From Bolinopsis microptera (taxonomy: Eukaryota > Ctenophora > Tentaculata > Lobata > Bolinopsidae): 64,000 bases of DNA. Under the pieces are notes generated by a model. The model searched no databases. It saw only the letters and a list, made by a program, of their open reading frames with translations, and had not been told where the DNA came from. The position numbers and the translations under genes were made by a program. How positions within the stretch are numbered: the stretch's first letter is position 1; every line of letters starts with the position of its first letter. Shown here one piece after another: positions 1 to 64,000 of the stretch. The DNA is taken from positions 1,939,375 through 2,003,374 of the forward strand of contig NC_087072.1 in NCBI RefSeq assembly GCF_026151205.1. Reading direction: 5' to 3'.

Positions 1-185
1 AGGTTTTGAATTTGTTTATAATATATTATCTGTTTACATATTCTATTATTGAACCAAGTCACCTTATATGACTTCAATGCCATAATATCTTCGAGATTTA
101 AAAAAGTTATCTCACTCGATTAGTTTTCTGAAACACCCTTGCTTCAGACTCATTAACAAAATTCTAATCATGATTAAACACCATG

Positions 186-252
186 AACTTATAAATATAC
201 TTATAAATAAACTTATAAATATACTTATAAATATATTTATAAATATACTTAA
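186..252. repeat. AT-rich 12-bp tandem repeat in SLC6 intron
   Basis: About five copies of a unit close to CTTATAAATATA lie 20 bases upstream of the acceptor of the TM1b-TM2 exon (AG at 272-273). Simple low-complexity intronic DNA. Confidence 0.8.
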
Positions 253-273
253 AAAGGTTATTTTTCGTTTCAG

Positions 274-3200
274 GTGCATTCCTTATCCCTTATTTCATCA
301 TGCTACTAGTAGAAGGTTTACCCATGATGTATGTGGAGATGGCTATAGGACAATACTTCAGAGGAGGAAGCGTTGTGTCTTGGGAGAAAATACATCCAAG
401 TCTAAAGCGTTGGCCGATTGAGAAATACCCAATAAGTACTTTATCCATGCTAACGTTGGTGTCTTGGACGTCATAGTACATCGGTGGTGACCATTTGGAC
501 TGTCATGATCACCGTGGGTTGTGTACTTGCTTGAAGCACAACGTAGGCTCATATTAGGACATACATTCAGAGGAAGCAAGGTGGTCGTGATCTTGGATGA
601 CAAATAACTTATCCAAGTCTAAAGGGCGTTGGTACTCGTACCAATGTAGACATTGTATATGTCCAGCACCATATATCGCCCTATAAATACAAACATAAGT
701 TATCTTATACATAATCACAATATCTTCAACAGGTGTGTTGTGTACTCTTTCTGTACCATTGACTTATATCCTATGGTTAAAAACAGTTGTCCTCAATTGT
801 ATATACACGGGTTATCATGCATTGTACGAAATTAGTAAAATTTTGAGGCCCCCAAAAAATGCCATTAAAAAAACGTCCCATTTTTTTTTATCACCCGTTG
901 ATTATACAATATCGTAATAGTACATATAAAACTGTGATATTCAACTTCGTATATTGTCTTCTAAAGTCACAAATAGTGTGTACGTCATGACAGTTGTGTG
1001 GTGATACCGTGTTTACTCTGTACTACTTACGTCATGCAGTGTTGGACTCATACTACTGGTTCTCTTTAAGGACCGTAAATCAGATCTTTTTTTACTGTGT
1101 CATTCAGTGTGTAACGTTGCTGTGTATTACGTCATGTACTCTATTAGTTTGTTGGTTTGAAGTAGTTTACTTGGCTCTGTTGCAGTATTTTTATATTTTA
1201 GACAACGATGAATAATCAAACGATCCAATCTAAACAATTATGTTTTCAGGACTCCACCTTATGCAGGGTGTGATTATACAGATGACGTATGCTGTACTTA
1301 TGATAAAACTCTATACTACTGGTATGCTGTTGTTCTCAAGGTACGTACGGTAGTGTGGTGACGTCATGATACGTAGTGTGACGTCATGACACGTGGTGTG
1401 ACGTCATACTACTGGTATGCTGTCGTTCTCAAGGTACGTAAGGTACTGGTAGTGTGGTGACGTCATGACACGTGGTGTGACGTCATGACACGTGGTGTGA
1501 CGTCATACTACTGATATGCTGTCGTTATCAAGGTACGTGATGGGCGTAATATGCAGATTCTTTTTTTTAAAGCTTAGTTTTCTATTCTAGTTTAAGTTTG
1601 CTTGTTTTATTTATTTATTTTTTCTATTCTTTGTTGGTTGAACTATCTATTAATTAAAGGCAAGGTTGCAGTTATGTTTATTTATTTTTAAGGACGATGA
1701 ATAATCATAATGATACGAAATGAAACGAAACAAAGTATTTATTACCCGCTGCTATGCGACAAAGATGTAATATAAAATATAATAAGTAAATAAATCGCTG
1801 TAAAACTATACACATTCGTTGACGTAGAGAATCATGAAAACTATGTAGCTGGCAGTATTTTGAGGAATAAGATTATTCCAACTAAGTTACTAAGCCATTC
1901 ACTTAATTAAATGTTACTTATAATTTAGTCAATAATGTCTAACTAATATACATTTTGTATGCGAACATCCAAGACTGTAGTTTCAACCGTATCAATAAAG
2001 ATGTTTGCCATTTTGAGATAGCGTTCCTGCCATGTCCCATTTGAGATAGCATTCTCAATAAACGGGAGAAGGACATGGCACAAGCTGTCAGTAATGGTTG
2101 GACATGTATTTTAAACAGTGATTATGTTGTTCTTAAGACTTAACATATACGGTTCCAATATCATTCCAAATAAAATCAAGACCTATTTCTTCCATGAAAA
2201 CGTCAAATCGATAAGGGGTATCATTCTCGTTACTGACTTCATCGGAAGGTTCCCTTTCTGGTTGAGCTCTCTCACCAGACATATCCATGTTACGTGCTAC
2301 ATCCCCGTACACAACTCTCTGCTGCATCAGTAGAAGCATTTGTGAAGCATGACCCATCGCTTCTTGCTTATTTTCTATGTAGGGACCACCTGTTTCGTTA
2401 GGTGGTGAAACTGGAAACAGCCCCCGTGTGATCATCCAGATTTCATCGAAGAACATGCTCATTTCAAAGATCAACTTGTCCATGTGATCGAGAATAAGGT
2501 TTTCGTATATGGTGCTGTGCCTCTTTGTCTGATCTATTATCAAGCGCTCCGTGGATTCTAACATTCCCTTAGTCTGCAGTCTATCAGCAAAGACATCTTC
2601 TACTTCTTGCAGGTATTCGGCAGACTCGAAGTAGTCCATATAAAGTCTAGGACTACTACCTTTAATTATTTTATTCGTCAGAACGTCTGAGTAAGTGTCC
2701 ATGAACTCTTCCTCGAGCAGTTCGGAAACACCTAGAGCCTCGAAACCGTAGACTAAAGTACCAGACGTCGTATTGAGAAATTGTGGCGTTTCGGTAAGCA
2801 GTGAGAAGCAGTTCCCAATCACGGTTCTTTCTTCGCGATAACAGAAATCATGCCTGTCGATCTTGCTAGATAAAACTTTCGGCTTCCTTATATTGTCCCA
2901 GACCTCCATGACATCAATCTCGAACATGGTTCCATAATAGGCGATAGCAATACCTTGCCTGAAGATGTCCCGGCAGTAATTAGCGCAATCAAGAAAATCC
3001 GAACAATTGTCAACGGCATCGTTAGTGAAAATTCCTGCAAGACGTTTATCGACGTAAACTACCAATGTTTCTTCCAAGAATGCTAAACTCCATGAACAAG
3101 GGGGCAGTGTTTCATCACTAACGCACAGAGGTGCATCAAAGATTGTTGTTTGAAGTTCCTTAAAAGATCCACAACCCTGCAACGAAACGCTTACCAAACC

Positions 3201-6200
3201 ATTATGGTATCCGAGGGTGAGCAACTTTGTAATAGGGTAAACAGCTGCCTTAGATTTGGAAGAATCTATAGAAATGGCAAGGACATGTTCTATGTTTGAT
3301 CGATCCTGTCCCTCGATCTTTAGCCCTTCCTCGTGCTGTTTTGACATGAAAGTCTTCGAGTTACTTTTGAAGTAAATGTTTGCAACAGAATTGTTGAAGT
3401 TCATAGGAGGAGACTTAATGGAAAGTCTTGGATGGCCACTAGGATTTCCCTTGATTTCAATCTCGGAGAGGGTTAGGTTTATCGGAACGGATTTTCCCTT
3501 GTATCTATCAATTTGAATGAAGATTCTGCTAGCAATGTAGCCACCGCAAGAGCTTGTCAACTGATAATCACCCTCATAATCGGTCAATCTTGACATTTTC
3601 GATTCATAATCAACCGGGTCACAGGCTATTCTCATATCAAACCATTCCAGCGACACTCGAAGCTGGTCGATCAAACGAGATTTGTCCCCTCCGCTGACAG
3701 AGTTGCTTACATGCATGATCACGTGACCAATGTAAATATTATCTGGTAAGATTAAAGCAATCCAGGTGGGAGCCTCATCTGATCCAAGAAGTGAGCAGAG
3801 GGTCTTCGTGTCTCCATCGAGAAGGTTGTGGGAGGGGAATACTTCAGTCTCTGGATTATATCCAAAACTTTCCATTTCTCGTTGTTGATCGCATATCCTC
3901 GTTTCTGGCATGTCATCGTTCTCAAATAAGCAGAACTGAAACTTAATGAGTTGTGAGGTTACAGCCACAATGGGATGCACATTGCTAGTTTGTATTAAAG
4001 GAAATTCTTTTGGATGACTGTCGGAAGCTCCTAAATCTCGTTTCATCTCAGCAACTGCAGCAACATCCGCTCTATATATATAGTATTCTCCAGTTACTCT
4101 AGCCCATGTTGGGGTAAATTGAGTTCCAATTTCATCCGCTGTGAAGTCACGGGAGTCAGAGGTTAAGGTAGGCTGTTCCCGCTGCCGGGAGTCAGAGGTT
4201 AAGGGTGTCTGTTTCCGCTGCCGGTTACCCGTAGCAGAGGTTAAGGGTGTCTGTTCCCGCTGTTGGTTACCCGGAGCAGAGGTTAAGGGTGTCTGTTCCC
4301 GCTGCCAGTTACCCGGAGCAGAGGTTAAGGGGGGCTGTTCCCGCTGCCGGTTACCCGGAGCAAAGGTATAGAAAACTTCCCCTTTGTCAGGGAAGTTAAC
4401 GTGTTCCATTTCTCTCCTAAAGTTAAAGGGAATGGTGGGATCAGCAGGAGCATCTTCTAATCTTGAAGGTAATGGTAGGAACTCTTCTGCGGACTTTGAA
4501 AAACCTTGCTGGTCGACATTACTATCAACCAAAGACTCACGATGATAGTCACGTTTACCGTTTTGGTATATAGAGTAGGAACACTCTACCCAGACAAAGA
4601 AATACAACAAACCAATCATGTTCTCAGTTAAAATAACTGCTTCGTGACCAGAAACAACATTAGCAAATTTGGTTGGATATGCTTCCCTTCTAAATGGATC
4701 TTGTCGTGCATAAGATATCTAAATGGTCCTTAAAATCCATTTCATCGTTTCCATTAACTTGATTTAAATTTCAGGCGACACCATCAATTGACGACACTGG
4801 AAACGGTCCAGCATGGCATTTAGTCATCTTTCTGATTTTGGCGTGGATAGTTACGTATTTGTGCGTGTTCCAAGGCGTGAAGAGCACTGGAAAGGTAAAA
4901 TGAATCTAACACCTAAGAGATCTTTCTAACAGTAAATCGATTTTGATTGCTAGAAGCAAAGACGATTTCCTCGAAAGCAAATTATATAATAATGAAAAGT
5001 ATTCTTAATTATTGTATAGCTGAATTTAGTAACACCTCTTGTTGATACACAGTAACAGGTCATTCGGCTTCAAATAATTAAAGTTTAACCCCAAATAGAT
5101 AAAGTTTATGATATTTATAAATCTCCCATCAAACTCTAAAACGCTTTCTGAGAATGGTTCAGCTGTTTCTAACCACTCAATTACAGGCAGCGTATTTCGC
5201 GGCAACGTTTCCCTACGCTTGTCTCATTATCTTACTGATAAGAGGGGTAACACTAGAGGGTGCTGAAATTGGACTCAAAGCTCTCTTTACTCCTCAGGTG
5301 TGTTTGAAGTGTTGTTTCCAAAGCAAATTTTAGGACGGCGCTTAAACCTTATTTTACAGTTCCAAAGTTATTGTTAAAGAAAATCCATGAATTAACATAC
5401 GAATCATTCATATCTACTCAGATTCTGACTGCAGTTTAACGGTAAAATTATCGTATTTCAGTGGGAAAGGTTGGCAGATCCAAACGTTTGGATTTCCGCA
5501 GCAACACAAACATTTTTCTCTCTTAGCCTGGGTTTTGGAGCTCTTGTCGCATTCGCTTCTTTCATGCCTTACAAGAATAATATTACTCATGATGCTATAC
5601 TTGTAGCAACAGTCAACTCTTTCACATCGGTGGGTTGAGTTTTATTTGCATTTAATATTATCTATATTATATTTTAAACTTGACGAAATCCCCCCGGCAA
5701 CTGATTTATAGACAACTTCAATCGACATTTTATTGGCAGGTTTTAGCCGGATTGTGTATCTATTCCATCCTGGGATTCAGATCGTTTAAGACTGGGGTAT
5801 CAATAGATGACGTGAGCGCTGGGTCGGGACTAACTTTTGTTGCGATAACCGAGGCCGTTACTCAGATGAACGGAACGCCCTTCTTTGCTTTTGTTTTCTT
5901 CTTTATGCTCTTCAATCTGGGTATCAGCAGCCAGTTTGGTAAGTTTGGGGTAACTTGGTGATACATTTTAGAATTTCTATTATTATTGCGACCCCCACTG
6001 TATAATGATCTGAAACAATACATAATACATAATACATTATACATTATACATTATACATTATACTGCAGGGACTTTAGCAGGGTTGGTAACCCCACTGTAT
6101 AATGATCTGAAACTCTTCGGAAAAGCGAGAAAAGAGCTATGTGTTGCTATTTTAGCGATATTTTTCTGCCTGATAGGCTTACTATTCACACCTGGTAACG

Positions 6201-7494
6201 GAGAATACATGTTACAGGTTAGACTTTACATCTGAGCGCCACAAAGTGGAAACTGCTAACTAGATTCGGGACTCTTAAACTTTTATCTGTAATTCAATAA
6301 TTTTAAAACCTTGTGTGTTTAGAACTGAAAGTGAACACATAACATTAACTGCATAATCTGAGTCACATGAGTAAAGTATCGTCTAATAACTTAATAAAGA
6401 TAAATACACCTTGCAGTTGTTCAACAATTTCCCGGTGACAATGCCCCTGCTAGTGGTGGGGATTACAGAGATCGTAGCTACTGGTTGGATATTCGGCATA
6501 GACAAGTAAGAAACTAAAGAATACTGTTACCATGGTTACATCACCTCACACTGACCCCACAATGCATTCCTCGTATATAATACCTAGATCTCATATCAAT
6601 TACATAAGTTCTCAATTCTCATATCAATTACACAGTATGAAAATATTTTGGGAGAAATTTAGTGTGTAATACCTAATCACCAACTCATCTGAAAATCTCA
6701 GTTTCGATAAAGCCATAATAGACATGACAGGAGCACCATGCCCGCTGTACTTCAAGATCTGCATAAAGTATGTATCCCCTGCAATAATGGTGGTTCTACT
6801 GGTGTGGCTGATGGTCTCCTCTATTATTTCCGTGGATACTTATCAGGCGTTCGTAAATTGCAATCCGGTAAGTGCAGAGATTTTAAACCACCATTTCAAT
6901 TTGAATCGGCTATAATAAGATACAACTTTAAGTTTAATTGAACTATGTACTTACAGAAGACCTGCATCAGTTAAAGGAGATATAAAGGTGCGCCCTGATA
7001 TTCCAACAGTACCACTTTGCAGGACGACGCAGCACTGAACATTAACAAGACGATGACGTTCACTGTTGATAAGCCGCTGCCAGGCTGGGCCCGAGCGGTG
7101 GGGGGTCTGATGATTGTAGCTTGTGTGCTCCCCATAGCAGTGTACGGGGTGTGGAAACACATGACCTGGGAGGAGATCAAGCAGGCTATTAGTGGACGGT
7201 AAGTGGTGGGTGTGGCTGTAGCTTGTTGGTTGAGTAGTTTTCATCGAGTAGTTGGCGTTGAAAGTTGATGGTGATTTTTCAAGATGCAAAATGCTATATG
7301 CATATTGCATAGCAACTTTAAATACAAAAGTTATGCTAATTTCTCGAGAGAGCTAATTAATCATGTGGATTATTTTCAGCCGTGTGTACGTAATAGGGGA
7401 GGCATCCAAGAGCAGTGTAACTGTAAGCCCAGCTGATGTGAAGGTTAATTACGCAGCTCACGATGACGGGAATGAGTACAATAACCCAATCTAA
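274..7494 (+). CDS. SLC6-family sodium:neurotransmitter/amino-acid symporter, 5' partial, multi-exon
   Basis: Plasma-membrane Na+(/Cl-)-coupled transporter of the SLC6 (NSS) family; substrate not readable. Exon 274 to about 410 encodes TM1b-TM2 (AFLIPYFIMLLVEGLPMMY, then EMAIGQYFRGGS). Later exons: 1250-1340 (extracellular loop 2, CCTYDKTLYYWYAVVLK), 4775-4894 (TM4, AWIVTYLCVFQGVKSTGK), 5187-5297 (TM5), 5462-5629 (TM6, FFSLSLGFGALVAFAS), 5740-5938 (TM7-8), 6069-6217, 6417-6505, 6702-6867, 7023-7198, 7380-7494 (stop TAA). From 1250 on, all phases match and give 460 codons plus stop. TM8 reads LGISSQFG, i.e. Ser-Ser where GABA/monoamine carriers have Asp-Ser, as in the amino-acid-transporter branch; the TM7 Ser linked to Cl- dependence is present (NSFTS). 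TM1a and earlier lie left of the window. I could not find a convincing TM3 exon between 420 and 1250, so the gene may be damaged there or the exon is diverged. An AATAAA lies at 7729-7734. Confidence 0.9.
561..634 (+). pseudogene. Degenerate duplicate of the end of the SLC6 TM2 exon
   Basis: Bases 561-634 resemble 350-418 inside the real exon: both contain CAGAGGA, AGCG/AGCA, TCTTGG and the block CCAAGTCTAAAG. The second copy has stop codons (TGACAAATAA) but preserves, after CCAAGTCTAAAG, GGCGTTGGTAC, which would encode the family-typical Lys-Gly-Val-Gly and offers a GTAC donor. The first copy lacks two G residues there and reads into a different frame. Either the two are an old exon-end duplication or the real exon boundary lies in the second copy; I favour duplication. 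Confidence 0.45.
970..1541 (+). repeat. Tandem duplication of an SLC6 exon end plus its 5' splice site, with TGACGTCA/CACGTG spacer units
   Basis: The exon end TACTGGTATGCTGTTGTTCTCAAG followed by GTACGT (junction 1340/1341) recurs with few changes at 1406-1439 and 1505-1538, spacing 93 and 99 bases. Between copies lies a 20-21 bp unit of the form GTGACGTCATGACACGTGGT, carrying the palindromes TGACGTCA and CACGTG. Reading past the first donor meets a stop within eight codons, so only donor 1 gives the family-like protein. Bases 970-1110 hold older degraded pieces of the same material (TACGTCATGACAG; CATACTACTGG...TTTAAGG). Confidence 0.8.
2133..4619 (-). CDS. Secreted protein with repeats and an F5/8C-like galactose-binding domain (828 aa), nested in an SLC6 intron
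   Basis: Single uninterrupted 828-codon frame on the strand opposite to SLC6, lying wholly inside the intron between exons 1250-1340 and 4775-4894. Residues 1-16 (MIGLLYFFVWVECSYS) look like a signal peptide. Residues about 87-155 are five imperfect 12-14-residue repeats of the form APGNxQREQTPLTS. Residues about 260-391 have the pattern of a discoidin/fucolectin-like beta-sandwich: NLLDGDTKTLC, an aromatic-rich WIALILP strand, paired cysteines and the closing LTLSEIEIKG. Residues about 440-600 form a second Cys-containing beta-rich region (SWSLAFLEETLVVYVDKRL) that I cannot name; the C-terminal 200 residues look helical and acidic. Probably extracellular carbohydrate- or matrix-binding; the function is inferred. 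TTTATT on the + strand near 1734 could be its polyadenylation signal. Confidence 0.8.
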   Translation of the reverse strand: MIGLLYFFVWVECSYSIYQNGKRDYHRESLVDSNVDQQGFSKSAEEFLPLPSRLEDAPADPTIPFNFRREMEHVNFPDKGEVFYTFAPGNRQREQPPLTSAPGNWQREQTPLTSAPGNQQREQTPLTSATGNRQRKQTPLTSDSRQREQPTLTSDSRDFTADEIGTQFTPTWARVTGEYYIYRADVAAVAEMKRDLGASDSHPKEFPLIQTSNVHPIVAVTSQLIKFQFCLFENDDMPETRICDQQREMESFGYNPETEVFPSHNLLDGDTKTLCSLLGSDEAPTWIALILPDNIYIGHVIMHVSNSVSGGDKSRLIDQLRVSLEWFDMRIACDPVDYESKMSRLTDYEGDYQLTSSCGGYIASRIFIQIDRYKGKSVPINLTLSEIEIKGNPSGHPRLSIKSPPMNFNNSVANIYFKSNSKTFMSKQHEEGLKIEGQDRSNIEHVLAISIDSSKSKAAVYPITKLLTLGYHNGLVSVSLQGCGSFKELQTTIFDAPLCVSDETLPPCSWSLAFLEETLVVYVDKRLAGIFTNDAVDNCSDFLDCANYCRDIFRQGIAIAYYGTMFEIDVMEVWDNIRKPKVLSSKIDRHDFCYREERTVIGNCFSLLTETPQFLNTTSGTLVYGFEALGVSELLEEEFMDTYSDVLTNKIIKGSSPRLYMDYFESAEYLQEVEDVFADRLQTKGMLESTERLIIDQTKRHSTIYENLILDHMDKLIFEMSMFFDEIWMITRGLFPVSPPNETGGPYIENKQEAMGHASQMLLLMQQRVVYGDVARNMDMSGERAQPEREPSDEVSNENDTPYRFDVFMEEIGLDFIWNDIGTVYVKS
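4150..4372 (-). repeat. In-frame coding minisatellite in the secreted-protein gene
   Basis: Five imperfect copies of a unit of about 42 bp (last copy shorter), a multiple of three, encode the Gln-Arg-Glu-Gln repeats. The + strand reading of the array is also open, which is only a shadow of the repeat. Confidence 0.85.
5668..5704 (+). repeat. 37-bp dispersed repeat shared with 57273-57310
   Basis: TATATTTTAAACTTGACG followed by AAATCCCCCCGGCAAC in an SLC6 intron matches TATATTTTGAACTTGGTG followed by AAATCTCCCCGGCAAC in the NRF-6-like fragment at 57273-57310, with about four differences. Both copies lie in introns upstream of an exon. Identity unknown. Confidence 0.6.
5993..6062 (+). repeat. 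24-bp SLC6 exon fragment copied into the preceding intron, followed by an ATTATACATT array
   Basis: Intron bases 5993-6016 (CCCCACTGTATAATGATC then TGAAAC) are identical to exon bases 6090-6113, 97 bases downstream. Between them is a short array built from ATTATACATT (6020-6062). A direct duplication of exon sequence into its own intron. Confidence 0.85.
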
Positions 7495-8461
7495 CTGGGT
7501 CCTTCCTGGCTCCCCCTGTATCGTCAGGACGATACACATAGTGAAACGATACACATAGTGAAACGATACACATAGTGAAACGACCGATACACATAGTGAA
7601 ACGACCGTGGGGGTCGCAACGTGATACAAGTCCTTCTTAGGGTAGGATATTATTCAGTAGTGTTAGAGATCTGACTTTAAATGCTGATATCTGACTTTAA
7701 ATGCATGGTTTTTTTGCAGCGATGTTGAAATAAAAGAGTATTATATAGAGGATGTGCCGAATATTCTAGGAGCATAAGTTTGACGCTGAAGGTTTTGGCG
7801 AAATTTTAAATTTGCGAGAAAGAAAAGGTTTTACGCCATTTGAACTGGCTTGACGACCTAAAATAGCATTCGGTCAGATATTTGATAGGAGGGAATGTGA
7901 TATAAAGATTTATTTGTACCAATTTTGATATTTTTCGACCTTAAGAAAGTTTTTTTCAATTCAATTAGTGATCAGAACTTAAAGAGAAAAAAGGCAAATC
8001 GTTTCGAGAAACATGAATCTTAAAATGTAAAGTATTCTCATTTCTCAGTCAGACATAATACAGTCTTTGATTTCCGACATGATATCTTTTAACATGCTGA
8101 TTGTACATAACATATCCGAGTTAAACCCGGACTAAAACATGAAAATGTGCTTTATAAAATTGATTAGCTCAGTCAGACAAGTAGCAACAGACATGAACTA
8201 ACGTTTGGTGATAAGTTTTGTCGCATAAAATATAAAGTATCGCACATAAAATAATACTGATAAACCACATGCGTTCAAGTTTCACTCTCCAGCGTTAAAA
8301 GTTGAAATTACAGCCGGTTCAGTGGTTGATTGACGATGTCAACCCTTCCAGATCGTTGCTCTGTAAAGCAACGATTGCGAAGCAAGAATGCTAGTTTGCG
8401 CGGCGCGTCGAAGCGGCGAAGTCCTCCAAGTTCAGTGGCAGCTTTAGAAAACATTTCTGAT
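7495..8461. other. Convergent intergenic region between SLC6 and BCCT 3' ends
   Basis: Holds the SLC6 3' UTR with tandem copies of GATACACATAGTGAAAC (about 7527-7603). An AATAAA at 7729-7734 (+) and TTTATT at 7909-7914 (AATAAA on -) are plausible polyadenylation signals of the two convergent genes. Block 7525-7630 is similar, inverted, to 29222-29276 (shared GTGGGGGTCGCAACGTGATA-like core). Nothing coding seen. Confidence 0.6.
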
Positions 8462-11400
8462 CTAAACTTTGGAATCGTCATTATTCTGAGTTCCGAAGCC
8501 GGCGTAAACTTTGGCAATGTTGTCCAATTCGGAGTCTACGCTGCCCTTGTCCAATCTGGAGTCTAAGCTATCGTGATCCGGACTTTTGTTGACGATGTTC
8601 AGTGCACCACCAGCAATGTGTTCAGTCATCTGTACGATTACTGTCGGCCACAGGAACAGACAGATTATGAAATCTGTGGAACATTGTTATTAGCTTTAAA
8701 CTTACTGTACGATGTTTTCTGGCAAAAACATAATAAAATTCTCCTAAATCTTTAAAATTAAGTGTCCAGTTATTTATGCACATAATCGGCTCTAAACCTG
8801 CAAATTCTCTGATACTTCTGAGACTTATAATTTTGTATCATGGGGATAACCCAGTCACCAGTGGGCCATATATTCACCCTCAGGTGCAAGTTATCTCAGC
8901 TAATAAATACCCTAAAGACTTCTTTGTGACCTTAAACGAAGCAAATTTAATTACAAGTTATCAATAAACATGTTTAGTAATACGATTACTTAATAAAACA
9001 TTCGTTAACTTTTTCTGTTTATTGCCATATTTAGGCAATATGTTTATTGATAACTTGTGAATAAATTAGCAGATTCGGTTTTGTCTAAGACCACCCAGAA
9101 GTCTGTAGAGTGTAGGACCTCTGAGCGTTTTTGGTTGTTCATGACTGGACTACTAGTGTCAGTCATTGATTTGAACCATTAATGTTATCAGTTATCAGAT
9201 CACGTTTTGAAATTTAATATTCCGATGAAAGAAGGGCCGTTATTAGTATTATCAGTCCACCTGACCCAGTACATATTAACAATAAAACATTATAGAGTGT
9301 CTCCTAAAAACCCCAATTATGACTGACCTGCTATCAAGTTGCCAGGGATTTTGCAGGCTATTCTGAGAAGCACTCGTGCCCCAGTGACGTAGAACACGAA
9401 GCCGAGGTAGCAGGTCCAGGCAATGGAGGAACTACCTGGTATCCCGAACTGTATCTCTATCGCGTAGAAGACAGGTAACCCAATCAGAAAGATGGAAAGG
9501 GTGATCTGGCGGGGGAATGTCAGTAAATACCAACAAGATTAAATTTAAAAATTGTTACAGGAAAGTTTCATGATTAGGCAATACCCAGATAGATAACTTA
9601 AAGTTAACTGCACTGAAAATTAAAATAAATATTTGAAATAACTGAATAATATATAAGGAGGCATAAGTTTCGGGGTGTGATTACTGATTAAAATTTAGAT
9701 TTCTTGTACCTGCCACAACTACACTAGTTACCATGACAACTACACTAGTTACCATGACAACTACACTAGTTACCATGACAACTACACTAGTTACCATGAC
9801 AACTACACTAGTTACCATGACAACTACACTAGTTACCATGACAACTACACTTGTTACCTGCCACACGAAAGCGTGGTCGTTCCCGTTGATTCTAGCCAGA
9901 CACTTGCCGCAGTTGTACGGTCCAAGGAATATGTTCTTCAGCGTCTCTTTCATCAACCTCGGCTGTTGGGTTCAATTTGGTGAAGTCTGTATTTTCATAG
10001 GACCCACTCTATAATGCAGTAGGTAGTGACGTCTCTCAATTCAACAAACGATATGTTACTTCGTAAACTTATATACGTACACAGTCAGACAAATGTTCAA
10101 TTGGACTAAATTTAAGAATAAAATTCTCAACTTATGGTGAGGCTTTATTACCTGCCATGTGGTGACGAAATCCAGTAAACCTATAGAGAAGGCAGGGTCC
10201 TCGTAATTCTCACCCCCTTCCGCGATCCTTGCGTCCTTGGTAAGTGCCACGTATATCGACACACACAATATATTAAGAATGAGAGTGTAGGGGAAGGCAG
10301 CCACTATACTAGCGGTCTGGATGGCCACTAGAGCTGACTCACCGCCTGCTGCGAGGAGGGAGGTTGCGCAGGCCCCTTCCACCATCGCCCAGAATATTCT
10401 CTGTGAAACTGGTGGTTCCTGCCAAGGTACAAATTAGTCAGTAGATAAGTACGAAGGAACATAATTACAACACTGATTACTGTTATATATTGTTATATAT
10501 TACTTAAGGTTGAAGATTCAAGATTGCCAAATTGAAAAAGAAGATAAATTTGAGATTATTAATTGATATTCCGGTAAGGTCATCTGCAAAACAGTGGACC
10601 CTGAAAGTTCATCAAAACAGTGGACCCCGAACCTTTGAAAGTGGCGGGACTAATTATTATCATTCATCACGAATTAAAGGGATGAAATACAATACGAAAT
10701 GGCACTGAAGCATTAATAAGTTGACAAAATCCAATTTGAACGGTCTATCTGTGAGACTCACGTTATCACCGTTGCTAGCCAGAGTGTCGATTATAAGAGA
10801 CCCAGAGTCACTGCTAGTTAGAAGGTACAAAAACAGTCCTATCATGGATACCACCGAGAGAACAGTACCGTAGATGTCTCCGTAGGATGCCATGAGCAGG
10901 AACCACATAGCCTCCTTGTCGTGACAAGATAGTCTCGTTATCTGCTGGTTGTTGAGCTTTAGTGTTGATCCGTACAATCTTGTTCCGTCTATCTGAGGGA
11001 GTAATGATATGTGTCGTTATCAATTGGTTATACTGCTGATTATTATATCTATTAAATGACTAGGGTGGTTACGTCCAAGTAATGTTAACATGCAAAGAAC
11101 CAACATTATGAATGAAAACTTATTGAGCTCTCTCAGCTTTCTCTATATATCTCCAGAGAATGATGTGGGAGCTTACATTGTCTTTCAAATCAGCAAAGTC
11201 GAATTCAGTTTTGTTGATAATTCCCGTCGAGCAGGGATTGCAACCCCCTTCTGCGCATATATATTCACCCCATTGCTCTTTGTCACCCAATATTACTGAA
11301 AAATTGATACATAATAATATTAGACTCGGTAAAATCTGACTGCACGACAAATAAAATACACAAAAATCCCTCTCAATCTAACAAAAATCATTTCTAATTT

Positions 11401-14400
11401 TATAATAATAACGTCAAATTTCTCCAAAAATACAGAGGCAAAGGGCTCAAAATAGAACGACAAAAATTACAAAGCTTACGATTATCCCCCATGGCAATTT
11501 CAGCTTTCGCGACGTTCCAGTTAGGACAACAGAGCCCATGTTGAGCAGCGACACGTTCCATCTTTATCCCTGAACCCCCGAAGACAGTGATCCAGAAGAA
11601 CGAGAACAGGACTGGGGCGGTGAGAGAACCTTGTAAGAACTCTCTGATGGTCCTGCCACGTGATATCTTTGCAATAAAAGCTCCCACAAAAGGACTCCAA
11701 GCTATCCACCAGGACCAGTAGAACACTGTCCACTCGTTCATCCACTCGCTCTCTCCGTCCGAGGTGGAGTCCACTCTAAGCACACAATTGTTACTATAGT
11801 TACACTACTAGTTACCATAGTTACACTACTATTGTGAGCAACTTTAATTAATCAATTACATAATCTGCTGAAATCTTTTTTAAAGTAATGCCTGCAGACT
11901 TCTTAGAAGCTGAAGAACATAGAGGCAATTAGACATTCCTTAGAATTATTAACTCCCTGATCGGCATGTATCTGTACGATATTCCTTTATTGCCAATTCT
12001 GCAGAAAAAAGGTCTACTAATGACGAATCGTCATTGATGGACCTTTTCTTCTGTAGAATCTGCAATAAAGGAAACATTGACGATATATAAACTTTATCCT
12101 GGACCAAAATACATGAATTAATTTGATTTTTGTCTATTGAAAGATTATTTGTTTCTGAAGGTCATTTGTTTTGTCTGATTAATCTCCGTACGAGGTTATA
12201 AATTATCGTCCCTTCTTATAGTTAAAACAATATTTACCTTCCCCTGTCTATAGATCCGTGACTGGGGCTCATTTGTTCGAAGGCGTCAGTGTGGGTACCA
12301 AGCTGGATGATGTTTTGGATGTAGTATCCGAGCGACTGAAATAAACTTTCATTATCCACTAATTCAGATTTATTCAGATTTCAGATACCAAGCTAGAGTC
12401 CCACCTTTGTTTTCAAATTTCAAAGGTTTGTACATTCTCAGAGTTCTGAATTAATTAAAAGCAGCTCCTAGGAGGTGATAATGGCGTCGTGAACCGAGGG
12501 GAGATTCTTTCGACCCTAATACATCAATACATTTCATATCAAACAGGACAAATTGCAGTTTAATGATCTAGACAAGGCAGCTTTAATTTTTTCCCTTACT
12601 CTTGCCGAAGGCAAAAAGACCGTAGGGAATAAGTAATCGGGTTTGGATATATGAGCTTTTGAGGTGGCCCGACGGCCCTGCGTTGATGACAAAAGTCTGC
12701 TCCTTCGCAATATAGAGCACTCCCCTATAATTATGTGTATAGGAAGCGTCTGTTATGCTGCGCGCGACGCTAGCCATGTGTTAATTAATTACACTTACAG
12801 TGAAATCCCTCCTTCGCAAAGTTATTTTCCTAAATTTTCTGGATTCATTAATTGTTGATGCGCGGCCTCTGTATTTTTTGATTTTGAGATACGAAACAGG
12901 TGATGCATCTTAAGCCGCACATAGATGCTAACACTGGACCTTTGTAGAATGTAGAAGAGCGAGTGCTTCATCCGGGATAGTTTCGCGTATTGAGAGTGAG
13001 ATGGAGTTAAGAAAGTGCTTAACTTTGTGGATGAAAGTGAGAGCTTAAGTATTAAATGTGAACAGCTGTAGATTGTCATCTCTGTAATTCTATTTCATGA
13101 AACCTGGGACTACTGATCTTATTCCTTTTATTGCTTGTTTAAAATAGTATATACGTTAAATTAAGATGAAAAGCCCCTCCCTACCAGAGACCAAGTCAAA
13201 ATCAAATAATTCGACTAATAAAGTTTTGAGCCAGCACCTGAATGAAGAGGTTGAGGATGTACTGAGGCTGGTCGAGGAACATGACAACCAACATTAGGAA
13301 CACCCCTATCATGAAACTGGCTTGACTTATCCGTCTGATTCCCCTTCTCAATCCTGAGAGAGTGATTTGTTATAACTTTATAACTTTATAATGTACATTT
13401 TGTTAAATTTATCTAACTGTTTCATCACTTTTTATATTGAAATATGTTATCAAATTTAAGAAAGTCTGCCAGCGCAACATTAAAGAGATTATAAATGTAT
13501 GACAGCTGCGATCTACGAGTTCACTTTTATGAAACACAAATTATGGCCATGACACATGTAATTGTGGAAACATTTATCAATATCATGACAGCTTGATTGA
13601 CGATCATGAAATTGAAACATTAATTGAAAACATGAAGTGTTAGTATGATGGTGGTAACATTATAGTAACTATAGTAACATTGTAGTAACCATGGTAACAT
13701 TATACAGTAAAACCCCGATTTACTGCAAACCCTGATTTATCGCAAACCCCGATTTACCGTGGCTATTTCCTTCCCCCAAATAGGGCTTAACATGCATACT
13801 GCCTGAGAAAATGCTGTAAGTCCATTTTTTCGAAATTTGAGATATTGGTACACACATTTTCAGGAGAAGGTTCTCTACAACTTAAGCTATGAACCACGTT
13901 ATCAAAATACTGTTTTAGCTGTCACGAAAGGCAGTAAGTCACACAAAACCTCACAATTTAGCACATTATCCCAAAACCTTCCCTGAGAAAAGGCAATAAG
14001 TACATTTGTACAGCAACTTCTCTGAGGGAACGTTTTCTGTTCCCTGAGAAAAGGCAGTAAGTCTAGACTTTATTTGTAGTTTTTATAGTTTGTGGCCTAT
14101 AACTTTCACAGTTTTAGTTGTATCGAAATAATTTCTATGTGGTCGTAATCAGCTCAGCAAGAAAAAAAATGTTGGTACTAATATTTCAAAATTAAAAGAA
14201 ATATTATTTTCAAAATTTTTGAACCTGAACACAAGGGTCCCCTCTTGTCTCTTGTGTGAATTATTGAAAAAATTTTTGAAAAATTTGTTGCTTTAAGTAT
14301 TGTATATTCAAATATTTTTCCTAAATTAATGTGTCTGACCGAGTTGAATACTATGCTGTAAAAATTATTCCAAAATATTCGATATTTAAGAAGTTATAGG

Positions 14401-17400
14401 CTTTTTGAGCGATAAATTATCTATTTTTCGTCAATATTACTCACTTTTAATGCACAGGAGGCCCATGACATAATTATAAATTTATATTGCAAAGATATGA
14501 TCAAAAATATAGAAATTTGTTGCGTTGACTTTAGGAATCGCTTGAAATCGATCTGATAAAAGTCCGCAATTCCCTCAGAAAAGGATGCAAGTTCAATGCA
14601 AATGGAAAAATAGTTTAGTTATTCTGGAGAAAAATTATTTTTATACATCAGTGTTGGTATGGCGAATTTATGCTTTTAAGCATGTTTAGGACATATGACA
14701 ATTTATTTATGCATAAATGTCAAATTTTTTTCCCCAGGGAACGGCAGAATAATGTGAACAAACAAAACCCCGATTTACCGCAAACCCCGATATACTGCAA
14801 ACCCCAATTTACTGCGGTTGTTTTTTTCCTCCCAAACTCCGCGGTAAATCGGGGTTTTACTGTAGTAACTATGGCAACATTAAGACATGAAGCTGCAAAT
14901 AAGGTTACTGTGGTATTATGAACATCGTTAGTACTGTCATGTACCTTGAGGGCCTGCTTCTCCTGGAAATTACATATTTTTCTCTAATAAACAGAATAAT
15001 CAAGTAAAACGTCTCTGTCGGACAAACAAATTAAATATAGTGATGAAGGGCTAAATTTGGCAAGACGAATCCGTGCACTGCAGTCCGTGCTTATCCAACA
15101 TTACATAATATACTGAACACAAAACGTGGTTATTTCGACCAATATTAAAGTTTAAAGGTTTAAACGTACCGCTCACTACGGAGATGGTAGCACAGAAGGT
15201 GATACTCCAGATAATTCCCATCTGGACCCGGGTGTGGACTGGAATACTCGGGATCAAGAAGTTTAGTCCTGCAGAATAATAAATTGCAATCAGTCATAGG
15301 ATTATATCCGTTCTCTTAGGATTATATCCGTTCTCGTAGAAATGTCGATACGTTATTCAGCTATTTATTTCCATTAGAATCTGTCTTCACTGAGTCTATT
15401 CAGAAACAATCAGAAATTTGAATAAAAGAGCTGTTCTCTTAGGATTATATCTGTTCTCTTAGGATTATATCCGTTTTCTTAGGATTATATCTGTTCTCTT
15501 CGGATTATATCCGTTCTCTTAGGATTATATCTGTTCTCTTAGGATTATATCTGTTCTCTTAGGATTATATCTGTTCTCTTAGGATTATATCTGTTCTCTT
15601 AGGATTATATCTGTTCTCTTATGATTATATCTGTTCTCTTAGGATTATATCTGTTCTCTTAGGATTATATCTGTTCTCTTAGGATTATATCTGTTCTCTT
15701 AGGATTATATCTGTTCTCTTAAAAGGATTATATATGTTCCCCCCTTTATTTCTATTATCATGTAGACATTTTCTCAGGCTGTCCCATAAAAGCTCCAAAT
15801 TTGCTTCACTAATATAATAGAAATGTGTGATTAGGACTCAGATCAGTCATTTAGTTATTTTAGACTTTTAGAGTAAACAAGCTTTTGACGGACTTATAAA
15901 TCATGAGTCCAGAATAGGAGAGTAATATTATATTGCCGGTCGCTTTTTTACTTGCCAATTGCATTTAATCATATTTCACATATTATCGCATACGAAAGAT
16001 TTATTTTCTTTACACTATAAATATACAGTTGCAACCAATATCAACAATATAAATGATAAAAGCGTCGCAATTCAATTGATGATAGTTTTAAAATTAAGCA
16101 TTTCAAAAACTATAACTTAGTCAAAATTATATTTCAATCTTAAAAAGCGGGGTGATAACGGCTTCGTGAAGCAGAAAGCGTTACATATAATTTTGATGAT
16201 AGAAATAGTAAGTACCTGCATTAACTTGAATAGCTCCTAAACCAAGACTAGTGCACACTCCAAATATGGTAGTGATAATAGACAGAATATCAATAGTGTC
16301 TCCCAACCAACCGAATATCTGAAAACAAAGTTAAAATTATTAAAGCCGAGATCCTGTAACTGTAAGGTTTTAATAGATTAACAATTTTAGGATCAGAATA
16401 ACATTACGGCTAGAATTGATAAGAAGTTGAATAAATAATATTGACCGAATTAGCAAAATAAAACTCACTCGTTCACCGATGAGAGGGTAGAAGCAACTTT
16501 TCATGGTCAAGGGTAAGTCCCATCTAAATGAGGTAAAGGCCAAAATAATCCCAACCACGCAGTACACAACCCATGCGTGCAAACCTGCGATTAAATTTCT
16601 AGTAAACAGCTATCGTTTATTCTTATATCGATTTATATATCAATTTATAAAATCAAGTAATGACCAAATAGCCCCAATCGTCTTTAATAAATTAACTAAT
16701 ATACTTTATTTACTGAACAATTGCTTAGAAAATATACTCTGAAGGTTGGTGCTGATCAGTTTACTAAACCTGGTAATTGATATTGAATATAAATAACATT
16801 AATTATATTCGCGGAGATAATTTTTATTGATTGCTAAAATAAAGTTAACAGTTCTCTGTTATGATACTTAAAAGGTTTGAAGTTATTATGACAATTAATC
16901 TGTCTGTTTTAAACTTGATCAATGATCATTCGAATGTCAGAAAGGCTTCATTGTTGTACGTGTTCCTGTTATAGAGGCAAATTATTTATTAGTCGCATTC
17001 TTCGTAATATCACGAAGAATACGTACAGCTGTTGTTGTCAACATATGAGTATATGCTGACATCAACCTGTACGTGTTTTAATCTATTCATTACTTGAAAT
17101 AGGATTTACCATGAAGCCTTATAGGAGTAGAGAGTCAAGGCAGAGAAGATATCGGACACTGTTTTGCGGATGACATTGCTCTGATAGCGGATACTGTAAA
17201 GGAAGCAGAGTCGCTGATGCAAAAGGCAGAAAGGGTTGCTGCTACAGTGGGAGTTGGGACTTAGAATGAATGAAGGTAAAACCAAATTCATTACTCAGAA
17301 CATCAAGAATCCTGGTACCATCAAGTCCCTGGGTAACAGCACAATAGAGCATGTGGAAGACTTTACTTACCTGGGTTTTAGAATCAGAGACAGTGAGAGT

Positions 17401-20400
17401 GATATCAGGGTTAGGAAAGGAAGAGCATGCAGATTGCAGGGAGCAAACAACTTTGGAATTCTAAGCTTAGGAAGTATATCAAGATCAGAGTGTTTACAGC
17501 ACTTGTCGAGTCGGTGCTTTTGTACGGTTCCGAAACTTGAACTATGACGAAAAGGCTAGACTTAGAGAAGATGGTTGATGGTTGCTATACGCGAATGTTA
17601 AGAATGGCCCTTTACATCAATCAATATCGAGACCATGTCAGCAACCACAGCCTGTACAGTGAACTTCCCAAAGTCAGCTCCAAGATAACCCAACGAAGGC
17701 TCAGACTTGCAGGTCATGCTCATCGACATCCGGAGCTGACACTGAACAAACTGATCCTCTGGAAGCCGAGTCATGGGCATACTAACAGGGGGCGACCTTA
17801 CTTAACACTACTAGATAACCTAAAAGCAGATACTGGGCTGAAGTCAGTAGATGAGATAGCTAGACTGATGGAGGACAGAAAGCTGTGGAGAACTGTTGTC
17901 AATGGATCTCGGGAACACGTCTACCCGCCTTAAGTCAGTAAGTCAGTACTTAACCTGTGCGTGTTTTAATCTATTCAGTACTTAACCTGTACGTGTTTAA
18001 TTCAGTGCTTAAATTGAGATTAAATTCAACCAACTATGTGTTAGTATACCTCTACCTGTTTTAAATGTGGATATTCGTGATGGATCGAGTATGGTGCAAA
18101 ACAATGAAAATCAACGTAATTTGACGCACTTTAGCGATGCAAAGTATTATTCATGCTTTCATGGCTACTACCTACCCCAATAATAAAATGTAATACTCAT
18201 GACTACAACGTACCCCAATAATGTAAAGTAATATTTGCATGGCTACAACTTACCCCAATGATAAAAAGTAATATTCATGGCTATCTGTGCCAGTGTGTTG
18301 TCAGGCAAGAAGGCGTCGTTAACGAAACGGTTGTTTGGTAGAACATCCGAGATCGTGTAATGACGGAGAGGCTCTGATACGCTGCAGGGATAAATAATTA
18401 TTAATTATTAGTAATTAGTTAATAATTATTCATTGATAACATGGCAGTAATTGACAAACCAATTCATACCCGTCTGTATATGATGTTAAATGAAAGCTTG
18501 CAATGATTGTTGATTTGCGTCACGAAATGCAATTATATCTAAGTTTATTTTTATAAATTCGATGGCATTTAGGTATCACAAGTGTGCCGATAGGATGTCA
18601 AATTGAATCGGTATATTATATTTGAGTAAAGGAAGGTAACGTAAAGATCTATTCTTCTATTCTAAAACCTGAAAAATATCCCTATTCAGATACCTGAAAA
18701 AGAAGAGGCCTATTCCAATACCACAAGCGAATAACATAGAAAACCACTCGGCATCTGAAAACTCTGGCTTGTCTTCGTCTTTACCTGGAGTGACTTGTGG
18801 ATTAATGGGAAAATATTACATAACCACAACTTTATTTACCTTCGAAAGGCGGTTAAACATGCATAAATTCATATCATATTTTTAAAATTTATGTTGGCTA
18901 ACATTTCGAAACATTTGGAAACATTTGTTCTGCACAGCTAGAACTAAATGTATCCCTTTTAATTTGAATTGAATGAAGATTTGTACTAACCGAGTTTCAT
19001 GTGGCCATATTTGCTGAAGTAAAGCCAAATGATGAATATAGTCCGCATATCTTGTGATCCGATATACAGCCAGGTAAATATCTGAGTAATACTCTGCTTT
19101 AAGTTAAGGAAAATCTTTTCCGCCTCTGAAAAAGGAACATGTAGGTGTTAAGTTGAATCATATAAACGCAGCAAGACCGTGAGTCATGACTGTAATTACC
19201 TTATCGGACCTTATTTGTCCGGACATTAAATGAACGGACATAATTATGAACGGACATTAAAATGAACGCTCGAAGGCATTCAAAACCATCAGAGATCCAA
19301 ATTTGTTCATGTTTTTTTGGCGTTTTTAAAATTTTAGCAGATTATTTGTAAATCAATTTTTCATACAATAAGCAAGAAAATCAGTCGTTAAGCAGTAAAA
19401 ATGTCAAAATATCTGTCATATATCAGTGTCTATGATTATAAAAATTGTTAAAAAACAACAGATACGAAATATGACCGGATTTGATGAGCATATCAATTAT
19501 CAAAGTCATTTTCGTCAAATGGGTTATCGTGCATTAAATATTTCATGCTTAAAGAGTTAAAGCATCAGTGATAACCGCTTTTTGAAAACAATTTTTTTGT
19601 TACACCACCTCGGTCCTGCATTTCAGTGTAAATTTAGTAATTCCGAAGAATTGAACGAGGAAGCCGAAGATCAACAAAGTGATTATAAATCAAGAGGCTT
19701 GCATATAATGAACATATTGACACGGGTGCAGAGTTGAGTCTGTAAGGAACCTAGTAGTTTCAGTTCCTTGTTTAACTTGCCGTACAGCAAGGACATCCAC
19801 TACTTTAGCCCGGCGAGGCACATATCTCACTCTACAACTCCATGACAAATGTTTCATATATACTAGCCAAGTTCACAAGATATATCCTTGTGTTTGAGAA
19901 GCGCTCGTTAGAACTGCTTCCTTTCCCTTCAGTATCCCACAGTCTCTCGAGTTTCGTAACTGCCAGAGAACTCTCTTAAACAATTACTAGACTCGGTGAT
20001 TATAAATCAAGAGGCTTGCATATAATGAACATATTGACACGGGTGCAGAGTTGAGTCTGTACGGAACCTAGTAGTTTCAGTTCCTTGTTTAACTTGCCGT
20101 ACAGCAAGGACATCCACTACTTTAGCCCGGCGAGGCACATATCTCACTCTACAACTCCATGACAAATGTTTCATATATACTAGCCAAGTTCACATGCCAT
20201 AATGCGATACTAAGAATATTTAAATTTGATAATAACTTGTTTTTCATTAATCCAATGATATAGTTTATTCCAATTCCGTTTTATTTGAACGGACATTAAG
20301 ATGAACGCTAGGACCTCCAGCGTTCAATTAATGTCCGTTCAAATAAAGTCCGATACGGTAGTTAACCGAGTGTCAGCCTCAATAAATAAATTTGTTGCTG

Positions 20401-22335
20401 AGTATTCAATATAAACTGATATATAAATTGCTGACAGTAGCAATCTGGCTAATTTTGAGTATTCAATATAAACTGATATATAAATTGCTGACAGTAGCAA
20501 TCTGGTTACTTTTGAGTATTCAATATAAACTGATATATAAATTGCTGACAGTAGCAATCTGGTTACGTTTGGACACTCAGCATCTGCACTCACCGTTTGG
20601 TTGGAGAATGCACCAGATGATAAACATAATGATAATGAAAAGGGAGGCGAAGGTAGTGAGGGGATTTAGTCTGACGGTCAGGATTTCGTACTTGGGATGC
20701 TGGTATTTGAACCAGAAGTTGGTAATCTGAGTCCGCTCCCGGCGGATACACATACTGGTCTTGTCGTCCTGAAAGAGAGAGGGGTCTTAGCTGAGGAGAC
20801 AACAAACTGTCTCGTTAATGTGGCGCTGAAAATGGGGTCATTGGTTTTTAATGTCTGCAGGTCCTGTATATCTGATTTGTCATTTTAAACAGATATTTTC
20901 ATAGCTAAACTCGGTTGAATGAGCTAAGTAGACAATAAAGGTGGCAGGGGTATCAAGCTTTATTTATAAAACAATAGGCATAAAATGCAATTTCTTACCG
21001 AAAACATGTTGAGGCCGGTGTTTAATCGCCTTAACATTTCGGAGATTAATGTTAGGGTACACGGACGATTTTATTCGATGGTAGGCTTAAGAAAACAATA
21101 AACGCATGAAACGCTAGATCCACACGACAAACACAGAAAGAACGGACTTTTAAAAAATTTACTAAGAGGACATAAAATAGTCCAGAAGAACCGGTAAACA
21201 CTAACAATCTAACACTTTTATGAACTCAAATATTATCCCTACTACCGAACAAAGAAGTCAGCTAGGAACGCATATCTAAATTACATGCATGTGTACGTTA
21301 GGGTACCATCAAAAGCTAACATATACTATGAATTGTAACAACATGGTGCAACATTATCAAAATAGAAAGTTTAGCTTGAACACTTTTGTAGACCGCGATA
21401 GACAAATCAAGTACGTTTGATTTTCTATCTTTATTTGATTTACTACTTACGTCTTACATATTGCTACATATTCATGATTTCGCATGAAAAGTCAGAGCAT
21501 TAATAAGCATTATTTTAGAATCGAAACGAAATTAACACAATAAGTGACTAAGTTTTGATAAAGTAAGTAAGTTATGTTCAACGCGCCAGGGGAAATATTT
21601 GACTATAATTCCAATGTTTTATGCAACTGTAGTCGAACAAAGATCCTTTTAAAGTTTTTATAGGCTTGAAGCCTGGGGCCTGGCTAATTTATATTATACT
21701 AACGGGTCAACGGACGATGAATGACTAATATAATTTCAACGCTATAATTCAACAAACGATTTGAGTATATTTATGTCTTCGTCGGTATCACTATAGAAGT
21801 ATATAGAAGATAGTAGGAATGCATTTTTAGTTTTATAGCTTCTACAATATAGATTCTAACTAGCTCGTTTCAATGCCGCCATGAATGACACAATTTGGAA
21901 TTTCGGAAAGCCGAACGACAACTTCAAGGCAACGAAATTCAATCGAATGTCAAAATGTTTTGAGGTCTTAGTACCTGGTTTAACAATATTACAGACTAAA
22001 AACTGTTTGGAACGAAACCACATGCAGTGATAATACAACTAATGGTAAAATTATCAGTTAATTACAAATGTGCATGCATCTAAATGAGAATATTAACTAA
22101 CCCAATTTGCGGCTAATTCCAAGTTGCTATACTTCCGTTTCTGAGAAGCGCTGGAAGGAGTTAGGTACTTGTCGTCCGCCCTTTTTGTCTGGGGAGACAG
22201 TGCATTTTTGTCTTTGTGCAAACCATTAGATTTTTTGATTAAGGCTTCCTCAACAAGTGCGCCTTCCTCATTGTTTATGGTAATGATGGTGGGTACTGAG
22301 CCCCGTGAGCTCGTAGATCCCTCTCTAAGTGGCAT
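8462..22335 (-). CDS. BCCT-family betaine/choline/carnitine-type transporter, complete, 17 exons, 900 aa
   Basis: Sodium- or proton-coupled transporter of quaternary-ammonium osmolytes, LeuT fold, plasma membrane. Exons in coding order: 22335-22102, 20768-20594, 19125-18991, 18784-18694, 18381-18254, 16584-16469, 16318-16216, 15268-15170, 13353-13238, 12335-12238, 11775-11480, 11295-11177, 10992-10762, 10418-10152, 9962-9858, 9505-9328, 8673-8462. Every junction is GT-AG, all phases agree, and the lengths sum to 2703 bases. Seen: hydrophilic N-tail (1-100), TM1 from [11 protein letters not shown], glycine motif GIGIG at about 203-207 (GMGIG in BetP), Trp-prism motif WWIAW at about 454-458 followed by [16 protein letters not shown], and TSSDSGS at about 629-635, keeping the Thr/Ser used for sodium site 2. 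The canonical core ends near residue 735. Residues about 737-900, from the last three exons, add three more hydrophobic segments and an acidic tail, which I do not know from bacterial BCCTs. TTTATT at 7909-7914 may be the polyadenylation signal. Confidence 0.95.
8950..9062. repeat. Imperfect hairpin, possible MITE, in BCCT last intron
   Basis: ACAAGTTATCAATAAACAT at the left end is matched inverted by ATGTTTATTGATAACTTGT at the right end, with about 70 bases between. No target duplication was resolved. Confidence 0.55.
9719..9857 (-). repeat. 21-bp minisatellite that starts exactly at the BCCT exon-15 donor
   Basis: On the - strand exon 15 ends GTGTGGCAG at 9858 and the intron begins GTAACAAGTGTAGTTGTCATG; this 21-base block, with CAAG becoming CTAG, then repeats about 6.6 times. 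The first unit of the array is therefore the 5' splice site itself, and every later unit keeps GGTAACTAGTG, a donor-like string. Confidence 0.9.
11983..12073. mobile_element. Near-palindromic 90-bp MITE-like hairpin in a BCCT intron
   Basis: CCTTTATTGCCAATTCTGCA at the left pairs with TGTAGAATCTGCAATAAAGG at the right, and AAAAAAGGTC pairs with GACCTTTTCT, around a TGACGAATCGTCA core. Transcribed, this would form a long stem-loop. Confidence 0.7.
13705..14862. mobile_element. Non-autonomous TIR element, 1158 bp, TA target site (Tc1/mariner-pogo-like ends)
   Basis: Left end CAGTAAAACCCCGATTTAC and right end GTAAATCGGGGTTTTACTG are exact inverses and are flanked by TA on both sides (13703-13704, 14863-14864). 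Each end also carries 2-3 tandem copies of AAACCCCGATTTACTGC. No transposase frame is present. The interior repeats a degenerate motif near CCCTGAGAAAAGGCAGTAAG at about 13802, 13925, 13980, 14041 and 14573, an unusual internal subrepeat. It lies in the BCCT intron between 13353 and 15170. Confidence 0.85.
15294..15727. repeat. 20-bp minisatellite in a BCCT intron
   Basis: About 15 near-perfect copies of CTCTTAGGATTATATCTGTT (15423-15722), with two outlying copies near 15294-15340. Located upstream, in gene orientation, of exon 15268-15170; the exon's acceptor itself is not part of the unit. Confidence 0.9.
17066..17975 (+). mobile_element. Truncated, broken LINE (RTE-like reverse transcriptase 3' end) with long target duplication
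   Basis: Frames covering 17130-17935 read as the end of a reverse transcriptase: [20 protein letters not shown] (catalytic FADD), [15 protein letters not shown], then LLYGSET, a TGA stop where Trp is usual, and [39 protein letters not shown]. Stops and frameshifts show it is dead. It ends in a TAAGTCAG-type short-repeat tail. The flanks AACCTGTACGTGTTTTAATC (17066 on) and AACCTGTGCGTGTTTTAATC (about 17947 on) with following bases form an approximately 30-base target-site duplication. It lies in a BCCT intron, antisense to the host gene. Confidence 0.85.
19199..20358. mobile_element. Non-autonomous TIR element with internal 317-bp tandem duplication, in a BCCT intron
   Basis: The left end CCTTATCGGACCTTATTTG mirrors the right end CAAATAAAGTCCGATACGG (two mismatches), bordered by TA on both sides. 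Both ends carry inverted copies of GAACGGACATTAA. The interior contains a block starting at 19679 (GTGATTATAAATCAAGAGGC) that recurs at 19996; the first 218 bases are repeated almost unchanged. No protein-coding frame seen. Confidence 0.75.
20398..20573. repeat. Three tandem copies of a 60-bp unit next to the BCCT exon-2 donor
   Basis: Unit begins GAGTATTCAATATAAACTGA and ends GCAATCTGGTTAC. The array stops about 20 bases from the exon 20768-20594 donor (GT at 20593-20592) but does not include the junction. Confidence 0.85.
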
Positions 22336-24860
22336 ATTGACGGGGTTTCAGTAGTTTGAGTATAATTCAGAGCTTTATTCGTATCACCAAAAGAAAAGTT
22401 GAAAACAAACACCACCCTCTCTGAGTCTTTAGAATGGTAATGATAACGCCGACGCCATAGGTCCAGTGGCTGGCCTGTAAGGTATTGGAGTTAGGGGATT
22501 TTAAATACTGGTTTATCCTGTATAACCGCCAGGCTCAAGACGTCTTGATCATTTGAAATTGTGGGGATTAATTTAACAGACATCCTCAGTTTGTTAGATG
22601 TATTGAGGTGCTGGTCAAAGTGCACTGATTTAAATCGAATACTTTAATGACAAGAACGGGTTAAATCCAGCTGAACTAGATGCTGTTAGACAATTTTGAC
22701 AAGAGGATATTTAATCAGAATTCCAATCCTGTTGACACTGCAGCAGTAATTTTACAAGAGAGTACTATAACAGGTTTAACAGGTTTTGTCTGAACTCAGA
22801 AGGCCAATCTGTATTATTTAGAAAATTTTACAGTTACACTCGAAATCCAAAAAATTGTGATATGAAATGATATTTTGAACCGCTAGGTACCTATACCTAT
22901 GTAATGCGCACGTGCACGTGAAGATGAAGAATTCAGATGACATACTACTACTACTATGACATGAATACTGACAAACTTTGGAACTCCACCCCTAAATTAC
23001 CCCTAAATTTAAGCATAGTATATTCCTCGTGTTATAATAAAGACAAGACATATACGTAGGGTTTCCCTGACGAATTTATACTTAAGTGCTAAAATTTAGT
23101 AAATTGGAAGCTCTCCCAAAAATCAGGTCCAGAGTTGTAGGCCATCGTGCTGGTAAAATTTCTGCCATTCAGCTAATTTTTAGTGACTGAACTAAAAATA
23201 GTCCTCTTACAGTTCCTTGTCAATTACGACATTGTGCAAGGTTTGAAAAACACGCGAATTCCAAGTCTAACCGCCTCGTATTATTACAAAACGGAACCAG
23301 GGCGGCATCTTATAAAAAATATTCATAAGTAAAGTATGATGAATAAATCAAACTTTTGATCGAACTACAGAAAAATCAGAGTCTGGATAGGAACAAGCTT
23401 TTATAAAATATAAATCTTATGGTTCTTATAATTCACCAATACATCATCAGGACCCAATCAGCATTTAATAAGATCGAACAATTTTGCTTGAACGATCATG
23501 TTCTTCGTCAGGGTTTACTAATACTAAGAAAAATCATTTTACCAAAATGAACGATTAGACAATAGTATCTTAGTATCTATCAGCTTGAATCTCGATTACT
23601 CAAAATGTTTAATTTGATTGCAAGAGATCAGCTGTAAGCGAGCGATCTTATTATACCGACGTTCAGAACAACAATAATATCATGACATGACTATCATCTC
23701 GTGGCTATCCGAGACCAATTCATATTTTATTTACTTCACTTATAGAAATTAACAGTTCGACCGTTGACCAACAACTTGGCTGTAATCAAAATTAGATTTC
23801 CTCAAACATTCCGCGATTTACTTTACTCCTAAAATTGCAACTGTGTAACATAAAGGTAAAATAAAAACGGAGACAAACAAAAATGGCAAATTCCCAATAG
23901 GATCAGGGCTAAAAATATAAAAATAACGATTAACCACCTGCCAGAGTGCCGGAATTCCGGGGTTAAGGGATCTTTGTCAGAAATTTTATAGCTCAGTACG
24001 GTTAGTTAGAATTGAACCGACTGTCAACATTATTAGATCTAACTGCTATGACGCCCAAGTTCTAAGATTGTCCTGCCTAGTTGGTTCTAAAAATAAAAAG
24101 GGAAAATGCACCTCAAGATGCCATTTTTAACATAGGCAATAAGTTATTAAATATTGTAGCTGATTTTCCATTTTTTGTTAAACAGATCAGTATTCTAAAT
24201 ACAAATTCCATTAGGAGCCAAGAAAAACATACTGGAAAAATTAGTATTAGTAAGAATAGTAAAAATTTCACAATACACATTGATAGATTAACAAATGTAA
24301 TTTGTTATTACTACATTCGCTTCATATGTGTGGTTGTATCATTTAATTTTAAAACCGACAATACCAATTGAAAAATACGTATCAAGAGCCCCCGCAATCC
24401 AGTAATAACAAACTTTAATCTTCACGCACAAATTCTAGCAACAGGCAGGGACGGAGCAGTGGTCAACATTTAAAAAATATTAACCCCACTCATTCATCCA
24501 GTCATGTACATTCGAAGGAGAAGTGATCATCGTCACGAGTGACGAGAGTGGATGAAAGAAATACAATTCCTTTTCGTTGCCTGCAATTATGGAACGGCTG
24601 AACCAGGAATATTTTGTTAAACCGAACCGAACTTTTTGGACATATTTATCTATCAAATGATACATCACCACATGCGTGCACTATAAATCTGTAACTAATT
24701 AACCGCCTATTAATAAAGTAATAATAATAATAATTAATAATAACGTTATTTCACGTTATTAGTGTGTAGACATCTGCAGGTCAAAACACCCGGACCGAAC
24801 CGAATTTCATTTTGATCGTGTCCCTCTTCCAATTGAATGGTATAGCAAGGCATTAACGTA
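22336..24860. other. Upstream region of BCCT, no gene recognised
   Basis: Would contain the BCCT promoter and 5' UTR. I see no TATA box I would defend and no family-like frame. Short frames at 24081-24371 and 24480-24671 have no recognisable motif. A TAATAATAA microsatellite lies at about 24715-24745. Confidence 0.5.
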
Positions 24861-24861
24861 C

Positions 24862-26748
24862 CAGTGGGTGGTGGAGGGTGGTATAGCGGGAACATGTGGT
24901 GGTATAGTGGGAACATGGGGTGGCGAATAGTGGGAACATGGGTGGCGAATAGTGGGAACATGGGGTGGTGAATAGAGGGAACATGGGGTGGTGAATAGTG
25001 GGAACATGGGGTGGTGAATAGAGGGAACATGGGGTGGTATAGAGGGAACATGTGGTGGTATAGTGGGAACATGGGGTGGCGAATAGTGGGAACATGGGGT
25101 GGCGAATAGTGGGAACATGGGGTGGTGAATAGAGGGAACATGGGGTGGTATAGAGGGAACATGGGGTGGTGAATAGAGGGAACATGGGGTTGTATAGAGG
25201 GAATATGGGATGGTATAGTGGGAACATGGGGTGGTGAATAGAGGAAACATGGGGTGGTATAGTGGGAACATGGGGTGGTGAATAGAGGAAACATGGGGTG
25301 GTATAGTGGGAACATGGGGTGGCGAATAGTGGGAACATGGGATGGTGAATAGAGGGAACATGGGGTGGTGAATAGTGGGAACATGGGGTGGTGAATAGTG
25401 GGAACATGGGGTGGTGAATAGAGGGAACATGGGGTGGTATAGAGGGAACATGGGGTGGTGAATAGAGGGAACATGGGGTGGTGAATAGAGGGAACATGGG
25501 GTGGTGAATAGAGGGAACATGGGGTGGTATAGTGGGTACATGGGGTGGTGAATAGAGGGAACATGGGGTGGTATAGAGGGAATATGGGGTGGTGAATAGA
25601 GGGAACATGGGGTGGTATAGAGGGAACATGGGGTGGTGAATAGAGGGAACATGGGGTTGTATAGAGGGAATATGGGATGGTATAGTGGGAACATGGGGTG
25701 GTGAATAGAGGAAACATGGGGTGGTATAGTGGGAACATGGGGTGGCGAATAGTGGGAACATGGGATGGTGAATAGAGGGAACATGGGGTGGTGAATAGTG
25801 GGAACATGGGGTGGTGAATAGTGGGAACATGGGGTGGTGAATAGAGGGAACATGGGGTGGTGAATAGAGGGAACATGGGGTGGTGAATAGAGGGAACATG
25901 GGGTGGTGAATAGTGGGAACATGGGGTGGTGAATAGAGGGAACATGGGGTGGTGAATAGAGGGAACATGGGGTGGTGAATAGAGGGAACATGGGGTGGTA
26001 TAGTGGGTACATGGGGTGGTGAATAGTGGGAACATGGGGTGGCGAATAGTGGGAACATGGGGTGGTGAATAGAGGGAACATGGGGTGGTATAGAGGGAAC
26101 ATGGGGTGGTGAATAGAGGGAACATGGGGTTGTATAGAGGGAATATGGGATGGTATAGTGGGAACATGGGGTGGTGAATAGAGGAAACATGGGGTGGTAT
26201 AGTGGGAACATGGGGTGGCGAATAGTGGGAACATGGGATGGTGAATAGAGGGAACATGGGGTGGTGAATAGAGGAAACATGGGGTGGTATAGTGGGAACA
26301 TGGGGTGGTGAATAGAGGAAACATGGGGTGGTATAGTGGGAACATGGGGTGGCGAATAGTGGGAACATGGGGTGGTGAATAGAGGGAACATGGGATGGTC
26401 AATAGAGGGAACATGGGGTGGTGAATAGTGGGAACATGGGGTGGTGAATAGTGGGAACATGGGGTGGTATAGAAGGAACATGGGGTGGTGAATAGTGGGA
26501 ACATGGGTAGGTGAATAGAGGGAACATGGGGTGGTGAATAGAGAAAAACATGGGGTGGTGAATAGAGGGAACATGGGGTGGTGAATAGAGGGAACATGTG
26601 GTGGTATAGTGGGAACATGGGGTGGTATAGAGGGAACATGGGGTGGTGAATAGAGGGAACATGGGGTGGTGAATAGAGGGAACATGGGGTGATGAATAGA
26701 GGGAATATGGGGTGGTATAGTGGGTACATGGGGTGGTGAATAGAGTGA
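24862..26748. repeat. 1.9-kb G-rich minisatellite with higher-order repeat structure
   Basis: Built of two alternating short units, GGTGGTGAATAGAGGGAACA-like (23 bp) and GGTGGTATAGTGGGAACATG-like (21 bp), with variants (gaatagtggg, cgaatagtggg, gaggaaac). A distinctive block starting GGGGTTGTATAGAGGGAATA occurs at 25186, 25653 and 26126, i.e. every 467-473 bases with the same order of variant units, so whole multi-unit blocks were also duplicated. The - strand has no stop codons in any frame, producing three long Pro/His/Tyr-rich frames; I treat these as by-products. Confidence 0.95.
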
Positions 26749-29700
26749 ACGTCCTCCCTTCTGATGGACCTTTCCAAGTAGAGCAAGCAAATTTATTACA
26801 GTGGAATCAAAAGTTAGAAAACTAAAATCCTTTATCAGACAGTTCTAAATAAACTTATAATTTTCCTTACGCCATTAATATGGCGGCGCCTATTGTACCG
26901 TAGAAGCAACTCGCAGCTGGATTACTTACTTAATTGCTTTTTTTAGTTTTATTTGGTGTTAAACAAGTTTGTCTTGGTGTCAGAAATTGCCAAAATTAAG
27001 CGGGGACCCCTGTTGGAGCCGGTTGGAGCCGGTTGCTCGCCTGGTACTGGTAGTCCTCCTAATACAAATATTCTGGCTACATCCTGAACTTGGAAGAAGG
27101 GAACACCAGTAGACATCATCATTATGTACTTACTAAAAACCCACTGAATTCATACGTAAAGACATACTAAAGAATTAAGAATGCGTACTGAAGACATACT
27201 TCATTCATACTAAAGACATACTACTAAGCTTCCATTCACGGAATAGCCAGTTACCTGGCAACGCCCGCTCATGATGCTTCTCCAAGCTCACACAAGTGCA
27301 GTAACCTACTAAATACATACTGAATTCATATTAAAGAAATTCTGAATTCATACTGAGACCCCACTGAAGACATAATGAAAACACAATGAAGACATTCCGA
27401 AAACATAGGGATCGTTCACATATTACCTACGCCATTTCGTAGTATTGAGACCTCACTCTCACCTCCGCAGCTATCTTAGAGAAATTGCGTTAGCGTATGC
27501 ATTCCAAGCCCTGTGCGCATACTGCACAGACTGCTTACGTAGTATGTGAACGATTCTATACTGAATATCCTGAATACACACTGAATAGTGAAGTATATCT
27601 GTCACTACCTTCAGAAGATACAGCACTGAATACACACTGAATAGTGAAGTATATCTGTCACTACCTTCAGAAGATACAGCCCTGTCTGATGACCTCTCAA
27701 TAGAGATGTACCCCCGTTAATATAATACTGACCTGCTAGAGTGTACTGTCCCTGCTGGTAGCACCCAAATAACAATAAGTGTAGTGCATTTGCTTGTCAA
27801 AAGCAGCAGATTTCCGGCTGTCGACAGCTTTACAAAAGTGGAGAATGGAGATATGCTGGGAACCATCCACAACGCTGGATTCAAGACCTGAACCAGGCCG
27901 GACATCAGATTGGTTCCTTCAGGATACAAGGACCATTGTGGAATTGTGTTGAAATATTTCTATCTGGAGACATGTCACAAGTATTCAGGATTTAATTGAT
28001 CTGAACACTGTGATACTCTCATTGTATTACAGAATGTTTCACAAGAGTTACCAAGAGGCCAAATCATAAGGAATATAACTGAGCTATTCAGAACAACTGA
28101 GCTTATATTATAGTATACCATTATCTAAAACTTCACAACCCACAGTCTACACCATACTGATAGAAACAGTTTCAGCTTAGTGGAGATGCTTCTCAATAAA
28201 GAGCCTCAAATGAGGGGAACTCAGGATGGCTCATATGGAGCTAGTTTTTTTTAAGTGAAAAAAAAAACAATCAAGAAAGTATCAACTTTATTACAGGCAC
28301 AGCGTGAGGATCATTACAAAATGCAAAAGTGGTAAATTTTCTCATAGATTCTGTAATATTAAAATTTCTCTTCGAGTAACACTAACTTAGACTCATTATC
28401 TTCATCGGGAATAATAAATACCGGAAATTAGTTCACGTGTGCCGAAGGTTCGTGTGATAATAATTTCCGATACTTTCCTCTCTCCAGACTTATGACAAGA
28501 AGTAGATTATGAGCTTGCACTTGATTCAAACTAGATTTTTTCTCATTTCCTTCATCGACTTTTCTAAATTGTCGCTGGCATGTAGCCGTGAGCTACATTT
28601 TTCCCCGATACTTGGCGAAGCTTCAAAACGTCATTATCAAGACTCAAGAGTTAGAATTTCTTACTAAGAAAGTAAAAAATTGACAAACGCTGTCGATCGA
28701 GAGATTCAGTAGCCGCCCACAAAAAATCAGCCGTATTTTTTGTTAGAAATGTATCTTACCCGAAAAAAGCATTTGATGCGTTAAACTTAAACTGTGACTA
28801 ATCATATTTTAGTTTGGTCCGGCTACTTTATAAAGAAATAAAGGAGCAGGTCACACATCGCAAATGCGTGATCAAGAGAACGTTTATTTCATGTTTGTTC
28901 TTACCACGTAGTATTCATAAACCTGATGTTCTTGTCAAACGAGTAGCGGGTGGTAGTTGTCAGTTTACCTGATCAACTGGTTCCTGCACTTCAAATAGCG
29001 ACACAAATCACGATAGTCGAAACCGGAGGCTCACTGAGCTATAATAGTATAATTACAGCTATAACTACAGCTATAATAGGTTGATTGCAAAATAGAATCC
29101 GTAAGAACATCTGCATAACTCTTTGTGCCGCCATACACATTGCTACTACTACACATTGCACATTGTACATTGCACAACTATAACTAACAAAAAACACATC
29201 GATTGGCATGATGGCATTTGTTGTATCACGTCGTGACCCCCATTGTCATTTCACTAAGTTTCACCTGTATCGTGACTACGTGCGCGGCGGGTCTACAACG
29301 TAAGACAATTACCGGATATGAAGGTGCCTGTGGAACAGACAGCGATTATATAACTAAGATTAAGAAAATAAAAACATAAAATTAATTTCAAAATCAGAAA
29401 TGTAAACTAAAAGGATAGCAAATTTAAAAACGACAAATCGATCATATTAGAACAATAAAAGCTTGGTTTTTGGGGTAACAATCTCAAGTAAACATTATAA
29501 CTATAAGATATGGTATTAGTCGTTTTTTCTACTCAACAAGATCAAGATGCATATTTAAAAATGTTTTGACATTTGCTATTAAGGTTGATTAGGATTAGGA
29601 TACGGGGCGCTAGGAAGACAGATTATAAGCCATCATGCAGTCTTCCCTGTATTTTCTTGAGACAAATATCAGTCTAACTTATGCTGAAACATCAATTTCA

Positions 29701-30290
29701 CTGGGATTGTGATACAAAATAATTTAATTTACCTATTAAAATCGTAAATATTGATAAAAACTTCGTCCTAAAAACTGAAACGTAGACGTAGCAAAAAGTA
29801 AATAAACTAAAATAAAATTAAGACTTATAAATTTAACAGGATGATTCCTGGAAGGGAAAAATTGGAGCTATTATAATAGTCGGGTGTTAGCCGGGGGATC
29901 AGGCACTAAGTTCTGTACGTGACGGAAATATGCAGACAAATCACCATTGAGTAAAGAACTCGATTGAAGGGTCCTACCCTGCAGGCAGCTAACAGCTGAT
30001 CTACCCCATATAGGACACTATAGGACAGTGCTCCAGCGAGCTACAAGAATTAACAAAACGTATTACATACTCTTAATCAAACTACCATCGTCCTTTCTAT
30101 TCATCACCACGAATTACTCGTAGACTCTAGCATATTATTCATAAAGAATAATGTTGATCCCTATAGTAAACTCAGATCTTTTAATCGTCGGCAGTCTGAA
30201 GATCTGGATACTGATCGGGATGTACGTGGACCATCACATATTTGCATATTCACATATTTGTTTTGACACGTGACAGTCGTTCTGGGTTAT
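26749..30290. other. Gene-poor region with small tandem duplications
   Basis: Contains a 58-bp direct duplication (about 27572-27685, unit starting CTGAATACACACTGAATAG), degenerate repeats of ACTGAATTCATAC/AAAGACATAC (27150-27400), and at 29222-29276 an inverted relative of the SLC6 3' UTR repeat. Bases 27730-27960 are less AT-rich than their surroundings and open on the - strand, ending in CTCTAGCAG then GTCAGT, which would be a good donor. It could be an exon, but I recognise no family. Confidence 0.4.
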
Positions 30291-30298
30291 TATTGGTC

Positions 30299-30410
30299 AA
30301 TGCTAGGAGCCAGTGAGCTGATCGGACAATATAGCGAGTACCTAGCTGAGATAGTACTACTTTTTACACGGAGACGAAAGCTCTCTCCCGGTTCCTTACG
30401 CTACTTCATC
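30299..30410 (+). CDS. Possible short coding exon ending at an amplified donor
   Basis: From the ATG at about 30299 a frame reads MLGASELIGQYSEYLAEIVL and continues open to CTTCATCCAG, immediately followed by GTAATACCAG and then the GTAACCAG array. The exon-like end and donor are the only reasons to call it; no downstream exon was found and no family is recognised. Confidence 0.2.
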
Positions 30411-30590
30411 CAGGTAATACCAGGTAACCAGGTAACCAGGTAACCAGGTAACCAGGTAACCAGGTAACCAGGTAACCAGGTAACCAGGTAACCAGGTAAC
30501 CAGGTAACCAGGTAACCAGGTAACCAGGTAACCAGGTAACCAGGTAACCAGGTAACCAGGTTACCAGGTAACCAGGTAATACCAGTGCTC
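30411..30590 (+). repeat. Tandem array of 8-bp CAGGTAAC units
   Basis: About 20 copies of CAGGTAAC, each a near-consensus 5' splice site (CAG|GTAAC), following the exon-like end at 30410. Flanks are GTAATACCAG on both sides. Confidence 0.95.
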
Positions 30591-31437
30591 AGCTGACGTG
30601 TTACTTACAAAAATTTGTGAATTATTCAGATATTCTTGTTTTTTGCAGTTTGCCCTAACAATGACGCTGACTTAGCATAAGTTGAGGCCGTGAAAAATTC
30701 ATTTTAAAATATACTCTTACATATTTAATAGGTGGTCTATTCATAATTTCAAAGTTTTTGTACCCAAATCTAATTTATATTAACCAATGAGTAAACATTT
30801 TTTACCTAGACTTATGAAAACCTGAGACAGTGGTTCAAGTTTAAGCAAGTATTGTGTGTCAATTTAGGACAAATTCATAATTTCTAGTATACAGGTACAT
30901 AATGTCTCATATATATATAAGTTTAAGGAACCTTAGTAATCACTATATAAAAGTCTTGCACTGTACCTAGATATAATATTGGCCCAAAACTTGATATTGT
31001 GATCAATCATACATATCAAAAATAAATACAATGATCAAGATTAAGATTTGAAATTAATAAGGAAAAATGCAGAACACTTAATTTCTATCGTTATCAAATT
31101 AGGATAGGAAAACAGCTGAAATGTATAGCAAACGAACCGTGTAAATGAAATTGTACGCCCTTCATAAAAGACTAATCATTGATAATGATATAGCCTGCAG
31201 CGACCAAACATTTATACGATGATAATATATTAGCGTTCATTACGTACGGTCTTCATCCCTTGACGGCACTATCTTCAAAGTAAAACAGTACAAAGAGCAT
31301 GTCCCGGCGGTGTAAATAGGTAGTGAGCTATAATTCTTAAGAAAACATGAATGTTTTACGTTATTTTTTGGTTTAAAGTCTGATTTGAATTTTATTCGAC
31401 ATTTCATATGCTAAATTATATTTATCGAATTTAAGTA
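30591..31437. other. AT-rich spacer, nothing recognised
   Basis: No frame with a family signature, no repeat array and no RNA gene seen. Confidence 0.5.
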
Positions 31438-31591
31438 CAGCCTCGCTATAACGTGCATCGATGGACCAACAAAATTGCCGAAAAACCTAATTTTGGATTC
31501 GGACAAGAGTCGCCCCATCAAAAACCGAGTTATAACGCTGTTCGTGTAATTATAGGTACCGAGGCGTGCTATAGCACGGGGTACTATACTG
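31438..31591. mobile_element. Short MITE-like element, TA-flanked
   Basis: Starts TA|CAGCCTCGCTATAACGTGC and ends GCTATAGCACGG...ACTATACTG|TA. Terminal CAG/CTG with TA duplication and weak inverted similarity suggest a Tc1/mariner-like MITE of about 154 bp. Confidence 0.5.
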
Positions 31592-32039
31592 TAGATAGTA
31601 CTTAGAAAATCACAATATAGTAACCCTAAAAACTCGACATTGAGAGGCCAGCATTGATCGGCTGTGGTGTACAACAGCATTAAAAACAGTAAACTATCTG
31701 CAAGAACATGTATACTATGAGGCAAGTATCTATTGAGTCAAGTATCTGATGGCGGACCAATTCGATTAAAAGATGGAAACCGAGAACTGATCTGCTCAAG
31801 TGGTTTGCGTGAGGACAGAAAAATATGAGAGGGGAACCAATCACATAGCGAGCTGATAGTAGGTTGTACTTAGGTTTCCGCGGAGGGCGAACTGTCAAAT
31901 ATTGACGACACGTGGTTTTATCTGGAGGCACATTGCTATCGAATTCTCGTTTTTGGGTACCAATTATATTATAAACAAGCCAGCTTTATATCGTGGTCGC
32001 CTCGTTGCTTCGTGAAATATGGAATTTACTGTTCAGCAT

Positions 32040-32275
32040 GAATGGTGATTTATTTATTAGCAGAAACCCGTTTCTGCTTTTCTAAAAAGTATTTAATTTG
32101 TGATTTTGACACCACTTGGAGGTCCAAATTTCGGAACATAAAGTTTTTATTCCTTGGCCAATTTTTTATTTCTTCATACTGGTCAAAACTCAAAAGGCAA
32201 TACAAAAATTCGACCCAGCCAAAAAGGTTTCAATGGTATATCTCTCACGGTTTTTGCGGAAAGTCGTGTTAAAGT
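32040..32275. repeat. Dispersed repeat, inverted relative of 55735-55870
   Basis: Bases 32107-32200 (GACACCACTTGGAGGTCC, TTCCTTGGCCAATTTTTTAT, CATACTGGTCAAAACTC) correspond, on the opposite strand, to 55740-55850. Two copies 23 kb apart in inverted orientation. The small open frame across it has no known domain. Confidence 0.7.
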
Positions 32276-35079
32276 TGATGTTAGTAAAATAGCAACAGAT
32301 ATATACATAATATATAATAATAGATAATATATATTCTAATGTACTGTCACAATAGTGACTTTAATATATCGTCTCGCTTTGTATATAGTAAGATTTGAAT
32401 GCGGCCTAACGACATTTTATCCGTCTCCGATTAACAGTATAGCAGTATAAAAAATCAGCGCACTAAAAATGGAACCTTATAACCTGCTGCAGTGCTTGTA
32501 TATTAATCAATGATCAGAGGTCCGTACGTATTATATGGATAATAACGGGCAAAAAACAAAGTATTTTTTACAGCAACTGAAAGTAACAAACGAAGCCTAG
32601 GATGAGAATAATATTTCATTTAAACCTGGATCATCGCTGTAAATACGGTATGTGGTCAGAAGTTGTTAAGAATCACCCTTTTTATGGGAGCCTACACACA
32701 TTATTAGCACGCCAGATCTTTCCTTACAAAATCCACGAGATATCAGCGAACATACCACACATCATATACAGTACCACACATCACAACATATATAATCTAC
32801 TCATACTGGTATAATAAGGATGTTACGGGATCACTATAATAAAACCAGAAACAGCGGTCGAGTGGATAAAGCGGTTAACTATATTCGGCGTAGTGTAATT
32901 CATTATAGAACCATGCGTTTGCTCGATTAAGCACCCGGATGCACCCACACCAGCTCCAAGAAAAGCACGTACACATGACGTTACCTCACCAGATAACGAT
33001 GTTAAAGTTAGATAATGGTTTTTGCCGTACGGAGTACTATACTACACCCTATAGTCTCTACCTCGATTACTAACGAATCTAAGCAATATATATATATAAT
33101 AACAACCAGACTGTAAACAAGGCACGGCTTAGAATAAACTTAGGAAGATAGCCTTAATACGTGATTTGTACCACTATATAGATTAATGTGATTACGAGGG
33201 AACATTATATTTCATTGCACTGCGAAGCAGTAAGCGCTGCACTAAGCTGCTTTATTTTTATAAACTTAGACCATGAATATAATCTTGTTTCTTCGGAATT
33301 TGTTTTTACGAGTATTTTTCGAGGATAATAACACATTCAGGCTATATCCGTCTTGGCAGGAATCACAATTAATTTGATTAATTAACAAAGTCGTGGGAAA
33401 ATGTAAAAAAATAAATGAGTAATAAACTGAGATTTTATTATAAATCTAGATTTCCAGCTAATTAACAGCTCGTAATGTTATGTTGAAAATATGTAATATC
33501 ATGAAGAAACACTGCATTTCGACAAGTAGTACAGTCAAATCCGTCCTAATTTAAGCCTTTGTCGGACAAAATTCGCAACAAAGCGATTTTAACGGGATAT
33601 GGTCGGGACAGGTCCCAGGAATCATTCCAGAGAGTTCCCAAAATCCTCGACTTCAGGAAAATCCACAATTACCACTTTTTTACCACCTTTTTACCACTTT
33701 GGTTTTCTGCAAATAAGTCACGTTCTGAATATCCTAGAAGATTCTAGTTTAAAGCATTGTGTTTAGAAAACAAAGAAGAACAACTTTTCCTTTAACAACT
33801 TTTTCAAAAATAAATTATTTAATTAATAAATTAAATAATTAATAAAATTTCAAATATTTCAAAAATATATTTTCATAAAAAATGTTCACAATTACATTCC
33901 ACGTGCAATGAACTAATTTTTATAAAAATTTTCACTTTCAATATTTTGGACTTTTAAAATTTTCGAAATTCGTAAAGAATAACCACTATTTATCACTTTT
34001 TACCACATTGAATCTCCGCTAATAAAACGACTTCTGAATGTCGTCGAAGGTTCTAGATTGAACCAATGTGTTCAAAATATAAAAGAGAACAACTTTTTAT
34101 CTGACAACCTTTGGATTAGATAATTAATTGATTTATTAATTAAATAATAATTAAATTTTTAAAAATTTCAAAATATACTTTTTATCAAAAATATTTGCCG
34201 TGACGTAAAATGAATTTACTTGAATAACAGAACATACACCGTCACATAGATTAGATAACAGATTTAAAAAATTCAGATAAATGGAATAAACGGTAAAATA
34301 TCAAAATTTGTACGATACTATTATAGCTTATTTATAAATATTTACACATCATATCTCTCGACTTACAGAAACATCAACTGGATTAGACCACAGAACTGCC
34401 TCTCTGCAAATCAAAACATCTGCAAAACGATGTGCGAAACGGATTGAAAATGACGAAGTTATCAAGCAATTTGTTTATCTCGTTAGCGAAATTGATTGGG
34501 TTATCAATGATTACCTAATTGCTTATCACGTGACAGGGTGCTAGGATACCGTAATTGGGCTTTCTGCACGATTTCTGTGCCACGCTTTCACTGGATCAGA
34601 CACCACCAGTCGGATCCACGGAGTTGGTAAGGATCGGCTATTCAGAACGATTCCGATAGTGGGTATCTAGTGCACTAAGCTACGGAGAAAGTCACGAGAA
34701 ATTTTTGGGCGAGCGAATTAGGAACTTAGTAAGAGCCTAACGTATGTGTACTATACCACCTCCCCCCTCCCCCGCACAATAATTTACCCTGTCTGTAATC
34801 CGGTTTGAGGATTTATCATTTAGTGCGATCTCTACGTTACAGAATGGACATTTGTTTAAACTGTGTTCGCGGACTAAAGATGGTCCTGTCTCAGTTACAA
34901 CGAACTCCTCTTCATTGGCCGATATAATAGTTAACAGCACTATGTTTACAGTATGCACTGAAGGGGTATCCTAGTTGCTTGAACTTTTAACAGGTGCCCC
35001 GCCTCATTTAAACCTCAATTAAGTTTCCTATCATTCGGTTGAGTCGACCGTTGAGATCCCTTAGATCCAATGGATCCTT

Positions 35080-35166
35080 AGCTACTCCCTAGACTAGGTG
35101 ACACTGGGATTCGAACCCTGAACCTCTGCGCAGAAGGCGGATGCTCTAACCGCTAGGCTAGATATG
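35080..35166 (-). tRNA. tRNA-like sequence (pseudogene or SINE head) inside the transposon
   Basis: On the - strand TAGCCTAGCGGTTAGAGCA is an A box and GGTTCGAATCCC a B box, about 35 bases apart. Anticodon-arm and T-arm pairing are imperfect and the acceptor stem does not close well, so a tRNA-derived SINE or decayed tRNA is likelier than a working tRNA. Confidence 0.5.
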
Positions 35167-35649
35167 AATCTTTGGAACTGGTCTATGGTCACTGTCTGCA
35201 ATAATACACACAAGACGTCACTCAGAGCTGAATCAGTCATGCCGTTGTACTGCCGTTTAATTTCGTTCAGTGACCAGGGGTTGTTGATCCAACCTGTGGT
35301 GCGTTGATTTCTTTATTTATACAAGGTATGAGAGGCGTCAGGATAAAGAATAGGACTGTACGTATCCGTTTCAAATTTGCTGGGCATAGTTTAAAAGTTA
35401 GTGCACTTACTTAAAAGATAAATAGTTTAAATAGTACCTGAGGACAGCAACCCTTTCCATATTTCATTCCATGCAAATTTACATTGTCGATCATTCGCCC
35501 TCTTAAAGCTATTCACCGAAACTAACTCCTCATTTGCCTGGTAAATTAAAACATTGTATTGGTTAAGAATAGCTGATTTCATAAAAATCGAGATCACTAG
35601 ATGAAGCAAGACTTTCAGTTCTTGAACAGAAGTCGCAATCTTCAACAGC

Positions 35650-35943
35650 AGACATCAAGTGCGAACAGCTCCCGCCAACATTCTTATCGTGTTTACCATC
35701 AGCAGCAGGTGTGGGATGAGAATGACCTAGATCCGATAAGCTGGGATGGAAGATGAACAATGGGACACATGTACCAGTGACCACTCTTATGAGTACAGCT
35801 CCGAAAAAGCTCATTCAAAAAATCAGTTGCAAATGTTTAAAGTCAGGTTGTGGCAATGCTTGTTCATGCAGAAAAGCAGGAATACATTGTGGATCAACCT
35901 GCCTCAAATGTCAGGACAATTGCAGCAATGTGCCAGCTGAGGA
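35650..35943 (+). pseudogene. Remnant of a transposon-associated protein with C-terminal CXC (tesmin/TSO1-like) motif
   Basis: The frame from about 35732 reads LGWKMNNGTHVPVTT then a Cys-rich tail CKCLKSGCGNACSCRKAGIH and CGSTCLKCQDNC before the stop at about 35940. Upstream, QQQVWDENDLDPISW lies in another frame, so a frameshift separates them. Cys-rich CXC tails of this form are, to my knowledge, common at the ends of transposon-derived proteins in invertebrates. No intact start or upstream domain is visible. Confidence 0.55.
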
Positions 35944-36717
35944 CTCATAAGTTAGACTGTTATCTAGTATATATATGGTTATATAAAGTACTACTTCGAT
36001 TTCCCGATTAATTTAATGGAAATTTGTTAATTATTCGTGATATGTAATTTTAAAATATTTTGATCAAAAATAATTTTTATAATTTTTGGATATTTGTTTA
36101 ATAATCGAATTAACTAATTAATTAATTATCTAATCCAAAGGTTGTCAGATAAAACTTTGTTCTCTTTATATTTTGAACACATTGGTTCAATCTAGAACCT
36201 TCTACGATATTCAGAAGTCGTTTTTTTAGCGGAGATTCAATGTGGTAAAAAGTGGTAAATAGTGGTTTTTCTTCTCAAATTTCGTAAATTTTACAAGTTC
36301 AAAATATTGTTAGTGAAAATTTTCAAAATTTTCATAGAAATTAGTTCAATATTCGTGGAATGTAATTGTGAACATTTTTCATGAAAATGTATTTTTGAAA
36401 TATTTTAAAATTTATTAATTATTTAATTAATTAAATAAATAATTTATTTTTGAAAACGTTGTTAAAGAAAAAGTTGTTCTTCTTTGTTTTCTTAACACAA
36501 TGCTTTAAACTAGAATCTTCTAGGATATTCAGAACGTGACTTATTTGCGGAAAACCAAAGTGGTAAAAAGGTGGTAAAAAAGTGGTAACTGTGGATTTTC
36601 CTGAAGTCGAGGATTTTGGGAACTCTCTGGAATGAATCCTGGGACCTGTCCCGACCATATCCCGTTAAAATCGCTTTGTTGCGAATTTTGTCCGACAAAA
36701 AGACGGATTTGACTGTA

Positions 36718-39375
36718 CTAAAGTTGAGGATATATATTGGGAAAAAAACAAATATTAATTATATTTTATACAGTAGGTATGTAGCTAAAGCTGGTCACAA
36801 ACGGTTTGTTAACAGATCAAATGAATTAATGATCATAAATTTCAAATACTTATATAGAGATGGGTAAAATATATAGACAACGTTGCATTTTATGACAATC
36901 CATTTCAGACGGTACCAAACTTAAACATGGAGTGTTCAGGTAGATAACCGACCCTGCAAATAAACCGCAGTTTGGGAAGTAATTAACGGCTCTTAGCTGA
37001 CCTTCAGCTTATACTTTAGTGCTTTACAGCCCTATTATTTCTGGGCGGTAAGTTACAGTGTTATAGCCCGCAGGAGCCTTGCTGTAGATTTAATCTTTCT
37101 CCTATGTGACGCAAATGTTAATAAAGTTTTAAAGTTATTGTTTTTACAGCAAAATCCTGCAGTATGCAACCTTTTCAGGGTTTAAGGGATTTACAGACAA
37201 AGTCGTTACAGAATAAGGTGGTTTATTGTTTCAAACTTCATCAGACAACTGAACACAGCTCATGTGCCGAATAAACAAATAGACAGGTGGGCCTGTACAT
37301 ACCTTATAAGGAACCAAATAATTCGTCTACAGCAAATTTAGTCAAAAGTTTGACTCAAATTGTTGTAAACCAGATTTAATGCGAGTAAATTATTCGTCAG
37401 CAGATTTAATTGCCTATTAAATCTTGGTAGAGTATGAATACGCCATATTTTGACATGATATTGTTGATCGTCATTCACAGCCGATAAAAAGTGTCATGGA
37501 ACTTCTTGTCAACGGAATTCGACTAATTCGAGTTCTAGAATCTAGAAGTTAGCAAAATGTCTGACTAAAACTTTGGTTACCAAAGGTAGCCAACGCTGTC
37601 TGCACTAGGATTACCGAATAGTTTGGAAAATATTCGGATTTGGAGTTCGGTATTCGGTATTCGATTCGACCGAATATTCGGTGATTCGGTATTCGGTAAC
37701 CGAAAATATTCGGTAACCTATTATCGAACCACTGAATATATTCGGTCGAATATGTTCCACTGCCGAATACCGAATCGACTGAAAATCGATCGAGCGAAAT
37801 TCGAGCGAATATTAAAACATTCGGTCGACCGTATATATTTGGAATGCAACGACAATTTCATTTTATTTCAATAAATGCTTCTGTAAAAACACAATTTTGA
37901 GTTGTTGGCAGTCTGTCTACAGATTTTTTAGTCTGTCTACATATTTTAAGTCTGTCTACAGATTTTAGTTTAAAATATGCAGGATTTGAGGCAGCGTTTC
38001 AATCTAGGACAATAATGTTACCATAAATTGGTTGAAAATCGAACATCAGTTAAAGTTATTTGCTGATTTCCATGAATTAAATGGTAATGCAGCTAACCAC
38101 GGACGTGTTGAAAAACTAAAAGTGTGGGAAAGTATTTGGTTTTTACATTTTAATCCTGCCAAATGTTAATTAGTACATATCAACTTGAACAATAATCCTA
38201 ATTTAAATTATAAGGTAAATGGTATAGAACTTGAAGTATCTGCACAGGGAAACGATTTATGGAGGTTACAATATTTCCCATAGCAATAGAAATTGTCGCA
38301 CTCAAGCTAAGTACGCACTTAGCTCAAGTTCACAAAAGTTAAGTACAAGTTTCGTGGAAGAGGTCCTGCTTTGGAATGAAAAGATCAAAGCATGCATTTA
38401 TAATTCTAATGCAAATCGTATGATTTGTTGAATTGTAAGACATTTTGAGTTGTAAGAAATTTCCAGTTGCGGCTCATAGAAGTTGGGGGATTGTCTGGGA
38501 GCTGGAGAGCGTCCAGACTCGAGAGGCGGTCTACACGTCTGATCAATAAGATGGATATTCTTCCATACGGCTACAGACCCTCAATTTGACAACTGCATGG
38601 CAGAGCGGCGAATATACGCGAGGACCTCATAGAAGCTTTTAAGTAGCAAGTGGTTTGAATAATTATGGATCGAGTATTTCGGAATAGCAGATCTAATTTC
38701 AAGCAACAGAATAACACAGATTAAGAATTTTTTTCAAATCTTTTCTTCCGGAGCGAGTTATTCCTTACTGGAACAAACTCAACAAACTCCTTTCTGAGGT
38801 CAAAAGTTCAGAAAGGGTAATGGTTTTAATATTAAGCTGAACGAGTATTATATCAGAAAATGTGCATTTTTAATTCGTTAAGCAACGGTAATTATTTCTG
38901 GAACGTACAGTAGAAGTTATATTTAGAATTGAAGGGAGCCCGGAGCAATTATATTGAAAATAAAAAGAAACATAACGATTATCTTTGGTTTCATCCTTAT
39001 GTGGCAAAGAAGCGCTTGATAAATATTCATTCCTATCCCCTGGGAAGAAAGAATAGGTTTTTAAATTATAATATTCGATAAATTATTAATATTAATGTTG
39101 ATAGGGAAAAATGTATATACTTATTCCATAAAGTGTGATTGATACGTTGTAGAGATGTGTGATGACGTGGGATTAACCATAATCATAAATGAGCGTTAAA
39201 AACTGCAGAACGAGAATCTTAAAATAGTATATTGCTTTTGGACACGAAGGGAAACACACAACGTAAGGCTTGAAATCTTCGGAAAACTACATCATTAGAG
39301 CCTCAAATTATTTGTTATATAGTCAATAGTAGTGTTCAAATTATCAAACTTAAAAATCTTAAAACAGTGCAGGTG
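36718..39375. other. Gene-poor spacer with an ATTCGGT-rich block
   Basis: At 37618-37830 the heptamer ATTCGGT and its inverse ACCGAAT recur about a dozen times in both orientations, resembling the decayed ends of a transposon. Elsewhere no supported gene. Confidence 0.45.
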
Positions 39376-39598
39376 CAGTGGGTTACTATGGTTACAGTGG
39401 GTTACTATGGTTACAGTGGGTTACTATGGTTACGGTGGGTTACTATGGTTACGGTGGGTTACTATGGTTACAGTGGGTTACTATGGTTACAGTGGGTTAC
39501 TATGGTTACAGTGGGTTACTATGGTTACAGTGGGTTACTATGGTTACAGTGGGTTACTATGGTTACAGTGGGTTACTATGGTTACAGTGGGTTACAGC
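39376..39598. repeat. 19-bp minisatellite (TGGGTTACTATGGTTACAG)
   Basis: About 11.6 nearly identical copies; two units have ACGG for ACAG. All three + frames are open, giving Trp/Tyr/Gly-rich shadow frames. Each unit ends TTACAG, a weak acceptor-like string. Confidence 0.95.
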
Positions 39599-42500
39599 TT
39601 TAAAACACGTGGTGTTGATCTGTCACGTGACATGTCACATGGTTTTCAGATCATCTACTCCAGTCTGCAAACTAAACAGAAAACAATCACTTGATCATCA
39701 GTAAACAATCGCTTAATACCTTAATACTTTAATGTAATCGACTAATGCAAAGAAAAATTCGGGAACTTATTTGAAAACGCATGAGCAGATCTAGATAGGG
39801 TAACAAAAGCGGTCATAACTGCTGTCAGAATTTAATCTACCTCATTTCATCGGTTTATCACCAAGGGCAACCGCACTGTTGTTCCATTCTCCTTGCCAGT
39901 GGTCTAGCAACTATCAAGCAGTTCGTAATGAGATTATCCAACTGATGGATTTGTACAAACATCTAGCATGCGATCAAATCAGGTGGTTTATACTTTGGTA
40001 GTCGGTATTTGACAGAAACCATACTTATCTTGGCGCTGCTCTGCAACCTACATCCCCCTCCAATTATTTTCCTAAACTCATTAACTCACTACATGTTATA
40101 CGTGGGAAGATGAGACGGTACATGTAGATAGACGAAGGTAAAAGTGTCGTACAGCAAACAAGAAGAACCTGTGATAGAATGAGGGACGGTAACATTACTC
40201 CCATTAGGCTCTCATTAGCCTCGGAAGGAAACACTAAATAGTTTAATTTAATGATCGGGTGATTGTTTGTTAGTCACATAATTCATATTTTCCAGTGCAG
40301 TAGATGTTCTCGGCTTAACACTTGACAAAATAAGAAGGGTATTACAGGGTATTATAGGGACGACCCCACGTATTGGTGTAAGTTGTTTAGTTGTTGACTA
40401 ATGATAGTCCTGCAACTAATAATAACAATCATACAGACAGGAAGAACTATCGGCTCTGAAAAGTTGAAAGCTCAATAATGTTGCAACATTGAATTCTGCA
40501 TCGGCCCAAGTGTTTACTTAATGAATGCTGCACCAAATTTCAATGTAGGAATGGTTTACAAATTTATGACCCAATGTGTTTGAATCAAACAAATTGGGTC
40601 GAATAGGAAATACTACGCACCAATATATACTTACCAATGAACATAGATAGTAAATAGTATAAAATTGAAAGAATTGAATCTCTCGCAATTGATATTAATA
40701 AAGAATCGAAAATATTCAAGTACTTGAATTATAAAAATAGTCCAATGTTGGACAAGAAAATGAGGAAAGCAATAAATTGAAACTCAAAGTTCAACAATGC
40801 GTTCCAATTAAATAAAAATAGGTATAAGTTGTTAGCATTTGTTATCAACATGTTTGGGAACCCGTGTTTTTTACAGCTGATGGGTGTATTTTTACTCTAT
40901 TTTACATTTTGATGATTAATTGTTGTACTTTTTTACATGTATTTGTTTGAACACAACAAACACATAGGTAGTAAACCATGCCCAAAATAACTTGGACCAT
41001 CAAATAAAGTTCAACCCGAATCAATTATATCTGATACAGACTTCACTTAAAAACACAAATATAAATAGTCGAGAACTGGAGATACCATAGATGTACTTAA
41101 ACTTAAAGATTTTAATTAACATATGTCACATTTAAAACATATGAGATATTTCTGTCAGATATGTGTCAGAATGATGGCTGAATTAATGTGCGTGTGGTTA
41201 GGTGATGTAACACGGAGTGAGAACTCTAGAAATACTGTAAAACATTAAATTCAGCGCACCAAAATAGCTAAACCAAAGAATTCGCGGTTACTGTTTTAAG
41301 ATTTCCATAAGATTAAACCTGGATACACTAGCCAGAAGCGCAGGATGTCTTTACAGTTGCTAGGTTACAGTTGCTAGGTTACAGTTGCAGTGTCCCGCCA
41401 TTAGTTTCCTGCTTCGTAACACTTTTGACAGGTAAGCTACCATACAAAGTTAGGTTGCTAATAGAATAAAGAAACCTAAAAATGAGATTGTTACATAATA
41501 CACATATAACTTATGAATGAAACAGAAATATGCCATGTGAAATTGTAAATAAAATCTTAAAGCATCCTCATAAGATTACTAAACTTTTATTCAGAGTTGA
41601 TGGTGTAAAGTATATCTAATAATAGACAGCAACTTTCTAAAGAATTCAAAATATGTTAATAATATTAATAATAATAATAAAGTATGTTTAAAACACAACA
41701 ATTGTGAGTAAAGTTAGAAGTTAAAACCCAAACATCAAATTGAAATAAAATTTGGAAAAAAATCTACCACTTCTATTTCTTAAAACTGCACAAAAATACT
41801 TTATTTTAGTAACTAATGCTAGAGATGTATGGCTATTTTCAGGTAGTCTAAACGCATGCCCATATTGCTTCACCACACACACTCCATCTGACCTCTCGAT
41901 CACATAGCTTAACTTGACATCTCTTGTTAACATAAAATACTAAATTTTAAGAATAATAAAATTCTAAAAATAAAGATATAAGAAATTCTGCACATCTGCA
42001 AAGGTAATAAATGACAGTTAGTATCAACACTTAGTGCATATCTGTTCGTGATTTTAGACCTAGGTTCGGTGTTAATAAGAATACTAGACCCGTAGTTAGT
42101 CCCAACGGTTAGTGACAAGCTATTCGATGCACAAGTGACCAACCAGTTAGTAGTGACTGCATGAGACTGTGCATATCTCACATATCACGAATATTTGACA
42201 AAATTCCCTCATTTTAAACCAAAACAACCTTACAACTGTGGCACACACCAATTTGTACCAGTATGGAAACCATTTTATTGAAAAAGTTGTTGACCAAAAA
42301 AGAGCAACGATTAGTCAAACTAGGAAAACTAGCTGACCGATTGAAAAGCCGCTCAGGATTTGATTCGACTTAGTAAACTCTTCAGGTGATGGTATTAATA
42401 ATAATAATTCAATACCCTTCAATACATAATATGTAGGTTAGAATAGTGAGCAAGAATTTTAACTTATATCACTATATCATGTATCTGTTTCCTTCGCGTT

Positions 42501-43216
42501 TTGTAACAATAAATTCCTGCAACGACTAGGAAACGTCTCTATTTTTATCCTAACGTCAGATAATAATATGATAATAAGTTAATACTACTGTTATAGCTAT
42601 CAAGTTTTCCAAGGTATTCCAAAGAAAATAAAGTAAGCAAGATTATGTGCTGGTTAGGGAACTTTATCTCCCAACACTTATATTAGTACCAAATCTTTAT
42701 AAAAGTTGTAACTTTAAGTAACATACTGTGACAAGCCACAACTCACCATTATCCATTATATATACCAAATATTAACGGCAGCTAATGAACGGGACGAAGC
42801 CAAATCGACCTAAAACTATAGATAATAAATAAATTACGATAAATAACGCAGCTGTATACTAATAATAATACTTTGAAAGATTAAATCATTGTGCTATAAT
42901 ATATAACTACCCGAACGGAGCTGTAGGCGAAAAGATGTATCAAAGATGCGCTTTTTGAAAAGAATCATGAGCCTATAACAGGATGTAAAAGGATTGCAGA
43001 ATGAGAAGAATTTGGATCGGTGATTATGAATCCAATCTTGAATATTCGAACATGTCGAGAGAGCGTCATAGCGTAGACTTCCTCTAAAATACCCTCATTG
43101 TAGGATCAGGGAGCAGTGATTAGGATTACCTGGCTGACCTAATTGTCCTACAGCTAAGATCTTTACACTTACAGAATCTGCTGCGCAACCAAGTCTGGTA
43201 GGGCACAGCGAAGGTA
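39599..43216. other. AT-rich spacer, no gene recognised
   Basis: Contains CACGTG/CACATG clusters at 39606-39645 and a short tandem GTTGCTAGGTTACA (41355-41390). No frame with a recognisable domain. Confidence 0.45.
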
Positions 43217-43385
43217 CAATGAAGGGGCCACGTACAATGAAGGGGCCTCGCACAATGAAGGGGCCTCGCACAATGAAGGGGCCTCGCACAATGAAGGGGC
43301 CACGCACAATGAAGGGGCGTCGCATAATGAAGGGGCCACGCACAATGAAGGGGCCTCGTACAATGAAGGGGCCTCGCACGTCGGA
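43217..43385. repeat. 18-bp minisatellite, about nine copies
   Basis: Unit AATGAAGGGGCCTCGCAC with C/T and A/T variants. Being 18 bp it is open in frame on both strands (Met-Lys-Gly-Pro-Arg-Thr on +). No adjoining gene was recognised, so translation is not supported. Confidence 0.95.
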
Positions 43386-45999
43386 ACAAGGTTTTTATAC
43401 ACTCCACACAGCCACCCCAACTACTAGTAACTAGAAGTTGAGTATATCTACAACTAGCCAGAAAAACTTTAGTAGTCAGTCAGACGAGACAAATGGAGTA
43501 ATACAAAAGGTAATCAGAAGTATCTAGTATTTTCAAAGTCGTCACAAGTAGGTCTCGCACTATTTCTTATAATATAGCGGCGATAAGAAAAGCAGCTACA
43601 GCAAAACCCCTAAAACTTCGTGCGTGTCGAAAGAGAATGATGGGCAAAAATGTGCCGTACTCAGAAATACGCGGACATGAATTACTATCGAATAAGATGA
43701 GTGGAGCAGTTTTGGGGGTTGTGCCTCGTGCAAGGTGAACTGTAATTCGGGGCACGGAATATCATGGTTAGTCGTGTTTAAAATACACCCTGACGTGTTC
43801 CTACTGACAGATGGGAGTGTTACTTTTGACGAGAGTTTTAAAAACACTGAAATGTAAACGCAGAGGGATGCGGTTTGTGTTTATAACAAACTTTGTAGAG
43901 CGAAAGTATTACATGAGTATGTTTGGCAACCACAGAAATTAATCAAGCAAAGTTCTGTTTACATAATGGGCCAAGATAACAATTAATTCTCACTGAAACC
44001 AAACTCAAAACGCACTGCGCAGTACCTTCAAAACGTTTACTGTTAATATAGTAAATATGAAGTTGGAAATACACGTACAAGCTATGACTGGTTTTCGCAC
44101 TTCTGCAGCCAACTTTGGCAGACGATAAATACAGTCATGGTAGTTTAAAATAAACCCGAATTACAACTACAGGTAAGGAATTATAGACGGTAGACCGTAA
44201 CCAATAAATTAACCGTCACTGGTCAATACAATTAAAATTACACGTTAAATTCGAAGTAATTATGTACTTCTGTGAAGACTGAAGTAAAAATACATATTTA
44301 AATCTGTCATTATAAGAATTATATATTTAATTTAGATTGATAATTATTATACTTCCTGGCTCGTTCGTTTTAATTTAAAATCTGCAAAACCAACGGATGC
44401 GACCAAAATGACTGTGACACTCCCATTCAAGAATTGAATGAAATTTTCTAAAATTTCTAATGCAGGTCCAGACGGTGCCACAATGAAGATACTGATAAGT
44501 TACTACTGATATGACAATCAGCACCTCTTAAAGTAGCCTCATTAAACAATTAGAGGAATTAGCACGACGCCGTACTTTCTCGTTTATTGTACGGTATATT
44601 ACGTATTTACTGGTATATAAACTCCCATTATATCAGGTTTTAATCGCACCTACGTGTGGTTAACGTCACCATTATTTGATATGAAGACATGCCATCTAAT
44701 TTAAGTGGATAATTAATCAATTGGTACGACGCTTTAGATTTGTAGAACAATTGAGAGAAATTATGTACCGATCCTTCACTTTAATTTCCCCTGTCCCGAT
44801 AGTCGAATAGAGTATGGTACGGATCAATCTAAATGCTTAGATTATTTATTTATTTATTTTTTTTTTATAAATGTGAGACAGGTAGGACTTACTTATAATA
44901 AGGGTGATACAATTATAAGGGAGATATTCGCACTTTTGAATGTCATTGAATGTCATTGAATTTCAAAACAGTGACACACAAGACAATGTTTGGTCCGACA
45001 GTGATCAGTATGCTAGTGTAAAAGCTTTAAAGGTAGTTCTCAAGTACATACTTTACCCTAATACTTTTAATAACTTAACAACTAAACATTCGTCTGCCAC
45101 ATAGTATCACTTCAAATTACACCGTGGTCTGGAAACTTGCTCTGACGACCACTTGTTAAACCCCAGTTACTCTATCTCTTCCCTTACTCCCTTCACATAT
45201 TTCACATATTTCTCTGACTACCTGGTGAGTGGTGTTCCTTGCTTTCATGTACACACCCTACCAAAGGTCTTAATTGTCTGACCTTTGTCTGCCCTTACAA
45301 TAACATTAAAGTAACAAAGAAACTTTAACTTTAACACTTTAATATACTCGTCGTGCCTGGTAAGGACTAAGGGAAGCAATATAACGTGTAATATAATGTT
45401 AACTTCTCCTACCCTCGCTATATAGCCTTGAAGAGTACGTGATACCAGTAGTTTTGGAAGATACTATTAAGTGTGAGCATGGAATCAAGTGCAGCGTACA
45501 ATGAGCGATACTGCCAAGTAACGAAACTCTGGAACTTGAACCTGAAGCTATTTGGATCCAGATGATGATTAACAACAAGATCAAGAGTTCCAAAAAATAG
45601 GCGCTTAAAATCAAATTCAGTGACCTCATGAGATCTGTTAGTTAGAATGTAACTATTAACTTAACTTAAATCATTGTAGGGGTTGTTTCATTTGACAGCT
45701 GGAAATAATTACTTTCCTAGTCGTAACAATAGACACCCGACTATCTGGGAAGCAAATCAATGCTGTAACCAACAACGTTATTATTTACCAACAAAGTACG
45801 TAATATTATTAAAGGCTAGCTGTATAAGAAAAGTAATTCCCAAGAAACTATATATATATTCTAATTTTAAAATTATATTATAGTGCTATAGTAAATTTCC
45901 AACTTTTGTATGCCATACCTGTATAGGGAGGTTTTGCTACTAGTGACTCACTTTGTCCTATATTCATACTTCACAACCTCCTCTGTATAGTATATAAAA

Positions 46000-46070
<71 letters not shown>

Positions 46071-47472
46071 GAAGCCCTACCCAGAGGCATTACTCGGCAG
46101 TCGGCACTAACGCTTTAAAATCTTCAATTATAATCAAATATAAATATATGCACACGATGTATAAAATATGATTACGCTATTAGCAAATTTAAATAGTGAA
46201 TCAAAACACATTAGATGCCATTCCAAAAGTACATTTTATCAGTGTAATCCTGACAGTTCATAATATCTGTAATCATATATAGATATATGAGCATATTCTG
46301 CATCTTGCTAAAATCATAGCATTGCGGGAATCAAAATGAACTTAGATAATCGTAGTAACCGAATGTATCAACCAAAATTGAACCTCAGTCATTATCGAAA
46401 TAACTTGTGTTATCAAGGTCCTAAATCCTGGAAAATTGTGTGCTCCTCTGCAACCTGTTTCAAACACATTACAATAGCACCAAGCTTGAATGCCAAAAAA
46501 CAAGGTTAAAGGAATTATTTCTTAAAGTTCAGTCGTACAGCGATAAAGTTGTATGGTTACCATTAGACAAATCGCCAAAACTTTATTTTACTGTAATTGC
46601 AATAAAATTGGATCCCTACTGCAAAACTTTACTCTCTGAAATAACTGTACAGCGGTGAATTGTGGACAAAGGTTGCAGCGGCTTTACCGAAGCAGTATGA
46701 TCAAACTGAGAATAACACAATATGTGGAACAGAATAGTAGTAAATGAGTAAATGTGGCACTTTGCCGTAAATTGCCTTTTAAAAGTTTAGAGGGTCAATT
46801 AAGTTGCTGTAAGGGACCGTACACATACAATATTTGCCATATTTTTACCTTTTCAGACCGTTCACATACAATGTTAGCCATATTTTTACCTTTTCAGCCC
46901 GTTCACATGTACAATGTTTGAAATATTTTTACCTTTTCAGACCTCAGCCCTCCCCTTAACGCATTACTATTGTGTAATAATTACATAGGAGTAAGCTTTT
47001 CCAAACTGCCCTACTACCCTATAGGCTGCCTTACGTCATATATAAACCGTCCTTCAGTACAGTACAAGAAAAATGGATTTTTCTCCTGTGAATATTTTTG
47101 CAAATTGCCGACGTTTCGTAGCATCGTCAGAAAACTGACTATACTGATTGATTTTTGCGGTATTGAATGTTATGTTTAATTTCTAAATTATTATCGCCAG
47201 GATATGTAATTAGCACTAATTACGTAATGCAAAAAGTAGTCCGTCTACCGTGTCCTGAAGAAGCTTCGTTAAGTTGCCATGGTAATTTCGACCATTTGTA
47301 AAAAATAATCAGAGGACAAAAACCTGTTTTAACTGTTCTCATTCCAATGAGAAAATATATACTGACAAACGATTTTAGGAGCAAAATATTAAGAAAAAGA
47401 AGTTGAACTTCCCTCAGGGAAGTAAGGCAGTAGGCTAAATGAAATGGAGACGAAAACGCAGGCAAAACAATA
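43386..47472. other. Gene-poor spacer with microsatellite and acceptor-like triplicate
   Basis: Includes a (GATT)n microsatellite at about 46001-46069. Small frames at 46440-46658 and 47220-47495 have no recognisable motifs. See the separate entry for 46817-46940. Confidence 0.45.
46817..46940 (+). repeat. Three copies of a 41-bp unit ending in a strong acceptor-like tract
   Basis: Unit CCGTTCACATACAATGTT...CATATTTTTACCTTTTCAG; each copy ends with pyrimidine tract plus TTTTCAG. After the last copy comes ACCTCAGCCCTCC, which I cannot tie to a coding exon. Confidence 0.8.
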
Positions 47473-47853
47473 CGCGTTAAAGGAAACAGTAACAAGTGTC
47501 TCGTGTTAAAGGAAACAGTAACAAGTGTCTCGTGTTAAAGGAAACAGTAACAAGTGTCTCGTGTTAAAGGAAACAGTAACAAGTGTCTCGCGTTAAAGGA
47601 AACAGTAACAAGTGTCTCGTGTTAAAGGAAACAGTAACAAGTGTCTCGTGTTAAAGGAAACAGTAACAAGTGTCTCGTGTTAAAGGAAACAGTAACAAGT
47701 GTCTCGTGTTAAAGGAAACAGTAACAAGTGTCTCGTGTTAAAGGAAACAGTAACAAGTGTCTCGTGTTAAAGGAAACAGTAACAAGTGTCTCGTGTTAAA
47801 GGAAACAGTGACAAGTGTCTCGCGTTAAAGGAAACAGTAACAAGTGTCTCGTG
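47473..47853. repeat. 29-bp minisatellite, about 13 copies
   Basis: Unit GTGTTAAAGGAAACAGTAAC + AAGTGTCTC, almost perfect; variants are GCGTT for GTGTT and one GTGAC for GTAAC. Confidence 0.95.
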
Positions 47854-50738
47854 TGAACCGATCCAGCTGCCAGCTAGGCGTGGCTTTCTTGCTGATTTAT
47901 AGGTTTCAATTACACTATGTGTATATCCTTAGTCAATCAATTATCTACTGTCAACTATGGAAAGCAACCGCGTCCATCATTAATCATTTTGTTACCTCTT
48001 CAAAAAGTGCAGTTGCGACTTAATTAATCATTCCACAGTACACACAGTACATTTGATACTTCGTAAGATAGATTCAAAAGATGGCAAATAGGACAGTCAC
48101 TGTTGGAAGTTTGGCAGCTTTTCAGGTTTTAAAAGACGAATATGACTAATCACGACATTTTAACTGATCCTATGGCCATTGTCGAAATGTCGAAAATATG
48201 AAAAATGTAAAATGTGGTCAAAGAAAATTGTTCAGTCACTGTGACAAATACCCTACCTCTATCACAATCAGCCTCAGTCTCCCCATCACAAAGGTCGACA
48301 ACGGTTCGGTTTATCCTCCTCCCGAAACCTCCACAAAATTAGTTCCCAGCCCAGTAAGTGAGTAGATTGGTACAAATGTTGCCAAGCACTCAGCTGAATT
48401 CCAGTCTCTAGTCCCTTTTTGAAGCGTTCATGAACCTACAACTTTTAAGTATTCAGGGAAAGGTACAAGACATAGATATAGAGGGGAACCAGCCGAAGAG
48501 ACGTCTGCTAAATTATCCACATAACCAAATTGAGTCCCCCTCTCTCTCTCTCCCTCTCTCTGGACAGCTCTAGAAGTACCATTTCATAACTTTAAGAATA
48601 GGCCGCGTTGAACAAAATTCCCAAGCACTTAACATCCTAACAAAACCAACATATACAAGTCAGGATTATAAATGTTGCGGACCCCGTACATTTTATCGTG
48701 AGGATACAGCCAATGTCTGCCTTGGAATTGGATAACATGACCTGCTCACTGCTGTGAAACACCCTTCACTTTTTCTAGGTCTTTCCCGGAGATTATGTTT
48801 TAAAGTACTGTTGGTTATTCGTCGCTTGTACCAAGCATTGACGAAATTCCATGACACAAAAATGCCAACGGCGTTCATAAACTCGTGGTACATGAAGCCA
48901 AGTATTTGTAACTTCAGAGAGAAGTTCGGGTTGACTTTAAAATTCTCACGAGGAGTTGAAATTAACATTTTTAATCAACTCAATCATGGTCGCCCAGACC
49001 GATATACACTGAATCTGGCCCCCTCCCCCCTCCTATGCATGTTAGACAGTACCCTATATTAATATGTTTAAACATGAACCTAAGCCCAAACTTGTGCAGC
49101 TTTGATAGACGAGTTAAGGTGTCGGCAAACAAAAAAAGAAGGTAGCAGAAGGTTATAGCAGGGCCCGATTCAAGATTATGAGGTAGAGACTGTCAGGGAA
49201 ACATATTAGGCTCAGGAGAAGGAGGTCGTACGGCTCGTGTCATGACGTCACACCACGTGTCATGACGTCACACCACGTGTCATGACGTCACACCACGTGT
49301 CAAGATTATGAGGTAGAGACTGTCAGGGAAACATATAAGGCTCAGGAGAAGGAGGTGGGTCAGAAGAGCAGGGGAGATAATCAGGAGTGTGGAGAAAGAA
49401 GTGTTATCATTAATTCACTTGCCTCTGTAGTCTGTACTTGCCTCTGTAGTTTGTACGTACATTGCTGCTAGATGTTTAAAAGCATATTGTTAATTACATC
49501 CTCAATCTACGCCGTGAGAACAAGTTAATAATAACTGTTTGCCAGAGTTGGAAAGTATTGAAATCTTAGCCGTACGACCTGTATGACGTCATGACACGTG
49601 GTGTGACGTCATGACACGAGCCGTACGACCTGTATCAGGGATTATTATTTTGTGACCGAACGTGACCAAAGGAGTTAGAACTGATGATTCCAGACTCCTG
49701 ATTCCAGACTCCTGATTCTAGACTTCTATATCCTGCACGTTGATGAGAGTCTCCCTAAATTAAGGAGAAGTACAAATAAGAAGGAAGCTGGTAGTTATAA
49801 TGTGTTATCAAGACCTCTTTGGGAACTGTATAGAGACTTGAGAACGCTGGCCCCTTTAAACATGACACCACCTTCAACTTACAGGTCAATAAATGCAGAC
49901 TAGTTTGGAGCCACGGGACAAGCAGAGGAGTTTAAACTGTTCTCATCACACAGAGATAGATAGAAAGTGCATTAGATCCGATCTAATGTCGGAGTCTCAA
50001 TCGATCGATCTAATTGAGATCGATTGATTGAGACTCCGACTTTGGACTACTTTCAGAAGAAAATTTGGTGCTCATATAACAACATTAGGTATCATACGAT
50101 GACGAAAGTAAACAAAATATACTGACACATGTTAAAATGTCATAGGTCTCACTACATGCAGCGTGTTGACTCGAAAAGATGGGTGATCAAGGTGCAGCAA
50201 ATTTGAATGACTAACTAATGAATACCAATTAATTGCTGCTTCCACCATCATTTAGAGCTTGACACAACAACAATTCTGTACATGTAGTCAGCTCTATTTC
50301 GGCACAGGATCTCATCTATTTTTTTGTAACTAATTACTGGTTTTGCGATACACGTTGTCGTTAATGATAAACGATACAGTTTCCTTATCATTAACCTCCT
50401 TATTTTGGTGATCCTATCATTTTGGTTTTATGAATGGGAGATTCCAGCCATGAGTTCAAGTCTCAATAATACACATTGTATTAGTGGTTAAATCCTTCGT
50501 AAATTAGTTCGATACATATACATAGTAGGGGTAAAATTATCTCTTTCTACGAGGAAATGATGCTAACTAACTGAAATAATTACCTTTCTATTCAGCTGAG
50601 TTTCAAAATCATTGCAGTTTGATCAGTGATGAACTGTTACAGAAATTAAATTCAGCGAACACACATACCACACTTAAAAACATACAGAAGACATTTAATT
50701 GCACCTCCTATAACACTCCCGTGTGAACCACCCACAAG
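47854..50738. other. Gene-poor spacer with CRE/E-box repeats and hairpins
   Basis: At 49170-49226 and 49302-49358 a 55-base block (AGATTATGAGGTAGAGACTG...) is duplicated around three copies of CGTGTCATGACGTCACACCA, the inverse of the unit in the SLC6 intron; two more lie at 49583-49620. A CT-rich microsatellite lies at 48538-48562. Bases 49993-50040 form a long palindrome (CGGAGTCTCAATCGATCGAT pairing with its inverse). No gene seen. Confidence 0.5.
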
Positions 50739-50887
50739 CAGGGACAAAAGGAAATCGCGGCATGTACGGAATCGCAATTTTTCCCATTATTTGCGACACA
50801 TTTTATGTTTAGTTTAATATACCGCGAAATGTAATTCGCGGTATCGCGATTTTTGGCCAAAATATTCGCGAAATCCTTTTGTCCCTG
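50739..50887. mobile_element. hAT-like MITE, about 149 bp
   Basis: Left CAGGGACAAAAGGAAATCGC and right end, inverted, CAGGGACAAAAGGATTTCGC. Flanks CCCACAAG and CCCACAAC make an 8-bp target duplication with one mismatch. CAGGG termini plus 8-bp duplication are the hAT signature. Related ends occur at 60958 and 62476. Confidence 0.8.
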
Positions 50888-51092
50888 CCCACAACTTGCC
50901 CACAAGAAGAGCACTACAACATAAGCACACAAACAGTCCGAATAAAGAGCAAACTGTTCACCACTGGTCTGATTATTATCCGCACGACAAACGTTTACCT
51001 GCGAGACGAGGTGGACAAAGCCCTAAAAAGTGTCTGCCCCTCTTCTCCGTCTGCTCTAACTAGTAGAGGAGGTCACCATTATATCTGTATAA

Positions 51093-51274
51093 CAGCTGCA
51101 GGTTCATGTTAACATATCAAACATGTAGTTGTATCCCAATGCCCCCTATTATATTCTATGATCTGTTTTCCACACTGAGTTGAGAGCTGTAGGTTCATGT
51201 TAACATATCAAACATGAAGTTGTATCCCAGTGCCCCCTATTCTATGATCTGTTTTCCACACTGAGTTGAGAGCC
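51093..51274 (-). repeat. 92-bp tandem duplication of the end of the last glutaminase-like exon
   Basis: The block containing CTCTCAACTCAGTGTGGAAA...ATCATAG (terminal codons and stop) plus downstream sequence is repeated once, offset 92 bases. The second copy lies in the 3' UTR and is not needed for the frame. Confidence 0.85.
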
Positions 51275-54200
51275 AAGTTTAGCACCCCGATCTAGTAAGT
51301 AGTCTCTGATCTCCTCGTGGTGACCGTCCTCTGCCTCATCGAGTGGTGTATGAGAGTTCCTGGGTATTACCATGGTTATTGGATATTGTACGAGGGTTCC
51401 TGGGCATTACCAGGGTCATTGGATATTGTAAGAGGGTTCAGTAGAATGACGCAGGTTAGTGTAGCTACTAACTTATTTAAGTTATGATCTTATTCATCAT
51501 TTCAATTATTCGAGGAGGGTATTCGAGGGTATATTAAGAGATCCTATATTTCATATATAATTGGTTATATTTTGCTTACAAATCGACAGGGTTGAGGAAG
51601 GTATGGAACTCGTTAACCAACACGTGCACAGCTGATAGTCTACCACCACAGCAAGCGAGGTGCAGCGCCGTTCTGCCGTCAAAATCAGCATGGTCTGGGT
51701 TCACCCCTCCTCTTATGTACTTCCTGTAGATTTAGAAATATATGTACAAGTGCGGATTACTTTTAAATGTTATTGAGTGAAACTTTGGGCTTTCTGTAAG
51801 AGGTAATTATAATTCGATAAAGATTGGAGTCCATTAATACCAAGCTGCACTTTAGATAATTTTGTATTAGTAGAACAACCACCCAGTGGCTCAAGCTGCA
51901 TGGTTTAGTTTGTACGAGGTGGGCAGTAGTTTGGTAGCAGATATGGGCAGGGCTGTTAAACACGTCTATCATATTCCCAACAGTACGGCGTATTATTACG
52001 GCGTATTATTACGGCGTATTGCTATTAGGGAATAAAACATTACGCGTATTATAACTCAATTAACAGCTTCGATTTTTTGGTAAATGGAAGTATTTTGATG
52101 GTCAGGAAATGTCGTTTTATTCTCAAAAACTGTTGATAAAACAGTTTTTTTTTTCATGTGGTCGCTAAACTAGCAAAGTTTGAGGACACCAAATGCTTGC
52201 TCAACAAAACAAACATTCTCCAAAGTTCATTAATAAAAATGGGGATAAAAAGCATTTGCCAGTTCAAACCTTATCAGGTAGACATCCCCACGCTCAGCAG
52301 CAAAAATAAGTTTGAACAGCTGGGTCTCCTCCGTATCGCAGATCATGAAACCTCGGGGGTTCATCTTGTTGGTTGGCATGTTGGACACTGTGTCATACTC
52401 ATGCAGCGCGAACAGTCTTGTCAGCTCCTGGTAGGAAGCGGCAAATTGGCAATTATAAAGAATAATAAAGTAATATCCCCAATAAATCCAGAAAATCTGG
52501 GTTTAACAATGGAAATTATTCATTCGTCTAGGGAAGTTGTCGGTTCGTCTAGGACACAAACAAAATTTCTTCGAGATGACTTAAAACTGAGTTGTCAGAC
52601 ATGACCTGCACAAATATGCTGGCAGAAGCACTCCTACTGACACTGGTTCACATTACTCACATACCTACAGGACAGCAGTGACCTAAGTTTTAACTTGGTA
52701 TCTAAGTCTAGGTTGTAATGAACGTGTAAACGTTTTCTCCGTACCTTAGCAAACATGATGCCGCGTTTAGAGTTGCCGCAGTCGTCAAGTAGAGGACCCC
52801 AAACACAAATTCCCATAATGCTCGGCACCACGATCAGTATAACACCAGTAGAGCTGGACTTTGCAGGCAAACCTATCTGTAGCAATTAACCATCTAATAA
52901 TGGATTTGTAAAACATTCCATACCACCAAAAAGATGTAAGTCGGAAACATAAATATGGAACGTAAGGAATCGGGAAAAACATACAAATTAACCTCGAAAG
53001 CCCATCTGCCACTGTAGTCGTAGAGACCACAGGAATGCATGGTAGAGAGTGTATCCCGGACACTGCTGGAGCTCATACAGGACGACTTGTTGAGGGGACA
53101 AACTCCTCCGTTAGCCATGGTAGCAGCGATTACGGAGCCCTGGTCAGTCGTTATGGACAGGGACTGTATCTGGAAGTAGAAGTCTAGAACTTCGTCCATG
53201 GGAGGAGAGGAGTCCGGGAACACCTGGAACACATTTGGAGATAAGAAACATGGGGGGGGAGAGGAGTCCGGGAACAACTGGAACACATTTGGAGATAAGA
53301 AACATGGGGGGGAGAGGAGTCCGGGAACACCTGGAACACATTTGGAGATAAGAAACATGGGGGGAGAGGAGTCCTGGAACACCTGGAACACATTTGGAGA
53401 TAAGAAACATGGGGGAGAGGAGTCCGGGAACACCTGGAACACATTTGGAGATAAGAAACATGGGGGGAGAGGAGTCCGGGAACACCTGGAAAACATTTGG
53501 AGATAAGAAACATGGGGGGAGAGGAGTCCGGGAACACCTGGAACACATTTGGAGATAAGAAACATGGGAGGAGAGGAGTCCGGGAACACCTGGAACACAT
53601 TTGGAGATAAGAAACATGGGGGGAGAGGAGTCCGGGAACACCTGGAACACATTTGGAGATAAGAAACATGGGGGGGAGAGGAGTCCGGGAACACCTGGAA
53701 CACATTTGGAGATAAGAAACATGGGGGGAGAGGAGTCCGGGAACACCTGGAACACATTTGGAGATAAGAAACATGGGGGGAGAGGAGTCCGGGAACACCT
53801 GGAACACATTTGGAGATAAGAAACATGGGGGGAGAGGAGTCCGGGAACACCTGGAACACATTTGGAGATAAGAAACATGGGGGGAGAGGAGTCCGGGAAC
53901 ACCTGGAACACATTTGGAGATAAGAAACATGGGGGGAGAGGAGTCCGGGAACACCTGGAACACATTTGGAGATAAGAAACATGGGGGGAGAGGAGTCCGG
54001 GAACACCTGGAACTCATTTGGAGATAAGAAACATGGGGGGAAAGGAGTCCGGGAACACCTGGAACACATTTGGAGATAAGAAACATGGGGGGAGAGGAGT
54101 CCGGGAACACCTGGAACACATTTGGAGATAAGAAACATGGGGGGAGAGGAGTCCGGGAACACCTGGAACACATTTGGAGATAAGAAACATGGGGGGAGAG

Positions 54201-57200
54201 GAGTCCGGGAACACCTGGAACACATTTGGAGATAAGAAACATGGGGGGAGAGGAGTCCGGGAACACCTGGAACACATTTGGAGATAAGAAACATGGGGGG
54301 AGAGGAGTCCGGGAACACCTGGAACACATTTGGAGATAAGAAACATGGGGGGGGGGGGGAGAGGAGTCCGGGAACACCTGGAACACATTTGGAGATAAGA
54401 AACATGGGGGGGAGAGGAGTCCGGGAACACCTGGAAAACATTTGGAGATAAGAAACATGGGGGGGGAGGAGTCCGGGAACACATTTGGAGATAAGAAATG
54501 ATAAGAATTAAAAAGTGCTACATTATCTATTAGATTGGAACCAGATTTTAGATTTTACTTAACGCAAACTGAGCACCCAAATAACTTTTTAGTTCTCGTA
54601 CCTTCTTTTTTCGAAGAGTGTGTCCGATAGACTTCTCTTTGTAACTCTGCTCCTTCTTTTTCAAATACCAACCCAGGTTAAAGTCCAGACTTCCTTCTCC
54701 CAGAATATCGTTGCATCTTTTCACTAGGTAGTCGAACCTTATTGGCATTCATTGCATTACAATTTAGCTTTGCAACAAATTTGAAGAAATTCAGGTTCTT
54801 TTGCGATAGTCAAAACGTGACAACTAGCGCTGGATGGCGACAACTAGCGCTATCCAGCGCTAGTTGTCGCCATCCAGCGCTAGTTGTCGCTATCCAGCGC
54901 TGGATAACGCTGGCCAGCGCAAAATATATATGTTCGATAATTGTCGCTATCCAGCGCTAGTTGTCGCCATCCAGCGCTAGTTGTCGCCATCCAGCGCTAG
55001 TTGTCTCTATCCAGCGCTAGTTGTCGCTAGATAGTTTGCGATGGCCAGCGCAACTGGCCATCGCAGAAAACAGTTCGATAACTAGCGCTGGATAGCGATA
55101 ACTAGCGCTGGATAGCGACAACTAGCGCTGGATAGCGACAACTAGCGCTGGCCAGCGCTGGCCATCGATAGCCAGCGCAAAATGTTTGCGATATTACTCG
55201 AACCGAAATTCATTTATACGTCTAGGCTCCCTTCGTTCGAGTTGAAATAAAAACGCCCGTTCTCACCTGTCTGGGATAGAGAGATCAGGTCTGAAGAGCG
55301 AGGCAATAACAATAGACCCCATAGCAACCATAGCATTGTGAGGTTTACCCTCCTCATTGAGTAGGATGTCTTCAGAGTGTACTCCGCTTGGCTCCCTGCC
55401 CACATGTTTGTAGACCTGGTCTCGTCCGACCTCGTCCTCTGTTAGAGCGAACAGGAGAGGATACATGCAGCTCCCTAGAGCAAACCTCTCCCGAGTCTGT
55501 CCCAGAGATATCCTGGGTAGTTTGGACGGAGTCATTTACAGTATTTAGATTTTAAGCATCGAAATTCAGCTCGTATAGTAATGGTGTCTAACAACATTTT
55601 ACTATATACAGCGAGACGATATTATATCTGTTACCATTTTATTGACAACATGAACACTACATCAACTTTAACGCAACTTTTCGCGAAGACCGTGAGACAT
55701 ATACCATTGAAACTTTTTCGGCTGAGTTAAATGTTTTTATTGCCTTTTGACCAGTATGAAGAAATAAAAAATTGGCCAAGGAATAAGAACTTTAAGTCCC
55801 GAAATTTGGACCCCCAAGTGGTAAACAAATTGTATTTTATTTTGACACCACTTTAGGGTTTCTGCTAGGAGAAAAGAGATAACCGCGACATAGGTACCTA
55901 AGGCTGGCTTCGTCTCATATCAGTACCAAAAGCGACAGTGCAACAGCAATGTGTCAACCCTTCGTGCTTTGATTCCTTGAACAGGAATCTTTAAAGCCTT
56001 TGGAAAATTGAATATTACAGGAACAAATAGCATTCTGAAGGTTTAAATGTATGTTCAAAGTAACTGTCTTAAGTTAAATGTTGACAAACCCAAACCCATA
56101 CCCATAAGTTTAGCATTATAGAGTGGAGCTGAGGGAATCATGCTGAATCCTGAATGAAGGTTGTCACAACATTCCTTACCCTACATCCTTACCCCGGCCC
56201 TACCTAGATTGAGCGTTATAAAGTGTTCAATTTGCAATCTTTTTATTATTCTTCGCAACTCACTATCTTGCTATATATAAAGCGAGACGATATATACATA
56301 CTTATACAATACATATTTTTATATATTATAAACAGTAGAGACTGGGGTCCCAAGGGTGCATGGAATATGATAAAATACGTCATCACGGATCGGGAAATTG
56401 AACGGCCATCCACAAAAGAAAAGCGGCCGCATTTCTTGTTTACTTACTGTATATAATGTTTCAGGGATTTCGGTACAGACAGCGGGTAACTGGACCGCTA
56501 ACCTTAGTCATGGATAAAGCATGTCAAGACTACTGGTGGGCTAATATCTGGTACATAAACAACCTGGTCCCCTGGAAAGCAACGGAAGTATGTGTGGGAC
56601 AGACATGGTCCCCTGGAAAGCAACGGAAGTATGTGTGGGACAGACATGGTCCCCTGGAAAGCAACGGAAGTATGTGTGGGACAGACATGGTCCCCTGGAA
56701 AGCAACGGAAGTATGTGTGGGACAGACATGGTCCCCTGGAAAGCAACGGAAGTATGTGTGGGACAGACCTGGTCCCCTGGAAAGCAACGGAAGTATGTGT
56801 GGGACAGACCCATGGTCCCCTGGAAAGCAACGGAAGTATGTGTGGGACAGACCTGGTCCCCTGGAAAGCAACGGAAGTATGTGTGGAACAGACCTGGTAT
56901 CTATCAGTTCTACCTCATCGCACCAGTCTTCGTAATGCTTCTCTTTTGGAAACCGTTAGCACGTTTGAAATTGTTGATGTTTTTGATTTGTTATCCTGGG
57001 GTGATTACAGTTTTTATTTCGTGCGAAGTTGGACGTTTTGACCGAATTTATGATGGGAATTAACTTTTTTAATTATGGTTGATTATTCATGTTTTCTGAC
57101 ACAACGGTAGAATTATTATTAACTATCCAAGCAATGAAGTAACTTCTCAGGGATAATCACCAGTGTTGCTGTTATTTTATCCAGTACATTAGCAACTGCT

Positions 57201-60200
57201 ATAATTACCACTACAAACTGGGTCCTGCTTCAGCTGCTGAGTGAGTTACCGTATCCTTCTGTTACCAAATATCAATACTATATTTTGAACTTGGTGAAAT
57301 CTCCCCGGCAACGGCATGAAAACACACCAAAAATTACCAAAAACTGACCCTTATATCGCATAACGTATTGATACGCATGGCTTCGTGCGCTCGAAAGAAT
57401 CTAAATATAACCATATCTCTTTATAGTTTGAACGTAGATAACTTTTGGCTCTTGTACAACAAACCTTGGATACGTATAAAAGCTTACTTAGTCGGCATTC
57501 TTGGCGGTTGGATCTATTGGAAATACGGACAGACTTTGCAAGACAATGTTAAAAAGATGCCTGCGGTGGGATTTATCTGAACTACCTACTTGATCTGATC
57601 ATGATACTTAAACTCTAATGTATAAAAGTATAAATGTGTCTTTATCAGGAGATTAAAAGGCATTAAAAATTGGTTGAAAAGGAAATTAAAAACATTTAGT
57701 TAACATTTAGATAATAAAACTGAAAAAGAAAATTGGCGGATAAGTTTTGTGTCTCTATTCCTAACTGGACAGAGAAATAACAATTCTTGCACACAAACTT
57801 TTTGCAAGATATTTATCATCGACAACATCACAGTGTCTTTTCACAATCTCGAAAACATTCCTTCTAGCTTCCTTACTTAAATCCTGGTACTCGGCTCGTA
57901 AGTGGAAGGATACACTGTCAGTGTCATCTTCTATCCCCGACTCGCCCTCCCCTCGAACAAACGTGTCTACGTTAAAGTAGGTATGATAGTCCAGGACAGA
58001 AACTATCAATTCTGGATGTTTATCTCGGATGTAAGACGTTATCTTCAGTGCCGTCAGAGTGTGGTCTCCGTGTGAGTTAAGACTGGAGCTAAAGATGTTC
58101 GGATCACTTCGGTTTATCAAGTAGGTGTATAGCTCAACACTTACAGATTCTCCTTGATGGAATATGAGAATTTTACCATGAGGTTTCAGAAACTTTACCG
58201 CGTGAGAAACCGCCTCGAATGGGTCCTCAACTGGGTACAAGCTATGTGCTAGCATTATGATGTCAAATAGAGGACCCCCATATTTCTCATCAAACTCAAA
58301 CTCTTTGCTAAAGAATGATGTGTCGATATCGTACTCGGCACCAAGACTTTTCAGTCCAGTCTCCAAAAGTGGAACCATGGCAGGATTCGGCTCGATAGCA
58401 TAGAGATACTCCAACTTCAGCCCCTGTTCCTGAACCAAAATTCTCTCAAAATTTCCTATACCGGCACCAATGCTCAACATATGCACCGGCTCCTTGTCAA
58501 AGTTGTTTTCTAAAATGAAATTCCGAGAGATACTAGCCTGAATATCGTATTGATTGGACTGGGACATAAACCTGGCGAATGCTTTTGCATAACCCTCTAC
58601 AGTGAGTGGAGGTACAGTTTCGAGTGGCAGGTCTCTTTCAGTGATCATTATTCAAAGTTCTCCTGTAAAATGGTAATTAAGGTGAGTTTAGTAAGAGGTA
58701 TCAAATAAGGTGAGTTTAGTAAGAGGTATCAAATAAGGTGAGTTTAGTAAGAGGTATCAAATAAGGTGAGTTTAGTAGAAGGTATCAAATAAGGTGAGTT
58801 TAGAAAGAGGTATCAAATTAGGTGAGTTTAGTAAAAGGTATCAAATTAGGTGAGTTTAGTTGCATCTAGATTTTCTCCGGTACATTGGTGATCATATAAG
58901 TGGTAAATTCTTGATCAGATATAGAACTATGTACTAATGAATGAAAGCCTGACTCTACATATCTCATGCAGTAAGTGAACGCTTGAACCTAACAAAGAAG
59001 ATTAGTAGAAGATTACTGCCTTATATAGATTATTTTTATTTTTATCTATAGATGTTTAGAGAGGTTCACGAAATTTATAGATGATTTTTAGGGGTGGGAT
59101 CCACTATACTTTGTACAACAATTTTTATACTCCATGGATCTTTAATAATTGATTTAAGATCGGCGATAATTTGCCAAAAATTGTTATCGATTATCGCGAT
59201 AATTCTCGAGAATTATCGCGATAATCAACTAATTTTTAATTTTATTAGGGGAAAATAGCCTAAATTTAACATACTTTTCTAATTTGTTTCTTTGTTTGTC
59301 AAGTTTAACCCGACTGCTAGCATAATTTGCAGTGTGATGGTATGCTGACGTGCTATGCATAGTGTGTAGTGTTTATGAATTTGCGTCGGTGAAATTGAAA
59401 TGTCGTGTTATATTATCGCATCTAGTTTAAATCTCTCAACCTTACTTAGTTGAGTGTGTCCCACAACCAAGCACCATGCCTAGAATTCCGGCGTTATGTA
59501 TTATAATGATCCTGGACCTAAGTGGCAAGCAGCTCTATATCAAACAAAATCTGGTTTAAGTTATGAGTTAAGTAGGTAGCTTGGAGGTTGTATGATCAGA
59601 CGCATTTATTCTGGTTTGTTGAAGCTCGGAAAGAAACTCATACTGCAACGAGACTGCAAAACCTGTTCGAGCTTGCTGTGTAGTATGTAGTATGTTGAAG
59701 AGATATGACCGAATAACTGATGCAGTGAACGAAGTTTGGATGACTCGGAGCTAGGTAATCTAAAACTGAATACAGGAGAGACTGAGTTAGTTAAAGACAT
59801 TATCAAGACTGTGTTAAACTATTCAGTTTATTGATATCAAGCTGGAAGAGTCAAGAGATAGACTCGCCACTTTCTCGAACCCTTCTTGATAGGCTACGTA
59901 CACGATATGTCAAGATAAATAACCTTAACTTCGTACCGCTGGTAACGTTCTACTCGGACTCCGGTATTCTAGATGCAGATGTATAATATCAAGAATGCAG
60001 AATGATCAATAAGTAAACCTTGATACGTAATTATAAATCTCTGCAGAGAAACAATAGGCCTTAGAGAACATTTGTCGATGAAATATGGGCTTGTTAAAGG
60101 GCAATGCCAATATTGCAATTGATTCTATAACAAACAATACAAAGCATTAAGCAATAAATCACACGATAATGCTATCAAAGTTTTCTATTTTTATCTTCGA

Positions 60201-62664
60201 AGTTCCAATTTTACCGATATAAATTTCATTAAGGATTTGTCATGATTCCAGACTCAATATTTCTGCATTTTTGGAAATTAAATCCAATTAATAATATTGT
60301 GACTATATAATGATAATGTAACAAGGTTACATAAGTACATAGCATAGGAGCATATTTAAAGTATGCAGAGTGCAGAAAGCGTATGAGTATTAGTGAGTAT
60401 TGCTGAAAGCACAGTGTAAGGCCTACACGGACCGCCTCTAACTAGCCAATCCCTGTTTACATGCCGTGTAGCATGCTGTGTATATTATTAGCGCTGTTTA
60501 CTTTTGTTATGAAATGTATAAACCTAATTTAATTCAGATCAAAATCGTGAACACCAACAAACAAAAAACCCTCGACCTAGCACATCCTCAAAGAACCACC
60601 CTGTCCCCTGGGTAATATCTTCTTTTATAAAGCTGTAAACACAACTAGATTTGTTTAAAAAATGATTTTATTAAGATAGCTGGTAGACTTCTTGTAGGTA
60701 AGTTTTATACATGAGAGTTGAGTTTATCAATTCAAGGCAACATTCAAATTTTTCAGTTTGATCTTGCTGCTCTACCCTCACCTCCACATCCCGATGACCT
60801 CCTCGGAATCGTCCCCTACTTTCCTCTCGTAAAGCAATATGAATGTTCTAAAAAACTTTAACTTATGCTTTTAGTGTTATAATTATATAAGCGTTACTAC
60901 TTTAACGAGATTTCTTAGCGTTATCAATTTACAGTAATGGGACACAGCAGTTCTAATCAAGGAAAAAAGAAAATCGCGATTATTTAGGCCAAAAATCGCA
61001 GCGCCGCGACAAGCCAAACTAGGCGAAATCGCGGCGAAAGATAATGTATTAATTGCAGAGCTATTGCTAAGTTAGATGTCATATATTCGTTAAACTAGAC
61101 AGCATAAGTTTAGTTAGATTAAGGAGCGATAAGCAAAACAATAGTATATAACTAAGCTATTGCATCCAGGTAGATGCGGATCGATAAAACGGAGTACGAC
61201 GGAGACTTAAAGTCATCTATTCTCGATCAGCGTGCCTTAAGGAATCTCTAATAGAAAGCCGAACCGCATGGAGAACGGCACTATGTACAAGAGATTAGAG
61301 AACGGCACCTTGTATTCATGTTTAGCTTGCACTAGCTACTGTATAAGTTGCTCAATGCTGGGGTGGAATCGAAATTCCAAAACACAGGTAGATTGCAGAT
61401 TAAAATTGCTGCAATTGCAAAGCGATGTATAAGACTGCTATTTGGTAACATCCGCGATTTTGATCATAAAGAATACTACTTAAAGTTAAAATGTGCACGT
61501 TCGAGAACTTATAGTTATAATAAACATATTATGGCTATTGGCTATCAAGAACTACTGTCTTGAACACACTAAACCGCTGTTTACTGGGCAGAAAAATATG
61601 AATCCGGAGAATCTGCACAAGTATCATACATTTATGGAACTATTCAAAATCCTTAAATTTTATGTCCCTCAGTCCATTAAAGATCTTTTCAAGTTCTGCC
61701 CTAAAAATGAAAAACATCGTTTGATCCCAATACTGAGATTTGATATCTTCAACGGAACTTTCTGTACACCTCTACGATCTACCAAAATTTGGAATGATCT
61801 CATCCCTAATAGCAATGTATAGTATAAGTATGACTATTACTATCAGGCTCTTCAAACATGCTATTGTCAAAGCCTACTTTGAGAATGACTCAATGTTACT
61901 CAGTTTGTCACCAAAAACTAAAAAGTAACTTTAACTTACCCAAAAACTATGTTTTCGGGTATTTTACTTGTAGCTGCTGGCCTCTTGAGCGTATAATTTA
62001 ATATAGCTGGTTACTTCTTCAATCTTCATGAATTAATATAGTCTGCAGATGTTTGAAACCCCCCTCCGTTATCAGTTTTACAAATAGCTATTCTGTCAAA
62101 ATTACGCTAGCGTAATCATTTGGAAAATTTGGGTTCAGTTGTCGTTTTGGGATTTACGCTGATTGGGGCTTGGGCACCCAATTAAGCTGATTGGGTGCCC
62201 TGTTAACTGTGTGGAAACTAGGTTCAATTGGGTTCGTCGGTCACCCTTATAAAGAACGTGATATTTGGCTCTCGGACTTAAAGGAGAATGCGCAAATTTG
62301 GTCCTCAGATTTAAATAAAAATGCGCAATTTGTCACGGAGAACTGAAAAATCGCGATTTGTCGCTAGGATCTGAGAAAATTGCGTTTTTTCGCGGCAAAC
62401 GTCAAAAATCGCGATTTGTCGCGGAGAATGGGAAAAATCGCGATTCCGCACGTGCCGCAATTTCCTTTTGACCTTGGTTCTAATTGACACCACTTTAGGG
62501 TTAGGCAGGTTCCTCCTGGCTCCTAACAACAGTTTAACAATGCGACAAAAGTTATTTATATATTTCGATAATTTTGAAGGTCTGACGAACCTTTGACCAT
62601 CCACACTACAGATACTGACACCCCATCCTCCCAATCTTGCTGAGTCAACCATTATCGGCCTGCT
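51242..62664 (-). CDS. Glutaminase-family protein with ankyrin repeats, probable pseudoenzyme, 5' partial
   Basis: Family role: hydrolysis of glutamine to glutamate in mitochondria. Exons in coding order: 62664-62591, 55512-55267, 54737-54602, 53223-52993, 52876-52745, 52427-52270, 51723-51580, 51359-51242 (stop TAG). All joins are GT-AG and in phase, giving 412 visible residues. Landmarks: GGWGVSICSVDGQR, GSCMYPLLFAL, HVGREPSGVHSEDILLNEEG, DFYFQIQS, AATMANGGVCPL, SCGLYDYSGRWAFE, GLPAKSS, then ankyrin-type DGRTALHLACCGGRLSAVHV and HTPLDEAEDGHHEE. By alignment with human GLS the catalytic Ser286 and Tyr466 positions persist but Lys289 is Tyr, Asn335 is Ala and the Tyr249 region is not recognisable. 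The frame is intact otherwise, so I read it as a maintained but probably inactive paralogue. N-terminal exons lie right of 62664, perhaps beyond the window. Confidence 0.9.
51341..51438 (-). repeat. 40-bp tandem duplication spanning the last-exon acceptor
   Basis: On the - strand the unit ACAATATCCAATAACCATGG...TACCCAG|GAACTCTC occurs at the true acceptor (AG at 51361-51360) and again 40 bases upstream as TGCCCAG|GAACCCTC, with a remnant GAACCCTC further up. Two usable-looking acceptors result. Confidence 0.85.
53203..54498 (-). repeat. About 25 copies of a roughly 52-bp unit containing the acceptor and start of a glutaminase-like exon
   Basis: On the - strand each unit reads TTATCTCCAAATGTGTTCCAG|GTGTTCCCGGACTCCTCTCC then a C-run and ATGTTTC. 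The copy nearest the gene is the real acceptor (AG at 53225-53224) and exon start (codons for Val-Phe-Pro-Asp-Ser-Ser-Pro-Pro). Upstream copies keep both the CAG and the exon start; length varies mainly in the G/C run (3 to 12). Because there are no stops, three overlapping long frames (up to 515 codons) run through it, one fused in frame to the exon. Confidence 0.95.
54815..55190. repeat. Cluster of AGCGCT palindromic repeats in both orientations
   Basis: Some 18 copies of ACTAGCGCTGGATAGCGACA or its inverse are arranged in blocks of opposite orientation (forward at both ends, inverse in the middle), so the stretch can fold into large hairpins. It lies in a glutaminase-like intron, only about 80 bases from exon 54737-54602. 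Confidence 0.9.
55735..55870. repeat. Dispersed repeat, inverted relative of 32060-32210
   Basis: GCCTTTTGACCAGTATGAAG, AATTGGCCAAGGAATAAGAA and TTTGACACCACTTTAGGG match the other copy on the opposite strand. GACACCACTTTAGGGTT also recurs at 62487-62503. Confidence 0.65.
56566..56895 (+). repeat. Eight copies of a 41-bp unit inside the NRF-6-like exon, each with a GTATGT donor
   Basis: Unit GGTCCCCTGGAAAGCAACGG AAGTATGTGTGGGACAGACAT; copy 6 has two extra bases, so the whole array is 330 bases, a multiple of three. Because 41 is not, successive copies are read in all three frames, and all are open. Each unit contains GGAA|GTATGT (donor-like) and GGACAG (acceptor-like). Confidence 0.95.
57273..57310 (+). 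repeat. Second copy of the 37-bp dispersed repeat of 5668-5704
   Basis: See 5668-5704; here within an intron of the NRF-6-like fragment. Confidence 0.6.
57761..58648 (-). CDS. Histamine N-methyltransferase-like SAM-dependent methyltransferase (295 aa), intronless, nested
   Basis: Complete single frame of 295 codons; length matches the 290-residue HNMT family. Residues 57-67 (MLSIGAGIGNF) are the SAM-binding motif I with GxGxG; IEPNP at about 85-89 is the acidic motif II end; FDIIMLAHSLYPVEDPF is motif IV, followed by KPHGKILIF. HNMT-type enzymes methylate small amines in the cytosol; whether histamine is the substrate here is unknown. Just upstream of the ATG the - strand reads ACCATTTTACAG|GAGAAC, a good acceptor, so a 5' UTR intron or trans-splicing may precede it. 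It sits inside a glutaminase-like intron on the same strand, so it must have its own promoter or be spliced out. Confidence 0.85.
   Translation of the reverse strand: MITERDLPLETVPPLTVEGYAKAFARFMSQSNQYDIQASISRNFILENNFDKEPVHMLSIGAGIGNFERILVQEQGLKLEYLYAIEPNPAMVPLLETGLKSLGAEYDIDTSFFSKEFEFDEKYGGPLFDIIMLAHSLYPVEDPFEAVSHAVKFLKPHGKILIFHQGESVSVELYTYLINRSDPNIFSSSLNSHGDHTLTALKITSYIRDKHPELIVSVLDYHTYFNVDTFVRGEGESGIEDDTDSVSFHLRAEYQDLSKEARRNVFEIVKRHCDVVDDKYLAKSLCARIVISLSS
58678..58862. repeat. 27-bp minisatellite, about seven copies, upstream of the methyltransferase
   Basis: Unit AAGGTGAGTTTAGTAAGAGG TATCAAAT; on the + strand every unit carries AAGGTGAGT, the perfect 5' splice-site consensus, but the neighbouring gene is on the - strand, where the array lies in the promoter or 5' UTR intron. 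Confidence 0.9.
58863..60957. other. Intronic spacer of the glutaminase-like gene with a perfect palindrome
   Basis: Bases 59189-59226 are a perfect 38-base palindrome (GATTATCGCGATAATTCT and its inverse around CTCGAG). No coding frame recognised elsewhere. Confidence 0.55.
60958..62476. mobile_element. hAT-like non-autonomous element, 1519 bp, perfect 8-bp target duplication
   Basis: Flanked by GTTCTAAT on both sides (60950-60957 and 62477-62484). Left end CAAGGAAAAAAGAAAATCGC; right end, inverted, CAAGGTCAAAAGGAAATTGC. Near the right end GAAAAATCGCGATTTGTCGC-like units repeat. No hAT transposase is present; the interior carries the LINE remnant 61348-61830. Ends resemble the small element at 50739-50887. 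Confidence 0.8.
61348..61830 (+). pseudogene. LINE (CR1/jockey-like) reverse transcriptase C-terminal remnant
   Basis: Frames read RLQIKIAAIAKRCIRLLFGN, YYLKLKCARSRTYSYNKHIM, then after a frameshift KYHTFMELFKILKFYVPQSI and CTPLRSTKIWNDLIP, the usual tail of a CR1/jockey-type LINE (final Trp-Asn-x-Leu-Ile-Pro motif). Stops and a frameshift make it non-functional. Confidence 0.7.
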
Positions 62665-63044
62665 CTGAAACAACATACAAAGAGTTTCATTGAATGTTCA
62701 ATAATAAATGATTGTGATAAACACTGTTAAACGTTATTTTAGTTTTCCTGAAGTGACGAAGAGACACTAGGTTTCTGCAAAATGAATTTCAAAGATCAAC
62801 ATCATCATCAGAATGCAGGTCAAAACATAATACGCAATCAAATTATCATTAATTGTTCTAAAACTGATGTACTTTTACAAGCAAACATATTTAAATTCTG
62901 TCAATTTTCCAAGGTAATGGCTATAATAGTCTCACTCTCAGCTCAATCATGGGCTAAAACGCGTAGAATATCTACTCATTTAGGCAGATCATAGAAAATT
63001 ATTATAGTTTGTAACAGTCGCGTCGTTAAAAAAGCACCGAGAGA
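62665..63044. other. Spacer between the GPCR and first visible glutaminase-like exon
   Basis: I looked on the - strand for an N-terminal glutaminase exon and saw none. The small + frame at 62782-62994 has no recognisable motif. Confidence 0.45.
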
Positions 63045-63929
63045 TTATGAAGCGTTTTTTATAGTGAACTTTTTAAAACCTGCCATCACATATTCTGAAA
63101 AACTTGTGATGGTTAGAAAGTACACGATAGGATTACAGCTAAAGTTGAGATATCCTATAAATACCGTGAACCTTAAGACCCGAGCTGTTGAATTATCAAA
63201 TTGGACAACTCCAGCTTGCTTTAGTATGATGAATATCATGAAAGGGACAACTGAAATGATGAAGACTCCCGAGATTGCCATCAGAGTGAGGAATGTTTGT
63301 CGCTTGAGTCCAGCAGCCTTTTTAACAACCCAAAGAAGATGAACTGTTACTGCGGATATAATGATGAGAGGAAGAGCTGCTTTGAAGACAGTGCACAGAA
63401 CCATCTGAATGAACCGATCCTCTTCAGCAAACCCTAAGCAACGAAAGGTACTATAATTGTACTTAGCTTCATTGGGATCAAACACGAAGTGTAGCAGTGA
63501 GCAGAGCCACAAGGAAGCAGCTACAAACTTAGCAGTGCGTCGAGTTCGCAGTCGGGCCCTCAGAGGAAACATTAGACTCAGCAACTTACTGACACTAAAA
63601 CCGGTCAGTAGGTATCCAGAAGCATAGGCTAAGTAGAACCCCACATGATAGGTCAGATTACAGAGGAGATCCCCGAGGATCCAGCGATCAGTTAGTGTTG
63701 ATATGAGTGCTGGAAGGGTGTTGAACAAGGCGTACGCTAGGTCTGCAATTGCTAAATGTTCAATCAGTGTCAAGGAAGTTTTGTCCAATTTTATTGCTTT
63801 GCAGTTCAATGCAGACAGCATGGTGATGTTACCAGGAATCGACAAACACAATAAAACCCCGCACCAAACAGTTAGGGTATATCTTTCCGCGTCACTAATA
63901 TCCGACATAATTCTGGGAACGAGAGTCAA
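63045..63929 (-). CDS. Class A (rhodopsin-like) GPCR, orphan, intronless, 294 aa
   Basis: Seven-helix receptor at the plasma membrane. TM1 carries Gly-Asn (33-34); TM2 LAIADLAY (Asp63); Cys90 at the top of TM3 pairs with Cys164 in loop 2; TM6 PFMIF around Pro229; TM7 NPIVY at 266-270. The DRY box is replaced: residues 114-116 read Ser-Lys-Leu (FSVSKLLSLMFPLR). N-terminus short with no signal peptide; ligand unknown. Start taken at the first Met (63929); MSD eight codons in is an alternative. It lies upstream of the first visible glutaminase-like exon on the same strand, so it may be nested in that gene's 5' intron. Confidence 0.9.
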   Translation of the reverse strand: MTLVPRIMSDISDAERYTLTVWCGVLLCLSIPGNITMLSALNCKAIKLDKTSLTLIEHLAIADLAYALFNTLPALISTLTDRWILGDLLCNLTYHVGFYLAYASGYLLTGFSVSKLLSLMFPLRARLRTRRTAKFVAASLWLCSLLHFVFDPNEAKYNYSTFRCLGFAEEDRFIQMVLCTVFKAALPLIIISAVTVHLLWVVKKAAGLKRQTFLTLMAISGVFIISVVPFMIFIILKQAGVVQFDNSTARVLRFTVFIGYLNFSCNPIVYFLTITSFSEYVMAGFKKFTIKNAS

Positions 63930-64000
63930 TGATGCTGAGGCAATAAATGGTCCTTTATATTTCTAAGCTCCTAAAACCTGAGGCTAGCATATTAACCGTG

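Follow-up and report, generated by a model that had tools for sequence, protein, structure and literature searches.

Several tandem arrays in a 64,000-nucleotide stretch of DNA (the window) lie at or next to exon–intron boundaries of unrelated genes, raising the question of whether splice sites attract tandem duplication or whether these arrays record another process. A sequence-only reading had placed five arrays at such boundaries and proposed that DNA is tandemly duplicated at splice sites. We detected arrays with TRF followed by reading of the sequence, and compared the 51 arrays of the window with 52 junctions curated by hand from homology and GT/AG signals rather than from RNA, so that all splice sites referred to here are predicted.

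Arrays at splice junctions in the window

Four arrays span or adjoin splice junctions of recognisable genes: an SLC6 donor, a BCCT donor and two glutaminase acceptors. The SLC6 array (1313–1539, plus strand; TRF and reading) comprises 2.4 copies of a 99-bp composite unit, in which the exon tail and donor GTTCTCAAG|GTACGT occur three times with a 99-bp period and each unit carries a 20-bp sub-array. The exon (..TPPYAGCDYTDDVCCTYDKTLYYWYAVVLK) occupies 1250–1340 on the plus strand, from an acceptor placed by reading to the first donor AAG|GTACGT, within an open frame spanning 1212–1340, and the next exon (4775–4894) translates as ATPSIDDTGNG... The exon touching the array had no Pfam match when searched alone; the gene is identified by its other exons, which match PF00209. 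Five of the nine paralogous pieces that we fetched (L061, L090, L091, L092 and L093) read through the intron site, but the SLC6 intron may have arisen independently of the array.

The BCCT array (9715–9858, minus strand; TRF and reading) consists of 6.9 copies of CATGGTAACTAGTGTAGTTGT and is opened exactly by the GT of the donor GGCAG|GTAACA; TACCTGCCACA lies on either side as an 11-bp direct repeat (p = 0.021). Pfam BCCT matches were found in two other exons of the gene, and the exon touching the array has no Pfam match on its own. In the glutaminase gene, 24.5 copies of a 52-bp unit (53197–54482, minus strand; TRF and reading) span the acceptor GTTCCAG|GTGTTCCC at 53223, next to an exon (52894–53223) with a Pfam Glutaminase match of 2e-21; units with TTCCAG|GTGTTCCC join 25 bp of intron end to 27 bp of exon start. 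A second glutaminase array, 2.3 copies of a 40-bp unit (51347–51439, minus strand; TRF and reading), spans the acceptor ACCCAG|GAAC of the last exon, itself placed by reading, at 51360.

The fifth array proposed to mark a boundary, eight copies of a 41-bp unit in an NRF-6/acyltransferase-3-like gene (56565–56898, plus strand; TRF and reading, with eight copy starts), instead lies inside an exon. Two paralogues (L064 and L067) cross the site uninterrupted (INNLVPW..C.GQ.WYLANDMQFF), and as they show a single exon there, GAA|GTATGT is best regarded as a candidate donor only. Because 41 leaves a remainder of 2 on division by 3, the reading frame would be lost unless the array is removed by splicing. 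Two more arrays had been read as donor-like (30411–30590) and acceptor-like (46817–46940), a description that was not confirmed, as no exon was recognised on reading beside either. The former, (CAGGTAAC)n, is unstranded, belongs to a dispersed 8-bp family (family 3 below) and is flanked by a repeat of just 7 bp; the latter, which we delimit at 46815–46943, comprises three unstranded copies of a 41-bp unit with TTTTCAG. Elsewhere in the window, the unit at 39376 was rejected as a dispersed family, all 10 of its matches being inside the window, and a retrotransposon label for 17218–17933 lacked Pfam support.

The overlap of arrays with junctions did not exceed chance in this array-rich window. 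By circular shift, 4 junctions (5 with NRF-6) fell within window arrays, against 6.4–6.5 expected (P = 0.85 and 0.71). Of the array ends, 5 (6 with NRF-6) fell no more than 15 bp from a junction, against 2.5–2.6 expected (P = 0.10 and 0.04), and 1 fell no more than 5 bp away, against 0.9. We extended the edge test to 89 arrays, the 51 of the window and 38 from ten random 10-kb pieces: donors of at least 7 bits occurred inward at 7 of the 178 edges and outward, the mirror control, at 7, with 8.8 expected. The window and random-piece sample thus gave no support for a general enrichment of array ends at junctions, nor for the proposed process of tandem duplication at splice sites in its general form.

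Dispersed families beside donors

Three unit families of the window recur genome-wide. Family 1 (20 bp) had 520 genome matches and family 2 (21 bp), to which the BCCT unit belongs, had 163, with none for either in a backwards control; family 3 (8 bp) had 4,294 exact matches and none in its control. A 22-bp sub-family variant is common to L051 and L060, and the core TTGTCATGGTAAC turns up in further arrays as well. On reading, the family-2 unit contains GTTGTCATGGTAAC, which we take to be an RFX X-box, and the family-1 unit contains TGACGTCA/CACGTG, presumably a CRE/E-box. Contig ends were uninformative about a telomeric origin of the units: the family-1/3 cores GGTAACC, GGTTACC and TGACGTCA were absent from the 10 ends of 6 contigs, and those ends carried no telomeric array either.

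Duplication at splice sites survives in a narrower form, as an association of family-1 and family-2 inserts with donors. Requiring a donor of at least 6.5 bits, preceded by 35 open codons and no more than 25 bp from the insert edge, we found donors at 11 of 88 edges against 1.98 expected, an expectation drawn from random genomic positions rather than from random positions of the same introns, and with family-2 edge scores that partly use array bases. The inserts lie within 25 bp downstream of these donors, and the excess was confined to the bin closest to the insert (7 versus 1.64). Acceptors of at least 8 bits were not enriched at the same 88 edges (0 versus 1.4 expected). A genome-wide pattern test for family 1 returned around 14 inward and 3 outward places; a looser pattern for family 2, which also picks up other arrays and single sites, showed no asymmetry (143 inward and 163 outward matches). 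For family 3, the donor excess lay at 25–50 bp (4 versus 0.35, at three loci), with 1 versus 0.40 at 0–25 bp.

Exons with Pfam matches whose donors lie within 25 bp of an array include Ras (L005), SPT16 (L006), adaptor (L009), zinc finger (L021), ABC (L023), DAGK (L024, below cut-off) and DBR1 (L033); ERO1 (L053, below cut-off) and MOR2-PAG1_C (L055) exons were found at donor-pattern loci. Among these loci, L006, L021 and L023 have donors under the 6.5-bit threshold, and L017 was excluded from the donor-adjacent set because its donor is around 50 bp away. By reading, the intron runs on past the adjoining array at L005, L023, L038 and L052, and several family-2 arrays appear to provide the donor GT themselves. 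Donor-side enrichment is thus supported for families 1 and 2 but not for arrays in general.

Direct repeats of local DNA flank the inserts

Direct repeats of local DNA, 11–95 bp long, hug the inserts at 22 of 45 sampled family-1/2 loci (family 1, 15 of 24; family 2, 7 of 21; p ≤ 0.021) relative to a cross-locus null with a 99th percentile of 13 and a maximum of 65. For family 3, 10 of 12 loci exceeded the 99th percentile of the null (9). Among generic arrays, such repeats flanked 0 of the 36 from the random pieces and 5 of the window's 51. The script found no flanking repeat at 23 of 45 family-1/2 loci and 2 of 12 family-3 loci; the family-1/2 loci without a significant one are mostly long or diverged arrays, and the short inserts L002, L015, L016 and L022 likewise lack one. 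These counts leave out L004, L020, L028 and L032, which are copies of L003, L019, L023 and L031. They also omit two runs in the window, close to 39600 and 47500, that we judged to be outside the families.

Two unstranded family-1 inserts in the window exemplify the structure. At 49170–49356, an array of TGACGTCATGACACGTGGTG (49234–49305) is accompanied by 57-bp target repeats (49170–49226 and 49300–49356); at 49568–49635, 17-bp copies of AGCCGTACGACCTGTAT (49568–49584 and 49619–49635) enclose a core of 34 bp, the smallest observed and shorter than two units. In the SLC6 array, direct repeats of 40 and 36 bp flank family-1 inserts at 1357–1409 and 1456–1508, and repeat and insert together form composite units, 99 bp in SLC6 and 141 bp in C5. 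Intron gain by tandem duplication would use an AG|GT in the duplicated segment as acceptor and donor; a predicted AG|GT is contained in the duplication at SLC6, L019 and L024 and, by reading, at L055 and L056. The 15 clean inserts lack fixed ends: they begin and stop at varying phases of the unit, with shortest cores of 34–57 bp. Flanking repeats, variable length and unfixed ends are features expected of insertion at staggered breaks of the double-strand-break-repair type. Duplication of DNA at these arrays, as had been proposed, is well supported, but in the form of target direct repeats around inserted minisatellites.

Origin of the arrays

On balance, we lean towards a model in which repair of staggered breaks duplicates 11–95 bp, sometimes with minisatellite filler, and the duplicates then expand; the arrays look like a scar of DNA-break repair rather than a special splicing device. 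Nicks on opposite strands, some 11–95 bp apart, would produce a break with long overhangs, and fill-in followed by end-joining would double the stretch between them, leaving the direct repeats observed. A filler amounting to some two units or more, presumably copied from an existing 20-, 21- or 8-bp family minisatellite, would sometimes be captured between the copies. Either the repeat with its insert or the duplicate alone could then expand into an array, such as the composite SLC6 and C5 arrays. Excerpts of one study ascribe duplications shorter than 100 bp to nearby opposing-strand breaks and describe how Cas9-nickase breaks with overhangs of 43 bp gave rise to them (PMC8355091). Events at a 5′ splice site may be tolerated because exon and donor stay intact in the first copy, whereas events just upstream of an acceptor would upset the branch point and pyrimidine tract. 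Such tolerance, perhaps together with breaks that occur preferentially at exon ends, could explain the enrichment of family-1/2 inserts just downstream of donors. The plain 40–52-bp arrays of the glutaminase and NRF-6-like genes may represent the same event with filler absent; none was seen on reading the two glutaminase arrays.

Those plain arrays also suit ordinary slippage, in which local sequence doubles and expands; junctions would be hit only because arrays crowd the window and duplicates at junctions do no harm. The chance-level overlap, the lack of general edge enrichment among 89 arrays and the 40-, 52- and 41-bp units read without dispersed filler agree with it, and it is still viable for pure 40–52-bp arrays. 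The dispersed families contradict it, as slippage accounts neither for the recurrence of the 20-, 21- and 8-bp units across many unlinked sites nor for flanking repeats unrelated to the unit, and as the overall explanation we consider it unlikely. Somewhat more doubtful is copying of minisatellite RNA into a nicked target by a LINE, Penelope-like or telomerase reverse transcriptase. Target-primed reverse transcription generates target duplications of variable length, which agree with the repeats and unfixed ends here, and a reverse-transcriptase-like reading frame was read at L066; against it, reading revealed neither poly(A) nor a common 3′ end, the 10 contig ends lacked the family cores, although they lacked any telomeric array too, and the sub-family variants, as in the 22-bp form at L051 and L060, suggest that existing arrays were copied rather than one template.

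Two other readings give the arrays a role of their own. The 20- and 21-bp families could be mobile minisatellites with active targeting to 5′ splice sites, mediated by nicks linked to transcription or by DNA/RNA hybrids linked to splicing; there they would replace or supply the donor and feed new introns with the duplicated exon end; we think this improbable. Least probable by our estimate is that arrays are kept near exons by selection on candidate factor-binding motifs: the motif composition and the recurrence of TTGTCATGGTAAC in other arrays would fit, but flanking target repeats and the position directly at donors would be unexplained.

Relation to known systems

Comparisons with published systems refer to excerpts of the cited papers. 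The staggered-break model resembles intron gain by double-strand-break repair in Daphnia, where short direct repeats around inserted DNA were read as staggered breaks filled before end-joining (PMC3443670); here the repeats span 11–95 bp, a recurrent minisatellite serves as filler, and none of the cases demonstrates a complete new intron. Opposed-nick tandem duplications share a length below 100 bp and breaks with overhangs (43 bp in the experiment; PMC8355091), but here an ectopic minisatellite often lies between the copies and expansion comes later. Introners are, as excerpted, sequences that resemble one another and are scattered among genes, in some cases between target repeats, and take splice signals from target or insert (PMC9860276). 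They form whole introns with 3–9-bp target repeats, whereas our inserts lie mainly on the donor side; neither 3–9-bp target duplications nor inverted-repeat ends characterize these inserts, which have 11–95-bp repeats and no common ends.

Interstitial telomeric repeats likewise place tandem repeats at break sites, at times with target duplication (PMC2246262), although the units observed here do not appear to be telomeric. In the excerpt, target duplications at mammalian telomeric inserts are rare (4.6% in rodents and 16% in primates), which makes their high share here unusual. Among the matches listed, titles and abstract openings described minisatellite insertion with target duplications only for these telomeric repeats (PMC2246262). 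Excerpts of another study take direct repeats by splice sites as insertion scars (PMC11782384); theirs lie at intron borders and measure 4–30 bp (mean 11.4 bp), whereas ours flank minisatellites. As excerpted, work on Caenorhabditis elegans minisatellites and splicing (PMC4039745) and on ctenophore chromatin loops (PMC12221973) has no bearing here.

Intron gain by break repair or tandem duplication rests on few clear cases, 5 and 188 unambiguous events in the excerpt (PMC3443670). Many events here keep both target copies, some at exon ends, so that their frequency, size and splice consequence can be counted; one genome thus supplies a base for counting such events and suggests how minisatellites might spread with no transposase involved.

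Small arrays also lie near acceptors in the window. A two-copy GTTACCATAGTTACACTACTA array (11790–11831, minus strand) lies 11 bp upstream of the hand-curated BCCT acceptor at 11779. On the plus strand (5993–6113), a 24-bp exon piece has a second copy in an intron (5993–6016 and 6090–6113), with a 7-bp minisatellite (6018–6063) and an SLC6 acceptor (6069) between the copies.

Splice junctions and tandem arrays in the window

The genome (264.65 Mb) carries introns and animal genes, and the window corresponds to positions 1939375–2003374 of contig C1. TRF returned 64 rows for it, merging into 51 arrays of period at least 7 that cover 7,978 bp (12.5%); 100 kb of random pieces held 38 arrays and 5,053 bp, and the window is thus array-rich. 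The sequence-only reading had proposed that such arrays are built at splice junctions more often than chance allows, naming five. Four of these, defined by TRF and by reading in genes whose identity is supported, hold or adjoin a junction: the SLC6 (1313–1539) and BCCT (9715–9858) donor arrays and both glutaminase acceptor arrays. The fifth, a 41-bp array at 56565–56898 in the NRF-6-like gene, lies within an exon that is uninterrupted in two paralogs (L064 and L067). Its eight copy starts are spaced 41 or 43 bp apart, so the reading frame is broken; on reading, joining the first GAA|GTATGT to CTATCAG|TTCTAC by splicing would put the sequence back in frame at the cost of around 14 residues kept in the paralogs, and a dead gene is equally likely. 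Of two further proposed junction arrays, the donor-like one at 30411–30590 is a member of an 8-bp family scattered over the genome, and the other (46815) has no recognisable exon.

Using 52 junctions curated by hand, circular shifts across the window predicted 6.4–6.5 junctions inside arrays (7.7 when confined within gene blocks), compared with 4 observed, or 5 including NRF-6. Array ends within 15 bp of a junction numbered 5 (6 with NRF-6) against 2.5–2.6 expected (P = 0.10, or 0.04). At 178 array edges from the window and random pieces, donors of at least 7 bits showed no excess (7 inward and 7 outward; 8.8 expected). With overlap at chance and edge donors pointing equally in both directions, the general statement is unsupported.

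The SLC6 intron site (between YYWYAVVLK and ATPSIDD) is read through in L061, L090, L091, L092 and L093 among nine paralog pieces, L090 and L091 being a near-identical pair; L095–L097 do not reach the site and L094 is ambiguous. This 3.4-kb intron also contains, on the opposite strand, an intronless 861-aa reading frame, so the donor-side array need not have made it. This frame (2133–4718, minus strand) includes a 42-bp coding repeat at 4150–4367 and had no match in a Pfam search. Repeats also occur in the paralogs: L090 and L091 carry an in-frame threonine/asparagine-rich repeat immediately upstream of the segment that aligns with the intron site, and L097 has, next to its exon, a tandem repeat that is open in several frames.

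Dispersed minisatellites flanked by direct repeats

Units from three arrays recur genome-wide: a 35-mer of the 20-bp SLC6 unit (family 1) had 520 matches with 2 mismatches allowed, the 21-bp BCCT unit (family 2) 163 with 3 mismatches, and the 8-bp unit (family 3) 4,294 exact matches; backwards controls had 0. A candidate unit at 39376 was rejected, its matches being confined to the window. Places were sampled among the first 100 matches listed per family (20, 20 and 11, respectively), leaving out two more C5 clusters of 141-bp type (family 1) and one C12 array (4232507–4233369; family 2).

For 45 independent family-1 and family-2 inserts, we compared the two 130-bp flanks and scored their best ungapped repeat against 1,149 cross-locus pairs (99th percentile 13, maximum 65). 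Significant repeats (p ≤ 0.021) flanked 15 of 24 family-1 and 7 of 21 family-2 loci, the weakest being BCCT (score 11) and L018 (13). They span 11–95 bp and most lie no more than about 10 bp from the insert; at L003, L007 and L031 one copy is 25–52 bp distant, and the composite L013 has gaps of variable size. The 23 loci that failed include arrays that are long or diverged and also short inserts (L002, L015, L016 and L022). Among 12 family-3 places, a small share of that family, 10 exceeded the null's 99th percentile of 9; the window copy did not, and the splitting of its array made L071 fail, but a 23-bp repeat can be seen there by eye. Only 5 of 87 generic arrays (51 window, 36 random) passed, all in the window: the family-1 insert at 49236, an SLC6 acceptor case at 6018 and three resembling internal repeats. 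In 15 clean cases, insert ends fell at many phases of the unit, with shortest cores of 34–57 bp. Repeat and insert had expanded together at SLC6, L012, L013, L019, L040, L056, L074 and L079.

Donors beside family inserts

Across 44 family-1 and family-2 loci (two adjacent window inserts merged), donors of at least 6.5 bits with 35 open codons upstream lay within 25 bp at 11 of 88 edges, compared with 1.98 expected from random positions. Acceptors showed no excess near these edges (at least 8 bits, 0 versus 1.4; at least 7 bits, 3 versus 2.6). For donors of at least 7 bits, only the nearest bin was enriched (7 versus 1.64); farther bins to 300 bp held 1, 4, 6 and 4 against 1.5, 2.9, 5.7 and 5.4. 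At 11 family-3 loci, donors at 25–50 bp numbered 4 (from three loci; 0.35 expected), and nearer ones 1 (0.40 expected).

Pfam matched 8 of 20 array-side exons: L005, L006, L009, L021, L023, L024 (below cut-off), L033 and also L017, where the donor lies some 50 bp from the array. No match was obtained for the remaining 12, among them the single SLC6 and BCCT exons. Genome-wide, the donor-like AGGTRNG within 25 bp of family-1 arrays pointed inward in 16 + 40 matches (some 14 places once clusters and copies were merged) and outward in 2 + 2 (3 places). Among ten such places fetched, exon ends were suggested at L051, L052, L053, L055 and L056, with Pfam support at L053 (ERO1, below cut-off) and L055 (MOR2-PAG1_C) and none at L051, L052 and L056; no exon was read at L054, L057 and L058, or at the outward controls L059 and L060. 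A loose family-2 pattern showed no genome-wide asymmetry (143 inward, 163 outward).

Possible origin of the inserts

Duplications shorter than 100 bp are ascribed to fill-in at breaks from nearby opposing-strand nicks (PMC8355091), and intron gain by break repair is expected to leave short repeats on either side (PMC3443670); for introners, the stated length of target repeats is 3–9 bp (PMC9860276), and 4.6–16% of mammalian telomeric inserts have target duplications (PMC2246262). Of these, duplications from opposed nicks and break-repair intron gain fit our data best, here with a recurrent minisatellite as the filler. How duplication would lead to the preference for donors is our inference; breaks may be commoner at exon ends, or mainly donor-side events may survive.

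Other features noted

Several further features were noted by reading. A family-2 array at L039:339–653 lies within an open frame and encodes repeated YHDNYTG-like heptads. L066 contains an unbroken 385-aa reverse-transcriptase-like frame; window positions 17218–17933, which resemble it, had no Pfam match. A palindromic MITE-like insert (AGGGACAAAAGGAAATCGCG..) occurs at about 50740–50890 in the window and in L055, where it adjoins one copy of the exon-end repeat. Family-1 patches occur in one Rho-like gene (L005, L062; C4:1044850–1046300) at a donor, ahead of an acceptor and downstream of the stop codon. The core TTGTCATGGTAAC, which we take to be X-box-like, recurs across the genome in many other arrays whose units differ.
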